Shown here piece after piece: positions 1 through 64,000 of a stretch of DNA of 64,000 nt (its first letter is position 1; the number at the start of each line of letters is the position of its first letter). This DNA comes from Nakazawaea peltata (Eukaryota > Ascomycota > Pichiomycetes > Alaninales > Pachysolenaceae). The stretch lies in NCBI GenBank assembly GCA_001599355.1, contig BCGQ01000006.1:744001-808000 (forward strand), in the 5' to 3' direction. The position numbers and the translations under genes are program-made. The notes beneath the pieces are model-generated. The model saw nothing but the letters and a program-made list of their open reading frames with translations, was not told where the DNA came from and made no database searches.

Positions 1-1
1 A

Positions 2-1234
2 GTGGTGCAGAGTCAGAAGGATGATATGGTATTGTTAATGCTGTGGACAAGGGGATTGAGATTGAGTAAGGATGATATGGAGTATATAAGGAGAGAATAT
101 GGGGTGCATGAAGATGAAGTTGGAGATGAGGGAGAAGAGAAGATGATGGAGGAGGTAGGGGAGGGAGTAGAGGTAGGAGCAGAGGTAATGAGAGGTGAGG
201 AATTGGATGAGGATAAAGATTTAGAAAGAGATATGGACATTGGAAGAGAATTTGAGCTGAAGGAGGAAGAAAGGGTAGTATCAGATCTGTCAGAGAGTCA
301 AGATCTGGTTGTGAATACTGGGCTTGGTCTTATGGGATATAGTTCTAGTGAGGAAGAGGAAGAGGAAGAGGAAGAGGAAGAACAAGGGGAAGAAGATAAT
401 GAGGAACAAGAAGAACAAGAAAACAGTACATATACACATCTGATACCTGAAAGTGAAGGCGAAGTAGATGACCTTCCCACTGAAACAAATACTCATCAAT
501 CCCCAAACATCTCTCTCACAGAATCTGATCAAGACCTCGGAGGGGCCAGTTCCGATTCAGATTCAGAATCTGTAGGTTCAGGAGGTGTAGATTTTGATTT
601 AAGTGATTTAGACGACGACGATAATGAACAAGATACGTCCCAATTCAAGCTGCTTTTGCATGATAAACTGCTGGTACTTGACCCAATGGGACTGTATAAT
701 TTACAAGTTGAAAAATTGGTGTCTGATCCTCGTTTCTATTCCATTGACGACTCAAACTTAAAAAACAGATTATTTGACGAGTGGTGTCTGGAGCAATTAG
801 CCCAAAGAGAATCCAAATCTAATGAAGATGATGAGTCCTCCGGTGCAGATGACTCAAACATCTTCGAGGAAGTTTATGATATGTATCCTGAGTTGAAAGT
901 AGTAGATTATTTAAATGAGAAATATCTGATAGATCTTAAGGAAAAGAAGATGTTCTTATTCGACTTCAAACGTCGCTTCAAAAACGAGTTGAAGTCTGTC
1001 TTATCTTCCGATGTCAACTTCGATAAACTATATAAAGAGTATGTACTCTATCATTTTGATCCGAAAGACACGACCTCCACCAGATGGGCGATGAGTTTCG
1101 ATGGGGAGGAGTCTCCAGAAGGAGGTGAATACCAGGAGAAGCTTAAATCATATTATTCAAAGCTCAAATCTACTGGTGAATTAGATGATGAGAAATTGAT
1201 GAGTGATCTCAAAATGCATAGCAAGAAGTTGTAA
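2..1234 (+). CDS. URN1: Urn1-like pre-mRNA splicing factor, C-terminal part (5' end outside window)
   Basis: The frame is open from the first bases of the window and has no ATG start, so the N-terminus (in Urn1 a WW domain) lies upstream. What remains is about 410 codons. It begins with a stretch resembling the conserved segment before the acidic region of Urn1. A GYSSSEEE-type acidic tract follows near residues 112-140, coded by a GAG-GAA microsatellite. An FF-domain-like segment lies near residues 215-265 (DPRFYSIDD, then RLFDEWC), and a second helical segment follows. Urn1 is a small spliceosome-associated protein of the Prp40/CA150 type. The assignment rests on the GYSSS-plus-acidic signature and the FF-like block, both recalled from the S. 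cerevisiae protein. A different FF-domain protein is possible but less likely. Confidence 0.7.
   Translation: MVQSQKDDMVLLMLWTRGLRLSKDDMEYIRREYGVHEDEVGDEGEEKMMEEVGEGVEVGAEVMRGEELDEDKDLERDMDIGREFELKEEERVVSDLSESQDLVVNTGLGLMGYSSSEEEEEEEEEEEQGEEDNEEQEEQENSTYTHLIPESEGEVDDLPTETNTHQSPNISLTESDQDLGGASSDSDSESVGSGGVDFDLSDLDDDDNEQDTSQFKLLLHDKLLVLDPMGLYNLQVEKLVSDPRFYSIDDSNLKNRLFDEWCLEQLAQRESKSNEDDESSGADDSNIFEEVYDMYPELKVVDYLNEKYLIDLKEKKMFLFDFKRRFKNELKSVLSSDVNFDKLYKEYVLYHFDPKDTTSTRWAMSFDGEESPEGGEYQEKLKSYYSKLKSTGELDDEKLMSDLKMHSKKL
350..380 (+). repeat. GAGGAA coding microsatellite
   Basis: About five copies of the hexamer GAGGAA sit in frame inside the URN1-like gene and code for an unbroken glutamate run. 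Length variation between strains would be expected. Confidence 0.85.
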
Positions 1235-2434
1235 ATAGACAACAGCTAAATGATAAATAATACAAATAGCATAAATAGTACAAAAATCGTAGATAGCTCT
1301 GGCAAGTCAGTAAAATATCAAAACAAACCTGAAACGGAGCTAAAGCCGCACCAGCGCACCGCTATAGTCGTGTACTATACAACAAATATCCCAACTTCAC
1401 TAATTTTGCTCGCGCAGCTCTTTCTTTAATCGTCCTTCTGTTTTTTATGTATGAAACACGAAACTAACAAGGCTTATGCAACGTGACGCAGATGCGAGGA
1501 GAGAAATTCCTAATTATAACAGCTTAGGGCGTTAGTGGCCTGGTGCTGCTCCGCCACGTCGTGGAAAGTATGTCGCGACTCAGTTATTTGATATAGAGCG
1601 GTTTGGATTTATCGACCACACAAACTTCAATAGCCATTGCTATCAGTTCTAACCCCCAATCCTCCTAAAAATAGTGTTGACAATTCATCTTCGATGCTTG
1701 AGTGCACAAAGAAAAAGCTTAAATTATCTATTGAGCCAGATCAAAGACTCTCTGAGCTAGAGTACAAACAAAGTTTGGAACAATAAAATTAAACTTCTAA
1801 CCTTACAGAAGAGCAGCATGGCTTTCAGATGTCACTCCATGAGGGCCCCCCCCCATGATGAATTTACATCTCCAATGCCCCTCTATACTTCCTCTTTACC
1901 ACCTCAACCACCCCCTTTCTCAACAATAGGCACTCTTTTCTTTTTCTTGTTTGCTCGAGAAAAAAATTTTCTTTTCTAGATTTTGATGTTTGTATGGAAA
2001 CTGGATCTATGATGTATTTATGGAAATAAAATTGTTTACCTAATTCTAAGTGATTGAGTATCCAAGTAAAGACCGTTCGTTTCCCCGTTCCTACGAATAA
2101 TTCAAACGTATCACATACTTGATCTCATCGTGGATTATCACCGCTTCGATCCCATAAAACACGCTGACACGGAAAAACAAGTCGGATCAATTTCAGATCG
2201 CTCGCTTAAATAGAGTTTGAATTTCAAACTTGGCAAGACGGTTTTTTACACAAACACAAAAAATATAATATTGAAAACACAAGAGTTGACCAGGGTTCAG
2301 TAACGGAAAACAGACTGTCTCACCAATATCATCGCCATCAACTTACCTCACTGCAAATCAAGCACATATAAACATAATAGAAGGTGTTGTAAGTTGGCGT
2401 ACATTAGGCATTTAAATTCATATTTCAAACAGTC
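1235..2434. other. Intergenic, 1.2 kb, URN1 3' side and KRE6 promoter
   Basis: No open frame or RNA gene is supported here. The stretch holds a C run near 1847-1855, T- and A-rich tracts, and one copy of the recurring element AACCCCCAAT at 1651-1660. The long upstream region would fit a regulated KRE6 promoter, but I see no named factor site I would defend. Confidence 0.6.
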
Positions 2435-4390
2435 ATGAGTACCAGAAATTTAACACATAACGAGGGTATTCCTTCTGATGGGATCACATCATCAGAAGAT
2501 ATTTCTTCACAATCTTCAGATTCATACGTTAACCCATTTGCAAATAACACAGAAGATGCAGAAGAGAAGCTGGACTACTCTGAATCTAGCAACAATGGAG
2601 ACATTCAAATGACAAGCTTTGGAGTCACCCAACATTCATTACTGGTTCCTTCAGAATATGATAGATACCCAAGATCATCGGTAGCCAACTCTCGTATTCT
2701 GTCAATGAGCTCTTCCCTTGCCGGTTCAAGATCCTCTTTGTTGCATCAAAATCAGATATTACATAACCAGACCGATACATCTTCTCGTCTAAGTGCTACC
2801 TCATCGCAACTGACAAGTGGGAACAACCCATTTTTAGTTGATCTGGATTTCTCTCCGTTTGGAGGTTACCCACTGTCCAGCTTCCCTCTCCATATCGACG
2901 AAGAAGAACTGGACGATTATTTGCACAACCCAGATCCGATTCTGGACCTGGAATATGAAAAGAACCGTTTCCTCAGCGATTTGAAAAATATGGACAAGAG
3001 AACAGCTGGTGGTCTTTGCGGTTTAATATGTATGCTTGTTGGTTCCATTCTGGTTTTCATTATCTTACCGGTATTGACATACACTGGTGTCACCGACAAA
3101 GGATCGCCTGAAACATACGAGATTTTAACCGATTATGAATATCCAAAGTTGAGTGCTATTAGAACTAACTTGGTAGATGATGACACTCCAGATAGTGCAT
3201 ACACCAGAGAGGCTAAAGATGGATCGAAATGGTCTTTGGTTTTCAGTGATGAGTTTAATGCAGAGGGGCGTACATTTTATGAAGGGGATGAACAATTCTG
3301 GTACCTGCCAGATTACAACTATCTGTCCACAAAGGATTTGGAATGGTATGATCCAGATCTGGTTACCACACTGAACGGTACCTTGCAATTGAGAATGGAC
3401 CTGATAAAGCAGCATGATTTGTACTATAGATCAGGAATGGTTCACTCTTGGAACCAAATGTGCTTCACACAAGGTATTATGGAGGTGAGCGTCAAATTGC
3501 CTAATTATGGTAATGTCTCCGGTTTATGGCCTGGTATGTGGTCTATGGGAAATTTAGGTAGACCAGGTTACATGGCCACCACTCAAGGTGTTTGGCCATA
3601 TTCTTATGAACTGTGTGATGCAGGTATTACTGCAAACCAGTCTTCTCCAGATGGAATTTCTTATTTACCAGGACAGAAGTTGAACTCATGTACTTGTGAT
3701 GACGAAGACCACCCAAATAAGGGAACTGGTCGTGGTGCTCCAGAAATCGATATTTTTGAAGGAGAAGTAGATACCAACCTTGGACTTGGTGTTCTGTCTC
3801 AATCTTTACAAGTAGCTCCAATGGATATTTGGTACTATCCAGATATTAACTTCATTGAAATCTATAACGATTCAGTCACTACCATGAACACTTATACTGG
3901 TGGACCATTCCAACAAGCCGTTTCTCTGACCACCACACTTAACACTGACTGGTATGATTTGGGAGATTTTGAAAATGGATCTTTCCAAAAATACCTGTAT
4001 GAATATTTGAACGACAATGATGACGGATACATTAGATGGTTCGTCGGAGATAATCCAACCATGACCATGCATCTGTACCTGTTAGCTCCAAACGGTAACG
4101 TTGACTGGAGAAGAATATCTAAGGAACCAATGTCAATGATTTTGAACTTGGGTATTTCTAACAACTGGGCTTACATTGACTGGCCATCCATCAAATTCCC
4201 GCTGACCATGGAAATTGACTATGTTAGAATTTATCAACCAAATGACAGCATCCTGCTTACTTGTGACCCAGATGACTACCCTACCTATAACTATATTGAG
4301 GACCATCTTGATCTGTACGATAACTACAATGCGACTACATGGGAAGAAGCCGGCTACTCATTCCCTAAGAATAAGTTAACCGGATGTTAG
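2435..4390 (+). CDS. KRE6: Kre6/Skn1-family beta-1,6-glucan synthesis protein
   Basis: This type II membrane glycoprotein of the secretory pathway is needed for cell-wall beta-1,6-glucan. It has 651 codons, slightly shorter than S. cerevisiae Kre6 (720) or Skn1 (771). Residues 1-190 form a Ser/Asn-rich cytosolic tail. One hydrophobic helix spans about residues 192-217. The lumenal part is a GH16-like domain with the signature EIDIFE near residues 436-441. Blocks such as KDLEWY and GLWPGMW match the family. CTG codons fall where Kre6 has Ala, as in FW-x-A-PD and RMDA. The ATG at 2435 is the first in frame. The gene is alone on its strand between URN1 and ILV2. I saw no second paralogue in the window, so it may serve for both KRE6 and SKN1. 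Confidence 0.92.
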   Translation: MSTRNLTHNEGIPSDGITSSEDISSQSSDSYVNPFANNTEDAEEKLDYSESSNNGDIQMTSFGVTQHSLLVPSEYDRYPRSSVANSRILSMSSSLAGSRSSLLHQNQILHNQTDTSSRLSATSSQLTSGNNPFLVDLDFSPFGGYPLSSFPLHIDEEELDDYLHNPDPILDLEYEKNRFLSDLKNMDKRTAGGLCGLICMLVGSILVFIILPVLTYTGVTDKGSPETYEILTDYEYPKLSAIRTNLVDDDTPDSAYTREAKDGSKWSLVFSDEFNAEGRTFYEGDEQFWYLPDYNYLSTKDLEWYDPDLVTTLNGTLQLRMDLIKQHDLYYRSGMVHSWNQMCFTQGIMEVSVKLPNYGNVSGLWPGMWSMGNLGRPGYMATTQGVWPYSYELCDAGITANQSSPDGISYLPGQKLNSCTCDDEDHPNKGTGRGAPEIDIFEGEVDTNLGLGVLSQSLQVAPMDIWYYPDINFIEIYNDSVTTMNTYTGGPFQQAVSLTTTLNTDWYDLGDFENGSFQKYLYEYLNDNDDGYIRWFVGDNPTMTMHLYLLAPNGNVDWRRISKEPMSMILNLGISNNWAYIDWPSIKFPLTMEIDYVRIYQPNDSILLTCDPDDYPTYNYIEDHLDLYDNYNATTWEEAGYSFPKNKLTGC

Positions 4391-4580
4391 ACATTTATAC
4401 ATTTATATAGAAAGTAATTCATTCAAGTCATTAAAGCGGTGTAGTGATGTTTATGGTAACCCCCAATTTAAAATTAAGCAAAATAAAAAAAATAAAAAAA
4501 AAACTAAATAGACACAGAATGTTTTCCCTTTTCTTCAGTTAGCTAAAAAAAAATTTTTTGTAAAGCTCAAATTGACAGAG

Positions 4581-4590
4581 CCGGTACCGG
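4581..4590 (+). promoter_or_regulatory. Leu3-type site CCGGTACCGG upstream of ILV2
   Basis: The perfect palindrome CCGGTACCGG is the best-known Leu3 binding sequence. It lies about 570 bp before the ILV2 start, in the only promoter it could serve here (KRE6 ends upstream). Leu3 responds to alpha-isopropylmalate and controls branched-chain amino-acid genes in S. cerevisiae, so feedback control of ILV2 is likely. Confidence 0.8.
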
Positions 4591-5081
4591 CAATAGCCGA
4601 GGGTTCACAATAGCGATAAAATAAATTGCTCTGGTTTACCCCACTTGTTGTAAAAAATACCGATGAACTAAGACTCGGTGATGATATTTAAACTCTCTTG
4701 CCCCTGAATTCAATCTTACCACCCTCATCAGAGTCCTTATATTCATCTTCACCCATCTCTCTAAACTACCCCACTACTTATTTTATCATCCTCGATCGGA
4801 TGCCCCTTGTCCTTACCCGATACCGCTCAACTTTCCCTCTTCCCACGCACACTTAACATCGCAAATTTATTTTCTCCTCTTCCGTTGCGGAGCTCTCCTA
4901 AGTAAATTCTCCTAAGTAGTAGGCTTTAGCCTTGGCTCACACACAAAAAAAAAGAAAAAAATGCGAAAAATTTTTCAAACAAACAATCCATCGCTTGGTC
5001 ATCCATCAAAATTAGGCAAAAAGTGAAAAACGAGGAAAAAAAGATTACTCATACCGATTTGAATAAATTTTCAACCAGATT

Positions 5082-5088
5082 TATATAA
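5082..5088 (+). promoter_or_regulatory. TATA element of ILV2
   Basis: TATATAA sits 68 bp before the ILV2 ATG, a usual yeast distance when the 5' leader is short. Confidence 0.55.
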
Positions 5089-5155
5089 GTTGGAAGGATA
5101 GCCTACGAGAAAAGCTAGATAGATCTAGAATTTGGACTCAAATTAAAAAAGAGAT

Positions 5156-7231
5156 ATGTTATCCAGAACAAATATGTGGCTGAGCAGGGCGCTGACCCTG
5201 ACTCTGGCCCTGAAAAGAAGTCTTAATAGTAGAAAGACCCTCATCACTAAGAGTAATATTAGATCATTACACAACTCGAGTAATAAAAGCTCGTCTGCCG
5301 CCGCCGCCGCTGCTACTTCAGGTGTCAGAAGACCTAGACCAGCCCCAGCTTTCAACCAATCTACCGAACTGGAGAAGTTGTCAAATACTTCCGCCGGTAC
5401 CGCTTCGAAGCAAAAAATGGATGATTCTTTCATTGGTTTAACCGGAGGTCAAATTTTCCATGAGATGATGCTTAGACACAACGTTGACACCGTGTTTGGT
5501 TACCCAGGTGGTGCCATCTTACCAGTATACGATGCCATCTACCAAAGTCCGCACTTCAAGTTCGTCTTGCCTCGTCATGAACAAGGTGCTGGACATATGG
5601 CTGAGGGATATCTGAGAGCCAGTGGAAAGCCAGGTGTCGTTTTGGTCACTTCTGGTCCAGGTGCTACTAACGTTGTTACCCCTATGGCTGACCTGTTAGC
5701 CGATGGTATTCCATTGGTTGTTTTCACTGGTCAAGTTGCCACATCTGTCATCGGTACCGATCTGTTCCAAGAAGCCGATGTCGTTGGTATTTCTAGATCT
5801 TGTACCAAGTGGAACGTTATGGTTAAGAATGTGGCTGAATTGCCAAGACGTATTAACGAGCTGTTCGAGATTGCCACCAGTGGAAGACCAGGTCCAGTCT
5901 TAGTTGACTTGCCAAAGGATGTGACCCTGCTGATCTTGAGAGAACTGATCCCAATCAACTCCACTTTGCCTTCTCAAACTTTGAAGAGCATCACCAGTTC
6001 TCTGATCAACGAATTCACCACCGAGCTGATGGAAAGAGCTCTGAAATTGTTGAACATTGCCAAGAAGCCAATCTTATACGTTGGTAACGGTCTTCTGACC
6101 TCCCCAGAGGGTCCAGCTCTCCTCAAGGAATTGTCCGAGAAGCTGAAGATCCCAGTAACAACTACTATTCAACTGTTAGGTCTGTACGACCAAAGAGATC
6201 CAAAGTCCTTGGACATGTTGGGTATGCACGGAAGTGGATTTGCCAACTTGCTGATGCAACATCTGGACTGTATTGTAGCGTTGGGTGCCAGATTCGATGA
6301 CCGTGTCACCTTGAACGTCTCCAAGTTTGCTCCACTGCTGAGATTACTGGCTCTTGAAGGTAGAGGTGGTATCTTGCACTTTGAGATCAGTCCTAAGAAC
6401 ATCAACAAGGTCGTTGAGCTGACCGAACTGATTGAAGGTGACGTCACCACTAACTTGAAGCAATTTATTCCAATGGTTGACTCTGTTCCAGAGAGACCAG
6501 AATGGCTTAATCAAGTTGCTGAATGGAAACTGAAATATCCATACGACTACCAAAAGGAAACTCCAGGATCTAAGATCAAACCACAAACCTTGATTACAGA
6601 AGTGTCTGAGCAATCTTCCAAGTTAGGTAAGGAAGTCATCGTCACCACCGGTGTCGGACAACATCAAATGTGGGCCCTGCAACACTTCACATGGACCAAA
6701 CCAAGATCTTTCATCACTTCTGGTGGTTTGGGTACCATGGGTTACGGTTTGCCGCTGCTGATTGGTGCCCAAGTCCTGAAGCCTGACGCCTGTGTTATCG
6801 ACATCGATGGTGATGCTTCTTTCAACATGACCTTGATGGAAATGTCCAGTGCTGTGCAACTGAACCTGCCTGTTAAGATCATCGTCCTTAACAACGAGGA
6901 ACAAGGTATGGTTACTCAATGGCAATCTTTGTTCTACGAGCACCGTTACTCCCATACTCATCAATTCAACCCAGACTTCATCAAGTTACTGGAGCTGATG
7001 GGAATGAAAGGTATCAAGTTGGTAAAACAAGAAGAAATGAAGGACAAGGTTGCTGAGTTCTTGGCCTACTCTGAAGGTCCAGTCTTAATGGAAGTTGTCA
7101 TTGAAAAGAAGGTTCCAGTCTTACCAATGGTCCCAGCTGGTAAGCTGTTGGACGAGTTCATCTCTTTCGACCCTGAAGTTGAGCAACAACAAAATGAGTT
7201 GAGAAAGCAGAGAACAAACGGTGAGTACTAA
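5156..7231 (+). CDS. ILV2: Acetolactate synthase catalytic subunit, mitochondrial
   Basis: This ThDP enzyme catalyses the first common step of valine, leucine and isoleucine synthesis in mitochondria. It has 691 codons against 687 in S. cerevisiae. Residues 1-85 form a basic, Ser/Ala-rich presequence that becomes strongly Ala-rich once CTG is read as Ala. The catalytic Glu is E142 in HEQGAGHMAEGY. The ThDP-binding block GDASFN...NNEEQG lies near residues 550-582. Alignment from memory with yeast Ilv2 puts roughly 19 of about 37 CTG codons on Ala positions, including both Ala of YGLPAAIGAQVA (CTG at 6755, 6758 and 6776) and the Ala pair before ILR. Invariant Leu residues use TTG, TTA, CTT or CTC. 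The regulatory subunit ILV6 is not in the window. Leu3 and TATA sites lie upstream. Confidence 0.98.
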   Translation: MLSRTNMWLSRALTLTLALKRSLNSRKTLITKSNIRSLHNSSNKSSSAAAAAATSGVRRPRPAPAFNQSTELEKLSNTSAGTASKQKMDDSFIGLTGGQIFHEMMLRHNVDTVFGYPGGAILPVYDAIYQSPHFKFVLPRHEQGAGHMAEGYLRASGKPGVVLVTSGPGATNVVTPMADLLADGIPLVVFTGQVATSVIGTDLFQEADVVGISRSCTKWNVMVKNVAELPRRINELFEIATSGRPGPVLVDLPKDVTLLILRELIPINSTLPSQTLKSITSSLINEFTTELMERALKLLNIAKKPILYVGNGLLTSPEGPALLKELSEKLKIPVTTTIQLLGLYDQRDPKSLDMLGMHGSGFANLLMQHLDCIVALGARFDDRVTLNVSKFAPLLRLLALEGRGGILHFEISPKNINKVVELTELIEGDVTTNLKQFIPMVDSVPERPEWLNQVAEWKLKYPYDYQKETPGSKIKPQTLITEVSEQSSKLGKEVIVTTGVGQHQMWALQHFTWTKPRSFITSGGLGTMGYGLPLLIGAQVLKPDACVIDIDGDASFNMTLMEMSSAVQLNLPVKIIVLNNEEQGMVTQWQSLFYEHRYSHTHQFNPDFIKLLELMGMKGIKLVKQEEMKDKVAEFLAYSEGPVLMEVVIEKKVPVLPMVPAGKLLDEFISFDPEVEQQQNELRKQRTNGEY

Positions 7232-7792
7232 GCTACTTGATCCATAAAACGTATCCGGCATATAGTTGAACAAAAGTCTTTTTTTTTATTTATATTACAC
7301 AGTATTGTAGTTGGGGTTACCTGATTGGGGGTTGCGCATATAATCTAAATGAGATCTAAATGAGCCTTGTAAAGGGGGGAAGCGTATAGTGTCGGGGGTG
7401 CGCGAATTGAGGTGAGCGAATTGATTCTAATTGATCTTAATAAGGGGGTAACCTTATAGGGATAAATAGATAGGGTAAATGTAGGGGCAACTGTATAGAC
7501 TCGTTTATCAAAGAAACAGAAGGATCTGGTGATTCTTTTGGTCAAGCCTGCCATCGATCGGTCTCAGACGATCACAATCACATTGACAATCTTCATATCC
7601 CACCTCTTACTCCCATCGCTTAAATAACCCCTCCTTTGTATATCCCATTTTAATCCTACACGTATTTTAAACCTATTCATTTAGTTCAATTAAAAAAAAA
7701 TCAACATCAAAAGGGGCAGTTATCAGCACCCCTATTAGCTCGTTTTATTTAATTTTTTGTGTTATTCTCATCTTTATCGTAGAGCCCCTAAC
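7232..7792. other. Convergent intergenic region, ILV2 and PGM 3' ends
   Basis: No gene is visible in this 561-bp stretch. It carries the recurring element ATTGGGGGTT (7324-7333, reverse of AACCCCCAAT) and GGGGTAA (7445-7451, reverse of TTACCCC). Both genes end here, so these copies are not obviously promoter elements. Confidence 0.6.
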
Positions 7793-9463
7793 TTAGGTGC
7801 GCACATCTGGTTCTTCTTTGCCCAAGAACTCCTTGAACTTCAACAGATCCAAGACGATCAGGATGTCATCTGCCAAGAACTCAGACAGAGATAACGAGTA
7901 CTTGCTCAGGTCATTACAATGCTTCTCTAAGTACAATCTGACAGTAGCACCTGAAGACCCAGTACCCGATAATCTGACAATGAAACGTAAGCCATTCACC
8001 AACTTGATATATAAACCTTGCTTGGAAGAGACAGAGCCATCCAAATCGGTGTAACTGAAGTTTCCGGCATCAGCAACCTTGATTCCACCAACAGATTCGA
8101 TCTTTTCATCAATCATCTTTTCCAAGTTGTCTACCAATTTGGCAGCACCTTCTGAACTAACACCCTCGTAGTCATAACGGGTGAAGAAAGTACGTCCATA
8201 AGTGTGCCAGAAGTCACTTTGTACCATCTCGATGGTAGCACCACCCTTGATATTATGCTTGGAATCGTAGTACAGTAAGACGTTCAACCACAGAATGATC
8301 AGCCATAAACCGTCCTTTTCTCTAATATGATCACTACCAGTACCAAAACTCTCTTCACCACAGATACTCAATTTTTTCAGGTCGAACAAAGCACAGAAGA
8401 ACTTCCAACCGGTTGGTACCTCGTAACAGTTGAGCCCCTTCAGCTTCAGAACCAAGTCAATGGCACCACTAGTAGGCATAGATCTCAGAAGTCCGTAAAC
8501 GTTTTGCTTGAAGTAAGGAATCAGATCCTTCAGATAATGCAGAATGATCAGAACAGAGTCACCTGGAGACACAAAAGTGTTTGCACCGTAGATCATGTTT
8601 CTGTCTCCATCACCATCGGACAGAGCACCAAACAGGATTCCATCCAGATCAACCTTGTTGACCAAGTGGCTCAGGTAAGTCAAGTTTGGATCTGGGTGCA
8701 ATCCACCGAAGTCTGGCAAAGGAGTACAGTTTTGAATGCTGGACTCAGGCAATCCCAATTCCTCACAGAAAAACAGTTTACCGTAAGGACCGGTGACACC
8801 ATGCATGGCATCGAACAACACCTTGAAGCCTTCTGGACTACGCTTGGCCAAGAATTGCTTGATCAAGTCCAAATCGAAGATTGACTTAACCATAGCGATA
8901 TAATCGGCAGTACTGTCGATGATCTCCACCTCAATTGGTCCGATGGTGTGAGATCCCAACTTTGAGAGATCAACTTGAGCACCCAAGCCCTTGATCTGTT
9001 TATAGTGAGTTAACTGCTTAGATACCTCATAGATTTTATTGGTGACCGATTCAGGCAGTGGACCACCATTGCTCAAGTTGTATTTGATACCGAAATCATT
9101 CTCTGGTCCACCTGGGTTGTGCGACAGGGTAAGAATGATACCTCCAGTAAGCTTCTTAGTACGGATCACATTAGACAGCAGCGGGGTAGATAAGATACCA
9201 TTCTGACCCACGACCAACTTGCTGACACCATTGGCGGCACCGATCTCAACAATTAACTTGATGACTTCATCATTGTAGAAACGACCATCACCTCCAATAC
9301 ATAATTGCAGATCCTTGGCCCCCTCAGGGATCGAGTCCATAATCAGCTGGACGAAATTTTCAGTATAATGAGGAGATTGGAATACCTTCACCTTCTTTCT
9401 CAAACCAGAAGTACCTGGCTTCTGATCAGTGAAGGGAGTAGTAGCTATCGTCTGGATATCCAT
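7793..9463 (-). CDS. PGM2: Phosphoglucomutase
   Basis: This cytosolic enzyme interconverts glucose-1-phosphate and glucose-6-phosphate, linking glycolysis to glycogen, trehalose, galactose and cell-wall precursors. Its 556 codons are near the family length (569 in S. cerevisiae). The phosphoserine loop T-A-S-H-N-P-G-G has Ser114; the Ala before it is coded by CTG (9125-9127), one of the clearest proofs of the altered code. The metal loop DGDGDR is near residue 281 and the sugar-binding GEESFG near 369. Further CTG = Ala positions are the two Ala after LSTP, NGGPAPES, FGAASDGDGD and FDAKKLS. I cannot tell PGM1 from PGM2 orthology. A TATATATATA run lies about 70 bp upstream of the ATG. Confidence 0.97.
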   Translation of the reverse strand: MDIQTIATTPFTDQKPGTSGLRKKVKVFQSPHYTENFVQLIMDSIPEGAKDLQLCIGGDGRFYNDEVIKLIVEIGAANGVSKLVVGQNGILSTPLLSNVIRTKKLTGGIILTLSHNPGGPENDFGIKYNLSNGGPLPESVTNKIYEVSKQLTHYKQIKGLGAQVDLSKLGSHTIGPIEVEIIDSTADYIAMVKSIFDLDLIKQFLAKRSPEGFKVLFDAMHGVTGPYGKLFFCEELGLPESSIQNCTPLPDFGGLHPDPNLTYLSHLVNKVDLDGILFGALSDGDGDRNMIYGANTFVSPGDSVLIILHYLKDLIPYFKQNVYGLLRSMPTSGAIDLVLKLKGLNCYEVPTGWKFFCALFDLKKLSICGEESFGTGSDHIREKDGLWLIILWLNVLLYYDSKHNIKGGATIEMVQSDFWHTYGRTFFTRYDYEGVSSEGAAKLVDNLEKMIDEKIESVGGIKVADAGNFSYTDLDGSVSSKQGLYIKLVNGLRFIVRLSGTGSSGATVRLYLEKHCNDLSKYSLSLSEFLADDILIVLDLLKFKEFLGKEEPDVRT

Positions 9464-10078
9464 GATTTCTGAGTCTTTGATTTAATTGGGGTATTATTAA
9501 AAGATATGCCTCTAAGCCAAATACACTCTATATATATAGCCTATATGCCGAAGTATGGGGTGATCGACGATTGCGCTTCCATACAAAATTTTTTCCACTG
9601 TTTGTTTGTTTGTTTGTTTGTGTAAGGATGAATCAAAACAAGAAAATTCCATGTCTCGGTGCAGCGAAGATGCAGGAGCGGATTGCAGGTGAAGGTGCAG
9701 AGGGGTAGGAGACTGTGAGAGTAGCACAGAGAGCGGTGATAAGATGACTTCCGGAGCTCAGTGGAAACAGTCACCCCCACGCTCCCTTCCCCTCTATTGA
9801 GGGGTCCCGCGCTGATCATTTATTACATCTGTGCACGGTGCTCAGCAGCTTTTCTTTGTCGCTCTCCGCGTAGCTCCCGCGTAAACTGCAAAAATTCTAT
9901 GCAGTTCTCTCTGCGTTACTTTTTTCCGTTCTAGACACAGTGGGGCAGCCCGGGCCGGGAGTCTTAGAAAGGGAAGAACCGCAGCCATCACAAAGGCTGC
10001 CCTGCCTTTCAGACCAACCTACAGACTCTACAGGCTACCGTTGAAGTTTTTTTTTAGCCATGCGGCAAAAAAGAGAAG
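9464..10078. other. Intergenic, PGM promoter and AAT 3' side
   Basis: This 615-bp stretch holds the PGM promoter. Apart from the TATA run I see only low-complexity tracts, for example TTTG repeats near 9600-9620. No gene or RNA is visible. Confidence 0.6.
9529..9538 (-). promoter_or_regulatory. TATA run upstream of phosphoglucomutase
   Basis: TATATATATA lies 66-75 bp upstream of the PGM ATG on its coding strand, a typical place for a yeast TATA box. Confidence 0.5.
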
Positions 10079-11554
10079 CTATCTATTACTATAATATAAA
10101 ACTACCTCGTTGATCAGCTCAGCAATGCGACCAACATTCATCTCATTGACACCTGCCATAGAAACTCTACCACTCTTCAGCATATAAACGGCATGACGAG
10201 ATTCCAAACGGCCAACTTCGTCTTCACTCAATCCGGTGAACGAAAACATACCTTGTTGGTCGGTTATATGAGACCATTCTCCCGGAGTATTCATCTCTTC
10301 CAATTTCGATCTGAGTAATTGTCTCATCTCAATAATTCTAGAACTCATCTCTTGTAAATCCTTTTCCCATTGCAGCTTCAACTCTGGAGTAGTGAGGATC
10401 TTGGCTACCACTTTGGCTCCGTACAGTGGAGGGTTTGAGATCTCAGTTCTTACCCATCTTTGGAATTGCGACATTAACAGATCTTTAAGCTCGATGGTCT
10501 TGCCCTTGGCTACATCAGGGTCCAGTTCTTGTGCTCCTGGGAGAACTACATGGAAACAACCAACTCTTTCACCGTACATACCAAAGTTTTTCAGGAAGGA
10601 TTGACAAATCAAAAATGGAATGCCGAGAGTACCCAGGTATCTAACAATCCAAGAATCCTTCTCTAACGATCCCGAGGTGAAACCTTGGTATGCACTGTCG
10701 AATATTGGCAAATGCTGACCTGCAATGATCAGTTCTAAAATCTGTTGCCATTCTTCATGGGTAGGATCCATACCAGTAGGGTTATGAGCACATGTATGAA
10801 GCAAAAAGACACTTCCAGGGGTCAGATTACGAATCAGCAGCAACATACCATTGAGATCAAGCGATTTCAAGTGGTTATTCCAGTAAGGATACTTCTCCGT
10901 GTGAAGTCCTTGCTGCTGGAAGATTTGCAAATGGTTACCCCAAGTAGGTCCAGACATATAAATAGTAGGTAATTCTCCATTGTCATCTTTCAAAAATTTA
11001 GAGATCAATTTAGACAGTAAATGTAACAGCCCAGTACCAGAGAGACTTTGAACTGAACAAACTCTTCCCTCATGGATCAGTGGGGAGTTCTCACCCAAGA
11101 TCAAGTTCAGCAGCTCGAGTTTCAATGACTCAAGACCAGCAATTGGTAAGTACTCATGGTTATAGTTAGGGTCACGCTGCACGAGTTGTTCCAGCTCATG
11201 AACACTTGGCAAGATCCAGGTCTCACCCTTCAGATTTCTGTAAGCGCCAATTCCTAAATCAATCTTCTCAGGTCTCAGGTCTTGCAGGTATCTTCTCTTC
11301 AAATCGAAAAGCAGATCTGGCGGGAGACGAGTAATATTTTGCGTATTAAACCAATTGGCAGAAGCAGCGGCAGCGGCAGTAGCGGCAGCGGCAGCAGCTG
11401 TAGCTGTATGATTAGCATAGTCAGACAGAGCAATTGGTGATACTGGAGTCTTAGTCAGACCGGCACCCAGCAGGGCGGTTTTCTTTGCAAGACCACCCAA
11501 TGGGGCAGCCTTCCCTCCTAATTTCTTCTTAATAGTGGAAGTGAAAGAGTTCAT
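10079..11554 (-). CDS. AAT1: Aspartate aminotransferase, probably mitochondrial
   Basis: This PLP enzyme exchanges amino groups between aspartate and 2-oxoglutarate (malate-aspartate shuttle). It has 491 codons, longer than a cytosolic AAT (about 420). Residues 1-70 form a basic, Ser/Thr/Ala-rich extension ending in a poly-Ala linker; with CTG = Ala the KKTAAAGAGATK part also becomes Ala-rich. This suggests a mitochondrial presequence and hence AAT1 rather than AAT2. NPTGMDPT and the PLP-lysine motif SFAKNFGMYGERVG (Lys322) are present; the Ala before that Lys is a CTG at 10592-10594. The gene lies between PGM and BAT on the same strand, each with its own promoter. Targeting is inferred from composition only. 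Confidence 0.93.
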   Translation of the reverse strand: MNSFTSTIKKKLGGKAAPLGGLAKKTALLGAGLTKTPVSPIALSDYANHTATAAAAAATAAAAASANWFNTQNITRLPPDLLFDLKRRYLQDLRPEKIDLGIGAYRNLKGETWILPSVHELEQLVQRDPNYNHEYLPIAGLESLKLELLNLILGENSPLIHEGRVCSVQSLSGTGLLHLLSKLISKFLKDDNGELPTIYMSGPTWGNHLQIFQQQGLHTEKYPYWNNHLKSLDLNGMLLLIRNLTPGSVFLLHTCAHNPTGMDPTHEEWQQILELIIAGQHLPIFDSAYQGFTSGSLEKDSWIVRYLGTLGIPFLICQSFLKNFGMYGERVGCFHVVLPGAQELDPDVAKGKTIELKDLLMSQFQRWVRTEISNPPLYGAKVVAKILTTPELKLQWEKDLQEMSSRIIEMRQLLRSKLEEMNTPGEWSHITDQQGMFSFTGLSEDEVGRLESRHAVYMLKSGRVSMAGVNEMNVGRIAELINEVVLYYSNR

Positions 11555-12204
11555 AATTTGAGTTGAAGCTCCAGAATACTAATTTCCAAATAGGGGCGAC
11601 TTAAATGCTTATATATTGCAGGATCCGCGGAGCCGCTTTTTTTCACTTCTAACTACTACTTTTGACAGCCATCTGCTTCGCATCCCCTCTTAAGCGGGTG
11701 AAGGTCCCTGAACATTTTTCCCTTTCTCCCCAATGCATTTTGCGGGAAGCACAAGCTTGTTAAAAGTTACCCCTCACCTTGTTTGTTTGTGCGCTTATGG
11801 AAAAATGCGTGAGGGATCGGGTGCGAAAGAGTTGGGGAAAAGCGTGAGGGTCATCGCATGGAGCGATAAGGAGACTCTTGTGGAACATGTGGGTAATTCT
11901 CCACTTTAGATTGTCTATCGATAAGTGTGTGACCAATTTTATAGCCGATAATACCTTACTTTATTTGTTGCTCAAAAAGGCAACTGATCTGGTAGACTAA
12001 CTGAGAGTATTAATTAGGCATGAGGGGCGAGCTGATATGCATGATTACACAGATGGGATAAAATAGGTGCTATGTGAGTGAATATGGGAGAGGTGCTCGG
12101 TGAATAGTTGGGCTCAAATAGTGTAGTCTAATCAGTTAACAGATCTCATAATCTACATCCGGTATCGTCAGCTCATTTTTAGGAGTGTATTATTCTATAT
12201 AAAT
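11555..12204. other. Intergenic, AAT promoter and BAT 3' side
   Basis: This 650-bp stretch holds a TATATA (11610-11615) about 56 bp upstream of the AAT start and one TTACCCC element (11767-11773). I see no Gcn4 or Leu3 core here, and no gene. Confidence 0.6.
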
Positions 12205-13365
12205 TTACAGAAGAACTCTGGACCATTCGTGATCAACGACACCATATTGGATCTCGGCAATCCAGTTGGCAACCTGCTCGGTCAATGGACCAAGTGGCTT
12301 ACCTTCTTGCAAAGGAATGGCAATGTCCTTACCGTTCCATCCAATGTTGTTAACAGGAGAGACAACGGCGGCGGTACCAGCACCAAAGGCCTCTACCAAC
12401 TTACCTTCAGCAGCAGCCTTCTCAACCTCATATACAGTGTATGGTCTTTCGTTGATCTCCCATTCATCTGGGTTCAATTTCTCTCTACACAATTGCAAAA
12501 TGGCGTCACGGGTAACACCTTCCAAAATGGTACCATCTAAAGGCAGGGTAACCAATTCCTTCTTTCCGTTATCCTTTTGGAAAACAGTGAACATGTTCAT
12601 AGTACCAACCTCGGTGATGAACTTCTCTTCACCGAACAACCACAAGTTTTGGTGGTAACCCTTAGCGGCGGCTTGTTGTTGTGGCAAGATACATGGAGCG
12701 TAGTTGGCACCCAACTTTCTGTTACCAACACCTCCTGGCCAAGCTCTGGTAGCAAAGTCGGTAGCCAAAAGGGAAACTGGTTTAAAACCAGAGGAGTAGT
12801 ATGGACCGACAGGACTCAAAATACAGTACAACAACAGCTTGGATGGAGAACCGACACCAAGTCCGACATCAGTACCGATCAAGGTTGGTCTAATGTACAT
12901 GGCGTAACCACGACCTTCTGGGATGAATTCACCATCAACCTTGACCAATTCACTGATCAATTTGATGAATTCTTCACCATCGAAGGTTGGCAACAGAATT
13001 CTCTCTGCAGATTTGTTCATTCTGATCATGTTCATGTCTGGTCTGAAAACTCTAATCTTACCTTCAGAATCTCTGTACAGCTTCAAACCTTCGAATAACT
13101 CAAACAGGTAGTGGAAAACAATAGTAGCTGGGTCCATGGAGAAGTTGGCATATGGCTTGATTTCTGGGGTTCCCCAACCAGTGGCGGCATCCCATTCAAT
13201 GGTCAACATATGGTCGGTGAAAGATTGACCAAACTTCAACTGCTCATTTGGCAATTTGGATTTAGGAGAGGTAGTCTTGGTGATAACTAATTTGCTAGCG
13301 TCTAATGGGGCAGACATTGTTGTGTATAATCTTCTACTGAATAAAGTCTTTGTTAGTCTAAACAT
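12205..13365 (-). CDS. BAT1: Branched-chain amino acid aminotransferase
   Basis: This PLP enzyme performs the last step of valine, isoleucine and leucine synthesis and the first of their breakdown. The frame is open up to a GTG at 13434, but the first ATG is 13365, giving 386 residues. The first 16 residues (MFRLTKTLFSRRLYTT) look like a mitochondrial presequence. An in-frame ATG at 13317, in excellent context (ACAACAATG), begins MSAPLDASK and would give a cytosolic form. The PLP lysine is K217 in GNRKLGANYAPC. CTG = Ala occurs at FHYAFELFEGLKAYR and KALLY. One gene may cover the roles of S. cerevisiae BAT1 and BAT2. A Gcn4 site lies 344 bp upstream. Confidence 0.96.
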   Translation of the reverse strand: MFRLTKTLFSRRLYTTMSAPLDASKLVITKTTSPKSKLPNEQLKFGQSFTDHMLTIEWDAATGWGTPEIKPYANFSMDPATIVFHYLFELFEGLKLYRDSEGKIRVFRPDMNMIRMNKSAERILLPTFDGEEFIKLISELVKVDGEFIPEGRGYAMYIRPTLIGTDVGLGVGSPSKLLLYCILSPVGPYYSSGFKPVSLLATDFATRAWPGGVGNRKLGANYAPCILPQQQAAAKGYHQNLWLFGEEKFITEVGTMNMFTVFQKDNGKKELVTLPLDGTILEGVTRDAILQLCREKLNPDEWEINERPYTVYEVEKAAAEGKLVEAFGAGTAAVVSPVNNIGWNGKDIAIPLQEGKPLGPLTEQVANWIAEIQYGVVDHEWSRVLL

Positions 13366-14000
13366 TCTATAGAGAAGAAATCGAAAATTATAAGAACGAA
13401 TCAAAACGAGATCCACTTGTATTTTTCTACTCACCTCTTCGATATCGAAAGACTGAAAAAATTTTTTCTTAAGTAAATTGCTTATTTGTTTAGAATTAAG
13501 GGTGGATAACGGCTTTATATATGAAAAGATAAGGCGAGGGAATATAAGTTGATGGATCGATCTGAGAATATTATGCGAGCAGGGTGGTATGAGCCGACGG
13601 GGGATGAAATGTTTTAATTTACAGGAAGGGGTCTGAATGGGTGGTCCATTACAATTGCCCTACTCCTGAACATTGTAAGCTCCATACCTGTTCGCTGCAC
13701 CTGGTCTGTGAGTCATTTGGTAAGCCTTTCCTCTCCCCACCTACCGTTATCGGCTAACAAAATGACTAATTGCCCTGGGTTGTTTTTCTAGGTGAAAATG
13801 TGCGCTTGTTCTGCTGTAAAAAAACGCTCTTGATTTTGCGGGAGAAAACAATGCCTGAACCGGAGCTAGTCCGTTTATGGTCGGTTATAGACGGTAGGAG
13901 TCAGATCTTATGAGCCGATGTAGAGAAAGATTCGATAATACGTAGAAACACATTCGGTTATTATCACTAAGATTTTCTATTCTAAATATACATTATACAC
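13366..14000. other. Intergenic, BAT promoter and RSC7 3' side
   Basis: This stretch has a TATATAA on the BAT strand near 13514-13522 and the Gcn4 site at 13709-13715. A possible 5'-leader intron for BAT is discussed in the findings. No gene is visible. Confidence 0.6.
13709..13715 (-). promoter_or_regulatory. Gcn4-type site TGAGTCA upstream of BAT
   Basis: The core TGAGTCA within GTGAGTCAT matches the bZIP factor Gcn4. It lies 344 bp before the BAT ATG and fits general amino-acid control of this gene. A one-mismatch copy (GGAGTCA) is near 13895. Confidence 0.6.
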
Positions 14001-15386
14001 CTATTGTCTTTCAAGAGCTTGTTGATAAAGAATCAGCTCTTTAGTCTCCAGATCTACACAATCCAGGAAGATGGATTCATCTACATCTGCGAGACCTGCT
14101 TTTTTAACACCTTTCTGTCCTTTCATAGTGTATTCATAAGTCAATTGACTACTATTGGAACTGGCCACCTTGGTAAAATTCAGATGTGTAGGTTGGGTAT
14201 GCAGAGGTACAAATTTCAAATTAGTGTACTTGTCAGTGAGATATTTTGGTCTGGATGCGTAGAGATATTCGTTGAATTGAGAAGATGAAGCTGCCATATT
14301 GTATATCCAAGTCAGAGGAGATAATTTGGTATTTCTCTTGAAATCATCACGTCTTACTTCTGGTCTCTTTTCTGTTGACAGGCCATCAGATGCACCTGGG
14401 GTTCCATTCGAGCCAGATTTCTTTGAACCTTGCTCTGTCAAACTGTGTAATTCATGACTTCCAACAGCACTTCCTACTACTTGATATTCCTCAGGGAAAG
14501 AGACTGGCTCTCCCTCTTTAACACCACGAATCTCAGTCAAATTATCACGCAGCTCTTGTTCGTAATAGTCATCAACAACGTGCTTTCCATTCACAATCAT
14601 AAGCAGTCCGAATTCTCTGAAAGCTGATCTTGCAGTAATTAATCCAATTGTACGCAGCTTGTAACTCAAAGGCATCAACTCTCTGTCGATCAAATCTTGT
14701 TTCTGTTTGTCGGTGGTGATGTATTTGAATAATTTGTTATGTTCTTTAAAAAACAAGTATGAGTCTCTGAAACCCATCAATCTCAGCAGTTCAGTACTCA
14801 ACATATATAATCTTTCACCTTTATCGAGAACAGTGAACACTTTAATACGATACTCACGACCTCCAGTTAATTCTCCTAAGTCAGTCACTTTTTTCTCACC
14901 TTCTTCATCTGTAGGCAATACGAATTCGTCGTTAACTAACTCAAGTTCCCCCTTCTCTTCTTTATCAGCTAACAGGTCATCTGGAATTACAGTCTCATCC
15001 AGTATCAGATCAGCCTCGGGAGCATCGTCTTCCAATTCGATCTCATTCTCACTCTCGCTCTCACTTTCACTTTCGATTTTTTGCTTCTTCGAGCTTCCTC
15101 CAGCTTTGCTGCCAGATCTCTTTCTACTTCTTCTCAACTTACTATCATTCAGTTCATCATCTTCTTCTTCCTCGTCATCTTCCTCTGGTTCTTCTTCATC
15201 GTACTCATCATCATCGTTCTGTTCCATGCTTGTGTCTTCGACAGCTAAAAGTCCTCCCGCTGTTGAACTGGCTGCTACGGCGGCGGCCCTTTTAGTTCTT
15301 CTTGGAGAGGATTCGTCGACAATTGCATCAGGAGACGATTCAGCTGCGAATCTCAGTGATGCTCTTCTACCAGATCTACTTCTCAT
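14001..15386 (-). CDS. RSC7: RSC chromatin-remodelling subunit Rsc7/Npl6 (Rsc7/Swp82 family)
   Basis: This nuclear subunit belongs to the RSC remodeller. The 461-codon protein starts with a basic patch, then a long Asp/Glu-rich region (about 55-165) containing a basic nuclear-localisation-like cluster (RRSRKRSG). The family domain spans roughly residues 180-300: LTGGREYRIKVFTV, RLYMLSTE, GFRDSYLFF, then TARSAFREFG and VVDDYYEQE. CTG = Ala restores TEAAR and REFGA, which are nearer the family pattern than the Leu readings. The C-terminal 150 residues hold the conserved nuclear-pore-localisation-like tail. Swp82 of SWI/SNF is the close alternative; the acidic N-terminus and length favour Rsc7. 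Confidence 0.82.
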   Translation of the reverse strand: MRSRSGRRASLRFAAESSPDAIVDESSPRRTKRAAAVAASSTAGGLLAVEDTSMEQNDDDEYDEEEPEEDDEEEEDDELNDSKLRRSRKRSGSKAGGSSKKQKIESESESESENEIELEDDAPEADLILDETVIPDDLLADKEEKGELELVNDEFVLPTDEEGEKKVTDLGELTGGREYRIKVFTVLDKGERLYMLSTELLRLMGFRDSYLFFKEHNKLFKYITTDKQKQDLIDRELMPLSYKLRTIGLITARSAFREFGLLMIVNGKHVVDDYYEQELRDNLTEIRGVKEGEPVSFPEEYQVVGSAVGSHELHSLTEQGSKKSGSNGTPGASDGLSTEKRPEVRRDDFKRNTKLSPLTWIYNMAASSSQFNEYLYASRPKYLTDKYTNLKFVPLHTQPTHLNFTKVASSNSSQLTYEYTMKGQKGVKKAGLADVDESIFLDCVDLETKELILYQQALERQ

Positions 15387-15644
15387 ACTCGCAAATGTTC
15401 CAATGCTCCTTTTTGATCTCCTTTAACAAAGGGCGCTCCTCTACAAATTTCTCGTGTTTTTTGTATTGATTTTTTGTTCGAACAAAGAAAATTGAGAATT
15501 AATACACGACTATTTATTTGTATTCCCCAATGGGTAATTGCTTAATATGGCAATTTGAAAAGAGGGGTATTACCCCCTTCTTTGCTACTATGAGAAAGCA
15601 TAAATCGAATAACTTAAATGTTAAATAATGAAATAAATAAAAGA

Positions 15645-16946
15645 TCAAACATTGGAACGATGGTCGGAGCCCTCCTTTTCATCGTAGGAGTGGTTAGACA
15701 GTGAAGAAAATGGCGCTGTCTCACGGTTTTGGGGATCAGCGTAAATCTCATTTGTGTCTGGATCAACGTAGGCCCCGTTAGGCTCGGAAACTACCGGTCT
15801 TTTCTCAGAAACGACTGGACCTTTAGCATTTCTGTCAGGTCTGTAGAATCTCAAGTCTACTCTTCCAACCAAGTAAATAATATTGACAATTGTCTCAAGT
15901 GCACCCCATACAACATAGAGAACAACAGGCTTGAAAATATTGGTCTGAGTTCCGTACGTTTTGTCCATGAAAGTACAAATCAGTCTCAAGATTGCACCTA
16001 CAAGGATGAAAATCGAAGTGATGGCAATGATTGCAATACTGAAACTAAGCTTCAAATTATTGCTGGAACGAGCACCCATTGAGGTTGTTTCTGGGTCAAC
16101 CATATGATGAGTTGATGAAGCAATTAATCTGATAGAGTTTGAAGGCAGAGGATGTTGCAGGCCTTTACGGACAAAGTAAGTTGGAGCAAACGATTCAATC
16201 CAGAAAGGTTGGTAAATGACTGTATCATCTCTCAAATTTTGACGTTGGGAGAACAAAAAGGCAATCAGAGTCAAAGTCAAAGCAAGCACACTATAAAGGC
16301 AAACAAGAATGACAGAAACCTTCATAACCTTCTTACACATGGTGTAATGAGATTCAGATAAGTAGTAGAGGTAAGGAATAACACTCAGAACAATTGTCAT
16401 AACAATAACAGCTGTAACAATCAGATAGATAGTCAACATCAAATTCCAGAAGAGACGTGAAGCACCAACTACAGGATGTCTCCAAGTGAAAATTCTCTGC
16501 AGCAATACCAAGTTAAGGGAGGCCAACAGAATAGTGGGTAAAATAACAAATATCTCAGAAGCAATTCCAAGCTTAACACGAGTAACATCCTTTGCCCAGG
16601 CAATTCTCATGGCAAATCCCATCCATCTCATCATACAATAAAAAGAGAACCCAAGACTGAGCAAGAATTTATGTCCACGTGACCAGTTAATACTGAAGAT
16701 CAGTAAATGCAGGAGCCATAGAACAACAAATACCAGTGTAAATACTGAACTAGGAGCCACATCATCGGAATCCGGATAAGACCCAAAGATCAGCAATTGG
16801 AGGGATAAAACATAGTCGATCAATTCAGCGGGAATGTTTTGGACCCCTCCTAACATTTCACCAGCCAGCTCCTGCAATGGGACGATACCGGTACCATCTG
16901 CGGCTCCGTCAGTCATAGACTGCAACAAGCCAATCAAACTAGACAT
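15645..16946 (-). CDS. Seven-helix fungal membrane protein, DUF3112-like
   Basis: The function is unknown. The 433-codon protein has an extracellular-type N-terminus of about 65 residues and then seven strongly hydrophobic segments (near 70-90, 95-115, 130-155, 165-195, 205-230, 290-315 and 330-355). A hydrophilic C-terminal tail of about 75 residues is rich in Pro, Asp and Ser. The MRIAWA and KLGIASEIFV blocks after the third helix resemble the DUF3112 family of filamentous fungi and yeasts. The layout is like that of seven-transmembrane receptors or RTA-type proteins, but no ligand is known. It is divergent from CLF1 across 603 bp. I would not assign a role. Confidence 0.6.
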   Translation of the reverse strand: MSSLIGLLQSMTDGAADGTGIVPLQELAGEMLGGVQNIPAELIDYVLSLQLLIFGSYPDSDDVAPSSVFTLVFVVLWLLHLLIFSINWSRGHKFLLSLGFSFYCMMRWMGFAMRIAWAKDVTRVKLGIASEIFVILPTILLASLNLVLLQRIFTWRHPVVGASRLFWNLMLTIYLIVTAVIVMTIVLSVIPYLYYLSESHYTMCKKVMKVSVILVCLYSVLALTLTLIAFLFSQRQNLRDDTVIYQPFWIESFAPTYFVRKGLQHPLPSNSIRLIASSTHHMVDPETTSMGARSSNNLKLSFSIAIIAITSIFILVGAILRLICTFMDKTYGTQTNIFKPVVLYVVWGALETIVNIIYLVGRVDLRFYRPDRNAKGPVVSEKRPVVSEPNGAYVDPDTNEIYADPQNRETAPFSSLSNHSYDEKEGSDHRSNV

Positions 16947-17549
16947 CTCTTAAATAATTACGCAACACTATTGATTAAAATTAATTAACACAAATATATG
17001 TGTAGAGCTACGTCTTTCGGAGCGATCTTGTGCTCATTATATACTGAGAAAATACCATAGCAAGGAAATTCATATTCCGGTCCTCAAACCCTATTTTGAC
17101 ATTTCACCGGAATGTGGAGAGAGCACTGACTCTCTTTGTATATTATGTACAATTTCCGTTAACTGAACGAACCCGCCGAGCATATGCTGGAATGATGTTC
17201 TGCATAATGCCCAAATATCTTCATTCCCCTCATCACTTCCCTAAAGGGAAATTTAATAAACTCTTTCCTCATAAAGAAGTCATCCACGCACCGCATCTGA
17301 GATGTTCTGGTAAACTTTATTTTCTCTTTTTCTTTGTGTGGTTTTTGCCTTGCGGAACTTTGCTCCGGCATGTGATCAGTTACTGGCGGGTGTGAGGAAG
17401 AAACTGTGCATACAAAGAGTTTGGTTAGTAGTGGAGAAGTCCTGCCTTAGTAAATTAGGCGGTTGTACTGGAGGAGGAGAATATTTTATCGGATAGATAA
17501 GGAAAGTGTTTGACACAAAATCTTGGACAATACTTTTTGTTAACCTGTC
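16947..17549. other. Divergent promoter region, DUF3112-like gene and CLF1
   Basis: This 603-bp stretch serves two divergent genes. A branch-point-like TACTAAC is present on the minus strand at 17424-17430, but I found no convincing matching 5' splice site or exon. No gene is supported. Confidence 0.5.
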
Positions 17550-19559
17550 ATGAGTAATTCTAGTGGACCGGCAGATTCTGAAGAGGTGAATCAGGTCACT
17601 CTGGACTTTATTCTCAAGGATCTGTATGACCACAAAGATGGTGGGGTAAGTCATACTGATTTCAAGATCGCTGATATGGAGGAGTTAAGAGAGTATCAGT
17701 CTCGAATCCGCTCCTCCTATGAAAAACTGTTACAGTTCAAGAGGTCCGATTTGCCTCAATATATACGGTACCTGAGATGGGAATGGTCCTTGCATAATTA
17801 TACTAGGGCAAGATCTATATTTGAGAGACTGTTATCGTTTGATCATTCCGATGTCAAAGTGTGGTACAGTTACATTCAGATTGAATTGAAACTGCTGAAT
17901 TTGAATCATCTGAGAAATTTGTTGGAGAGGCTGATCCTGTTGTTACCAAGAGTGGATAAATTTTACTATGAGTATATTCAGTTAGAAGAGAAGTTAGGTC
18001 AATATCAAAATGTCCACTCCATTTTCAGAAGATGGTTAGGCTGGAAACCAGGAAGTGTCAAGATCTACCAAAATTTCATTAATTTTTTGGTCAAATATAA
18101 AGATTTTGATCAACTGAGATCGGTGTATGAGGAGTTAATAAGAAAGCTCCCCGATATAGACAATTTCCAACTTTACATCCAGTTTGAATTGAAGCATGGG
18201 ACTAATGAGTCTATACAACATCTCTTTAATTTGACAATTGAGAGTCTCATCAACTTGGATAAATTGCAGCCTGAAATCTTAGAGTTGTATCTGAACTATC
18301 TTTATAAGAACCTCAAAGATTTAGACAAACTGCGAGAAGTTTATAAGTTTGGTATCAACCAAGGATTTAGAGAGTTACTCGAGCCTTTGACATTGATGGA
18401 GAAACAACATGGTGATAACAAAGATCGAGTAGAAGAGCATATTTTACTTAAAAGAAGTTTAAAGTACCACGATGACATAAAGCTGGGAAATGTTCATCTT
18501 GATTTAATTTGGGATTATTTGGATGTATTGGAAGAGATGCACAACTTAAAAGGATCTGATTTTGAGTTTTGTATCGACCAGATCAACTTTCATACAAAAG
18601 AAACTCCAAGCACAGATACTTCTTTTTTAATTTGGCTTCGTTATCTCTATTTTGCTGAATTGAGTAAACTCGATGAGGTTGGATCGTTATATAAGAGAGC
18701 TTCCAAGATTTTTAAAGATAAAGAAGACTTTTTTATCAAATATCTGCAATTCGAGCTCAGAAGCAATACGGACTTGACTAAACTGAGAAAGATTTTCGGT
18801 TATGCAATGCTGAAATTGCCTCACTCAAAAGCAATTTTAAGTCTGTATGTTGAATTAGAAGGTTCTTTGAGAGATGTGGAGAGAATTAGAAAGATTTTCG
18901 AAAGTTATTTAGGCAGAAATGAACTAGAAATTGAAATCTGGTTAAAGTTTATAGATTTTGAGCAGAACTTGAAGGAGTTTAAAAGATGCGAGGAAATTTT
19001 CGAGATTGTTATAGATGTTTTGAATTCCAGCAAAGACGTCTCCCAGTCGCAATTACTGTCTGTCTATAAGAAGTACTTAGAGTTCTTATTCGGTACATTA
19101 CAATTCGAGAAAACTAGAGATATATACAAGTCACTCATCAAGTCAAGCAATAACGTTCATATTATTATTGCTTACCTGTTGAATGAATTAAAGATTCCTA
19201 ACGAAGATCAATTGCAGCTGTTGGAAAATACCGATGAGAATGAAGATATTGAGTTTGTGATTTCTGATCTGCAAATTACTAATCTGCAAAATTTGTTCGT
19301 CAAGTATCTTGATGAGTATAAGCTGAAACTGCCAGCTCAAAACGACGACCGGATCATCTTATATCAACTGTATCAGGGATTCATTAAGAATTATAGACCT
19401 GACGAATTACTGGAGGTCGAGTCTAATGGTCCTAAATTAGTCAGGAAAGTCAATGAAGAAGGACAAGAAGAGTTGGTATTTGTTTTCAATGACAAGCCAG
19501 CTTTGTCATTTTTGGAGAATGCTAAGAAATGGATGATGCTCCAGCAAAAGGAGGACTAG
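17550..19559 (+). CDS. CLF1: Clf1 (Syf3/crooked-neck) HAT-repeat splicing factor
   Basis: This essential scaffold of the Prp19-associated spliceosome complex has 669 codons (687 in S. cerevisiae). It consists almost wholly of tandem HAT repeats, seen as the recurring W-x-x-Y/F and AR-x-IFERLL patterns: YIRYLRWEW, RARSIFERLL, KVWYSYIQIELK, LPRVDKFYYEYIQLEE, SIFRRWLGWKPG and later units to about residue 560. The ATG at 17550 opens a short leader and then the conserved QVTLDFILKDL. No intron is evident. The last 38 bp overlap the end of the convergent TilS-like gene. URN1, another splicing factor, is at the left edge of the window; I see no sign the two are linked. Confidence 0.94.
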   Translation: MSNSSGPADSEEVNQVTLDFILKDLYDHKDGGVSHTDFKIADMEELREYQSRIRSSYEKLLQFKRSDLPQYIRYLRWEWSLHNYTRARSIFERLLSFDHSDVKVWYSYIQIELKLLNLNHLRNLLERLILLLPRVDKFYYEYIQLEEKLGQYQNVHSIFRRWLGWKPGSVKIYQNFINFLVKYKDFDQLRSVYEELIRKLPDIDNFQLYIQFELKHGTNESIQHLFNLTIESLINLDKLQPEILELYLNYLYKNLKDLDKLREVYKFGINQGFRELLEPLTLMEKQHGDNKDRVEEHILLKRSLKYHDDIKLGNVHLDLIWDYLDVLEEMHNLKGSDFEFCIDQINFHTKETPSTDTSFLIWLRYLYFAELSKLDEVGSLYKRASKIFKDKEDFFIKYLQFELRSNTDLTKLRKIFGYAMLKLPHSKAILSLYVELEGSLRDVERIRKIFESYLGRNELEIEIWLKFIDFEQNLKEFKRCEEIFEIVIDVLNSSKDVSQSQLLSVYKKYLEFLFGTLQFEKTRDIYKSLIKSSNNVHIIIAYLLNELKIPNEDQLQLLENTDENEDIEFVISDLQITNLQNLFVKYLDEYKLKLPAQNDDRIILYQLYQGFIKNYRPDELLEVESNGPKLVRKVNEEGQEELVFVFNDKPALSFLENAKKWMMLQQKED

Positions 19560-20928
19560 GGATATATACATTTGGTTTCAAAGTCAACTTTACTGGAGAA
19601 TCTGCATCAAGTGTTGGAAACGAGACAAATTTTTGTCCCGAAGTGGTATCCAAAAGGACTGGTAATCCAACGTATTGGCTTTTTCTTTCATGTGTAATTT
19701 TATGATAATCAGCATTTGTAAATAGTTTAAGCTTGAATGATGTAGAAGTATTTCCTATAACAAAACGGTTGTCGAATAGCTCTCCTTCTTTGGGATACTG
19801 GTCGTAGGGTTTCATGGACTGAGTTCTTGGTATTTCTCTTGAAGCGAATAGCTCAATGTGCGATTCGGTTTTTGTGGAAACCCAATTCGTGCCGAGATGG
19901 TTGAATTTCTGCACGTGCAAAAGGCGATCCACTAAGGCCGACGTCAATTTTTCGGAAAATGTGTAATGATAATTGCATAAAGGAGAGATTTGATAGTTCA
20001 AGCACCACAACATTCTTGCTATAAATAGCTTATTATCAGGGTTTTGAAATTCTTTCAAAGGGAAACGAGCTGATATGCACAGTCTAAAAGGGTCTAATAT
20101 TAAGTCATTACTTTGCATCATTGATTTAGTTAGCTTCGTAATTTTAGTTTCATAAAGGTCCGTAAGCAGCTGCACATCATTTAAGAGTGCAGATATGTGG
20201 GGGGTGGACCGTAAAAAGGTTTCCGAAGAGCGAATCAAGTTTCTTGGAGTCAATGTAATATCCTTGTTTGTGTAATCTTCAAACCATTTTAGGTTTGAAT
20301 TGATGCAATAGTCTACTAAATCCTGTTTTCTAATGCCTAACAAAGGACGAAGCAACTGAAGTTTGCCTGTTGTTGCACTTCGTATGGGCCTTATCCCATT
20401 AAGGCCAAATATAGATGAGTTATTGATCAAACGGTAGACAAAGGTTTCAAGATTGTCATCCAATGTATGACCGAGAAGCATGTAATCGACATTTTGCTTG
20501 TTGCAGTAATCGTATAAGATTCGATATCTGTGTTCTCTCAGAAGAGTCTCAAAATTCGAAATAGAATGGAGATCTTTCAGATGGGATGGCCAGTCAATTC
20601 TCAAAACTTCGTGTTTGAGAGAGAAACCTGCCACAGATGACGCAATAGGAATGAGATCTCCAATACTAGCAGCCTCCTCCAGGCTTCCTTCTCTATAACT
20701 ATGATCTATAGTGACGGCGGTCACCTCAGCAGGGGTCTCCTTAAAGAAGTTCAGTGTGAGATGAGTGAGTGCTATGCTGTCGACCCCTCCTGAAAGAGCT
20801 ATGACTATCTTTAAAGGGGTCGAAGGGTTCTTGTGTCCCACATCTGCGCCCCATTTATTCCGAGACTGTCTCAAAAGATCTGCAAAATACCGATTAAATC
20901 GCTCCTGGATCATCGTCCGCCTGCTCAT
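19522..20928 (-). CDS. tRNA(Ile)-lysidine synthetase (TilS-like), probably mitochondrial
   Basis: This N-type PP-loop ATPase would convert the wobble C of tRNA-Ile(CAU) to lysidine so that it reads AUA as isoleucine. The frame is open to a TTG at 20940, but the first ATG is 20928, giving 468 residues. The PP-loop SGGVDS is at residues 46-51. TilS hallmarks follow: VTIDHSYREGS, then LLGHTLDDNLETF and an RN-LIR block. The basic N-terminus (MSRRTMIQERFNRYF) could act in mitochondrial import. Presence of the gene implies AUA = Ile in this yeast's mitochondria. CLF1 and this gene converge and their coding ends overlap by 38 bp. Family assignment is secure; compartment is inferred. Confidence 0.88.
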   Translation of the reverse strand: MSRRTMIQERFNRYFADLLRQSRNKWGADVGHKNPSTPLKIVIALSGGVDSIALTHLTLNFFKETPAEVTAVTIDHSYREGSLEEAASIGDLIPIASSVAGFSLKHEVLRIDWPSHLKDLHSISNFETLLREHRYRILYDYCNKQNVDYMLLGHTLDDNLETFVYRLINNSSIFGLNGIRPIRSATTGKLQLLRPLLGIRKQDLVDYCINSNLKWFEDYTNKDITLTPRNLIRSSETFLRSTPHISALLNDVQLLTDLYETKITKLTKSMMQSNDLILDPFRLCISARFPLKEFQNPDNKLFIARMLWCLNYQISPLCNYHYTFSEKLTSALVDRLLHVQKFNHLGTNWVSTKTESHIELFASREIPRTQSMKPYDQYPKEGELFDNRFVIGNTSTSFKLKLFTNADYHKITHERKSQYVGLPVLLDTTSGQKFVSFPTLDADSPVKLTLKPNVYIPSPPFAGASSIS

Positions 20929-22022
20929 CGGATAAACCAAGGTAGTGCAAAGCTCAAATAGGTCTAGAAAACTCTGAGCGAAATAAATTTAAAAAGTCGT
21001 GCATATTGTACAAATATTGTAACGAGGTGCGCGCCGTGCTTGCACAAAAGAGGCTACATTAGCCCCAGTAACAAAATACAACCTCATCAACTCCGCCCGC
21101 AATTTGTGCGCGCGTTGAGCTCGGAGAAACAGTGTGGAGAATCTTCCCCAGACTAATTTTTTTTGGCGTGGGAAGGAGAAAAGAAAAGCCGTTGAGCGAG
21201 CTGCTTCGGGGTGCAGTTGAGCTTGGGCGGCAAAAAATGGAGGGGGGTAAACTCGGAAGAGAAGTAGAAGCAGCAATGTTACAGAAGACCGGGATTTTGG
21301 CATGTGGAGTGCAACCGGTGGCAAATGTCTAGCTGGCTGATAGTGTCAATTTTGTTTGCGGGGTGAAAGGATCTCGAACGTTATGAAATTAGGTGATTTT
21401 TTTTGGGGTAAACAACTTTTACTGTTTCGTAGTAAAAAAAAAGTGGAATGGCAGGTCCCGGATTAATTGATAAGTATTGAAGTGATGAGTTAGGGAAGTG
21501 ACAGGTATGGACTCAAATCATAGATGGGGAAGAGTAACATTGGCTTCCGAAGAAAAGGGCAGCACCCATATAGTTATGAAAGCTTAGATGGTATAACTAG
21601 TAAATCCAATCCTTAGTTGTAGACCTCCTCACATCTCAAATCCTACTGTAGTCTTAGTTGAGAGCCCAATTACTGCCGGCTAGTTGGGCTTGACCAAACT
21701 GCAAAAAACACAACCAGGAGAAAAACAAAAAAAATGAGAACAAAAAAATTTTTCCTTTTATCTAGGTGTTATACCGTATTCAAAGGCGTTAGGAAAGAAG
21801 AACTAGTCGCTACAAGAGATATAGTCCATATATTCAGTTGGACTATCACATATCACAAGCTTTATCACATTGATACGCAGTACAGAGCCAGTTTACACGT
21901 CACATCCTTGACTCGACTCCACACAAAACACACAGACTGAGCTCCCCCTTTCCCCCACAGATTCATTTTTTTCCTCCCAGTTTCGATCTTAATTTGTTTC
22001 TTTTTGTGGGCTAATTTTTTGC
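20929..22022. other. Divergent promoter region, TilS-like gene and MIG1 (1.1 kb)
   Basis: No gene is supported. The stretch contains two TGCGCGC heptamers (21028-21034 and 21107-21113) on the TilS side, two reverse TTACCCC elements (21244-21250 and 21405-21411), and several A/T runs near MIG1. The T-rich tract just before the MIG1 ATG (21965-22020) probably lies in the leader. Confidence 0.55.
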
Positions 22023-23546
22023 ATGACGTCCACGACCTCCGATAAGGGCAGCGGTATTCCATTGCTGGTTGCCGGATCGGCTCCATTGGTTGACCATGAT
22101 GGCACTCCGGATTCGTCCGCCGACAATAATTCAGGTAAGATCAGAAGTGCTGATTTACCACGTCCATATAAGTGTCCTTTCTGTGAGAAGCTGTTCCATA
22201 GATTGGAGCACCAAACAAGGCATATCAGAACACATACTGGAGAAAAGCCGCATCAATGTAATTACCCCGGGTGTTTCAAGAAATTCTCAAGGTCTGATGA
22301 GTTGACAAGACATGCTAGAATACATACCAATCCAAACTCCAGAAAAAGATTGCAGGAGAAGAAATTGCTGCTGTTGCAACAGAAACAGCAGGTGCAGCAA
22401 TTGGGCAATACTACAATCACCACTACTACTATGGACACAAAGAAAAAATTGAAGCCAAAGAAGAGCCCTCAGCAACAACTGCCAGAGCCACATATGGCAT
22501 CTATCAAAAAAGAGGATGGCTTTGCTGCTCCTTCTCTCACAACATCCAAGTCATCACTGGACATAAATTTACTTGCATCTATGGCATCAGAAGAATTGGA
22601 GAATTTACAAAGACTGCAACACCATCAACAGCCACAGCCTCCTCAAATTTCTTCATCGCAACATGATATGCAATACGTTAAGTCATTGCCGTCGTTGTCA
22701 GCCTACTTTGGAGCAAATGTGCCACCTTTGGTAGTACCAGGTCAAAGTCCGCCTTCTCACCTTCCTGCTCATGCGCCAATCGCCAGACCTCTCAATTCGT
22801 TGAGTTCATTACAGCGTATGACTCCATTGACATCTCACGAAGCTTCAGAGCTGCCAAGTAATACCGGGTCATCTCTTTCCAGATCGGCATCATCCACTGA
22901 CTTCCACGATACTTCGATGGAACATGCATTGAAGAAATCCAGACCAACTTCGCCATTGGCTTCATATAACTCAAGTTTCGCTACCAATCACTCAGGAAAT
23001 AACAACTCCATGACTAATCTTTCATCTCTCTTGCATTCCCCTCATAACAGCAGCATGTTGAACATGTTGAATCGTGACCGTGATTCCTCACTGCTGTTAC
23101 ATCTCCTCGGGTTGAACGGAAACATGAGATCGACGCCTGATGCAACTCCTTTGCAAACTCCTCTGGTGTCACCGAGATTGCAGGCGCTGTCATTGTCTTT
23201 AACAAGTCTCAGTGGAGCTAATTCATATACGAGCTTGGGCCAGCCGCTGGTGCAGTCTTTGAGTGCTTCGTTACCCCAACAACTGCAGCTGCAGCTGCAG
23301 TCTCTCCAACAAACTCAAATTTCGGAGAAGTCTCCTTCTTCAACTGCATTACCCCCTTTAAGAAGTTTAAAGCTTAATTTGCCTCTGGATTTGAACAATG
23401 AAGTGGGAACTTCGTCTGCTGATAAGATCAGCAGTCTTGCTGCAGGAAAGCATAAGTTTGCAGTAGGAGGAGATGACGAAGAAGAAGATGGAGCTGAGCT
23501 GCCAAGACTGCTGCCTCAGCAACAACAACGAGGATTCTTCATCTAA
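22023..23546 (+). CDS. MIG1: Mig1/CreA-type C2H2 zinc-finger repressor
   Basis: This nuclear repressor of glucose-repressed genes has 507 codons (504 in S. cerevisiae Mig1). Two C2H2 fingers occupy about residues 50-105: CPFC...[12 protein letters not shown] and a second ending [12 protein letters not shown], joined by TGEKP. These match the Mig1/CreA recognition helices, so the expected target is a GC box (SYGGGG). A CTG at 22191-22193 falls on the Ala of K-A-FHRLEHQ, again showing CUG = Ala. The rest is Gln-, Ser- and Pro-rich, with a conserved-looking LxxLxx segment near 355-380 and an acidic patch before the end. The first ATG (22023) is used. Snf1 phosphorylation is expected from the family, not seen here. 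Confidence 0.9.
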
Positions 23547-23838
23547 TGATCTAATCTTTATTTGGGAACAAATTGTGTACTATTAATAGAATATCCCTTG
23601 ATGGGAACAAATTTTTGGACCGTATGGTGACCGTAGCGAAACTCTATGTTTTTAAAGTTTGGATCATTTTATGGTTGTGCATAGACGAATAGCTTTTGAA
23701 GCCTGCATTAGACTATTGCAAAAATAAATTACAGATAAGAAATGTGCTCGAAGGGGTTTAATGGGATTCCCTTGGGTTGGATATAAACCGGGACATGCCA
23801 CTGAGCTCAATTGTCTGCCGTGATATCAGCTGAGTGAC

Positions 23839-24592
23839 ATGTTTGTTTCTTTACTTTTGATGATAATTTGGTTACAGAAATCATTGGTTGTCCATGTTGA
23901 GGCCGCCACAAGCACACCGGAATACATTTATAGGGTGAGCATTATAAGCGATAGTTGGTTATGCTTGGACTAAATGTACTAACTCTAGTTTAAAGACTAA
24001 TACTGCATTTGGATGCGATGATTGCAGCTTGATCACTACGGAAGGGGCTACATTTTATGTTACCACGACCACGACCTCGATGACTACATCAATGACTACT
24101 CCTACAACTATTACTACAAGTAGTACAACTCCAATTCTGACTACTCCAATTCTGACTACTCCAGATACAGACACTTCATTGATAGAGACAATTACTTCGT
24201 CGTCTACCATTTCTACCACTAGTACAACTTCCATTTCGGAAGACGAAAGTTTCATTATTGCCCCAACCGGCTATTGGAACACATCTTCACCTACTATAAT
24301 TTATTATACGTCGACCAGGTCTACTTCTACTTTTGTGTATGAGACACAGACAGTCATCACTGAGACGACGACTCAGTCTACAGAAGATACAATGACTCCG
24401 ATTACAAAAACAATTCCTGATACTCACACAACCTCATTCTCAACGGATAATTGTGCCGCAATAACCACTGTCACAGTCATACAGACTGTGGTGCAAATAG
24501 GTGCAGCTGCAGGGGCCCACACTCAAATCTCATCTCCGGTGTGGCTATGGAGAGTGATTTTACTATTTTGGGGCCATTTCATGTTTTTATGA
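23839..24592 (+). CDS. Ser/Thr-rich GPI-type cell-wall protein, spliced (exons 23839-23934 and 23996-24592)
   Basis: The downstream frame has no ATG at its head. Upstream, an ATG at 23839 opens a 32-codon exon coding a signal peptide (MFVSLLLMIIWLQKSL...) and ending at GTGAGC. A perfect branch point TACTAAC lies at 23977-23983, and the AAG at 23993-23995 gives an acceptor that joins the two frames in phase. Without splicing, translation stops 13 codons into the intron. The product is about 230 residues: signal peptide, a short Cys-containing segment (FGCDDCS), a long Thr/Ser-rich stalk (about 40-190), and a hydrophobic C-terminus after AAAGAHTQISS, typical for GPI attachment. Two tandem ATTPI-type repeats occur near residue 80. 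The role is unknown, probably a wall mannoprotein. Confidence 0.72.
23935..23995 (+). other. Intron, 61 nt, in the GPI-type wall protein gene
   Basis: The donor is GTGAGC (not the usual GTATGT), the branch point is canonical TACTAAC at 23977-23983, and the acceptor is AAG 13 nt beyond the branch A. The nearer TAG at 23986-23988 would put exon 2 out of frame. Phase is 0 at both ends. Confidence 0.7.
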
Positions 24593-26357
<1,765 letters not shown>

Positions 26358-26388
26358 ATTAGAATGATAAATAATTAAATAATGCAAT

Positions 26389-28053
26389 TTATGCAGTTTC
26401 TGGTTTATGTTCATCTTTGTTGTACTCTTTATGTTTGATATCCTCAGCTCGGAGATCTTTAATTAAGAAACATAAGAGGAACCCTGTTGCATAACAAGCG
26501 AGTGGGAAGTAAGCAGCATTTTTTAAAACGGAGATCGCTTGATCTACTGGCAATTCCGAAAGATCACTACCCATCATCGATGTTGTGACTGCAGTTCCCA
26601 ATGCAGTTCCATACTGGGAAACTCCAAGGCCAATGGCCGTGACTAACAGTTGTAATTCCAATGGAGTAGCAAGAATAAGTAAATTTAAATAACGTACAAA
26701 GAATATGTTAGTCCCTCCTGACCATAATATAATCCCTGGAACGAAGAACTTCCAGAACAGATTATGAGTATCTTTGACTTGACTAATAAGAATACATCCC
26801 ATAGTTGCGATGAAAAGTCCGGTGTAACAAGTTCTTTTGGAAGAAATTTTATGCATAAATGGAAATAAAGCAAGACATGTTGTACTGACCATGGTAATTA
26901 ATTGAGTTAATACTCTGACACCCACCATTACAGGCGTATCTCCAAAGACGAATTCAAAATAATTCACCAATATTAAAATGACACTATTAAACCCCAGGAA
27001 AAGCAAGAAGACCAGAGGGGGGATAACGATAATATTTGTTAAAGACCAGACCCTCTTTGGGATGACTAAAATCAACCCACCTGAGTCACCAGCAATTCCC
27101 GAAGTGGGCCTACTTTCATCATCTTCTGATACAGGATACTTTTTATAACAGTACATTTCCCATACCCCAAAAGCCCCCAAGAGCATGATCCCTAATATTA
27201 TCGGCACATATGCATCGGGTTCAGCCCAGCTATTTCCCAGCTCAGTAAACCCTGTTACAAGTAATAACCCGCCTCCTATACAGAAAAAGACCCCTATATA
27301 GTCCAATCTCTTCAAATCATTGAGATCGCCCCTATTGGAAGGCTCCAATATTAAAAGAAGTAAGAATGACACAACAAGAGTCAAGATGGAGATTAACCAG
27401 CATGATGCGCGGTACCCAAGATTGGTCATATCGAGTGCTCCACCAATGAGAACCCCCAAACAGAAAGACGAGACCATTGCAGATGTCAAGATATTTAAGG
27501 CAACAGTTAAAGATCTACCATGAAATGTATGCGCTATAATAGCGAAAGAAGGAGGGACGGTAATGGCCGCGCAGATACCTTGTAAGGCTCTGAAGATGAT
27601 CAAGACGTAGATATTCTGGACCAAAGCACAGATCATGGCGAAGATTCCTAATGAAAAGAGACCTCCGATGATCATGATATCATGACCAACAATGTCACTT
27701 ATCCGCCCACTAATAATGATAAAACTGGCAAATGCTATTGCATACAGTGAAATATTCCAACTGGCGACTGAGTAACTTACGCCGTAGTCATCCAGGATAC
27801 GTTGGATCCCGGTAAAAAACACGGTCAAGTTCAGTCTGTCGGCAATTTGAGATACAGATACAAGAAGAACAGTCACTACACCATGACGAAGTTTGGATCC
27901 CACTGTGCGTCGAAGATATTTCACCACCTTTACGATAGGCGAGAATGCACCAGCTGAACTTTGTACCTGCTCCACTGTTTTCTCCGTATAAATTTGGTCT
28001 TTTTTCTCAGACGGTCCAACACCGACCTCCATGGAACGTATACTAGGACTCAT
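26389..28053 (-). CDS. ATR1-like DHA2-type major facilitator transporter (copy 1)
   Basis: A proton-driven export pump of the plasma membrane is likely. The frame opens at a GTG (28059); the first ATG is 28053, giving 554 residues. About 14 hydrophobic helices are visible between residues 60 and 530. A conserved motif A-like loop (GRISDIVGHD) and FRALQGICAA follow, typical of the 14-helix DHA2 group. It most resembles the Atr1/Ymr279c set (aminotriazole, borate), but substrate cannot be told from sequence. It forms a head-to-tail pair with the next gene, about three quarters identical by eye. A TATATAAG and a Yap-type TTAGTCA (28121-28127) lie just upstream. The N-terminal 55 residues are hydrophilic and the least conserved between copies. 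Confidence 0.85.
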   Translation of the reverse strand: MSPSIRSMEVGVGPSEKKDQIYTEKTVEQVQSSAGAFSPIVKVVKYLRRTVGSKLRHGVVTVLLVSVSQIADRLNLTVFFTGIQRILDDYGVSYSVASWNISLYAIAFASFIIISGRISDIVGHDIMIIGGLFSLGIFAMICALVQNIYVLIIFRALQGICAAITVPPSFAIIAHTFHGRSLTVALNILTSAMVSSFCLGVLIGGALDMTNLGYRASCWLISILTLVVSFLLLLILEPSNRGDLNDLKRLDYIGVFFCIGGGLLLVTGFTELGNSWAEPDAYVPIILGIMLLGAFGVWEMYCYKKYPVSEDDESRPTSGIAGDSGGLILVIPKRVWSLTNIIVIPPLVFLLFLGFNSVILILVNYFEFVFGDTPVMVGVRVLTQLITMVSTTCLALFPFMHKISSKRTCYTGLFIATMGCILISQVKDTHNLFWKFFVPGIILWSGGTNIFFVRYLNLLILATPLELQLLVTAIGLGVSQYGTALGTAVTTSMMGSDLSELPVDQAISVLKNAAYFPLACYATGFLLCFLIKDLRAEDIKHKEYNKDEHKPETA

Positions 28054-28514
28054 GACCACAATTACCTACTCTTTTCATTGAGATACTGTCTATATAAGCT
28101 TATATATCTTCCCCTAGAAATTAGTCATCGGGATCTCCTCCCTCAACTTTTCTGCACCGTCTGCCGGAGATGTCTCCCTTCGAGGAAATCTCAACCGCGC
28201 AAAGGGATTATCTCCGTCTCGATAACGATAATAAAAATACCCCCATCTAGGTAAGATGCGGCTGGAAATGTAGCAAAATACGATTTTCTCGGAAGTACAA
28301 TTCGCATCGCACTTAATGTTTATATCCATCCCGGTTTGTGAAGAAAATAATATTTATATTAAATTGAGGGATTATTGGATGAATCTTTGTCTCTGGAGGG
28401 GGTGAGAAGGGGTATGTTAGGAGTATACCCTGACTTTCATACATTATACCATCAAACACGAACATATTAATGATCTATTATATCTTAGATTAAATTATTA
28501 TTAAATATTGTAGT
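28054..28514. other. Intergenic between the two ATR1-like genes
   Basis: This 461-bp stretch holds the promoter of copy 1, with TATA-like runs at 28091-28107 and TTAGTCA at 28121-28127, and the 3' end of copy 2. Nothing else is recognised. Confidence 0.55.
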
Positions 28515-30197
28515 CTATGCAGCTACCGGCTCATCTTTAGTTTTTTTATACTCTTTATGTTTGATGTCACCGGCGCGAAGATCTTTGATTAAGAAACATA
28601 AAAGGAAACCTGTTCCATAAGTAGCGACTGGGAAAAGTGCAGCATGTTTGATAACAGTGATGGTCTCATCTAGAGGCAATTCGGCAATCTGACTTCCCAT
28701 CATTGAAGAAGTAACTGCTGTACCTAAAGCAGTTCCATATTGAGTCATTGCAAACGCAATCGATGTTACTAACAGTTGTAAATCTAATGGTGTAGCGAAA
28801 ATAAGCAAATTGAAGTAACGGACAATGAAAATGTTCGTTCCCGCTGCCCATATAATAGTGCCTGGGAAAAGGTATTTCCAGAACAGATTTGGTGTATCTT
28901 TGACCTGACTAATAAGAACGCATCCCATCGTTGCAGTGAAAAGACCCATGAAACAAGTCTTCTTCGATGAGAATCTCTGCATAGCTGGGAATAAGAAAAT
29001 GCAACCCGTAGTGACCATTGTAACCAACTGGGTCAAGATTCTAACACCCACCATAACTGGCGAATCCTTGAACACAAACTCGAAATAATTGACTAACACT
29101 AATACAACACTGTTAGAACCCAGGAAGAGTAAAAGTACCAGTGGTGGGATCACGATGATATTTGTTAATGACAAGACTCTTTTTGGAACAACAAGAATCA
29201 AACCCCCGGAATCACCAGCAATTCCTGAACTCGATTTGTTCTCTTCATCTTCCGGTATATCTTCTGGTTCAGGGAACTTTCTATAACAGTACATTTCCCA
29301 TAACGCGAAGGCTACTAAGAACAAGATTCCTCCTATTAATGGAATATAAGCGATAGGCTGGGTCCAGCCATTTCCCAGCTCAGTGAACCCTGTGACAAGT
29401 AATAATCCACCTGCGACACATAACGACATTCCTCTGTAATCGAATCTCTTCAAATCGCTGAAGTTACCTCTATGGGAAGGCTCCAAAACCAAGAGAAGCA
29501 AGAATGACACTATAAGAGTCAGGATGGCTATCAATAAACAAGATGCACGGTATCCGAGACTGGTCATATCAAATGCACCACCCACGAGAACTCCCAAACA
29601 GAAAGAAGCAGTGACAGCAGATGCCGAGATATTAAGGGCAATAGTAAGTGGTCTTCCATGGAATGTGTGAGCGATAATTGCAAAGGAAGCAGGAACTGTG
29701 ACAGCGGCACAAACACCTTGCAAAGCTCTAAAGATAATCAACACATAGATGTTCTGGACCAAAGCACAAATCAAAGCAAATATACCGAGTGAGAAAAGAC
29801 CCCCAATAATCATGATATCGTGACCGACAATATCGCTAACCCTTCCACTGATGATAATGAAACTGGCAAAAGCGATAGCGTACAGCGACACACTCCAACT
29901 CGCAACTGAATAACTAACGTCATACTCGTCCAGAATAGCTTGAACACCAGTATAGAAAATGGTCAAGTTCAGTCTATCAGTAACTTGAGAAGTGGACACA
30001 AGAAAGACGGTAACAAATCCACTACGGATTCTGGCACCTACAGTCAGTCGAAGAAATTTGACAACTCTTACAAGAGGTGAAAACGCGGTGATTAAGCGAT
30101 TTTGATCCTCTATTGTTTGCTCAGCATAAATGGCCTTTTCATGTATTGGCTTGGACAGACCCTGATCGTCCCCGAAAGAATGTATAGTGGAACCCAT
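28515..30197 (-). CDS. ATR1-like DHA2-type major facilitator transporter (copy 2)
   Basis: This 560-codon paralogue of the neighbouring gene begins at an ATG (30197). Helices, the GRVSDIVGHD loop, FRALQGVCAA, FTELGNGW and the C-terminal FLLCFLIKDLRAGDIKHKEY tail line up with copy 1 along the whole length, so the pair arose by tandem duplication of the entire coding region. Differences cluster in the N-terminal 50 residues, the cytosolic loop before helix 9 (EDIPEDEEN against SEDDES) and the last ten residues. A multidrug or boron/amine export role is inferred from the Atr1 group only. A TATATATATAT run at about 30253-30263 lies some 60 bp before the start. Confidence 0.85.
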   Translation of the reverse strand: MGSTIHSFGDDQGLSKPIHEKAIYAEQTIEDQNRLITAFSPLVRVVKFLRLTVGARIRSGFVTVFLVSTSQVTDRLNLTIFYTGVQAILDEYDVSYSVASWSVSLYAIAFASFIIISGRVSDIVGHDIMIIGGLFSLGIFALICALVQNIYVLIIFRALQGVCAAVTVPASFAIIAHTFHGRPLTIALNISASAVTASFCLGVLVGGAFDMTSLGYRASCLLIAILTLIVSFLLLLVLEPSHRGNFSDLKRFDYRGMSLCVAGGLLLVTGFTELGNGWTQPIAYIPLIGGILFLVAFALWEMYCYRKFPEPEDIPEDEENKSSSGIAGDSGGLILVVPKRVLSLTNIIVIPPLVLLLFLGSNSVVLVLVNYFEFVFKDSPVMVGVRILTQLVTMVTTGCIFLFPAMQRFSSKKTCFMGLFTATMGCVLISQVKDTPNLFWKYLFPGTIIWAAGTNIFIVRYFNLLIFATPLDLQLLVTSIAFAMTQYGTALGTAVTSSMMGSQIAELPLDETITVIKHAALFPVATYGTGFLLCFLIKDLRAGDIKHKEYKKTKDEPVAA

Positions 30198-31194
30198 GTC
30201 TTCCGTTTACTAAGAACTACTCATTACTACTTTACATCCAGGTATGTTAATCTGTATATATATATGCAGCTTGGGATTACAGATTAGTAATCCTCCTCTC
30301 CTTCATCAGCTGTCGGTGGTTTGCATTGCACTATCGGCAGGTAAGATGGGGGATACCTGCGCTTAAAAGTGCTTATTTCATCCCAATTGAGCAGAAACCG
30401 AAAAGATAAGAAACAGAGCCCGCTCATCCGTGGGATGCGGCGTTTACACAGAATCAAAATCTGACTTTTTCGTAAGCTGAGCACGCAATTTGTGAGGGAA
30501 TTTTATTATTTCTGGCCTATGTCCGCTCACGACTAAAGGATCAGCAGACGAATTCACCAAATTTGAAGGAGGATTGAATCAAAATCCGTTTATGGACAAA
30601 TGAAGAGGGGGAGCAAAATTAGTATCAATATTGTTTTAGTGCGTTTACGGTAATATGAGGTGTTTTAGCCGAGTGGGATGTACGGCTTTCCACACAGAAA
30701 TACCACACCACCTAGGGATAGTGCAGGATGCAGTATGTAGATACCGTATATTCAGGTTTAATGCCATGTCCGTGCAGTAATTAGTCATTCGTCGAGTTGG
30801 AATCTTGTCTTTCCTGGTAAGGTGAATGTCCATGTCGGTGATCTACCTTAGTCGGTTCCATTAACGAAAAAATGGTATTCGTAATGAACTGCGTACGGCT
30901 TTATCAATACAAAGTTTGTTCTCTTAGGGTCCGTCATCTTGAAGCCGTTCATCTTGAAGCTTCGCATAACAACAATTGAGGCCTCGAAAACAATCTCCTC
31001 GATAGCATTCTATTAAAAAATATTATCCCCTTTTTGCTCTCAAGATCTGTACCTTTTATGTCTGTGAAGCTCTCTCATTTCTGCTATTATTTTATTTTTT
31101 TGCTCGGGTTACCCCCTTTGAACCCCCTTAAATAAGACCTACCCCTTTACGACAGTCCTCTGTTTTCAGAACATACACCACACAAGTAGCAACA
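30198..31194. other. Divergent promoter region, transporter copy 2 and secreted protein gene (1 kb)
   Basis: No gene is supported. Contents: TATA run near 30253; TTAGTCA at 30781-30787; a 12-bp direct repeat at 30934-30945 and 30949-30960; TTACCCC at 31109-31115; three CCCCT stress-type elements at 31113-31117, 31124-31128 and 31142-31146. Confidence 0.6.
31113..31146 (+). promoter_or_regulatory. Cluster of three CCCCT (STRE-like) elements
   Basis: Three CCCCT cores lie within 34 bp, 50-82 bp before the start of the secreted-protein gene. CCCCT is the Msn2/4 stress element; a C2H2 factor of the Mig1/Msn2 class could bind here. Confidence 0.4.
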
Positions 31195-32181
31195 ATGGTA
31201 TCCTTAACTTCTTCAGTATCCACATCAAGAGTATTACAGTGGATTTTAGCTCTGGTGGTGCTTGGAATCTCGGGAAAATCCACTCAGAATAAGAGTGGTC
31301 TCAGCAGTATTGTCTCTGAGATCAATCAGATCTCTCTGGAGCTCAGTTCAACCGATGTTTCAGAACTTGTTGAGAGATCACCTGTGATCAAGAGGGATAA
31401 TGAGATTTTGACAACGGATTTGGTTCCGGATTCTGACACTTCCCCGGAATATGTGTCATTAGCGGCATCCTCTTTCAATTTGGTTTCTCATGTTTCCTTG
31501 CTGTATGCACCTTCCCTTTTCTCTCGTGTCGGTGAGACCGAAGACCCTGCTGCCAAAATTGGATTATTACAAAAGGTCTTGGAATCTGTGTCAGTGCCTG
31601 TGTTAGTAACAAGCACTAAATCTCTCACTACTTATTTGGGGGCTATGACATTCTCTGAGACCTCATTAAATGTGTTGTATCTCACAAGCTTCATCTACCA
31701 GGTTTCAGAATATTCTTCGACAAATTGTGGTGATATAGCTGATTTGATAGATGCCTATAACTTGACTCGTTCTGGTACAGATGCCATATTAGCAGGTTAC
31801 TTTGGTAATTTCAACAACTATACCCTGGGTGGAGATGGAGATGAAAGTGGTAATTTTAATTTAACTCTTGTAGAAAAGCAACTGCAGTTACTAGTCGATT
31901 TGTCTTCTCAATGCTCAATTAAAAAGGGGTCAATTGGAGTGGTATTTCTTTCATGGGTGTCTTATATTTTTACTTCTGGAGCTATGGCTTCTTCGGCTTT
32001 AAGTTTCTTTTTGACTGAAACCAGTACTGAAGATGAAGAAAAGAGGGATACAGAAGATTATTTATCTGAGCCGATATATCGTTTGCATAGGAGCATTTTA
32101 TTTCCTTCAATAAAAGAGTCGACTGTAAAATATGGAGACGAGAATATACTGCCTGAGAGCTCCAATAACGAAAGTCGATGA
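31195..32181 (+). CDS. Secreted protein of unknown function with two Lys-Arg processing sites
   Basis: I do not recognise this 328-codon protein. It begins at an ATG with a hydrophobic segment (residues 12-26, WILAAVVLGI once CTG is read as Ala) like a signal peptide. Two Lys-Arg pairs fit Kex2-type cleavage: KR66-67 (SPVIKR) and KR283-284 (EDEEKR). They would release a central part of about 215 residues and a C-terminal piece of 44. The centre has N-glycosylation sequons (NLT, NYT), two cysteines (in STNCGD and SQCSI) and a hydrophobic run near 242-270. Possible classes are wall proteins, secreted effectors or processed peptides; none is supported by a named motif. A stress-type promoter lies directly upstream. 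Confidence 0.65.
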   Translation: MVSLTSSVSTSRVLQWILALVVLGISGKSTQNKSGLSSIVSEINQISLELSSTDVSELVERSPVIKRDNEILTTDLVPDSDTSPEYVSLAASSFNLVSHVSLLYAPSLFSRVGETEDPAAKIGLLQKVLESVSVPVLVTSTKSLTTYLGAMTFSETSLNVLYLTSFIYQVSEYSSTNCGDIADLIDAYNLTRSGTDAILAGYFGNFNNYTLGGDGDESGNFNLTLVEKQLQLLVDLSSQCSIKKGSIGVVFLSWVSYIFTSGAMASSALSFFLTETSTEDEEKRDTEDYLSEPIYRLHRSILFPSIKESTVKYGDENILPESSNNESR

Positions 32182-32498
32182 ATCTTAGAGATTACTGAGA
32201 CAAGTCAAGCCTCAAACCAGGTATGTAAGTAAAAATATTAGGAGCACAATTAGATATCTGTGCGATATATGATATATTTTTTATGGCTGATAAAGATAAG
32301 ATGGGGTAGTGTTCGCTGATAGAGACAAGTAGTCGAACACTGAGATACATAGAGTTAAATTATTATAGGAGTTACAATCTACATCTGTTTGTTTAAAAAT
32401 CAAATCTATATAAATAATCATAAGCATAAATCTAATGGTAATGAACAACATTAATAATCGTGAATAAATTAAGAATAAATACACTTTGAGACGAGACT
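32182..32498. other. Convergent intergenic region
   Basis: This 317-bp AT-rich stretch lies between the secreted-protein gene and the CTH2 stop. I see nothing in it beyond probable 3' ends. Confidence 0.5.
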
Positions 32499-33764
32499 TC
32501 AGTTCTCGCCATGCTTGAAGCAGCATCTACGACCGTAACGACACTCACCGAACTTAGTCCAATTCAGACAATCCTTGGTCTTCCAATTACTTGGACGTTT
32601 TACGAATTTCAACTCGTGCTCACCATGAGCAAACTGACACTTGCTTCCGTATGGACACAGGTTCTTCTTCATGAATTGTTGGCACAATTCGGTCTTGTAA
32701 AGCTCTGTGTTGATTTGTCCTGTTGAGCCTGAGCCGGTAGCGGAACCATCGATCGATGCAGCGCCGCCAGAAACGGCAGAACCAGCTTGGGATCCATCTC
32801 TTGATGGTGATCTCTTGTGTTCGAGTGGAGTTACAGATGACTGAGGTTGTAAATGAGCATGCCTTTGTTCGGATGAATGAGCAGAAACGTTAGCAGCGGT
32901 GGCAGGAACAACAGGTTGAGGTCTACTTAACAATGATAAGTTAGCCTCAGTCAAAGGAAAGTTCAGACTGACATCTTGACCAGCTAAATGAAGCCCAGAG
33001 TTGGCAGTGGCCAAGCCGGCAAGGTTAGCAGCGCTGTTGACACCAAACATTCCACTCAGCAGTTGTACTTGTTGCAGTTGGATGGATAATAACAGTTGTT
33101 GTTGTTGTTCCAACTGCTTCTGAAGAAGGAACTGTTGTTGAAGAAGCATCTGCTGCTGCTCAAGTGAGAGACCAATAGGTTGTGGCAGCGGCAGAGGCAG
33201 AGGCAGCTCTTGAGGTGAGAAAAGGAAACTGGATGAAGATCCAAGGTTGGTACCAAATGGATCCTGCTTAAAGTGAGGAAGCTGGTGGCCCAGATGATGC
33301 AAAGATCCAATACCAGATGCGGCTCCAGTTGTAGTGCTGAAGTTGGTCAAAGGAGTAAAAGGTCTGGTGGCGGCATCGCTGAACGATGTCGAATTGTTGT
33401 GGTGATGAGATGGAGTGAGAGAGCTGGAGACAGTTGGAGTCAGCGCCCTACTCTTCTCAGGCTCATCCCAAAGATTATTAGGAATCAACTTAGACATCTC
33501 AAGCATAGAACCACTAAGTGGGGTAGTAGAAGTGGAGTGCTCGTGTAAATGAGATGAGGTCTGAGTTGAAACGGTGCTGGTGGCACTAGCGCGATGTTGC
33601 AATGAGGAAGGCGTCAAGTCGCAGAGGTAGTCTTTAGGGGATAATGCCGGGTCTTCGCCAATAATGAACGATACAGGACCTGGGGCTACCTTCTCGGTGA
33701 ATAAATTGCTTGCTCCTGATGCTGTAGTTGTGCTGCCACCTTGTCTTTGATTGTACCAGCTCAT
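32499..33764 (-). CDS. CTH2: Cth1/Cth2 (tristetraprolin/TIS11) tandem CCCH zinc-finger mRNA-decay factor
   Basis: The protein binds AU-rich elements in 3' UTRs and promotes mRNA decay, in yeast notably under iron lack. The frame opens at a GTG (33815); the first ATG is 33764, giving 421 residues starting MSWYNQRQGG. The last 65 residues hold two CX8CX5CX3H fingers, the first led by the diagnostic YKTELC and the second ending RCCFKHGEN at the stop. The N-terminal 350 residues are Ser-, Gln- and His-rich with a long Gln tract (about residues 210-245). Fingers at the very C-terminus are as in S. cerevisiae Cth2. Only one family member is visible. The 2-kb upstream region has CACGTG and CCAAT boxes, consistent with but not proof of iron control. 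Confidence 0.9.
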   Translation of the reverse strand: MSWYNQRQGGSTTTASGASNLFTEKVAPGPVSFIIGEDPALSPKDYLCDLTPSSLQHRASATSTVSTQTSSHLHEHSTSTTPLSGSMLEMSKLIPNNLWDEPEKSRALTPTVSSSLTPSHHHNNSTSFSDAATRPFTPLTNFSTTTGAASGIGSLHHLGHQLPHFKQDPFGTNLGSSSSFLFSPQELPLPLPLPQPIGLSLEQQQMLLQQQFLLQKQLEQQQQLLLSIQLQQVQLLSGMFGVNSAANLAGLATANSGLHLAGQDVSLNFPLTEANLSLLSRPQPVVPATAANVSAHSSEQRHAHLQPQSSVTPLEHKRSPSRDGSQAGSAVSGGAASIDGSATGSGSTGQINTELYKTELCQQFMKKNLCPYGSKCQFAHGEHELKFVKRPSNWKTKDCLNWTKFGECRYGRRCCFKHGEN

Positions 33765-35772
33765 ATCTTGAGGGGAGGAAAACAAGAAAAAGGAAAAAAA
33801 AACGGAAAATTCCACTGGCTGCGTAAAAAGTCGGATGTGCTCGTGTAAATTTGAGCACGGATAACCTCAGTTGGATAGAGGGGTGGAATAAATATATAAA
33901 TAGAGTATGAAAGTGATGGGATGGTATCACTTATAAGCTCTTGGGGACCAAATTGTGATGACTTGAAAGGTATGGAAGTCACCTGAAATTTTTTTTTGTG
34001 TTTGTATTGCAATTATCAAATACACACACCGAGATTCGGATTAATATTCTTAAAATACAACTGACGATGGGAAAGAATCTTTGATGATGGGAAACTGAAT
34101 ATTAAACAGACAGTAGTATCTAAGAATGTATTGTTAAAGTGTCTATACTATATATATATATAGATCTTCTTTGGTGTATAAGGTATAATGACAGATGGTT
34201 CCTGCCCTGTATATATATAATTATCTGAAAAATCTTCCCAAATCGGATAATCTAGTCCAGAAGTCACCTGAATAACTCATCCTGTTCGTTTGACCGATCT
34301 CTCCTTGGCTATTTTAGTTTTTCGTACTGCATTAACTCCATCGCTGATACTAGTTATGCAACTAAAGAGAGAGTAAATTTCAAATTGCGAATCACGTGAC
34401 CTGCGCACCGAGGGGGGTTACTCCGTTATCTTCGGTGATTAGAAGGAGAGACAGGAGAAGAGTAGGGGCTAGGAGGGGCTAGGAGGAAAAGTTTTGTGAG
34501 GATGTAGTACGCAGTAGCTGTCAAGGAGAGCATAGCGGGCATAGGAAGAAATATCATGTGAAGGAATTGAGCATATACCATATTACTGAACGTATTACGG
34601 AGTCTCTTAGTAAGTTAATAGAAGTAAAGAGAGCTACAAGGTAAGAGGTGCCATTCCCATTCTATTTCCTGGTCGTATCGGTCAAAGTTGTATCCAAAAT
34701 AGACTTGGCTGTTCCCCTCATCCTAACTTGATTACCCCTTGCTAATTTAAATTGAGTCCCGATCCCGCTTGTTGTCATTTCCCTCTTTTCTTTTTGTTAT
34801 ACTGATGGTTTAGATAAAAGATCGTGCCACAGAAAGAAGCTTAGCTACCGATTTCTGTCGTATAGAAAAAGAATAAGTATTGAGTAGCTCCTGTATCGGG
34901 ATTAATTTAAACTAAGACAAGGTGCTTGAAATAACATGAGGGGAAATTTTGGGATTGGCTAAAGCTGGGCAATTATTTGTTTTTTAGGTCACGTGCAATC
35001 TTGAAGGAACTGCAGCCAATAAGGCTGACTAGCCAATAGGGAAAGTGTGAGGGAGGGGAATGTAAAATGGTTATTTGCTCAATCAGATGAGGGCCAGAAG
35101 GCAATAAGAAATAGAGAGAGAATTTAGATCGGGGATTAGATCGGGTCTGTGAAGTTTAATTGAGGGAAGCAGACCGGTGGAGATATTATATCACAGAGTA
35201 AAAAAGGTGTAAAGAAGAACCGACAAGAGACTTGAAGAGAGTAGATGTAGGTAGATAGTGGAGATGAGGTAATTCAATTCGAAGAGCCAAGAGGAAATCC
35301 CACACCATTGTAGCTGGTAGATCCAGATAGATACAAGGTGACCAAGTATATAATTCTGTAAACCCTCCAGCCTGTAATCCCTTCTCATATTAATTCACTT
35401 CGGTAAATGACAACTACAGTCTCAGATATAAAAATACCGTTTAAGGTGGTGAATTGTGGCCACGGTATCGTCCACAGCGCCCAGAAATATAACCATTTCC
35501 GAGTTCATCTGCACCGGTTCAGTCCATCATCATCGAATGTAATAGTTGTATCGAGCTAAACTAATTGGAAATCACCCCTCACAAGATCCCTTAAATCCCG
35601 AAGAGATCGAGATGTGGAGAAGTCGTGTATCGATCCATCAAATTTCCAATCACGGATTTCTTGTCTTTTATACACGACCTTGAAAAATTTTCCAGCCTTT
35701 GGCAAGCAGAGTGAAAAATCGAGCCGATGGTGGTTGATGAGAAGAGGGTGATAAAGGTAAGAAACGAGTAAA
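33765..35772. other. Gene-free 2-kb divergent region, CTH2 and GCN1
   Basis: This is the longest gap without a gene in the window. It contains TATA runs (34149-34162 and 34210-34219), TCACGTGA at 34392-34399, TTACCCC at 34732-34738, a repeated ggggctagga near 34464-34485, ATTGG at 34954-34958, CACGTG at 34990-34995, and CCAAT at 35016-35020 and 35033-35037. No open frame, tRNA or known ncRNA was recognised. Confidence 0.6.
34954..35037. promoter_or_regulatory. CCAAT / CACGTG cluster
   Basis: Three CCAAT boxes (one reversed) and one CACGTG lie within 84 bp, about 740 bp before GCN1 and 1.2 kb before CTH2. CCAAT is the HAP-complex box and CACGTG the Cbf1/bHLH site. Which gene they serve is unclear. 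Confidence 0.4.
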
Positions 35773-38700
35773 ATGGAAGCAGGACTTGAGACTCGACTTC
35801 AAGTGTCGTCGTTGAAGCAGCGACTTGAAGTTTTGAGTCAAATTGAGGAAAAACTCGGTACTCTGACTGCCACCGAGTGTGCCTCTCTTTCGCTCCATTT
35901 GTTGAACACATTCAAGTACTATCAGGACTCTAAATCTCGAGCCCTGGTGGTGCAATTGTTAAAGAAGATTGTGCAATTGCAATCTGCATTGCTCCCAAAG
36001 TTTGGAGCCTTCATTTTAGCTCAGGTTGACAATGAAAAATCCATTGCAATCACCAGTTTATTGTCATTATTTGAGTTCACGACGAATTTGTTCGCGTTTG
36101 AGACCTTAAGTGGAGAGTTATGTGACGCTCAGTTGATCTTATTTGACAAGTTACTCTGCGTATGTGATATCAGCAGCAGAAAAGACCATCATAAGCGTAT
36201 TCGTGCCAGCATTGAAGCTGAGATGGTTCGTTGTTTCGTAGCCGCAACCGTTTCGATAGCAGGAAGCGATGAGGTGACTCTGTTGATCTCCAAATATATC
36301 GATACGGTCTTGGGGTCGAAGAAACTGAGTATCAGTGCCAAATTGGCCATTGTCGGATGCTTGGGTCTCCTGGCCGAGGATGCTTCTGTACCGCAATTAC
36401 ATCATGTTGTTCAGTCCAAATCTAAAGCCATTTTAGAGCTGCTTTGTAAAGAGATCTCGACAGCCAAGACACTTTCTAATGAACATTGCATTTATTTATT
36501 CACTGTCGGGTTCCTTAACCATCATATTACTAAAGAGGATGCCCAATCGACCTTGGTTCCAACAATTGAGAAATGTGGACTCAGGAATTCTGAATTGACT
36601 TATACTCAATTGACCCCAGCTATGTTTGAGCATCTGTCTTGTAACTGGTTGAGCTTAAAGACGGTATCTGGTTCCAAAATTGGATCCCAATTGGTGTCGA
36701 GTTTGAAACTGACTAAAGAAAATACCAGAGAAGGTCTGAGAAGATCATTTGAACTGCTTATGAGTTCTGTCTCGGAGATCTCCGAAGATGAGTCAAAAGC
36801 TGCTTCAGATCTTGTCGATGGACTTTTTACTCTGTTCAAGTCACTTTCGCTGTCTGCTGTCGACCAAAAGAAACTCTTCTGTTCATGTTTCAGTAGTTTA
36901 CTGAGATGTCCAGCCGCAGCTGCCACCGCTAGAGCCAAAATATGTACCTCATTATTACCATTAATTCTGAAAGATCAAAATGAGATCTCATTATCATACC
37001 AATTAGACTCTTTCATCAAGAACTGTGGTGGAGATATCGAACCATACGTCTCTCAGATCGAGAAAGGCTTACAAGACAAGAAATTAAATTTACGTAAATG
37101 TTGGTATATTGCTTTAGGTGAGGTTGAGTCTGATAAAATCCCAGATTCTATTAAGAAATTGATGATCGAGGGGTGCTCTGATATCTGGACTAATCCTATC
37201 CAAGCTATTACCAATAAGTGTATTGAATCTGTTTATGTAACTATTGTGAAGACTCGTGAAGTTGAAGTTTTGAAGAAAGCTCTTACTGAGTCAGCTGCCC
37301 CAGCAGTATCGGTCATTTCTAGTAGTCGTGTATTCTCCAAATTTAGTACTGACCTGGAGAAACAATGGCATCAAAGAGCATTATATAGTATTGTAGAAGA
37401 GTCTGAGAAGCATCAGCTCGATATTGACTCTCTTGGAGATTCTTTAGTATATTCATTGGTTTCCAATCAAATTCCTTCTTCATTAAGGCTTGAACTGTTG
37501 AAGAATTTGGGTTCAGTACTTGAAACATGTGAGAATGGTTTGAAGATTGGTGAGATTTTGTTACTGAGACTCTCTGAGAAGTTGACTGAACTGCAAGAGC
37601 TGATGAAGAGTAGTGAACTGGTAGAAATTTCTCTGCTTATTGATATCAAAGCTATTCCTCCAGTAATTAATATAGTAACTCAAAAAATTGGGGGTTCAGA
37701 GGAACTGAAAATGCAAATCATAGCTGAACTGGTCGTTATTTGTCATCAAATGCCAGCTTCTATGCTCAAAGGATCATGGATTGGTGTAATTCAAAGACTG
37801 GGACTTGACCCTGGAGCTGTTGTTAAGCAACAAGGGGCTGAAATGATGACTAAATTGATTGAGAGTTTGGGTTCCACCTGTAAAGTTGGTTCTCTGCCTT
37901 ATAAAGCTATGGTTTCACTGATTGCGACCTTACTGTTCATTGAGCCTGAACTTGTACTGAGTCAATTGGGTGATATTTTGAGATCTGATCTCGATTCCGA
38001 TCAATTCTCAGCTATTTCAGACTTGGATTTGGCCATTTGGAGACATCATTCAACTGGTCTGGATAATGAACCTTTTGTAGATGTGTTATCTGATGCTCCT
38101 AAGATTGTAAATGACAAGAACTCGAAAGATTTTGAGACTCTGCAATGGGAAGAGAAGATTCGTAAGGATTTGGCAGCTAAGAAAGGTGGTAAGCCAAAGA
38201 AGAAGTTGACTAAAGAGGAGATGTCTCAAGTTTCTGAACAATTGAGTAAAGAAAAGACCATCTCCAGTGACGTAGAACTGTCTAAAGCTCGTTTACAACG
38301 TGGATTTAACATTATCCAACTGTTAACTAGCTCTGGAGAGACAGTTGACAATAATAGAGACGTTTGGTTCCCTGTAGGTGTTGAAAAGATCTTACAACTT
38401 TTGAAGGGTGGTAATAATAAAGTGGTATTGGCACTTGTAGGTGACTTTGCCCTTGAAATCTTCCTCGAAATGTCCCGTTTATTGAGTGCCAGACTCGGAT
38501 CTCTCAAGCTCTTCTTAGGTGTAGCTACAATTAGAGTATTAGGAGTAGATTTAGAGACCCCAGCGTTGAAAAACTTCTCTCATTTGGCTCAAGAACCCCT
38601 CATGGAATTAGTATCGAGGGTCTTGTTCAGAGTCAAATTCTTAGGCTCTCAAAGATCCTTAGACAGCACTACTGTGGTCTACATCTTACCATTGTTAACT

Positions 38701-41700
38701 CTGTTACTTTACAAAGGAGCTGCTCTGCTTAAGAAAAAGTCTGGAGGTGCGCAGGCTCCAGTAATGGTTAAAGCCGAGTTTGTAGAGGAAGATCCGGAGG
38801 AGGAGCAGTTGATGTTACTGATGGAGATCGTAGCCACACATCTGGAGCTATTCCAAGATATCACCATTCCTCGCAAGCCGATCTTACAAGTATTGTTAAG
38901 CTTATTACTGTTGCCTCTGAAACTGAAATTGGCCAAGGAATGTCTCTCGGTATTATGTCTGAACATCTCGGTTAATATCAGCCGTCCGGATTTGGATTTG
39001 TTACTTGAGCATTCTATCAAACCCGAAGTTTTCGTGCGCACCACGGTCCTCGAGCTTTTAGATACCGAGTTCGATTTGAGTGAGCAAAATATCACTTATT
39101 CCGATGAGATCTGGATAGCCGTCCATGATACGGAGCTGGTGTGCCGTGAGTTGGCTCTGACTATTTGGGAGGAGAGTGGATTCAAACTTGATTCTGGTAG
39201 TGTAGAGCAGCTTATGGACCGCCATATTGGAGAAAAGGATACCGGTGTCAGATTATCGGTCCTGACTCTGTTGCTGACTCTGGTCACTCACGTGAATGGT
39301 GAAGACCCGGACTTTTTCACTGGTGTTTTCCTTGATAAAACCTTAGCATTGTTTGATGAGAAGCTGAAACCTCCAGCTCCTGTTTTGGATAAATTTGGTA
39401 TGGTCATTCAGGACCTGACAGACCTGCAAAAAGATGAATGGGAGCTGAGAAGTGGGTTGGCTGTTCTGTGGAAGTTGATGCTGCCATTGTTTGGTGTAAA
39501 TACTGTAGCCGTAGCTAAATTCTTTGAATTCCTTTGTCTTGGAGAGTACCTGGCTCTTAAAGATAAGGAAAGTAGTGTAAGACAGGAACTTCAAGATGCT
39601 GGAGTTGCAGTTATCGAGGCCACTAAGGCTCAACATATGGAGCTGTTGATTCCGATCTTTGAAGAAGTATTGGGGGCCAAGGATGAAGGTACAAAGACTC
39701 AAGATCAAGTAAGAGAAAGTGTCATTATCTTGTATGGATCGTTACTGAGACATGTTCCTTCTGGGGATGATCCTAGATTGAAGAGAGTAGTTTCTCAATT
39801 GATCAAGACGTTGGATACTCCATCTGAGGATGTTCAATTCGCAGTCTCTGAATGTCTTGCCCCATTGGTACCTTTACTTGATTCTGGATCTGGATCTGCC
39901 GAGATTGGATCTCTTATTGAGTCTCTTTTCACCAAACTTTTCGAAGGTTCGTCTTTGGCTCATCGTAGAGGTGCTCTGTACGGTATTGCTGGTCTCGTCA
40001 AGGGAGCAGGAATCAAGCTGTTGGCTCAATACGACGTCATGAGAGAAGTCATTGCTCTGGCCGAGAATAAGAAGGAACTGAAACGTAGAGAAGGTGCCTC
40101 TTTTGTAATCGAATGTTTGTCTCAAAGTTTGGGTCAGTATTTTGAACCTTATGTAATTGAAGTATTGCCAATTATCTTGAAACAACTTGGTGATAGTTCT
40201 CTGGAGGTAAGAGAGCTGACTGACTATGCTACTAGAGTTATCATGAAGAACACCACATCTTATGGTGTTAAGAAATTGATCCCAGTTCTGATTGGTAATT
40301 TGGACGATATTCTGTGGAGAACAAAGAGGGGGTCTGTAGATCTTTTAGGAGCCATGCTGTATTTGGATCCTCTGCAATTATCGTCTTCTTTGTCAACTAT
40401 TGTTCCTGAAATTGTAGCTGTACTTAATGATTCTCATAAAGAGGTGAGAAAGAGTGCAGATGCCGCTTTAAAGAGATTTGGTGACGTTATTAGAAATCCT
40501 GAGATCCAGAATTTGGTCCCAACCTTACTTAAAGCTATTGGAGATCCTGCTAAACATACAGATTCGGCTTTGGACCTGTTAATTCAGACCCAGTTTGTCC
40601 ATTATATCGATGGACCTTCGCTTGCGTTGATCATTCATGTTATTCACCGTGGAATGCATGACAGATCGGCTCTGACAAGGAAGAAGCTGTGTCAAATCGT
40701 AGGTAATATGTCTATTCTTGTAGATACCAGAGACTTACTTACCTACTTACCTCAATTGGTCCAAGAATTGGAGCTTTCCATGGTAGATCCGGTCCCTCTG
40801 ACCAGAGCTACTCTGGCTCGTCTGCTTGGTTCTCTTGTAGAGAAGTTGGGAGAGGAGCAATTCCCAGATTTGATTCCAAAGTTGCTCGATACCTTACAGG
40901 ACGACGACAAACTGAAGGCTGGAGATCGTTTGGGTTCGGCTCAACTGCTTTCCGAGATCATTTCGGCTCTTGGTATATCCAAGTTGGAGGAGATGTTACC
41001 TTTGATTTTGGAGAAGCTGAGTTCCAGATCTACTGGAGGTTCGGTAGTTCGTGCTGGGTTCATGCCTCTTTTGCTCTTCCTTCCTGTATGTTTCGGTATG
41101 CAATTCTCTACTTACTTAGATAGAGTAATTCCTGTAATTTTAGAGGGGCTTGCTGCTGATGAGGAAGTGAGAGAAACTGCCTTGAAACTGGCTCGTTTGA
41201 TCGTCAAGAACTATGCCACTCGTGCCGTAGACTTGTTGTTGCCAGAGTTAGAACGTGGACTCTCCGATCACAGTTACAGAATTCGTCTTTCCTCCGTCGA
41301 ACTTACTGGAGATTTATTATTCCAAGTCACTGGTATCTCTGGTAAATTGGAACACTCTGAGGAGGACGAAGATGAGGATTCCGGAGTTTCTTCGGGATTC
41401 AATGTATCCCAAGTTCTTATCGAAGCTTTGGGCCAAGAAAGAAGAGACTCTATTCTTGCTTCATTGTTTGTTTGTCGTCAAGATACTAGTGCTCTTGTCC
41501 GTAATGCTACTGTGGATATTTGGAAACTGCTTGTTCCTAATACTCCAAAGACCATCAAGGAGATCTTGCCTACTCTTGTAGCTATCATTGTCCGTCATTT
41601 GCTGTCTACTGATGCTACTCAACGTACAATTGCTGCTCTGACTTTGGGTGAGTTGGCTCGTCGTGTTGGTTCTAGCAATGCTTTACCTTCTATCTTACCT

Positions 41701-44142
41701 ACCTTACAACTGGGTCTTGCCGAAGCTGATGCCAGAGATGCCGACTCTAAGCAAGGTATTTGTATCGCTGTAAGAGAGTTGATCGAGTCTTCTGCCGAGG
41801 ACACCGTCCGCACCTACCAACCTCAATTCGTCTCTATTGTTAGAGAGGCTCTTGTCGATGGAGATGCCCAGGTCAGAGATCTGGCTCTGTCTCTGTTCGA
41901 TGTATTGCAAGATGTCATTGGCAATGCTGCTATTGATGATATCATCCCTCATTTGTTACATCAATTGGCCAGCTCAGAAGCTGCCGAATCCGCAAATGCT
42001 TTACTGGCCTTGCAAGATATCATGGAGAAGAAGTCGGATGTGATTTTCCCAATTTTGATTCCTACTTTGATCCAACAACCGATCGATCTGTTCCGCCTGC
42101 AACTGTTACTGTCGTTGCTGGAGGTTGCCGGTTCCGCTTTATACAAGCGTTTGTCTGTAATTATCAATGCTTTCGTAGAAACTTTGCTCGGTTTGCAATC
42201 CGAGTCACGTGACCAAAATCGCGAATCCGTCGCTGCCGCTTTTGATTCGGTTCTTTTGTCCGTTGACAGTGATGAAGGATTACACCCATTGCTCCAGCAG
42301 CTTATTCTGCTCATGAAGCATGAGGATGCCCAACGTCGTGCCGTTATCTACAGTCGTTTGGCTCCATTCTTCAAGGGAACTACTCTCGATTACTCTATCT
42401 ATACACTGGATATTGTCACTCATTGTATTATGACTTTGGATGACCGTGATAGTACTATTGTTGAGTCTTCATTCCTGCTGTTGACCGAGTTGGTCAAGAG
42501 ACAGTCCAAGGAGTCGTTGGAGAAACTTGTCAAGCCTCTGCAACAACTGTTACGTTTGACCGGTACTCCTGGAGGTTCCGATGCCGATGCCGTCGCTGCC
42601 TTCTGCTTACCTCGTGGTCCAAACTGTATTCTTCCAATCTTCTTGCACGGTTTGATGTATGGAAGTAATGAACAGCGTGAGTTGTCGGCTCTTCTGATTG
42701 CCGATATTGCCGAAAAGACTCCAGCTGCTAACTTGAAGCCTTTCGTTACCGTCATGGTGGGTCCTTTGATCAGAGTTATTGGAGAGAGATTCTCTGGAGA
42801 AGTCAAGCTGGCTATTTTGTACCTGTTGAACGTTTTGTTCGGTAAGATTCCTCAATTATTACGTCCGTTTGTACCTCAATTGCAACGTACCTTTGTCAAG
42901 TCGTTGTCTGATGCTTCGAACGAGTTACTTAGATCCAGAGCTGCTAAGCTGTTGGGTACATTGATCGAGTACCAAGCCAGAGTTGATCCGTTGGTCAATG
43001 AATTGGTTGCTGGTTGTAAACTGCTGCTGCTGCTGCTGCTGCAACAAGGTCAAGCCCAAGCTCAGGCCCAACTGTTGGGAGTCGCTACTTCTAGCAGTGC
43101 CACTGCCAATGCTGCCGGTGTTCAAACTGCTATGTTGAAACTGTTGTTAGAGGTGGTCAACAAGCTGGGTCATAAGATGAGTGAAGCTTCTAAGAACAAT
43201 GTTATGGACTTGGTTGAGCAAGAGATTGCCGGTTCTACCTCTTCATCCACCACCTCTTCTGTAGGTGGTTCCGGTTCTGATAAGATGGCTGTGGCTTATG
43301 CTCGTTTAGTGGGATGTCTTGCTAAGATCTTGACTAGCGATGAGCTGTCAAAGGTATTGAAGCTGAAGGTTTTGACTGCTAAGGCTGGTGATGATTCGCT
43401 CAAGTTTGGTGTTTTGACTCTTAATGCCTTCTTGAGAGACCTGCCTCGTCATATCTTTGAGACAGGACTTGTTGAGGAGATTGCCAAATTCATCGGGGTA
43501 TGCTGTGAGTCTCCATTACTGTATATCAGTGACAATGGAGTTCTCGCTGCTGGTAAATTGTTACTTTTGCAAGGGCAGACTAGCTCTCCTCACTCTGGTA
43601 CAAACGAAGACTCAGTACTGGCCTTCGTTATTCCTGATGAGGTTGTAGAGAGTCTTGTTGAGCTTCTTCTGAAACTGCTGACCAAACCGGCCAGTAACTC
43701 TCTTGATACTCGTCGTCTCAGTCTCGTGGCTGTTCGTACTTTGGCCAGATTCCAACTTGATCTGATCATCAAACCGTATATCGACATTCTTCTGCCTGGA
43801 GTATTTGCCTGTGTTCGTGATGTGATTATTCCAATCAAGTTAGCTGCTGAGAAGCTGTTCTTGCTGATCTTCGATTTCGTAGGGGATGTTGAATTGAAAC
43901 AGTTCAATGCTTGGCTTGAAAAGATCTCACTGGGTGGAAACACCACTGTCACTGCTGTTTCTGGCCAAGTCATTCAATTGAGATCAATTGGAGATTATCT
44001 GAAGAGAGTAGGAGTGAGATTACTGAATGTTGAGAGAGAGAGAGTTGCTGCTGGAGGTGATCTGGAACAAATGTTCAGTGATAGATATGAAGATGAGACT
44101 GAGATTTGGGCCGTTGGTGGAGTTGATTTATCGACTGAATAG
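35773..44142 (+). CDS. GCN1: Gcn1, ribosome-bound activator of the Gcn2 kinase
   Basis: This giant HEAT-repeat protein binds stalled or colliding ribosomes with Gcn20 and passes the uncharged-tRNA signal to Gcn2. It has 2,789 codons in one exon (2,672 in S. cerevisiae). HEAT-like helical repeats run throughout. The conserved eEF3-like centre is recognisable near residues 1380-1850, for example LAHRRGALYGIAGLVKG and RAGFMPLLLFLPVCFG. The Gcn2-binding (RWD-binding) region should lie near 2050-2400. Acidic inserts occur near 1025 (EEDPEEEQ) and 1860 (EEDEDEDSG). A run of seven CTG codons (43021-43041) codes Ala7, followed by QQGQAQAQAQ. The start is the first ATG. GCN1 is the sensor side of the Gcn4 pathway whose sites appear upstream of BAT and MET17. 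Confidence 0.96.
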   Translation: MEAGLETRLQVSSLKQRLEVLSQIEEKLGTLTATECASLSLHLLNTFKYYQDSKSRALVVQLLKKIVQLQSALLPKFGAFILAQVDNEKSIAITSLLSLFEFTTNLFAFETLSGELCDAQLILFDKLLCVCDISSRKDHHKRIRASIEAEMVRCFVAATVSIAGSDEVTLLISKYIDTVLGSKKLSISAKLAIVGCLGLLAEDASVPQLHHVVQSKSKAILELLCKEISTAKTLSNEHCIYLFTVGFLNHHITKEDAQSTLVPTIEKCGLRNSELTYTQLTPAMFEHLSCNWLSLKTVSGSKIGSQLVSSLKLTKENTREGLRRSFELLMSSVSEISEDESKAASDLVDGLFTLFKSLSLSAVDQKKLFCSCFSSLLRCPAAAATARAKICTSLLPLILKDQNEISLSYQLDSFIKNCGGDIEPYVSQIEKGLQDKKLNLRKCWYIALGEVESDKIPDSIKKLMIEGCSDIWTNPIQAITNKCIESVYVTIVKTREVEVLKKALTESAAPAVSVISSSRVFSKFSTDLEKQWHQRALYSIVEESEKHQLDIDSLGDSLVYSLVSNQIPSSLRLELLKNLGSVLETCENGLKIGEILLLRLSEKLTELQELMKSSELVEISLLIDIKAIPPVINIVTQKIGGSEELKMQIIAELVVICHQMPASMLKGSWIGVIQRLGLDPGAVVKQQGAEMMTKLIESLGSTCKVGSLPYKAMVSLIATLLFIEPELVLSQLGDILRSDLDSDQFSAISDLDLAIWRHHSTGLDNEPFVDVLSDAPKIVNDKNSKDFETLQWEEKIRKDLAAKKGGKPKKKLTKEEMSQVSEQLSKEKTISSDVELSKARLQRGFNIIQLLTSSGETVDNNRDVWFPVGVEKILQLLKGGNNKVVLALVGDFALEIFLEMSRLLSARLGSLKLFLGVATIRVLGVDLETPALKNFSHLAQEPLMELVSRVLFRVKFLGSQRSLDSTTVVYILPLLTLLLYKGAALLKKKSGGAQAPVMVKAEFVEEDPEEEQLMLLMEIVATHLELFQDITIPRKPILQVLLSLLLLPLKLKLAKECLSVLCLNISVNISRPDLDLLLEHSIKPEVFVRTTVLELLDTEFDLSEQNITYSDEIWIAVHDTELVCRELALTIWEESGFKLDSGSVEQLMDRHIGEKDTGVRLSVLTLLLTLVTHVNGEDPDFFTGVFLDKTLALFDEKLKPPAPVLDKFGMVIQDLTDLQKDEWELRSGLAVLWKLMLPLFGVNTVAVAKFFEFLCLGEYLALKDKESSVRQELQDAGVAVIEATKAQHMELLIPIFEEVLGAKDEGTKTQDQVRESVIILYGSLLRHVPSGDDPRLKRVVSQLIKTLDTPSEDVQFAVSECLAPLVPLLDSGSGSAEIGSLIESLFTKLFEGSSLAHRRGALYGIAGLVKGAGIKLLAQYDVMREVIALAENKKELKRREGASFVIECLSQSLGQYFEPYVIEVLPIILKQLGDSSLEVRELTDYATRVIMKNTTSYGVKKLIPVLIGNLDDILWRTKRGSVDLLGAMLYLDPLQLSSSLSTIVPEIVAVLNDSHKEVRKSADAALKRFGDVIRNPEIQNLVPTLLKAIGDPAKHTDSALDLLIQTQFVHYIDGPSLALIIHVIHRGMHDRSALTRKKLCQIVGNMSILVDTRDLLTYLPQLVQELELSMVDPVPLTRATLARLLGSLVEKLGEEQFPDLIPKLLDTLQDDDKLKAGDRLGSAQLLSEIISALGISKLEEMLPLILEKLSSRSTGGSVVRAGFMPLLLFLPVCFGMQFSTYLDRVIPVILEGLAADEEVRETALKLARLIVKNYATRAVDLLLPELERGLSDHSYRIRLSSVELTGDLLFQVTGISGKLEHSEEDEDEDSGVSSGFNVSQVLIEALGQERRDSILASLFVCRQDTSALVRNATVDIWKLLVPNTPKTIKEILPTLVAIIVRHLLSTDATQRTIAALTLGELARRVGSSNALPSILPTLQLGLAEADARDADSKQGICIAVRELIESSAEDTVRTYQPQFVSIVREALVDGDAQVRDLALSLFDVLQDVIGNAAIDDIIPHLLHQLASSEAAESANALLALQDIMEKKSDVIFPILIPTLIQQPIDLFRLQLLLSLLEVAGSALYKRLSVIINAFVETLLGLQSESRDQNRESVAAAFDSVLLSVDSDEGLHPLLQQLILLMKHEDAQRRAVIYSRLAPFFKGTTLDYSIYTLDIVTHCIMTLDDRDSTIVESSFLLLTELVKRQSKESLEKLVKPLQQLLRLTGTPGGSDADAVAAFCLPRGPNCILPIFLHGLMYGSNEQRELSALLIADIAEKTPAANLKPFVTVMVGPLIRVIGERFSGEVKLAILYLLNVLFGKIPQLLRPFVPQLQRTFVKSLSDASNELLRSRAAKLLGTLIEYQARVDPLVNELVAGCKLLLLLLLQQGQAQAQAQLLGVATSSSATANAAGVQTAMLKLLLEVVNKLGHKMSEASKNNVMDLVEQEIAGSTSSSTTSSVGGSGSDKMAVAYARLVGCLAKILTSDELSKVLKLKVLTAKAGDDSLKFGVLTLNAFLRDLPRHIFETGLVEEIAKFIGVCCESPLLYISDNGVLAAGKLLLLQGQTSSPHSGTNEDSVLAFVIPDEVVESLVELLLKLLTKPASNSLDTRRLSLVAVRTLARFQLDLIIKPYIDILLPGVFACVRDVIIPIKLAAEKLFLLIFDFVGDVELKQFNAWLEKISLGGNTTVTAVSGQVIQLRSIGDYLKRVGVRLLNVERERVAAGGDLEQMFSDRYEDETEIWAVGGVDLSTE
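43021..43041 (+). repeat. (CTG)7 tract inside GCN1, read as Ala7
   Basis: Seven in-frame CTG triplets (codons 2417-2423 of GCN1) would be Leu7 in the standard code but Ala7 here. It lies in a low-complexity insert between helical repeats. Confidence 0.85.
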
Positions 44143-44208
44143 AGATAATATATTTATGTTATTTGAATGTGGAGGAGTAGATGTAGTTTAGAGGAGAGTG
44201 ATAGTAGG

Positions 44209-44250
44209 TGTACATGATCTTGTACCTAATCAATTATCTAATCATGTACA
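44209..44250. repeat. Inverted repeat after GCN1
   Basis: Arms TGTACATGAT (44209-44218) and ATCATGTACA (44241-44250) are perfect complements with a 22-nt loop, 67 bp after the GCN1 stop. A 3'-UTR hairpin is possible. Confidence 0.6.
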
Positions 44251-44714
44251 TTGTTATGCTTCTCTACATGTCGACATACAGACCCTTATTGTCACGGAAT
44301 TGTCATCCCGACGATCTGTGCACTCTATAGATTCAGACCCTTTTATATTATTTTCTAATTGAAGTTGGGGATGTGCGGGGTTTTGAAAAGGGATGACCTT
44401 CATCAGGTTTGAAAAGGGGTCGCGAATAGCAAAAGTGAAAATATGTAAACTTTAAATAAGTTTATGCATAATTAAAGGGGGTGTATAAAAAGATCATATA
44501 GAATAATAAGATAAGGTATTGATTGAGGTGGTGATGATACTGTAGATATCGCATGATGCATATCAATAATAATAATCATTACAGATACATTTAGTACATA
44601 TCAACAATACTAATTGATGTAGATACGAGATGTACATATCAACTATACAATACTATATTATACGTAGATATATTCTTATTTTGGTGTCTTGATCAATTCG
44701 GGATCTTAGGGATT

Positions 44715-44794
44715 ACTGTCTAGATTAATGATCCTTCCGTACACAGACAAGTTCACTGTCTAGATTAATGACCCTTCCATACACAGACAAGATC
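44715..44794. repeat. 40-bp tandem duplication
   Basis: Two adjacent 40-bp units, 44715-44754 and 44755-44794, both begin ACTGTCTAGATTAATGA and differ at three positions by my count. The duplication is recent and non-coding. Confidence 0.9.
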
Positions 44795-44967
44795 ACCTTA
44801 TCTGTTGACCCCCTACTCTATAGACCTCCTTCTCTATTAACTACCCTTCTACACTTCTATTCTATACCATACAATATCATTGAACTATTTAGAATTACAC
44901 TTACCCTTAGGCTTGTCTTTATAATACACTCCAGAAATCTGGACAACCTCAGTCCTGCTAAGATTGA

Positions 44968-46458
44968 CTATTGAGCAGGACGAGGTTGGTACTGTTGTTG
45001 AGGTTGTTGGGGTTGTTGGGACTGTTGAGTCGGCAGTTGTTGATACTGCTGTTGTTGTTGAGGTTGGAATTGTCTGTAATAGTTGAAATAATGCTGAACG
45101 TAATCCTGTTGTTGTGGCAGGAGAGATTGATACGAAGCATATTGAGATTGTTGAGGTTGTTGAGGTTGGGAATATTGTTGCGGTTGTTGAGATGGGGATT
45201 GCTGCAGGTATTGGCCTCCATAAGATGAGTAATAGTTCAATTGACCATTATTGGATGCTGTACCGGCGGCGGCAGCAGCTGAACCACCAGCTCCTGCTGC
45301 GGTAGCAGCGTTAGATGTGACAGGTGTGCCGTTTGAAGATCCATTGATAGCACCTGAAGCTCCAGCAGCAGCCCCACTGGATGATGCTTGTCCCTGATAG
45401 TATCCGTATGGATTAGAGTAATAAGAAGGATACAGTGGTTGTTGCAGTGATTGTTGAGGTTGTTGTGGTTGTTGAGAATATGGATATTGAGATTGTTGGC
45501 CGTATTGTTGAGAATATTGCAGCTGTTGTTGTTGGGTGTATTGTGGCAGCAGATCCTTCTTCTTCTTAAGAGTACGCTTCTTACGTGGTTTCAGTGATCC
45601 TGAGTCACTATCACTGTCTGCCCCGGCAGCTACAGCGGCGGCAGCAGCTCCAGCTCCAGAGGCGATGTTCTCTTGGTAATACAGTTTGATGTCTCTAACA
45701 AACAATGGGTACAAAAGATCATAAACACCTTCGGTATGGGCCAATTCGACAGCGCGATCAAATGGAATCCATACACCTTTCAAATTCATAGCTCCGATCT
45801 TAACTACGTAACGAGTCTTCTCACTTTTCAAGATTCCATCACGACGTCCTCTGGTCATTCCGACAACGTTCAAAAGCTTGGTACCATTGATGAAATCGGA
45901 GTCTTCACGACGGGAAACAGGGATTCCACGAGCCTCTACTTGATAACAGATAGTGTTCTCATCTTCCCAAAAAGTGGTGGAGAATTTGGTACCGGCTGCG
46001 GTCTTGTGAGGTTCCGACGCCCTCGAAGTGACCGGAGGAACTGGAGCTGCTCCAGAAGCCGAAGGAGCGTACAGGTACAGTGATTGTTGGTATTGTTGCA
46101 GCTGTGGATGTTGCTGGTACAGAGTCTGCTGATATTGCTGGTACAGGCCAGGGTCCTGTTGAGCCTGTTGATGCGACAGCTGTTGTGGCTGAGACTGTTG
46201 AGGCTGCAGCTGAGAAACATAATGTTGGGGATAGGAAGAGTAATAAGATGAAGGATTGGAATGATGGGAGCCAGCAGTATTGAGACTTGAGAGCAGAGCA
46301 GCGGCATCATTGGCCGGGCGTGAAACTCTATTCAGTGCACCAGACCCACTCATCTGTTGCTGCTGCTGAACAGCACCCGAAGAAGTTGCTGAACCTGCCG
46401 GCGCACTGGGAGCAGCGCCATTATAATACTGGTAATCGGAATCGTTTTTCGAGGACAT
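44968..46458 (-). CDS. EFG1: APSES transcription factor of the Efg1/StuA/Phd1 class
   Basis: This nuclear regulator of morphogenesis and cell type downstream of cAMP/PKA has 496 codons. The APSES DNA-binding domain is at about residues 158-263: [37 protein letters not shown], then [12 protein letters not shown] and YPLFVRDI. It matches Candida Efg1 and S. cerevisiae Phd1/Sok2 in the recognition segment. Leu residues of this block use TTG or CTT, never CTG. A basic patch ([13 protein letters not shown]) follows near 290. Both flanks are Gln-, Tyr- and Ser-rich with Gln-Pro repeats, typical of Efg1 prion-like activation regions. The start is the first ATG. The upstream region to the minisatellite is about 700 bp, short for an Efg1-type gene. 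Confidence 0.92.
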
Positions 46459-47171
46459 TTGTTCGTGACCTAAGTATCTGTATAGCTTCTAAATCCGTAA
46501 AATCAAGTCTTGGGTTCCTCTAATTTACACTTATGCTCTCGTACTATTTATCAACAAATGTTAAAACTTGTATAAAGTCGAAAGAGGATGCAAGAAAAAA
46601 TTTTCTTCTTCGCTCAGTCGTTTCTTTTTAGGGGGATATTATATAAGAGAGCGTTTCTTTTTGGGGCAAGAATTTTTTTCGGGATTTTACGAAGGGGCAA
46701 GGTGAGGCGGATTAGGGAAGGCAGGGGATGTTGGGAGATAGTGGGGAAGGGTTGAAAGGAGTCGACAAGGAATGAGGTGCATGAGAGTTGGATTTAGACA
46801 AGGTGTAGTTGAAAAATGCCAGTTCTATATCTTGACTTATCATCATTTGATCCTCGATTGCATGCATAGCTATTGTCTATCTTAGTTATCTCTGTGTCTC
46901 TCTCCTGCCGGTACAACCATCCCTTGATCTATGCCCGCTGCTGGTTGCTGCATCCTGCCCTCGCGCGCAGGCTTCTATCCCGCCTTGAGCAAAGAGTCGT
47001 GCATACCCGAATATGTATGGAAGCCTGTTTTCGCTGGACGCAAGAGGATTTAAGGTTTGGGCAGTTTACGATTTACGGAGCGCGCAGTGCGCGTTCAGCA
47101 CGGACGTAACTTTAACAAGCGTGGGGGGTTGCATAGCCGTTGGCTTGGGGTGTTTGATCTGATCACATGCT
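46459..47171. other. EFG1 promoter region
   Basis: This is the upstream region of EFG1, bounded by the minisatellite. It contains GCGCGCA at 46963-46969 and again at 47080-47086; the second copy belongs to a palindrome, cgcgca-g-tgcgcg (47081-47093). Poly-T/A tracts occur near 46600-46680. No gene is supported. Confidence 0.55.
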
Positions 47172-47425
47172 CATCTACTCACCTACCCGCCTACTCACCT
47201 ACCCACCTACTCACCTACCCACCTACTCACCTACCCACCTACCCACCTACNNNNNNNNNNNNNNNNNNNNNNNNNNNNNNNNNNNNNNNNNNNNNNNNNN
47301 NNNNNNNNNNNNNNNNNNNNNNNNNNNNNNNNNNNNNNNNNNNNNNNNNNCCCACCTACTCACCTACCCACCTACTCACCTACCCACCTACTCACCTACC
47401 CACCTACTCACCTACCCACCTACAC
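47172..47425. repeat. Minisatellite (unit CACCTACTCACCTACC) with internal assembly gap
   Basis: Tandem 16-bp units, each two related octamers (CACCTACT and CACCTACC), occur on both sides of a run of 100 N, so the true length is unknown. On the minus strand, which MDS3 transcripts would share, the unit reads GGTGGGTAGGTGAGTA. The array ends 24 bp from the MDS3 stop. Open frames that run through it are artefacts. Confidence 0.92.
47251..47350. other. Assembly gap (100 N)
   Basis: Exactly 100 N within the minisatellite is a conventional gap of unknown size, where short-read assembly failed. Confidence 0.98.
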
Positions 47426-47448
47426 TTACTCTATACTTAATCCATTTA

Positions 47449-50400
47449 TTATTTACGTTTAAGTAATCCACTCACCTTCTTATTGAAACTAGCCGTAGAT
47501 GAAGCCGCAGATCTTGACGTCTCTACACTCAGAGCACTAGGAGATGGCGAAAGTTTAGGAGGTTCCGGCGAATCTGTCGTGGTGATTGGAGCCTCAAAAC
47601 TTCCAGGGTTAGAATTATGCATCAGCTGTAACAGTAAAGTACGATGAGACGGATCTGAAATTCCAAGTGCAGGCGTAGATCCTTGTGAATGCATACTCTC
47701 ACTAGCACTCAAGACCGAGGAAATGGATCCTCTCTTCTCAAATCTCAGACTCGCAATACTTGTACCACTTCCCGTACCCAATTCGAAACGACCAAAGATA
47801 TTAGCAGCAGTCGATGGCAGTTTAGGTTTCTGAGTCACCAGTTGATGTGGCATCACAAGATGCTTGGTACCAGTAGAACCTGGGCTCGAGGCAGCCATAG
47901 CAGGTGAATCCATAGTGGCACTCTTCTCAAGTTCGAACTTTTGTGACATCACCAACAGATTCAGAGCTCTCACCATCAATTTAAGATCTCCACTTAACAG
48001 ACCAATCTCATAAATGAATTCTAAGATGATATCCGAGCATGGAGGAGCATTTACATCGGTCAATTCTCCGAGAGTTGGCCAATCACGATTATCTTGAGAT
48101 GGAGAAGGTTGCTGTGCGTCTAAAGTATTCAGTCTTGAAATCGAAGAGTGATGTCCAGAGCTCAGCTTAGGAACTAATCCAATTCCTACACCTATATCGG
48201 CATCAGAACTATCGGAATCTCCTTCTTCTTCATCCTGTTGCTGAGCTGAAGGAGGTGAAGAGATATCACCTTTATAACGAGGGTCACCCTCATCGATGAT
48301 GTCATCGTCTGTTGGACCAGCTGGGGATGCAGCCGGAGGTCCAGGCAGAGAAACTGGTGGTGACGACAGAGCTGTAGGAGGTGTAATTCCCATTGAAGAA
48401 GCAGATGATCCCAGTGTACTTGCTACACTCTCCTTCCTATTCTTACTAATCTTCCTAAGAATATTCATATCCAAAATTCCATCATTGAATTTGACAAGGA
48501 AGTCTGCAAATCCTTTGAACAGTTCGAATTTGACCTGGTTCTGATGCTGTTGTTCAATGTCATACAGCTCTGCTAACATGGCATTCTCTTTGTTTCCAAT
48601 AATCGAATACAACACGTCCGAAATCAAGTCGTAGAGAAGAGGCAATTCGTAGAATTTGGCGATCAAAATCACATCCAAAGTCGTAGGCACAATACTCCAT
48701 TTTGCACCCACTTGACCTGTACTTAAGAATTCCAGGAACAGTTTGACTGTCGTGGTGGTGAATGGGAGGTACATCAGACGAGGGAGCAATAACAGTTCAA
48801 GCTTGGAAGAGTTGACATCAAGTTGTTGCTCTACAAATTTAGTTGACACTTTGTTAATGAGACTTGTCGGAGCAGCTTGGCCTGAGAAACCCGATGTTCC
48901 AATTGATCCATGAGCAAACAGAGTTCCATGTGTTTGAGAAGTTGATTGACTAGCAAAAGAACCTGTAGTTCCACCTGGGCTTACAGCTGAAGTTGTGGCA
49001 GCCGCCGCGGCAGCTGCTGCTGCTGCCGTTGCCGCATTTGACATTCCAGTAACAGGCGTACCTGCTCCAGATGAACTAGGAGGAGAAACAAGTTGTGATA
49101 AAGGTTGAATTCCTGAAATAGAACCTCTTGGAGATGAAGACAGAGAGTTTCGAAGATGACCAAGCTTGGATTTGATAAGTTGAGGAGCTGCTTCAGTTGG
49201 TTGAGGCTTCGGTGGAGGAACTGTCGACGTATGACTTTGACTTGACATCACCGATGGTCTACGAGAAGGAAGACTTTCATTCTCAGTAAGACTAACAGAA
49301 GAATTATCCACCTTCTTATCTTGGAAAGGCAATCTGAAATGAGGCAGTTGTTGGTGAGAGATGGAGCGACTTAATGAGTCATCATATTCTGTTGTATCAC
49401 CAGGTGTTTCTCTAGGAGATGCGACAGAAGCGGTATCGACTCCATCGTCTGCCATATTGTCGTTATTCCCTCCACTTATCATCTCACTCATGAAAAATTG
49501 ATCACTCTCAATTGACTTCTCGTATGTATTGACCAGTCTAACATAACCTTTAGAGATCAACATATCGAAACAACGACCCCATCTTTTACGACAAACCATG
49601 GACGGCATACTGACAGTATGGCCATCAGCGGAAACGAACTCAAAGTCCAGTAATGAGTCGCCAAACCTGTCGAACAGGTTACGTCCAAGAGTCACAGCAT
49701 ACGGAGGGAATACCGACTTGATAGCAGTCATTTGTTGATGAGGTGCCAGATATTTTGAATACTCGACAAACCCTTCAGACGCAGTTGGAGCAGCAGGAGA
49801 CGAAGTAGCAGTGACAGAGGTCACTACAGCTGAAGGAGTTCCTAATTTCCCAGGCTCTTGAACGGCTCTTCCCATATAATACGCAGCACTACCACTAACA
49901 TTAATGAACGGTAAAGCCACAGTCATGAAATGGTTGAAATATTCTACGCTGGCGGGACTTTCATGGTACTTGGCGTCTCCTAATAAGAGCAATCTATGAT
50001 GTGACAGCCAAACATAACCTCTGGAGAGCTTATGAGTGAATGGCTCATGATCACAACAAGCTCTCATACTACTCCAACGACCACTTGGACGGTGATAAAG
50101 TGAGATCGAGAGTTTATGTTGCAGACGAGAATCGAATCCCATCACAATGACATGATCTCCAAATATTCCCATGGTTGGGAAACTGAGATGACTAGGAATA
50201 GTAAGATTCTTTGTATAGAGATCCACCTTGACAGGGAGACGTGAACCTGAAGTTGAAGTAGATGTTGAAGATGACGAGAGACTGAATTGAACAAGAGGGT
50301 TAATCACTGGACTATTCTCATCAAGCAGAGTATAAACTAATAAGTTGTTGTTCTCCGAGGTACTACCGCTAGCGGTTGTCCCAGACACATCTCCACCTGA

Positions 50401-51240
50401 TTCTTGCACCAGTATCATAGCACTGTCCATCATATTCATAGTCACAACCTTCTTCTGAGTCTTTTGAGTCCGTCCAGTATTACCCAAAGTAGTCTTCAAC
50501 TCTTCAATTGGGATCACTTTCTTCAGTGAAGAGACCCATTTATGATCAGTGAGATCATAAAGATCGAATTCAGCCACACTGGCATCGTTGACCGTACGTC
50601 CTCCCGCTATAAATATCCCTATATGATTAGCATTAGAAGAGGAAGAGGCAAAAAGAGAAGATGATTCTAAGTAAAGCATAGAATGACCGAATCTGGGCTT
50701 AGCTGAGGCCGGGGCCTCGGCAGTTCCGGCGCAAAGACACTCCCATTGATCTGTCACAATGTCATATTTCCACAAATCATTAAGTGGACGGAGGAATTGA
50801 GCCCCCTCCAGGTCTTTAAAGACCCCTAAACCACCGAAAAGGTAAACGTCACCACCATGGAAAACTATGGAATGATAAAGACGGGGAGAAGGACGAGGAA
50901 ACGGTGTGAAAGGAGCGGCGCCCGCGTCGCTCAGAGCTTCAGAAGCAGCACAGAGAGTCCATCTGCGCTCCATCACATCCAACATGAACATCTCGCCGGA
51001 AATCAGCGCGTTCCAATCGGAAGTGGCGCTTAATTTCTCGGTCAATTCCAGCGCTACCGTCGCCATCGTCACGTTCTCGATATCTAACGCGACCACGCTT
51101 CCTCCGTGTGTGAATACTCGACTGTAGTTCATACAGCTGGCGCTACCCGACCGTAACTTCAAATTCAACCGGTCATCTTCCGACTCGGTCGGGCATTGTA
51201 CAGCGTAACATTTATTAGAGGTGGGGTTGAGAGGAGCCAT
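47449..51240 (-). CDS. MDS3: Mds3/Pmd1-type kelch protein, negative regulator of sporulation/TOR-linked signalling
   Basis: The protein has 1,263 codons, shorter than S. cerevisiae Mds3 (1,487) or Pmd1 (1,753). The N-terminal 460 residues are kelch-like: PSPRLYHSIVFHGGDVYLFGG (about 120-140), FGHSMLY near 185, and AGGRTVNDAS near 212. A middle region (about 600-790) is Ser/Pro-rich with a poly-Ala tract coded by GCN codons. A BTB-like helical segment is at about 800-900 (LYLPFTTTTVKLFLEFLSTGQVG without the first residues). In yeasts these proteins act in TOR, meiotic and pH-linked control. The last codons are KRK just before the minisatellite. The start is the first ATG. Mds3 against Pmd1 cannot be decided here. 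Confidence 0.85.
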   Translation of the reverse strand: MAPLNPTSNKCYAVQCPTESEDDRLNLKLRSGSASCMNYSRVFTHGGSVVALDIENVTMATVALELTEKLSATSDWNALISGEMFMLDVMERRWTLCAASEALSDAGAAPFTPFPRPSPRLYHSIVFHGGDVYLFGGLGVFKDLEGAQFLRPLNDLWKYDIVTDQWECLCAGTAEAPASAKPRFGHSMLYLESSSLFASSSSNANHIGIFIAGGRTVNDASVAEFDLYDLTDHKWVSSLKKVIPIEELKTTLGNTGRTQKTQKKVVTMNMMDSAMILVQESGGDVSGTTASGSTSENNNLLVYTLLDENSPVINPLVQFSLSSSSTSTSTSGSRLPVKVDLYTKNLTIPSHLSFPTMGIFGDHVIVMGFDSRLQHKLSISLYHRPSGRWSSMRACCDHEPFTHKLSRGYVWLSHHRLLLLGDAKYHESPASVEYFNHFMTVALPFINVSGSAAYYMGRAVQEPGKLGTPSAVVTSVTATSSPAAPTASEGFVEYSKYLAPHQQMTAIKSVFPPYAVTLGRNLFDRFGDSLLDFEFVSADGHTVSMPSMVCRKRWGRCFDMLISKGYVRLVNTYEKSIESDQFFMSEMISGGNNDNMADDGVDTASVASPRETPGDTTEYDDSLSRSISHQQLPHFRLPFQDKKVDNSSVSLTENESLPSRRPSVMSSQSHTSTVPPPKPQPTEAAPQLIKSKLGHLRNSLSSSPRGSISGIQPLSQLVSPPSSSGAGTPVTGMSNAATAAAAAAAAAATTSAVSPGGTTGSFASQSTSQTHGTLFAHGSIGTSGFSGQAAPTSLINKVSTKFVEQQLDVNSSKLELLLLPRLMYLPFTTTTVKLFLEFLSTGQVGAKWSIVPTTLDVILIAKFYELPLLYDLISDVLYSIIGNKENAMLAELYDIEQQHQNQVKFELFKGFADFLVKFNDGILDMNILRKISKNRKESVASTLGSSASSMGITPPTALSSPPVSLPGPPAASPAGPTDDDIIDEGDPRYKGDISSPPSAQQQDEEEGDSDSSDADIGVGIGLVPKLSSGHHSSISRLNTLDAQQPSPSQDNRDWPTLGELTDVNAPPCSDIILEFIYEIGLLSGDLKLMVRALNLLVMSQKFELEKSATMDSPAMAASSPGSTGTKHLVMPHQLVTQKPKLPSTAANIFGRFELGTGSGTSIASLRFEKRGSISSVLSASESMHSQGSTPALGISDPSHRTLLLQLMHNSNPGSFEAPITTTDSPEPPKLSPSPSALSVETSRSAASSTASFNKKVSGLLKRK

Positions 51241-51646
51241 TCTAAGTGGTTGAGAAGCCCGATTTTTTCGATCAAATCAGTCAAATAATGATTCCTTGGT
51301 CTCGTGTATACCAGTTCTGATCAAAATTCGCGTCGGATTACCTCCAATTGCTCCAATACAAGACGCTGTATAGCCTTTGAATCGCTGCTTTGGCGGGTTC
51401 TTTTTGACTTTGCGCGCTAATTTTTTTTACTTTTTTTTGGCTTTTTTGGGCCGTGGTTGGCGGTGTGATTGCGCGGTTAAGGCGGGGATTCCGGGGACTG
51501 CGTTGCTAGTTTTTACGGAGGGTGGTGTACGGTTAAGGCGGGTTAGTGCCTGCTTGTCTGGCATTCTTTCCGGGTCCAGTTTACGGTTTTTAGTTTCCTA
51601 TTTGGGAAGTCTCTTCCGCCCACAAAAGAGGGATACTTTAGTTTAT
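51241..51646. other. MDS3 promoter and Zn2Cys6 gene 3' side
   Basis: This 406-bp stretch has T runs near 51420-51445, one TGCGCGC at 51411-51417 and a related TTGCGCGG nearby. No gene is seen. Confidence 0.55.
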
Positions 51647-54400
51647 TTAGATCACTAGTCTATAGATATCTGATAATTCTTGTTGAAGCGAGAGGTAGTA
51701 TTGTTCATTTGAGTGGGTGGAAGATTGGGAAAGTTCGAAACTGATTTGTTGTTCGAGTCTTTCCCAATTGGTGTACGCCTTCTGTTTGTCTCCCTCAGAT
51801 TGGGGGTTATTGTTATTAGTATGTGAATGAGATGAGGCGATGAGAGATTCAGCTGTTTGGTATCTCTGAAAAGACAAACTTGCATTGTTACTTCGTTGCA
51901 GTCTCATAGTTCTTGGGGCAATTTCAGAACATGAAATTGTAGTTCGTGGAATTATTGATCCTTCTATTGAATTAGGGCTTGAATTTGAACCAACTTGTTG
52001 TACCATAGAGATAGTTGGTGATAATGAAGGTTCAGGGATTTTGAATTTGGATTTCTTCGCTATTTCTACATCTAATCCAAATTTATTTTTGATCACAATC
52101 CAAATCATTTCAAGTATTGTCAATGTTTTATGCAATCCCTCTGATTTATCCTCCCATTTTATCACCAAATTCCTAATACAATTGTCAATCACGGTAATTT
52201 TCATATTCAAATCAACAATCTCTCCCACATTTCTACTCTTCAAGTTGATAACTAAAATAGTAATGAGTAAAATGACCTCTTCAATCGGTAAATAGTTAAT
52301 TAATTCCCAATTGAGCATAGACAAATCTTCGTTGTTCACTTCTTTATGTTCACAAATTTGATTAAATTCTCCTAACAAATGTAACAAACTGGGAAGCAAA
52401 TTATTGGATAGCTCATTATAATTATAATATGATAAAGTAGTGATCAAATTCAAATTCATAACCTCCTCCATCTTGTCCTTTCTCTTATAGTCATTATCAT
52501 AATAAAGAAATGAACTATTGTAAAACTTGTCAGTCTGCTGCAATTGATTCATCAAATTTCCAGGAGTTTGTAAAATTCTCAGCTGGAGTTTGATCAAGAT
52601 CTTATCGCTTAGGAGGTTCAAGAAATGCTTTGCATAACTTATAAATTTCAACTGTTGTGTTAAACCTGATCTTGTGGTTTGAAGTCTTTTTGGATCAGAT
52701 TTGAAGTCCACACAATTATCCAATTTGAACCGAATTAAACTCTCGGTATTCTGGATAGAAATGATAGAGGAATAACAAAATATGTACAAATCATTAATCT
52801 TCAATTTTAAACTGCTGATATCAACATCATTGATTGATACATTAAGTCCATTAGAGACCATATTCAACTCGTTCAATAACAAAAGGTATCGAAATTTAGA
52901 ATTCAGAAAACATATGGTGAAATTGTTACAACTATCTTCGTCTCCCTCACTCCTTCTCCCGTTCGCTGACAATGTTGGTGCTATCTTCTCGAAATTCTCA
53001 GTTGGCAACGAAGTATCAAACTCTGATATTCTTATTTGAGAAGAGAGTTTCTGATAATGAGACACAAAATTGTCCAACTTGAAGATCTGCCACCAAAGTA
53101 ACCTTTTACATTGGATACTTACCCTGTCAGTAGAATTAGGTCCATGAATTACTGGGTCATGATCAAATCTGAAAAACTGGGCAGCCCTTATCAACTTGGA
53201 GACTTCCAAGATATTCTCATTGAGTGTCAAATTACTGAACCAAAGTACAAGTATCTTCACCTGGAAAGAAACTAGTATCAAAGACTCTTCCTCTTTTAGT
53301 CTGAGATTATTTAAATCGTCGATCTTTAATAGTTCATGTAAAATATCAAATTGGTTCCTGAAGCGACTGGCTTCGATCACCAAATCAATAGGAGTTGGGC
53401 AGCTCAGTTGCTGTTTAAGAGCCACCAGTGACAGATATAATATCAGTGTATATAGAAACAAAAACTCATATAATGAATCAATGGAATCGAAATTCTCAAA
53501 ATCCTGTGTCTGTAAGTACAAACTCCTGACATTGGACAGTAGGTTGAGTCCTTGCAGCCAAAACAGATCATAATTCACCTTGAAAGTGCAAATATCAACT
53601 AATGGAAGTATGATATTCACCGAGTTCACAAAAACCAATAGGTAATGATCGGAGCACTCTTTTGAAGGAAGGGCCAGTACTGTCGACTCCATTGTACCGA
53701 CTATATTTGGTAGACCACTCTTAGATGTGTGGATCTCTATTGAGGTATGAGGCGAGGATACAGACCTTGCATCTTTGAAAGACTCTATATACATATAATC
53801 TGGAGAATGATTCTCATGAGATTCAGACTGTGATCTCACTCCATCTTGAGAGCTGAGATGATTTTCTGTATTTATCTCAATGTCTGGAATGATATAGTTT
53901 GACGGTGTCTCATGCTCCTCATCTTCTTTATCCTCATCTTCATCTTCATCTTCATCTTCATCTTCATCTTCACTCTCAACTTCACCTTCACTTTCATCTT
54001 CTCCGTCGCTTTCATTTTCACCTTCGCTTTCACTTTCATCTACACTTTCTGGTATACTGAGCTCCTTTAGTATTGACCTGTTCCCATATTCTTCCATCTC
54101 TCCTTTCAGCGCCTGGTTTCCTTTGTCAAATACACGAACCTGTACTTCGGTGCTGTCCTCTGCCTCCCTCTTCTTCTTCAAATTACTCAATTTATCATTT
54201 ATAAAATATTGACAAGGTAAGTTATTCCTCAAACAATGTTCACAAATCACTCCTCTACTACACTTTATCTTCCTCTGATGACAGGGAATACAACTTAAAA
54301 TCCTCCTTTGCCTCACCTTCTGGATCTTATATACATTTCCATCATCCAATACTAAGGATTTCTTTTTCAACGTCTTATTTAGCACAACTTGTCCTGTCAT
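51647..54400 (-). CDS. Zn2Cys6 (Gal4-type) transcription factor, target unknown
   Basis: This 917-codon nuclear regulator carries a binuclear zinc cluster at residues 37-63 (C37, C40, C47, C53, C56, C63) in basic context (RRILSCIPCHQRKIKC). A very acidic region follows at about 115-165, coded in part by a TCATCT-type microsatellite (53934-53969 on the plus strand). The centre (about 230-560) has the fungal-specific transcription-factor character: SDHYLLVFVNSVN near 236 and LIRAAQFFRFDHD, then KRLLWWQIFKLDN. The tail is Ser/Asn/Gln-rich. No ortholog is recognised. It is next to a transporter gene, which could be its target, but this is only positional. Confidence 0.85.
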   Translation of the reverse strand: MTGQVVLNKTLKKKSLVLDDGNVYKIQKVRQRRILSCIPCHQRKIKCSRGVICEHCLRNNLPCQYFINDKLSNLKKKREAEDSTEVQVRVFDKGNQALKGEMEEYGNRSILKELSIPESVDESESEGENESDGEDESEGEVESEDEDEDEDEDEDEDKEDEEHETPSNYIIPDIEINTENHLSSQDGVRSQSESHENHSPDYMYIESFKDARSVSSPHTSIEIHTSKSGLPNIVGTMESTVLALPSKECSDHYLLVFVNSVNIILPLVDICTFKVNYDLFWLQGLNLLSNVRSLYLQTQDFENFDSIDSLYEFLFLYTLILYLSLVALKQQLSCPTPIDLVIEASRFRNQFDILHELLKIDDLNNLRLKEEESLILVSFQVKILVLWFSNLTLNENILEVSKLIRAAQFFRFDHDPVIHGPNSTDRVSIQCKRLLWWQIFKLDNFVSHYQKLSSQIRISEFDTSLPTENFEKIAPTLSANGRRSEGDEDSCNNFTICFLNSKFRYLLLLNELNMVSNGLNVSINDVDISSLKLKINDLYIFCYSSIISIQNTESLIRFKLDNCVDFKSDPKRLQTTRSGLTQQLKFISYAKHFLNLLSDKILIKLQLRILQTPGNLMNQLQQTDKFYNSSFLYYDNDYKRKDKMEEVMNLNLITTLSYYNYNELSNNLLPSLLHLLGEFNQICEHKEVNNEDLSMLNWELINYLPIEEVILLITILVINLKSRNVGEIVDLNMKITVIDNCIRNLVIKWEDKSEGLHKTLTILEMIWIVIKNKFGLDVEIAKKSKFKIPEPSLSPTISMVQQVGSNSSPNSIEGSIIPRTTISCSEIAPRTMRLQRSNNASLSFQRYQTAESLIASSHSHTNNNNPQSEGDKQKAYTNWERLEQQISFELSQSSTHSNEQYYLSLQQELSDIYRLVI
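53934..53969 (-). repeat. Hexanucleotide microsatellite in the acidic region
   Basis: Six copies of TCATCT (plus strand) code alternating Asp/Glu in the Zn2Cys6 factor. Related imperfect copies extend on the higher-coordinate side to about 54050. Confidence 0.85.
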
Positions 54401-54878
54401 ACTTATCAGCTAAATTTCCTATCCTTATATTTTCGGACCGACTCTCTCAAGTAAATGACCCTTCACTCCTTCTTTGAGTAGACTTCGCTGCAGATCTCAC
54501 ACCCCAACTGTGACTCGCTAAAAGCTTATTTAAAGTTAAGATCACGCATCAAAAGAAAATTTTACACCCGTTACCCGGCCTAGATAAGGTGGTTTCTGAA
54601 ATCAAGCAGAATGACGTGGGGACTGCATTTATGATACTTATTGTGATATAAGATCATGACACTTAAGATATCATGTTAAATGAGATTGTTTTATGGATTT
54701 TTAGAGTTTAAATTTCAGCTGTATTTTCTCAATTTGAGCCATTTTCTGACACCCCCAGAATTACCCCCAATTTAAGAATTTAATTTTATTGTCTCCGAAA
54801 GAGAGAATCATCTATTCTATCATATAGTCATAATTGGATGCTCTATTAAGTATTATATATTGTAAATGTATCGAGTAA
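54401..54878. other. Zn2Cys6 gene promoter and transporter 3' side
   Basis: This 478-bp AT-rich stretch contains one TTACCCCCAAT (54761-54771), where the two recurring elements coincide. No gene is seen. Confidence 0.55.
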
Positions 54879-56778
54879 TTAATTTGAAAGTGCAGATTGT
54901 GGTACGGACTGTGGTACAGATTGTGGCGCCGACTGTGGTGCAGACTGTGATGCAAGAGGTTGAGAATATTTATCTTCTTCGGTATCATCCTCTGGTGCTT
55001 CATCACTATCCAGACTATCTTCCTTCTCACCTTTCGGAGGATCCAACTCATCAATACAACGCAATCCGTGATCTTTGAGGAAAATAGTTAAGATCAAAGA
55101 CACAGCCATATATGGGAACCACATATAGAAGATGTTTTTGATCAGATAGGTATAGTACCATTTGACAGTATCGATCTCGTCGGCTGGGAGAGTGGACAAA
55201 TCAATTTTGGAGTAAAGGTTGTCCTTAATGGTCAGAATAGTAGCAGCTGAAAGCTTGGTGTCGTTGTTCAATTTATTCAACAAAGTGTTGGAATAAATCA
55301 AAGAACAAATGGCTAAACCAAGGGCACCTCCAAGCGAACGCAAAACGTTTCTGGTCGAAATGACAACTGCTCTGTCTGCTACCTTGGCATGACTTTGCAG
55401 GGCCACCATTGTTGGTTGGAAAATACCACCATTTCCAGCTCCGATGATCAATAAACAAATCACACACACCAGAGGATGGGTGTAAGGAGTCCACATCAAC
55501 AAAAGACCAGTACCCAAAGTTGTCAAACAGTATGCAATTCTTACTACATGGATATAGTGACCTGTTCTCGAAATAATTTGACCACTGATAACACTGAATG
55601 TCAGTTGGGTCATTAAAATCAGCATCGTATAACACGACAGGATCACCGGTGAATCTCCACGAACAATTTCAAAATAATATGAGAAGAAATATGGCATGCC
55701 AAAGAATGTTCCACCAAAGAACAACGATTGTACAAATATGATATCAAGAGAGTAGGATTTGAAGAGACGAAGAGGGATCATTGGAAGACGGGAAACCTTC
55801 CATTCGACAAACACAAAGATGATGAGACAAAGACCTCCCACGATGAACATGGAGATGACAAGTGGACTATCCCACAGGTAGGTGTTACCTCCACTATTGA
55901 TAGGGATGAGGAAGAGAATGATACCTGCAGTGGAAAAAAAGAAGCCGATGAAATCAATGTTCTTAATCTTCTCTCTCTTGGAAATTGGAGATTTGGATCC
56001 AGGGACGATCTTGTAGACGATCAGAGCACCTACTAATAAGAAAGGTGTTAAAGTATGATAGAAATTACGCCAACTGGAATGCATGATGAAACCAGCGCAG
56101 ATGAAGGGACCTAAACTATTTCCCAAGCCTACAAAACTACCCAAGATACCTTGGTATTTTCCTCTATCTTTCAAAGTGGTGATATCGGAAGTGATGACCA
56201 TGGTCAAATTCTGAACACCTCCTTGACCGACACCACAGAAGGCTCTAAAAATGTAAAACATGACACCGTTGACAGAGAATCCACAAACGAGATCAGACAA
56301 CAGCAAAACGATCAATGCCCCGATAAGTGTACTTTTACGTCCAAAGATATCGGAGAATCTTCCGAACATGACCTGAAAGACGGTATTAGCAATCAAATTA
56401 GCGGTGCCTCGCCCAAGATATTGTTCGCTGCAGGTTCAAAGACTCGGCAATAGAGGGCAACAGAATAGTGACACCACTCTGGTCGGTGAAACTAAAGAAG
56501 ATCAGCATAGCCATACCCAAGAAGACAGTAATCAACTTCTTACCCGTAAGACGGTTGATATGAGCCTCACTCAACTTCTCCTCAAGTGGTTTGGATATGT
56601 GCTTCTGAAGGGAAGGATGTTCGGATTGGACTGATACCAGCAGCAGCATCTCGATATCGACATCTCCGTTGTATGGCAGTGGAGTCAGGCCCTCAAGCTG
56701 GACGGGCAGGGGCAGCAGGGCAGATTCGATAGAATGCTCGGAGCTCCCCGACAGAGATTGAATAGAATGTACAGACAT
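54879..56778 (-). CDS. DHA2-like major facilitator transporter, interrupted by a +1 frameshift near 56409
   Basis: The upstream frame starts at the ATG 56778 (the TTG further up is not a start), codes about 90 hydrophilic residues and the first helix, and reaches LPSIAES...TISWA. In that frame it ends four codons later. The family sequence continues directly (GTANLIANTVFQVMFGRFSDIFGRK) in the next frame, which then stays open for more than 500 codons to 54879. No sequence is missing, so only one base (A at 56409, in GCG-A-GGC) separates the frames. Twelve to fourteen helices are visible, with the motif A-like GRFSDIFGRK. Three readings are possible: an assembly error, a young pseudogene, or programmed +1 frameshifting. 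The substrate is unknown. Confidence 0.75.
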
Positions 56779-58139
56779 GACTTTGTATAGTGCGGCTTTG
56801 ACGTGTGTGAAAATGGTCTGGATCTCAAGCAGGACGTGCAACCTTACCAACAGTGGGCATGCAACCTTATTTATATTCAGGATCAAAGTCCTGCATCTTC
56901 TTGCCCGTTAGCTTAAGCCCCTAGCGGATGTCCACATATAATAGCCGGGCAAGCAGATGCAGGACGTTTTTTTCCCTCAATTGTGGGAGATATTTAGTCA
57001 TCGAGGGGTAGAAAGGGCATGAAGGACTCATGGACAAGGTTTCCTACAGAAGAGATATAGCAGTTATAGTCAAAAGCTTAAATGAATGACTCTTTGAGAT
57101 TACGTAACAAACATGTACGGCGCCGACCTTGTTATGTCATCGCTGTTACCCCCTTTTCTCTATTATCTTTCTTAAAATAAGCTTTCGCTCAGTTGGAATA
57201 AAGTGCGGGCATAAGTCGGGTCGGTGTTTATGCCCGATTTGGAAACTCTGCGTACGCCGCTAGCAATTCACGAAAAATTGATAGGGCAGGGAACGATGGA
57301 AGTCTTGGCTACAGTAGTAGATAAGCAGGGACGTGGGGAAGAGAGGAGTTCAGATGGGAGTTGATAGGAGGATGAGATCACGGAACCGAGGACTCAGAAT
57401 TGCTCTGGTCATCCATATGGATCATTTATCAAGACCACCCCTCTACCCCTCTTCTCTTCAGCTCGGCCCCTGTCAATTCACGGCTCCGAAACTTTTTTCG
57501 ACCCTTTTTGTACTACTTATTGCACACTTTTCTTTTTGCTCCACGCAGTTTAGTCATGCTCTGCGGTATTTAAATCTTGAGATTTGAAGGCTTGATAAGT
57601 AGCAGAGGGGAGCAGCTGCAGAAGGGTCCGAGCATTTCACTATGCCCATGCGTCATCCATCATTCGATGGTGCGGCTTTGAAGTCAACGGTCATCCCCTT
57701 TACTTTCGTTATTATGCAAGAACTTTCCGAAAATTTACGATCTCCTCGGGCTCTCCGTGATTTTACGACCCCTTTGAGCTTTTCTCTTCTTAGAGGTCAT
57801 CTTCCATATCAAATAGATGATCTTTGTTATGTAATCATCCGTCTTTGTACGTATATACCTCAGATCTCTCTTCCTATACAACTCTTGACGTCGAATCTCA
57901 GTTTTATTTCCCTTTTTACCCCTTTTTCTAGCTTTATTTTCGACCGATCCTTCACTCCTCTGAAACCCTCAAAATAAATCGTAATTTGCTAAATGCTATG
58001 TGGTTGATATTTTGCTGAATTTATCACGTGACCTAATCCTCGAATCTTTGTTTACATTTTAAGCGAGTGAAAAATCCTCGCGATGGATCCCTTTCTTAAT
58101 AGTTAAATCATTGAATAAACCATTAATAATTGACGGGAA
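56779..58139. other. Divergent promoter region, transporter and unknown gene (1.36 kb)
   Basis: No gene is supported; a 111-codon frame at 57642-57977 looks like chance. Sites: TTAGTCA at 56994-57000 (216 bp from the transporter start), TTACCCC at 57146-57152 and 57916-57922, TCACGTGA at 58024-58031 (109 bp from the unknown gene). Confidence 0.55.
58024..58031 (+). promoter_or_regulatory. TCACGTGA (Cbf1/bHLH-type) site
   Basis: A perfect palindromic E-box in context ATCACGTGACCT lies 109 bp before the ATG at 58140. The same twelve bases recur at 34391-34402 in the CTH2/GCN1 region. Confidence 0.5.
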
Positions 58140-59525
58140 ATGCTGTTACAAGAGATTTCCCTCAACTTGATTGATGTAGCCGATAAGGTGCTCCAAAAAT
58201 CACAGCAATTGGTGCAGGGGAAGTCGGATCCTGTCACCTATTACAAGAGTAGTAGAAGCTACAGATTAGTTAGTGGAGGTAACAATAGTCATATTGTGGG
58301 CGGCTCACAGGGGCAATTGAAATCTGGAAGTTCTAGAGTTGTTAGCGATGGGAATAGAAATGAGATAGGAGGAGCTGGTGTTCAACCAGACGGTATTCAT
58401 ATTGGCGCTAGCACATCTTCAAATTCTACTACAACAGGCGCCGTTTATTTAGACAGGTTTGAAAGAATCAAAGACGATGATAAGCATTTAATTGTCAGTC
58501 TTAATGGCACTCCACAACGAGATCTTGCCATTGTGTCATCATATCATATTTTAAAAACCCGTTTGGGCTCAGTCTTAACCGAGTATCCCGATTTATGTCT
58601 TAGTGTAATGGGGGTGGCCCGTGAGTTAGAATCTCATGGATGGTACGATCTCAATTCTTCTGTGACTTCATTGAGCAGTAGTTCATATGATCCAGAGCCT
58701 AGCCGTAAAGAGCTGCTTGAATTCGCCAAAAGAATCACCCCTGCACATATCAACAATGGTCTTCTAATTCTGTATTGTTGTAAAATCAATTTCTTCCATA
58801 CAGATCATCTTTCTAGCTGCAAAATTGAGGGAATGTGTCTTTCTGGGTTAGTAAAAGAGCTTTATGGAGAAGATCTGCTTGTAAATAAAGATTTCATTAG
58901 CACCGTGGTCTGTTTCAGTTACTGGCCTAGCACAAGAGGGGTATTGCATAAATTGAATCTGCCTCTGTTATGGTTCGATGATGAGGCCATGATTGCATCT
59001 TATCGTCAATTCCCAGACCCACCCGAAATTTTCAAACAGCATCTTCTCAAAAGGTATCCTGCTGGAGCTTCCAAGTACGATCTTGCCCAAAAATCATTGC
59101 TCCTGATAGCTAGCAGTCTGTACGGACCTCTTCTTGAACTCGACCAAGATATCGATTGGTTATTTGAGATCTGCTCCGATATCGAGTCCAACCCGTGTAA
59201 ATATCATCTTCGTGCACTGACTAAGAACCTTTCTCGTTGTCCGGTTCAGTTGGCCAAATTGCCCTCACCAAAGCTGATACTCGAGCTGTGTGCGGCAGTA
59301 ATGCATGCGGCTTCGTTGGTTCCTGGGAATTGTCCAATTCCAGCTGCCCGCAAGTTCTTGGAATCCAATAAACTACCTAGAAAAAATCAAGTCGACAAAC
59401 ATCCTTTGTTCGCAGCTACTAGGAGATTAAACCAGCTCCTGAAAAATGGAGATATCTCTCAGATGGTCCCACAAAATCCCGCTAACTCATTTGCATCAAA
59501 AGTTCATAGCTACAAAAAGGTCTAA
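58140..59525 (+). CDS. Conserved-looking protein of unknown function
   Basis: I do not recognise this 461-codon protein. It starts at an ATG and has a short helical leader, then a Ser/Gly/Asn-rich low-complexity part (about 30-105). An apparently folded region runs to the end, with aromatic and Cys-rich stretches (LLILYCCKINFFHTDH, VVCFSYWPSTRG, WLFEICSDIESNPCKYH). No signal peptide, transmembrane helix or catalytic motif is evident. With CTG = Ala several helices become more Ala-rich (KAILEACAAVMHAAS). The codon pattern is like its neighbours, so the gene is probably real and native. It is convergent with PAF1, with 90 bp between stops. Confidence 0.75.
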   Translation: MLLQEISLNLIDVADKVLQKSQQLVQGKSDPVTYYKSSRSYRLVSGGNNSHIVGGSQGQLKSGSSRVVSDGNRNEIGGAGVQPDGIHIGASTSSNSTTTGAVYLDRFERIKDDDKHLIVSLNGTPQRDLAIVSSYHILKTRLGSVLTEYPDLCLSVMGVARELESHGWYDLNSSVTSLSSSSYDPEPSRKELLEFAKRITPAHINNGLLILYCCKINFFHTDHLSSCKIEGMCLSGLVKELYGEDLLVNKDFISTVVCFSYWPSTRGVLHKLNLPLLWFDDEAMIASYRQFPDPPEIFKQHLLKRYPAGASKYDLAQKSLLLIASSLYGPLLELDQDIDWLFEICSDIESNPCKYHLRALTKNLSRCPVQLAKLPSPKLILELCAAVMHAASLVPGNCPIPAARKFLESNKLPRKNQVDKHPLFAATRRLNQLLKNGDISQMVPQNPANSFASKVHSYKKV

Positions 59526-59615
59526 ATATCCCAATATATAATTTATATCTCATAAAATATCAGCAAATTGTATCAGTTGTTGTGTATTATAGTATACATG
59601 TTAATTTTTATTACA

Positions 59616-60977
59616 TCAAGCAGCTTCTTGTTCCAGAATGTCCAGCTTTGGTTCGGGATCCAGCTCCAGTTCCTCTTCATCCTCAACAGTTTGTTCAATA
59701 TAGTTGATAGGATCATATTTGGATCTAGCATTATCTCTCAGAATCAGCTCGGTGGTTGTTGGCTCTCTGATACTGAGCTCAATACGGTCTACGGTGTTAT
59801 CACGGACTATTTTCTCCAACAGAGGGGTGACTCTACGTCTCTTCAAATCGATTCTTCCGGTAATGGAGGAGAAATACAGAGTCTTGGAATCTTTATCAAA
59901 GGTGATAGCCAATTCACGCTCATTTTCGAAACGCTTGAAAGCTATATCATAATCACGAAGATGGTTGAATTGGTACTGATGCAGTGAGTCGTCTAACAGT
60001 GACAGATCATCGATTGGAATGTTCTCTTTGGTGTCATCTAAACACAGACGTACATCACGAGCCACATCTTCGGATGCAGCATTGAAAAGAGAGATCCATT
60101 CTTCTCCGTGTTCGGTATTGACGGGTCTATAGATAGAAGAGCGGAACAGAAGAGGGAGAGAGCCATCACGTTTGGCATAAGAACGAGAAATAGATGCACT
60201 ACCATTGAATTTCATGCTGATGAAATTCTTATCGATAACGCTGACATCCGGCAAGAAATTCCATACCTTTGTCAGGCGTAACTTCTTCTTTGTTGGGTGT
60301 TTAATATCGGCAAGGTCGATCTCTTCAAGTTCTTGCAGCTTCTCGAAAGTCAGTTCTACAGCACGGATCTGAGCAAGAGCATTGGACTCAGCATTGGAAC
60401 GTTTACGCAGAACAGCAATATCAGCTGAACTCAGAGAAGTAGCACCAGATCCAGCAGATCCACCTCCATTCTCTTTACCTCCCTCTGCAATATATTGTGT
60501 TCTACGCAAGAAACTAACAGGTTGATTCAGCAGATCACCACTCAAGTATTGATCCAGCAGATTCTGCAGTTGTTGCTTCTGTTGTTGCTGTTGTTGTTTC
60601 ATCTTGGCGTAATGTGCCAGATCGACCAATAACACCTGGTCATCTGGGTGTAAAGTGAATTGGTTACGTACTCCCAACATCAATTTGTCGTCATTAGACT
60701 CGATCAAGCCTGGAATTTGTAAAAGATCCAAAGGCATGCCCATGGTTTTGTCCATTGGAAGCAAATGGGTGAAATTCTCACGACGGAACAGCGCCGTCAA
60801 AAGTTCAGGGTCACTAAGAGATCCATGAGTCTCAAAAGACGTATATTTCATGAGCTTTGGAGGGCAAGGTGGCGGAGGAAGGTCATTTTGGTACCTAACT
60901 TTACAAAGATAATCCTGTCTTTGCAGCGCTTGGGAAGGCTGACCTTGAGAAGATGTTTTGGAGTCTTCGGATGCCAT
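59616..60977 (-). CDS. PAF1: Paf1, subunit of the RNA polymerase II-associated Paf1 complex
   Basis: This core subunit of the Paf1/Leo1/Ctr9/Cdc73/Rtf1 elongation complex links transcription to histone H2B ubiquitination and H3K4 methylation. It has 453 codons (445 in S. cerevisiae). The diagnostic N-terminal block DYLCKVRYQNDLPPPPCPPK lies at about residues 21-40, with its Leu residues coded CTT or CTC. A following conserved part has LLPMDKTMGMPLDLLQIPG. The middle has a Gln/Lys coiled segment (about 126-145). The C-terminus is acidic (EDEEELELDPEPK), as usual in the family. The start is the first ATG. A TATA-less promoter of about 500 bp lies upstream. Confidence 0.95.
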   Translation of the reverse strand: MASEDSKTSSQGQPSQALQRQDYLCKVRYQNDLPPPPCPPKLMKYTSFETHGSLSDPELLTALFRRENFTHLLPMDKTMGMPLDLLQIPGLIESNDDKLMLGVRNQFTLHPDDQVLLVDLAHYAKMKQQQQQQKQQLQNLLDQYLSGDLLNQPVSFLRRTQYIAEGGKENGGGSAGSGATSLSSADIAVLRKRSNAESNALAQIRAVELTFEKLQELEEIDLADIKHPTKKKLRLTKVWNFLPDVSVIDKNFISMKFNGSASISRSYAKRDGSLPLLFRSSIYRPVNTEHGEEWISLFNAASEDVARDVRLCLDDTKENIPIDDLSLLDDSLHQYQFNHLRDYDIAFKRFENERELAITFDKDSKTLYFSSITGRIDLKRRRVTPLLEKIVRDNTVDRIELSIREPTTTELILRDNARSKYDPINYIEQTVEDEEELELDPEPKLDILEQEAA

Positions 60978-61492
60978 TACTCAAGTCTCTTCTAGTGTTT
61001 GATTACCCACTTTCTTTCGGCTTCAATTGAACAAAGGGCTTTTTTTGGGAGCGTTTGGAGTGAATTTTCTTGTCGAGATTGGAAATTTCCTTAAATGGAT
61101 TTTGGTGTGTACACTACTTTTAAGAGAATGGTCGTGCAGAGAGTGCAGATTGGAGAAGGGGGTACTCACCCCTAATGGTTGGAGAGATATAGAGAGATAT
61201 AGATGGAGTAGTGATAGGGATAATAGTTAGTTGGCATCTCATATTGAACTATGTTTCAATTAATTGAATTATTGCTATGTGGGATTGGTGGAAGATTGGA
61301 GTGGATTTTTAACTCAGCATCATAGTAATGTTAGTCTAATATTACTGGAGTCTATAGTGAAATAAGTGTAGTATTACTGGAGATATTGCTGGAGCCTATA
61401 CTGAAATAAGTGTAATGTCATTGAGGTCTAATGATGATCTTCGTGTGGCCTTAAGATAGTCTATTAATATCACTATACATTCCATTATTTAC
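60978..61492. other. PAF1 promoter and DPB11 3' side
   Basis: This 515-bp stretch has short imperfect repeats around 61325-61430 (variants of ATTACTGGAG and AGTGTAAT). No recognised factor site or gene. Confidence 0.5.
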
Positions 61493-63475
61493 CTACGATT
61501 CGTCTAAACCACGAACCAGTCTTCTTGTCACCATCCGTGATAAAGAATCTGTCGCATTATCTGCCTCTTCAATATTGTACGAGATCTGAGTTGACGTTTC
61601 GGTATTTCCAAGCGGATCATCTTCAACTTGCTCGATATTGAGACGTTTTGGAGGATCTGCTTTATCAAGCTGAGATTCTTGGGCTTTACCTATGAGGCGC
61701 CCCCAATTACTCTTCTTCTTCCTAACTGGAGAGACTGTATTAGTGATCACAGGTATACTCGAAGGAGCTGCTGTTGTAGTTGCGGCGGTGACAGCCGATG
61801 ACTGCAGAATATTCTGTTCTCCAACAGCTTCTGTGGTCGTTTGTCCTATAGAGCCGGAGAAAAGACACCATCTGGGGTCGTTTATCTCCGGTAATGTCTG
61901 AGAATCACTTGCCAGCAACATGTACTCAACAGATACAATTGGTAATCCCCACTTCTTGCAGGCACTGATTTTATTTTTAGTGGAGTTAATACCATTTTTA
62001 TTGGATTCACAATCTGCACCCAAATTAAAGGTCAAAGCAGAAGTACTTGTTTCTTTTCGGATTCCAAGAAGACTAAGGTTGACTACTAACATATCACGAT
62101 TTTTGGTGAGAACTTCACAGTATTCGAACCCAATTAATCCTATCAATTTCACCAAATGAAGAAGTTCAATTCCAGTGAAACCACTTATGCATACTTTTGG
62201 TTTCTTGACAAGAGCTTTAGATACGCTGAGATCAAATGGTTTACCCCACCGGTCATCTTTGATCTGGGAATAATGAAGACTTCTTTCGATGAACCACTCG
62301 GTGACCACGACTCCAGAAGACGACTTTGGCAAGACTTCTGGTTGATAAGATGGTACTACAACATAACGGTTGTTATTTCTACTTTTACTAGTTACTATCT
62401 GACCACTATGAGACTGAACAACTTTGGTTAATTTTGCTTTCTTTGCCAGGTCAAATCCTACAATTTCAAATTCTAAAGTCTCAAAAAGCTTTGATGAGAC
62501 GGGATTCAGCAGTAAATCCTCGGCATCCGGGGTGGTCTCAAGGTTGATCTTAGGAGCAGCAGTAGTATCAATGTCTATAGATTGTTCATGAGAGTCAGGA
62601 TTAACAGCTGCTGCATCCCATGCTGTATCTCTCTTCTCTGTATGCTTAACTTTTACCTGCCCCATAATATTTTTCCAAATAGTATCTTCTCTTTTACGGA
62701 TTTTTACAGTACGTTCAGCAGCCAGATCCTCACTCGGAGAAGCAGACCTACTTCTTGCACCTGGTTTAGAAGATCTGGATCTCCCACGGTTCTTTCTTAG
62801 CTGCTGCAGACGTTCTCTTTCACTAAGAATCTTCTCCAATTCATCCCAACAAAGACATGCTCGACTCGGAGCCAGCTCTAGTTCTTGGTCAAGCCCATAA
62901 AATTTCATTTCTAAACACAGTCTACGCTTTACAGAATCAGATATCCACTGAGGTCTCACCACAGGTATCCCCCATTCAACAGCCTTTTCATATCTTTTCC
63001 CCGAACGTTCGGTCGCTATAACACAAGAATTATTTATAGTCAAGGAGTCAGTGACGACACCTCCATGTAATTTGATATCCTGAATAACAGATTTCTTCAA
63101 TTGAGGATCACTTATCCTAGAAATACACACATTTAGCCCGTCAAATACCGGAAGAAGGTACTCCTCATCTAAGACACAGGCCCTATCCTGGTTATAATCG
63201 GCACCATTTCCCAGGTATTCCAACATTTGAGGATCTCCTTCAAGCCACAAATTGTACACCGTATAAAGCAGTTTCGGTCTTACTAATCGAATATCTGCCC
63301 TGTTCTTCACCGTATACCGATATTTATCAGTATCCCTGTCCCCTACTATCAAGACATCGACATCACTCATTAAATGGCTGAAATGTTCACCTCCCATACT
63401 TTTAATTTTTGATATCAACTCCATGCGGATATCGGGTGGCACCGAAGTGGAACAGAATTTCACTCCTTTGAACAT
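61493..63475 (-). CDS. DPB11: Dpb11/TopBP1-type BRCT protein of replication initiation
   Basis: The protein bridges CDK-phosphorylated Sld2 and Sld3 at origins and activates the Mec1 checkpoint kinase. The frame opens at a TTG (63490); the first ATG is 63475, giving 660 residues (764 in S. cerevisiae). BRCT1 begins at once (FKGVKFCSTSVPPD), with DVLIVGDRDTDKYRY and LVRPKLLYTVYNLWLEG. BRCT2 follows at about 112-200 (FDGLNVCIS through VVRPQWISDSV). BRCT3 and BRCT4 lie near 325-400 and 415-520 (LEFEIVGFD; KVCISGF). The linker at 225-265 is Ser/Arg-rich. The C-terminus is shorter than in S. cerevisiae, and ends in a basic segment (RRLVRG). It is divergent from MRPL37 across 241 bp. Confidence 0.9.
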   Translation of the reverse strand: MFKGVKFCSTSVPPDIRMELISKIKSMGGEHFSHLMSDVDVLIVGDRDTDKYRYTVKNRADIRLVRPKLLYTVYNLWLEGDPQMLEYLGNGADYNQDRACVLDEEYLLPVFDGLNVCISRISDPQLKKSVIQDIKLHGGVVTDSLTINNSCVIATERSGKRYEKAVEWGIPVVRPQWISDSVKRRLCLEMKFYGLDQELELAPSRACLCWDELEKILSERERLQQLRKNRGRSRSSKPGARSRSASPSEDLAAERTVKIRKREDTIWKNIMGQVKVKHTEKRDTAWDAAAVNPDSHEQSIDIDTTAAPKINLETTPDAEDLLLNPVSSKLFETLEFEIVGFDLAKKAKLTKVVQSHSGQIVTSKSRNNNRYVVVPSYQPEVLPKSSSGVVVTEWFIERSLHYSQIKDDRWGKPFDLSVSKALVKKPKVCISGFTGIELLHLVKLIGLIGFEYCEVLTKNRDMLVVNLSLLGIRKETSTSALTFNLGADCESNKNGINSTKNKISACKKWGLPIVSVEYMLLASDSQTLPEINDPRWCLFSGSIGQTTTEAVGEQNILQSSAVTAATTTAAPSSIPVITNTVSPVRKKKSNWGRLIGKAQESQLDKADPPKRLNIEQVEDDPLGNTETSTQISYNIEEADNATDSLSRMVTRRLVRGLDES

Positions 63476-63716
63476 TTTTAAGTCTCTCAATGCCTATCTG
63501 TACCCGGTGATGATCCAGACTCATCGTCTTCAAGCGCTAGACGCGGTTGATTTGTGCAAGTGGTGTTTGTCGTGTAAATAAATCTAAATACCCCAATTAG
63601 GAAATCATAAAATTTTTCAGCACCAAACGAAGACTGGAGAGAAAGTGAAGAGGGAGTTGGTTGGACAGCAGAGAGTCAGACTAGGCTTTGTCAGGGAAAT
63701 TAAGTTGGTAGATTGC

Positions 63717-64000
63717 ATGATGTTGTCACGTTTTGGAATCAGATCGTTCTCGCAGCTGAGATTGCTCCAGCAATCAATGTGCAAAGAGGGCACTGTATTG
63801 AACTTAAAGGTGAAGAAAACCGGTAAGGAACCGGTAGCATTACTGGACAGTGAATATCCGGAATGGTTATGGAAATTGACAGACCCGGAACTGCAAAAGG
63901 CTAAATTAGATGCTGATCCTATTAGACGTGCACGTAAACTGCTTCGGAAGCTGAATGTTGCCAAGATCAAGCTGAATAATTTCACTGCCAAATTGAATGG
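63717..64000 (+). CDS. MRPL37: Mitochondrial ribosomal protein L37 (mL54), 3' end outside window
   Basis: This large-subunit protein of the mitochondrial ribosome opens at tandem ATGs (63717 and 63720) and runs off the window after 94 codons. The first 20 residues (MMLSRFGIRSFSQARLLQQ) resemble a mitochondrial presequence. The family block DSEYPEWLWKL lies near residue 45, followed by a basic helix with RRARKALRKANVAKIKANNF. In that block the three CTG codons give Ala; the resulting RKAN...KIKANNF agrees with the family better than the Leu reading. It shares a 241-bp promoter with DPB11. Confidence 0.82.
   Translation, partial: MMLSRFGIRSFSQLRLLQQSMCKEGTVLNLKVKKTGKEPVALLDSEYPEWLWKLTDPELQKAKLDADPIRRARKLLRKLNVAKIKLNNFTAKLN

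Follow-up and report, generated by a model that had tools for sequence, protein, structure and literature searches.

The stretch of DNA analyzed here, called the window (64,000 nucleotides; G000:C6:744001-808000, from a genome of 11.63 Mb and 11 contigs), is almost certainly (probability of about 0.97) nuclear DNA of an Alaninales (Pachysolenaceae) budding yeast that decodes CUG as alanine by means of a single tRNA(CAG) gene. The initial annotation had read CUG as alanine from protein motifs. This reading now stands on the residue profile of alignment columns, on Pfam scores with genetic codes 1, 12, and 26, and on a tRNA(CAG) that carries G3:U70 and A73 and whose variable arm is short. The CUG-Ala code is already known as NCBI translation table 26, the code of the order Alaninales. 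According to PMC5951914, the change was found in 2016, and Krassowski et al. 2018 reported there a single change from Leu to Ala, in the clade formed by Pachysolen, Nakazawaea, and Peterozyma.

In the window, 29 ORFs of at least 150 amino acids were listed, and 25 of them were used after the nested ones had been left out. The following features were analyzed.

2435..4390, plus strand: KRE6/SKN1 family protein; the RMDA Ala is a CTG (3401-3403); Pfam gives 793.9/823.6/811.5 bits with codes 1/26/12.
5156..7231, plus strand: ILV2 (acetolactate synthase); 37 CTG codons; Ala in 20 of 21 CTG columns conserved at 80% or more and Leu in one (6095-6097).
7793..9463, minus strand: phosphoglucomutase (PGM); 26 CTG codons; Ala in 13 of 15 CTG columns conserved at 80% or more.
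10079..11554, minus strand: aspartate aminotransferase (AAT); the SFAKN Ala is a CTG (10592-10594); structure 1yaa has Ala at 13 of 20 aligned CTG positions.
12205..13365, minus strand: branched-chain aminotransferase (BAT); CTG at both Ala of HYAFELFEGLKAYR; structure 2cog has Ala at 3 of 5 aligned CTG positions.
14001..15386, minus strand: RSC7-like subunit; the REFGA Ala is a CTG (14604-14606) and is Ala in the RSC7 chain 6k15_F.
17550..19559, plus strand: CLF1-like splicing factor; 27 CTG codons; Ala at 10 of 27 aligned positions in the CLF1 chain 5lj5_S.
22023..23546, plus strand: C2H2 zinc-finger protein (named MIG1 in the initial annotation); the KAFHRLEHQ Ala is a CTG (22191-22193).
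25032..26357, plus strand: MET17-like homocysteine/cysteine synthase; the HSATKW Ala is a CTG (25659-25661); structure 8ovh has Ala at 14 of 20 aligned CTG positions.
35773..44142, plus strand: GCN1; 124 CTG codons; Ala in 26 of 31 CTG columns conserved at 80% or more.
43021..43041, plus strand: seven consecutive in-frame CTG codons in GCN1, read as poly-Ala with the CUG-Ala code and as poly-Leu with the standard code.

It had been claimed that CTG codons occupy the alanine positions of invariant motifs in these conserved genes. Each of the eight CTG codons for which a position had been given was found in frame at the motif named, and the five motifs given without positions all have a CTG at Ala. 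In PGM, these codons encode the Ala of TASHNP (9125-9127) and an Ala of FGAASDGDGD (8621-8623). One assignment needs correction: the BAT codon at 13078-13080 is indeed an in-frame CTG on an Ala, but this Ala belongs to GLKAYR, while another CTG encodes the Ala of HYAFE. That such sites are Ala was confirmed by alignment for ILV2, GCN1, and PGM, by solved structures for AAT, MET17, BAT, and CLF1, and by eye for RSC7, where REFG followed by CTG lies opposite KEFGA. For RMDA of KRE6 and KAFHRLEHQ of MIG1, two gene names that come from the initial annotation, the codon itself was checked and Pfam scores were compared; Pfam also supports the two families (SKN1/KRE6/Sbg1 and C2H2 zinc finger, respectively).

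With CTG masked, ILV2 was aligned with 117 of 120 listed homologues and PGM with 118 of 120; for GCN1, three of the first 60 homologues in a list of 120 were dropped and 57 were used. The exclusions were, in every set, the nearest relative and Pachysolen, which may use the same code, and, on account of their odd length, P0071 and P0135. The homologue sets were unweighted and are rich in Candida-clade sequences. Usable columns were obtained for 173 of the 187 CTG codons, and their summed log-odds were +203 nats for Ala, with Ser as the runner-up at -186 nats. Among the 67 CTG columns conserved at 80% or more, the conserved residue is Ala in 59, Thr in three, Leu in two, Ser in two, and Gln in one; at 95% or more, it is Ala in all 36. 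The same alignments served as controls: columns of TTA, TTG, CTT, and CTC score Leu and those of GCT and GCC score Ala, while CTA had a single column. When the test was extended to all codons, eight columns or more were available for 52 codons (eight codons had fewer); the standard residue scored best for 51 of these, and CTG was the sole exception. A CTG profile dominated by Leu or Ser was looked for in the ILV2, GCN1, and PGM columns and was not seen.

The conserved Leu columns give the converse picture. At 80% or more (269 columns), the window has one of the other five Leu codons in 242, CTG in two, and something else in 25; at 95% or more (177 columns), the figures are 171, zero, and six. 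Thus, the earlier remark that no CTG lies on an invariant Leu holds at the stricter threshold, but not at the looser one, where one CTG is found at ILV2 residue 314 (window 6095-6097) and another in PGM.

Pfam scores and solved structures agree with the alignments. Fifteen Pfam domain rows were chosen, leaving out overlapping HAT/TPR rows of CLF1, secondary MET17 rows, and further zinc-finger rows. Table 26 was the best code in 13 of the 15 rows, and the bit sums over these rows were 2943 for Ala, 2823 for Ser, and 2750 for Leu. The two exceptions are BAT (98.0/97.8/96.0 bits with codes 1/26/12), which does not separate codes 1 and 26, and the zf-C2H2 row of the MIG1-named protein (30.4/33.7/34.0 bits in the same order). 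When AAT, MET17, BAT, and CLF1 were each compared with one solved structure, Ala was found at 40 of 72 CTG positions and at 30 of 69 GCN positions. Thus, in these structures, CTG positions resemble Ala no less than GCN positions do. The structure search was run on a standard-code translation (CTG as Leu), which is a bias against the Ala reading.

The initial annotation had also placed the window in the rare CUG-Ala clade. In a GCN1 tree of 21 rows, the window groups with its nearest relative with a support of 100, and the pair then groups with Pachysolen tannophilus with a support of 99. This is a midpoint-rooted tree of one gene in which the window branch is long (0.72) and is among four rows flagged as unusual in composition. 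The identity to the Pachysolen proteins at non-CTG positions is 75% for ILV2 and 57% for GCN1. The window yeast is a species other than P. tannophilus and, judging from the sequences, probably belongs to another genus. In the NCBI taxonomy, the Alaninales comprise a single family, to which Pachysolen, Nakazawaea, and Peterozyma belong.

Of 150 columns in which Ala is conserved, nine have Leu in the nearest relative, in contrast to 1 of 2987 for 20 other homologues per protein. This is how a CUG-Ala gene would look when read with the standard code. In eight of these nine Leu columns, the window has CTG (Fisher p 0.01 when compared with GCN), so some of the CTG sites are old. The window itself has CTG at 59 of the 150 columns. 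Provided that the proteins of the relative were translated by the standard code, as appears to be the case, CTG has spread much further in the window lineage than in the relative.

Is there a tRNA to match? A pattern search for the anticodon CAG gave 11 matches in the genome, only one of which is a tRNA, at G000:C4:81426-81498. This tRNA(CAG) has a short variable arm with a five-base loop, G3:U70, A73, and the anticodon loop UUCAGGU with G37. Of these, G3:U70 is classically the element that gives a tRNA its alanine identity. ARAGORN labels the gene 'Leu(cag)' on the basis of its anticodon; this label was dropped in view of the short variable arm and G3:U70. The acceptor stem has a U6:U67 mismatch and the D stem has one mismatch. 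For the whole molecule, the fold of lowest energy differs from a cloverleaf, while a cloverleaf can be drawn with these two mismatches; the minimum-energy fold of tRNA-Ala(UGC), computed alike, is not a cloverleaf either. No second copy was found by BLAST of the tRNA(CAG) sequence against the genome. Two patterns and two BLAST queries likewise turned up no tRNA(CAG) of the Leu or Ser type; this search would overlook a copy interrupted by a long intron or having an unusual T loop, and one of its scans scored 63 of 608 candidates. The long-arm CAG pattern gave 10 matches, of which one is tRNA-shaped and the other nine were judged by eye. The tRNA-shaped match, at C6:401507, is tRNA-Leu(AAG), in which CAG sits in a stem.

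With patterns running from the anticodon to the T loop, I counted four tRNA-Ala(AGC) and two tRNA-Ala(UGC) genes, all six on contig 9, as well as five tRNA-Val(AAC) genes, one tRNA-Val(UAC) gene, and one tRNA-Leu(AAG) gene. No tRNA-Leu(UAG) was recognized among 13 matches to a UAG pattern. Judged by eye and position, 12 of the 13 are Asp or Gly tRNAs matched in the D loop, and there was one short match at C3:419970. CTA is the rarest Leu codon in the window (33 of 1491), in keeping with a lone tRNA-Leu(AAG) serving the CUN box.

The published account of the origin is that the new tRNA is a tRNA-Ala with a changed anticodon (PMC5951914). Over the whole body, the present tRNA(CAG) is equally close to tRNA-Ala(AGC) (50 of 69 positions) and tRNA-Val(UAC) (51 of 70). 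The likeness is divided along the molecule: the D stem matches tRNA-Val(UAC) at 8 of 8 positions and tRNA-Ala(AGC) at 5 of 8, and the anticodon stem at 7 of 10 and 3 of 10, respectively, while the acceptor, variable, and T regions are closer to tRNA-Ala(AGC). It is therefore conceivable, but quite unlikely, that the CUG tRNA of this lineage has a Val(UAC)- or Gln-like body that was handed to alanyl-tRNA synthetase (AlaRS) by G3:U70, rather than being a tRNA-Ala with a changed anticodon. Independent drift of a tRNA-Ala copy is the simpler account of the mixed likeness.

How far has CUG been taken up? CTG outnumbers every other Ala codon over the 25 ORFs of the window (527 of 1407) and makes up 33 per thousand codons. 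In a genome sample of 71 ORFs from 20 stretches of 10 kb (200 kb in total) on contigs 1-4, which were not aligned with homologues, CTG accounts for 812 of 2732 Ala codons (30%), second to GCT, and for 18.6 per thousand codons. Thus, the window is richer in CTG than the average. In the aligned proteins, 59 of the 133 Ala codons at columns with at least 80% Ala are CTG. In the part of the literature covered by my search, I met no statement that CUG leads the Ala codons in any yeast. A codon-usage survey of 2019 is reported to have omitted five CUG-Ala genomes (PMC6701816). A survey of 2024 is described as having allowed for the reassignment, and its supplements may contain the CUG usage of Alaninales (PMC11540330).

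The exceptions lie among highly expressed genes. TEF1 and PGK1 are highly expressed in yeasts and were chosen for this reason, while RPL5 is a selected case, being the sampled ORF with the lowest CTG share. The three names come from Pfam matches (EF-Tu domain 3, PGK, and ribosomal L5). CTG is absent from the 33 Ala codons of TEF1 (a gene in which three codons were unreadable) and from the 38 of RPL5, or 0 of 71 together, and PGK1 keeps 8 CTG among 46 Ala codons. A clear drop was seen in these three genes alone; over 69 sampled ORFs, the CTG share correlates weakly with codon bias (rho -0.25, p 0.04). That TEF1 and RPL5 lack CTG is consistent with translational selection acting against a codon whose only tRNA gene found is the one on contig 4.

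These observations suggest the following mechanism. The single gene on contig 4 would give rise to a tRNA with the anticodon CAG, and AlaRS would charge it, because this enzyme reads the acceptor stem (G3:U70 and A73) and not the anticodon. AlaRS is reported to need no particular anticodon bases (PMC5951914). The ancestral leucine tRNA for CUG may have been lost, given that none was found in a search with gaps. The tRNA-Leu(AAG) would then serve CUU, CUC, and the rare CUA, and UUR would be read by its own tRNAs. After the change, CUG probably spread to become an ordinary alanine codon, at invariant and catalytic alanines too, except in some highly expressed genes that prefer GCU and GCC.

An alternative is that CUG is read mostly as alanine with a few percent of leucine. 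The tRNA(CAG) was checked for Leu or Ser identity and belongs to neither class, yet its gene carries A35, G37, and A73, which are the reported leucine identity bases of yeast (PMC8629427). The case recalls tRNA-Ser(CAG) of Candida albicans, where about 3% leucine mischarging is ascribed to G37 (PMC5951914). A de novo peptide study, as mentioned in PMC8645108, suggested 10% Leu in Pachysolen, but PMC8645108 itself calls this figure mistaken and gives more than 99% Ala at CUG. By arithmetic, an error of 3% per site would put at least one Leu into 68% of ILV2 chains (37 CUG) and 98% of GCN1 chains (124 CUG). Besides, a codon that often inserts leucine should shun invariant alanines, and CTG does not: from Ala-poor to Ala-invariant columns, its share of Ala codons is 36%, 40%, 57%, 48%, and 42%, that is, 59 of 166 at the Ala-poor columns and 36 of 85 at columns with at least 95% Ala. 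This argues for faithful decoding, and I regard a few percent of leucine as unlikely.

A CUG-Ser code in the style of the Candida clade (table 12) is very improbable. Ser is the second commonest residue at the CTG columns of ILV2 and GCN1, table 12 outscores table 1 in the Pfam sum, and one zinc-finger row is best with table 12. However, Ser is second at GCN columns too, and thus its presence at CTG columns follows Ala; its log-odds lie far below those of Ala, it is the conserved residue in 2 of the 67 conserved CTG columns, and the short variable arm of the tRNA is not of the Ser type. That CUG is leucine as in the standard code, the pattern being due to poor alignments or contamination, can hardly be entertained: the two CTG codons on Leu columns at 80% or more are set against none on Leu columns and 36 on Ala columns at 95% or more, the other Leu codons score Leu in the very same alignments, CTG is frequent in the sampled stretches outside the window, and the tRNA is of the Ala type.

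The closest known systems include the CUG-Ala nuclear code (table 26) of Pachysolen tannophilus, a different species which is alike in having CUG on conserved Ala, an Ala-type tRNA(CAG), and a place in the same family in the GCN1 tree. Nakazawaea and Peterozyma make up the rest of the Ala clade according to the BLAST and mass-spectrometry results reported in PMC5951914. The window yeast may well belong to one of these two genera, although the protein matches listed included none named for either. The CUG-Ser codes of Serinales and Ascoideales involve the same codon and a new tRNA(CAG) derived from another tRNA (PMC5951914), but differ from the window in the residue, the tRNA class, and the clade. 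In Ashbya mitochondria, Leu codons are likewise read as Ala (PMC3874161), but that system is mitochondrial and the codons are CUU and CUA rather than CUG.

With the standard code, an annotation of this yeast would have the wrong residue at about 1 in 30 codons (window) to 1 in 54 (sample). No single-base change leads from GCN to CTG, and the shortest route starts from GCG by way of Val GTG or Pro CCG. The genome is therefore a rich case for moves between synonymous codon islands, comparable to the two serine islands but with a known start. It also bears on translational selection, in that a codon for which a single tRNA gene was detected occurs widely in ordinary genes but is missing from TEF1 and RPL5. 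The mixed likeness of tRNA(CAG) and its retained leucine identity bases are testable side questions, and low-level leucine insertion is a fair one. Beyond the known code, the extent of the CUG uptake and its relation to expression are a further point at the genome level.

For ILV2, GCN1 and the phosphoglucomutase gene, the nearest proteins of the closest relative (the assembly grouping with the window in the GCN1 tree) are all listed with one common longest contig, of 71651 bases. This common contig suggests that gene order is conserved between window positions 5156-44142 and that relative. A pattern search of the N. peltata genome placed all six tRNA-Ala(AGC/UGC) genes found on its contig 9; with the patterns used, neither tRNA-Ala(CGC) nor tRNA-Val(CAC) was seen in the genome.

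Codon use was counted in the ORFs of several features of the window:
19522-20928, minus strand, PP-loop ATPase (Pfam, PF01171)
26389-28053, minus strand, MFS_1 transporter (Pfam)
28515-30197, minus strand, transporter resembling this neighbour, judged from its own sequence
44968-46458, minus strand, KilA-N domain protein (domain match)

The PP-loop ATPase, presumably tRNA-lysidine-synthase-like, lies tail to tail with the CLF1-like gene (17550-19559, plus strand) and shares 38 bases with it at that gene's 3′ end. CTG is sparse in its ORF (6 of 26 Ala codons) and in the two transporters (8/43 and 11/56, respectively), which adjoin and are similar to each other. CTG use may be lower in membrane proteins.

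Q and A are highly abundant in the KilA-N protein; its ORF has 19 CTG versus 53 GCN codons, and CTG codons are interspersed in the Q tracts. A CTG repeat was found inside GCN1:
43021-43041, plus strand, run of seven consecutive CTG codons

A Q/A-rich stretch follows this run. Given that CUG is read as alanine, the product of any CTG repeat is poly-Ala.
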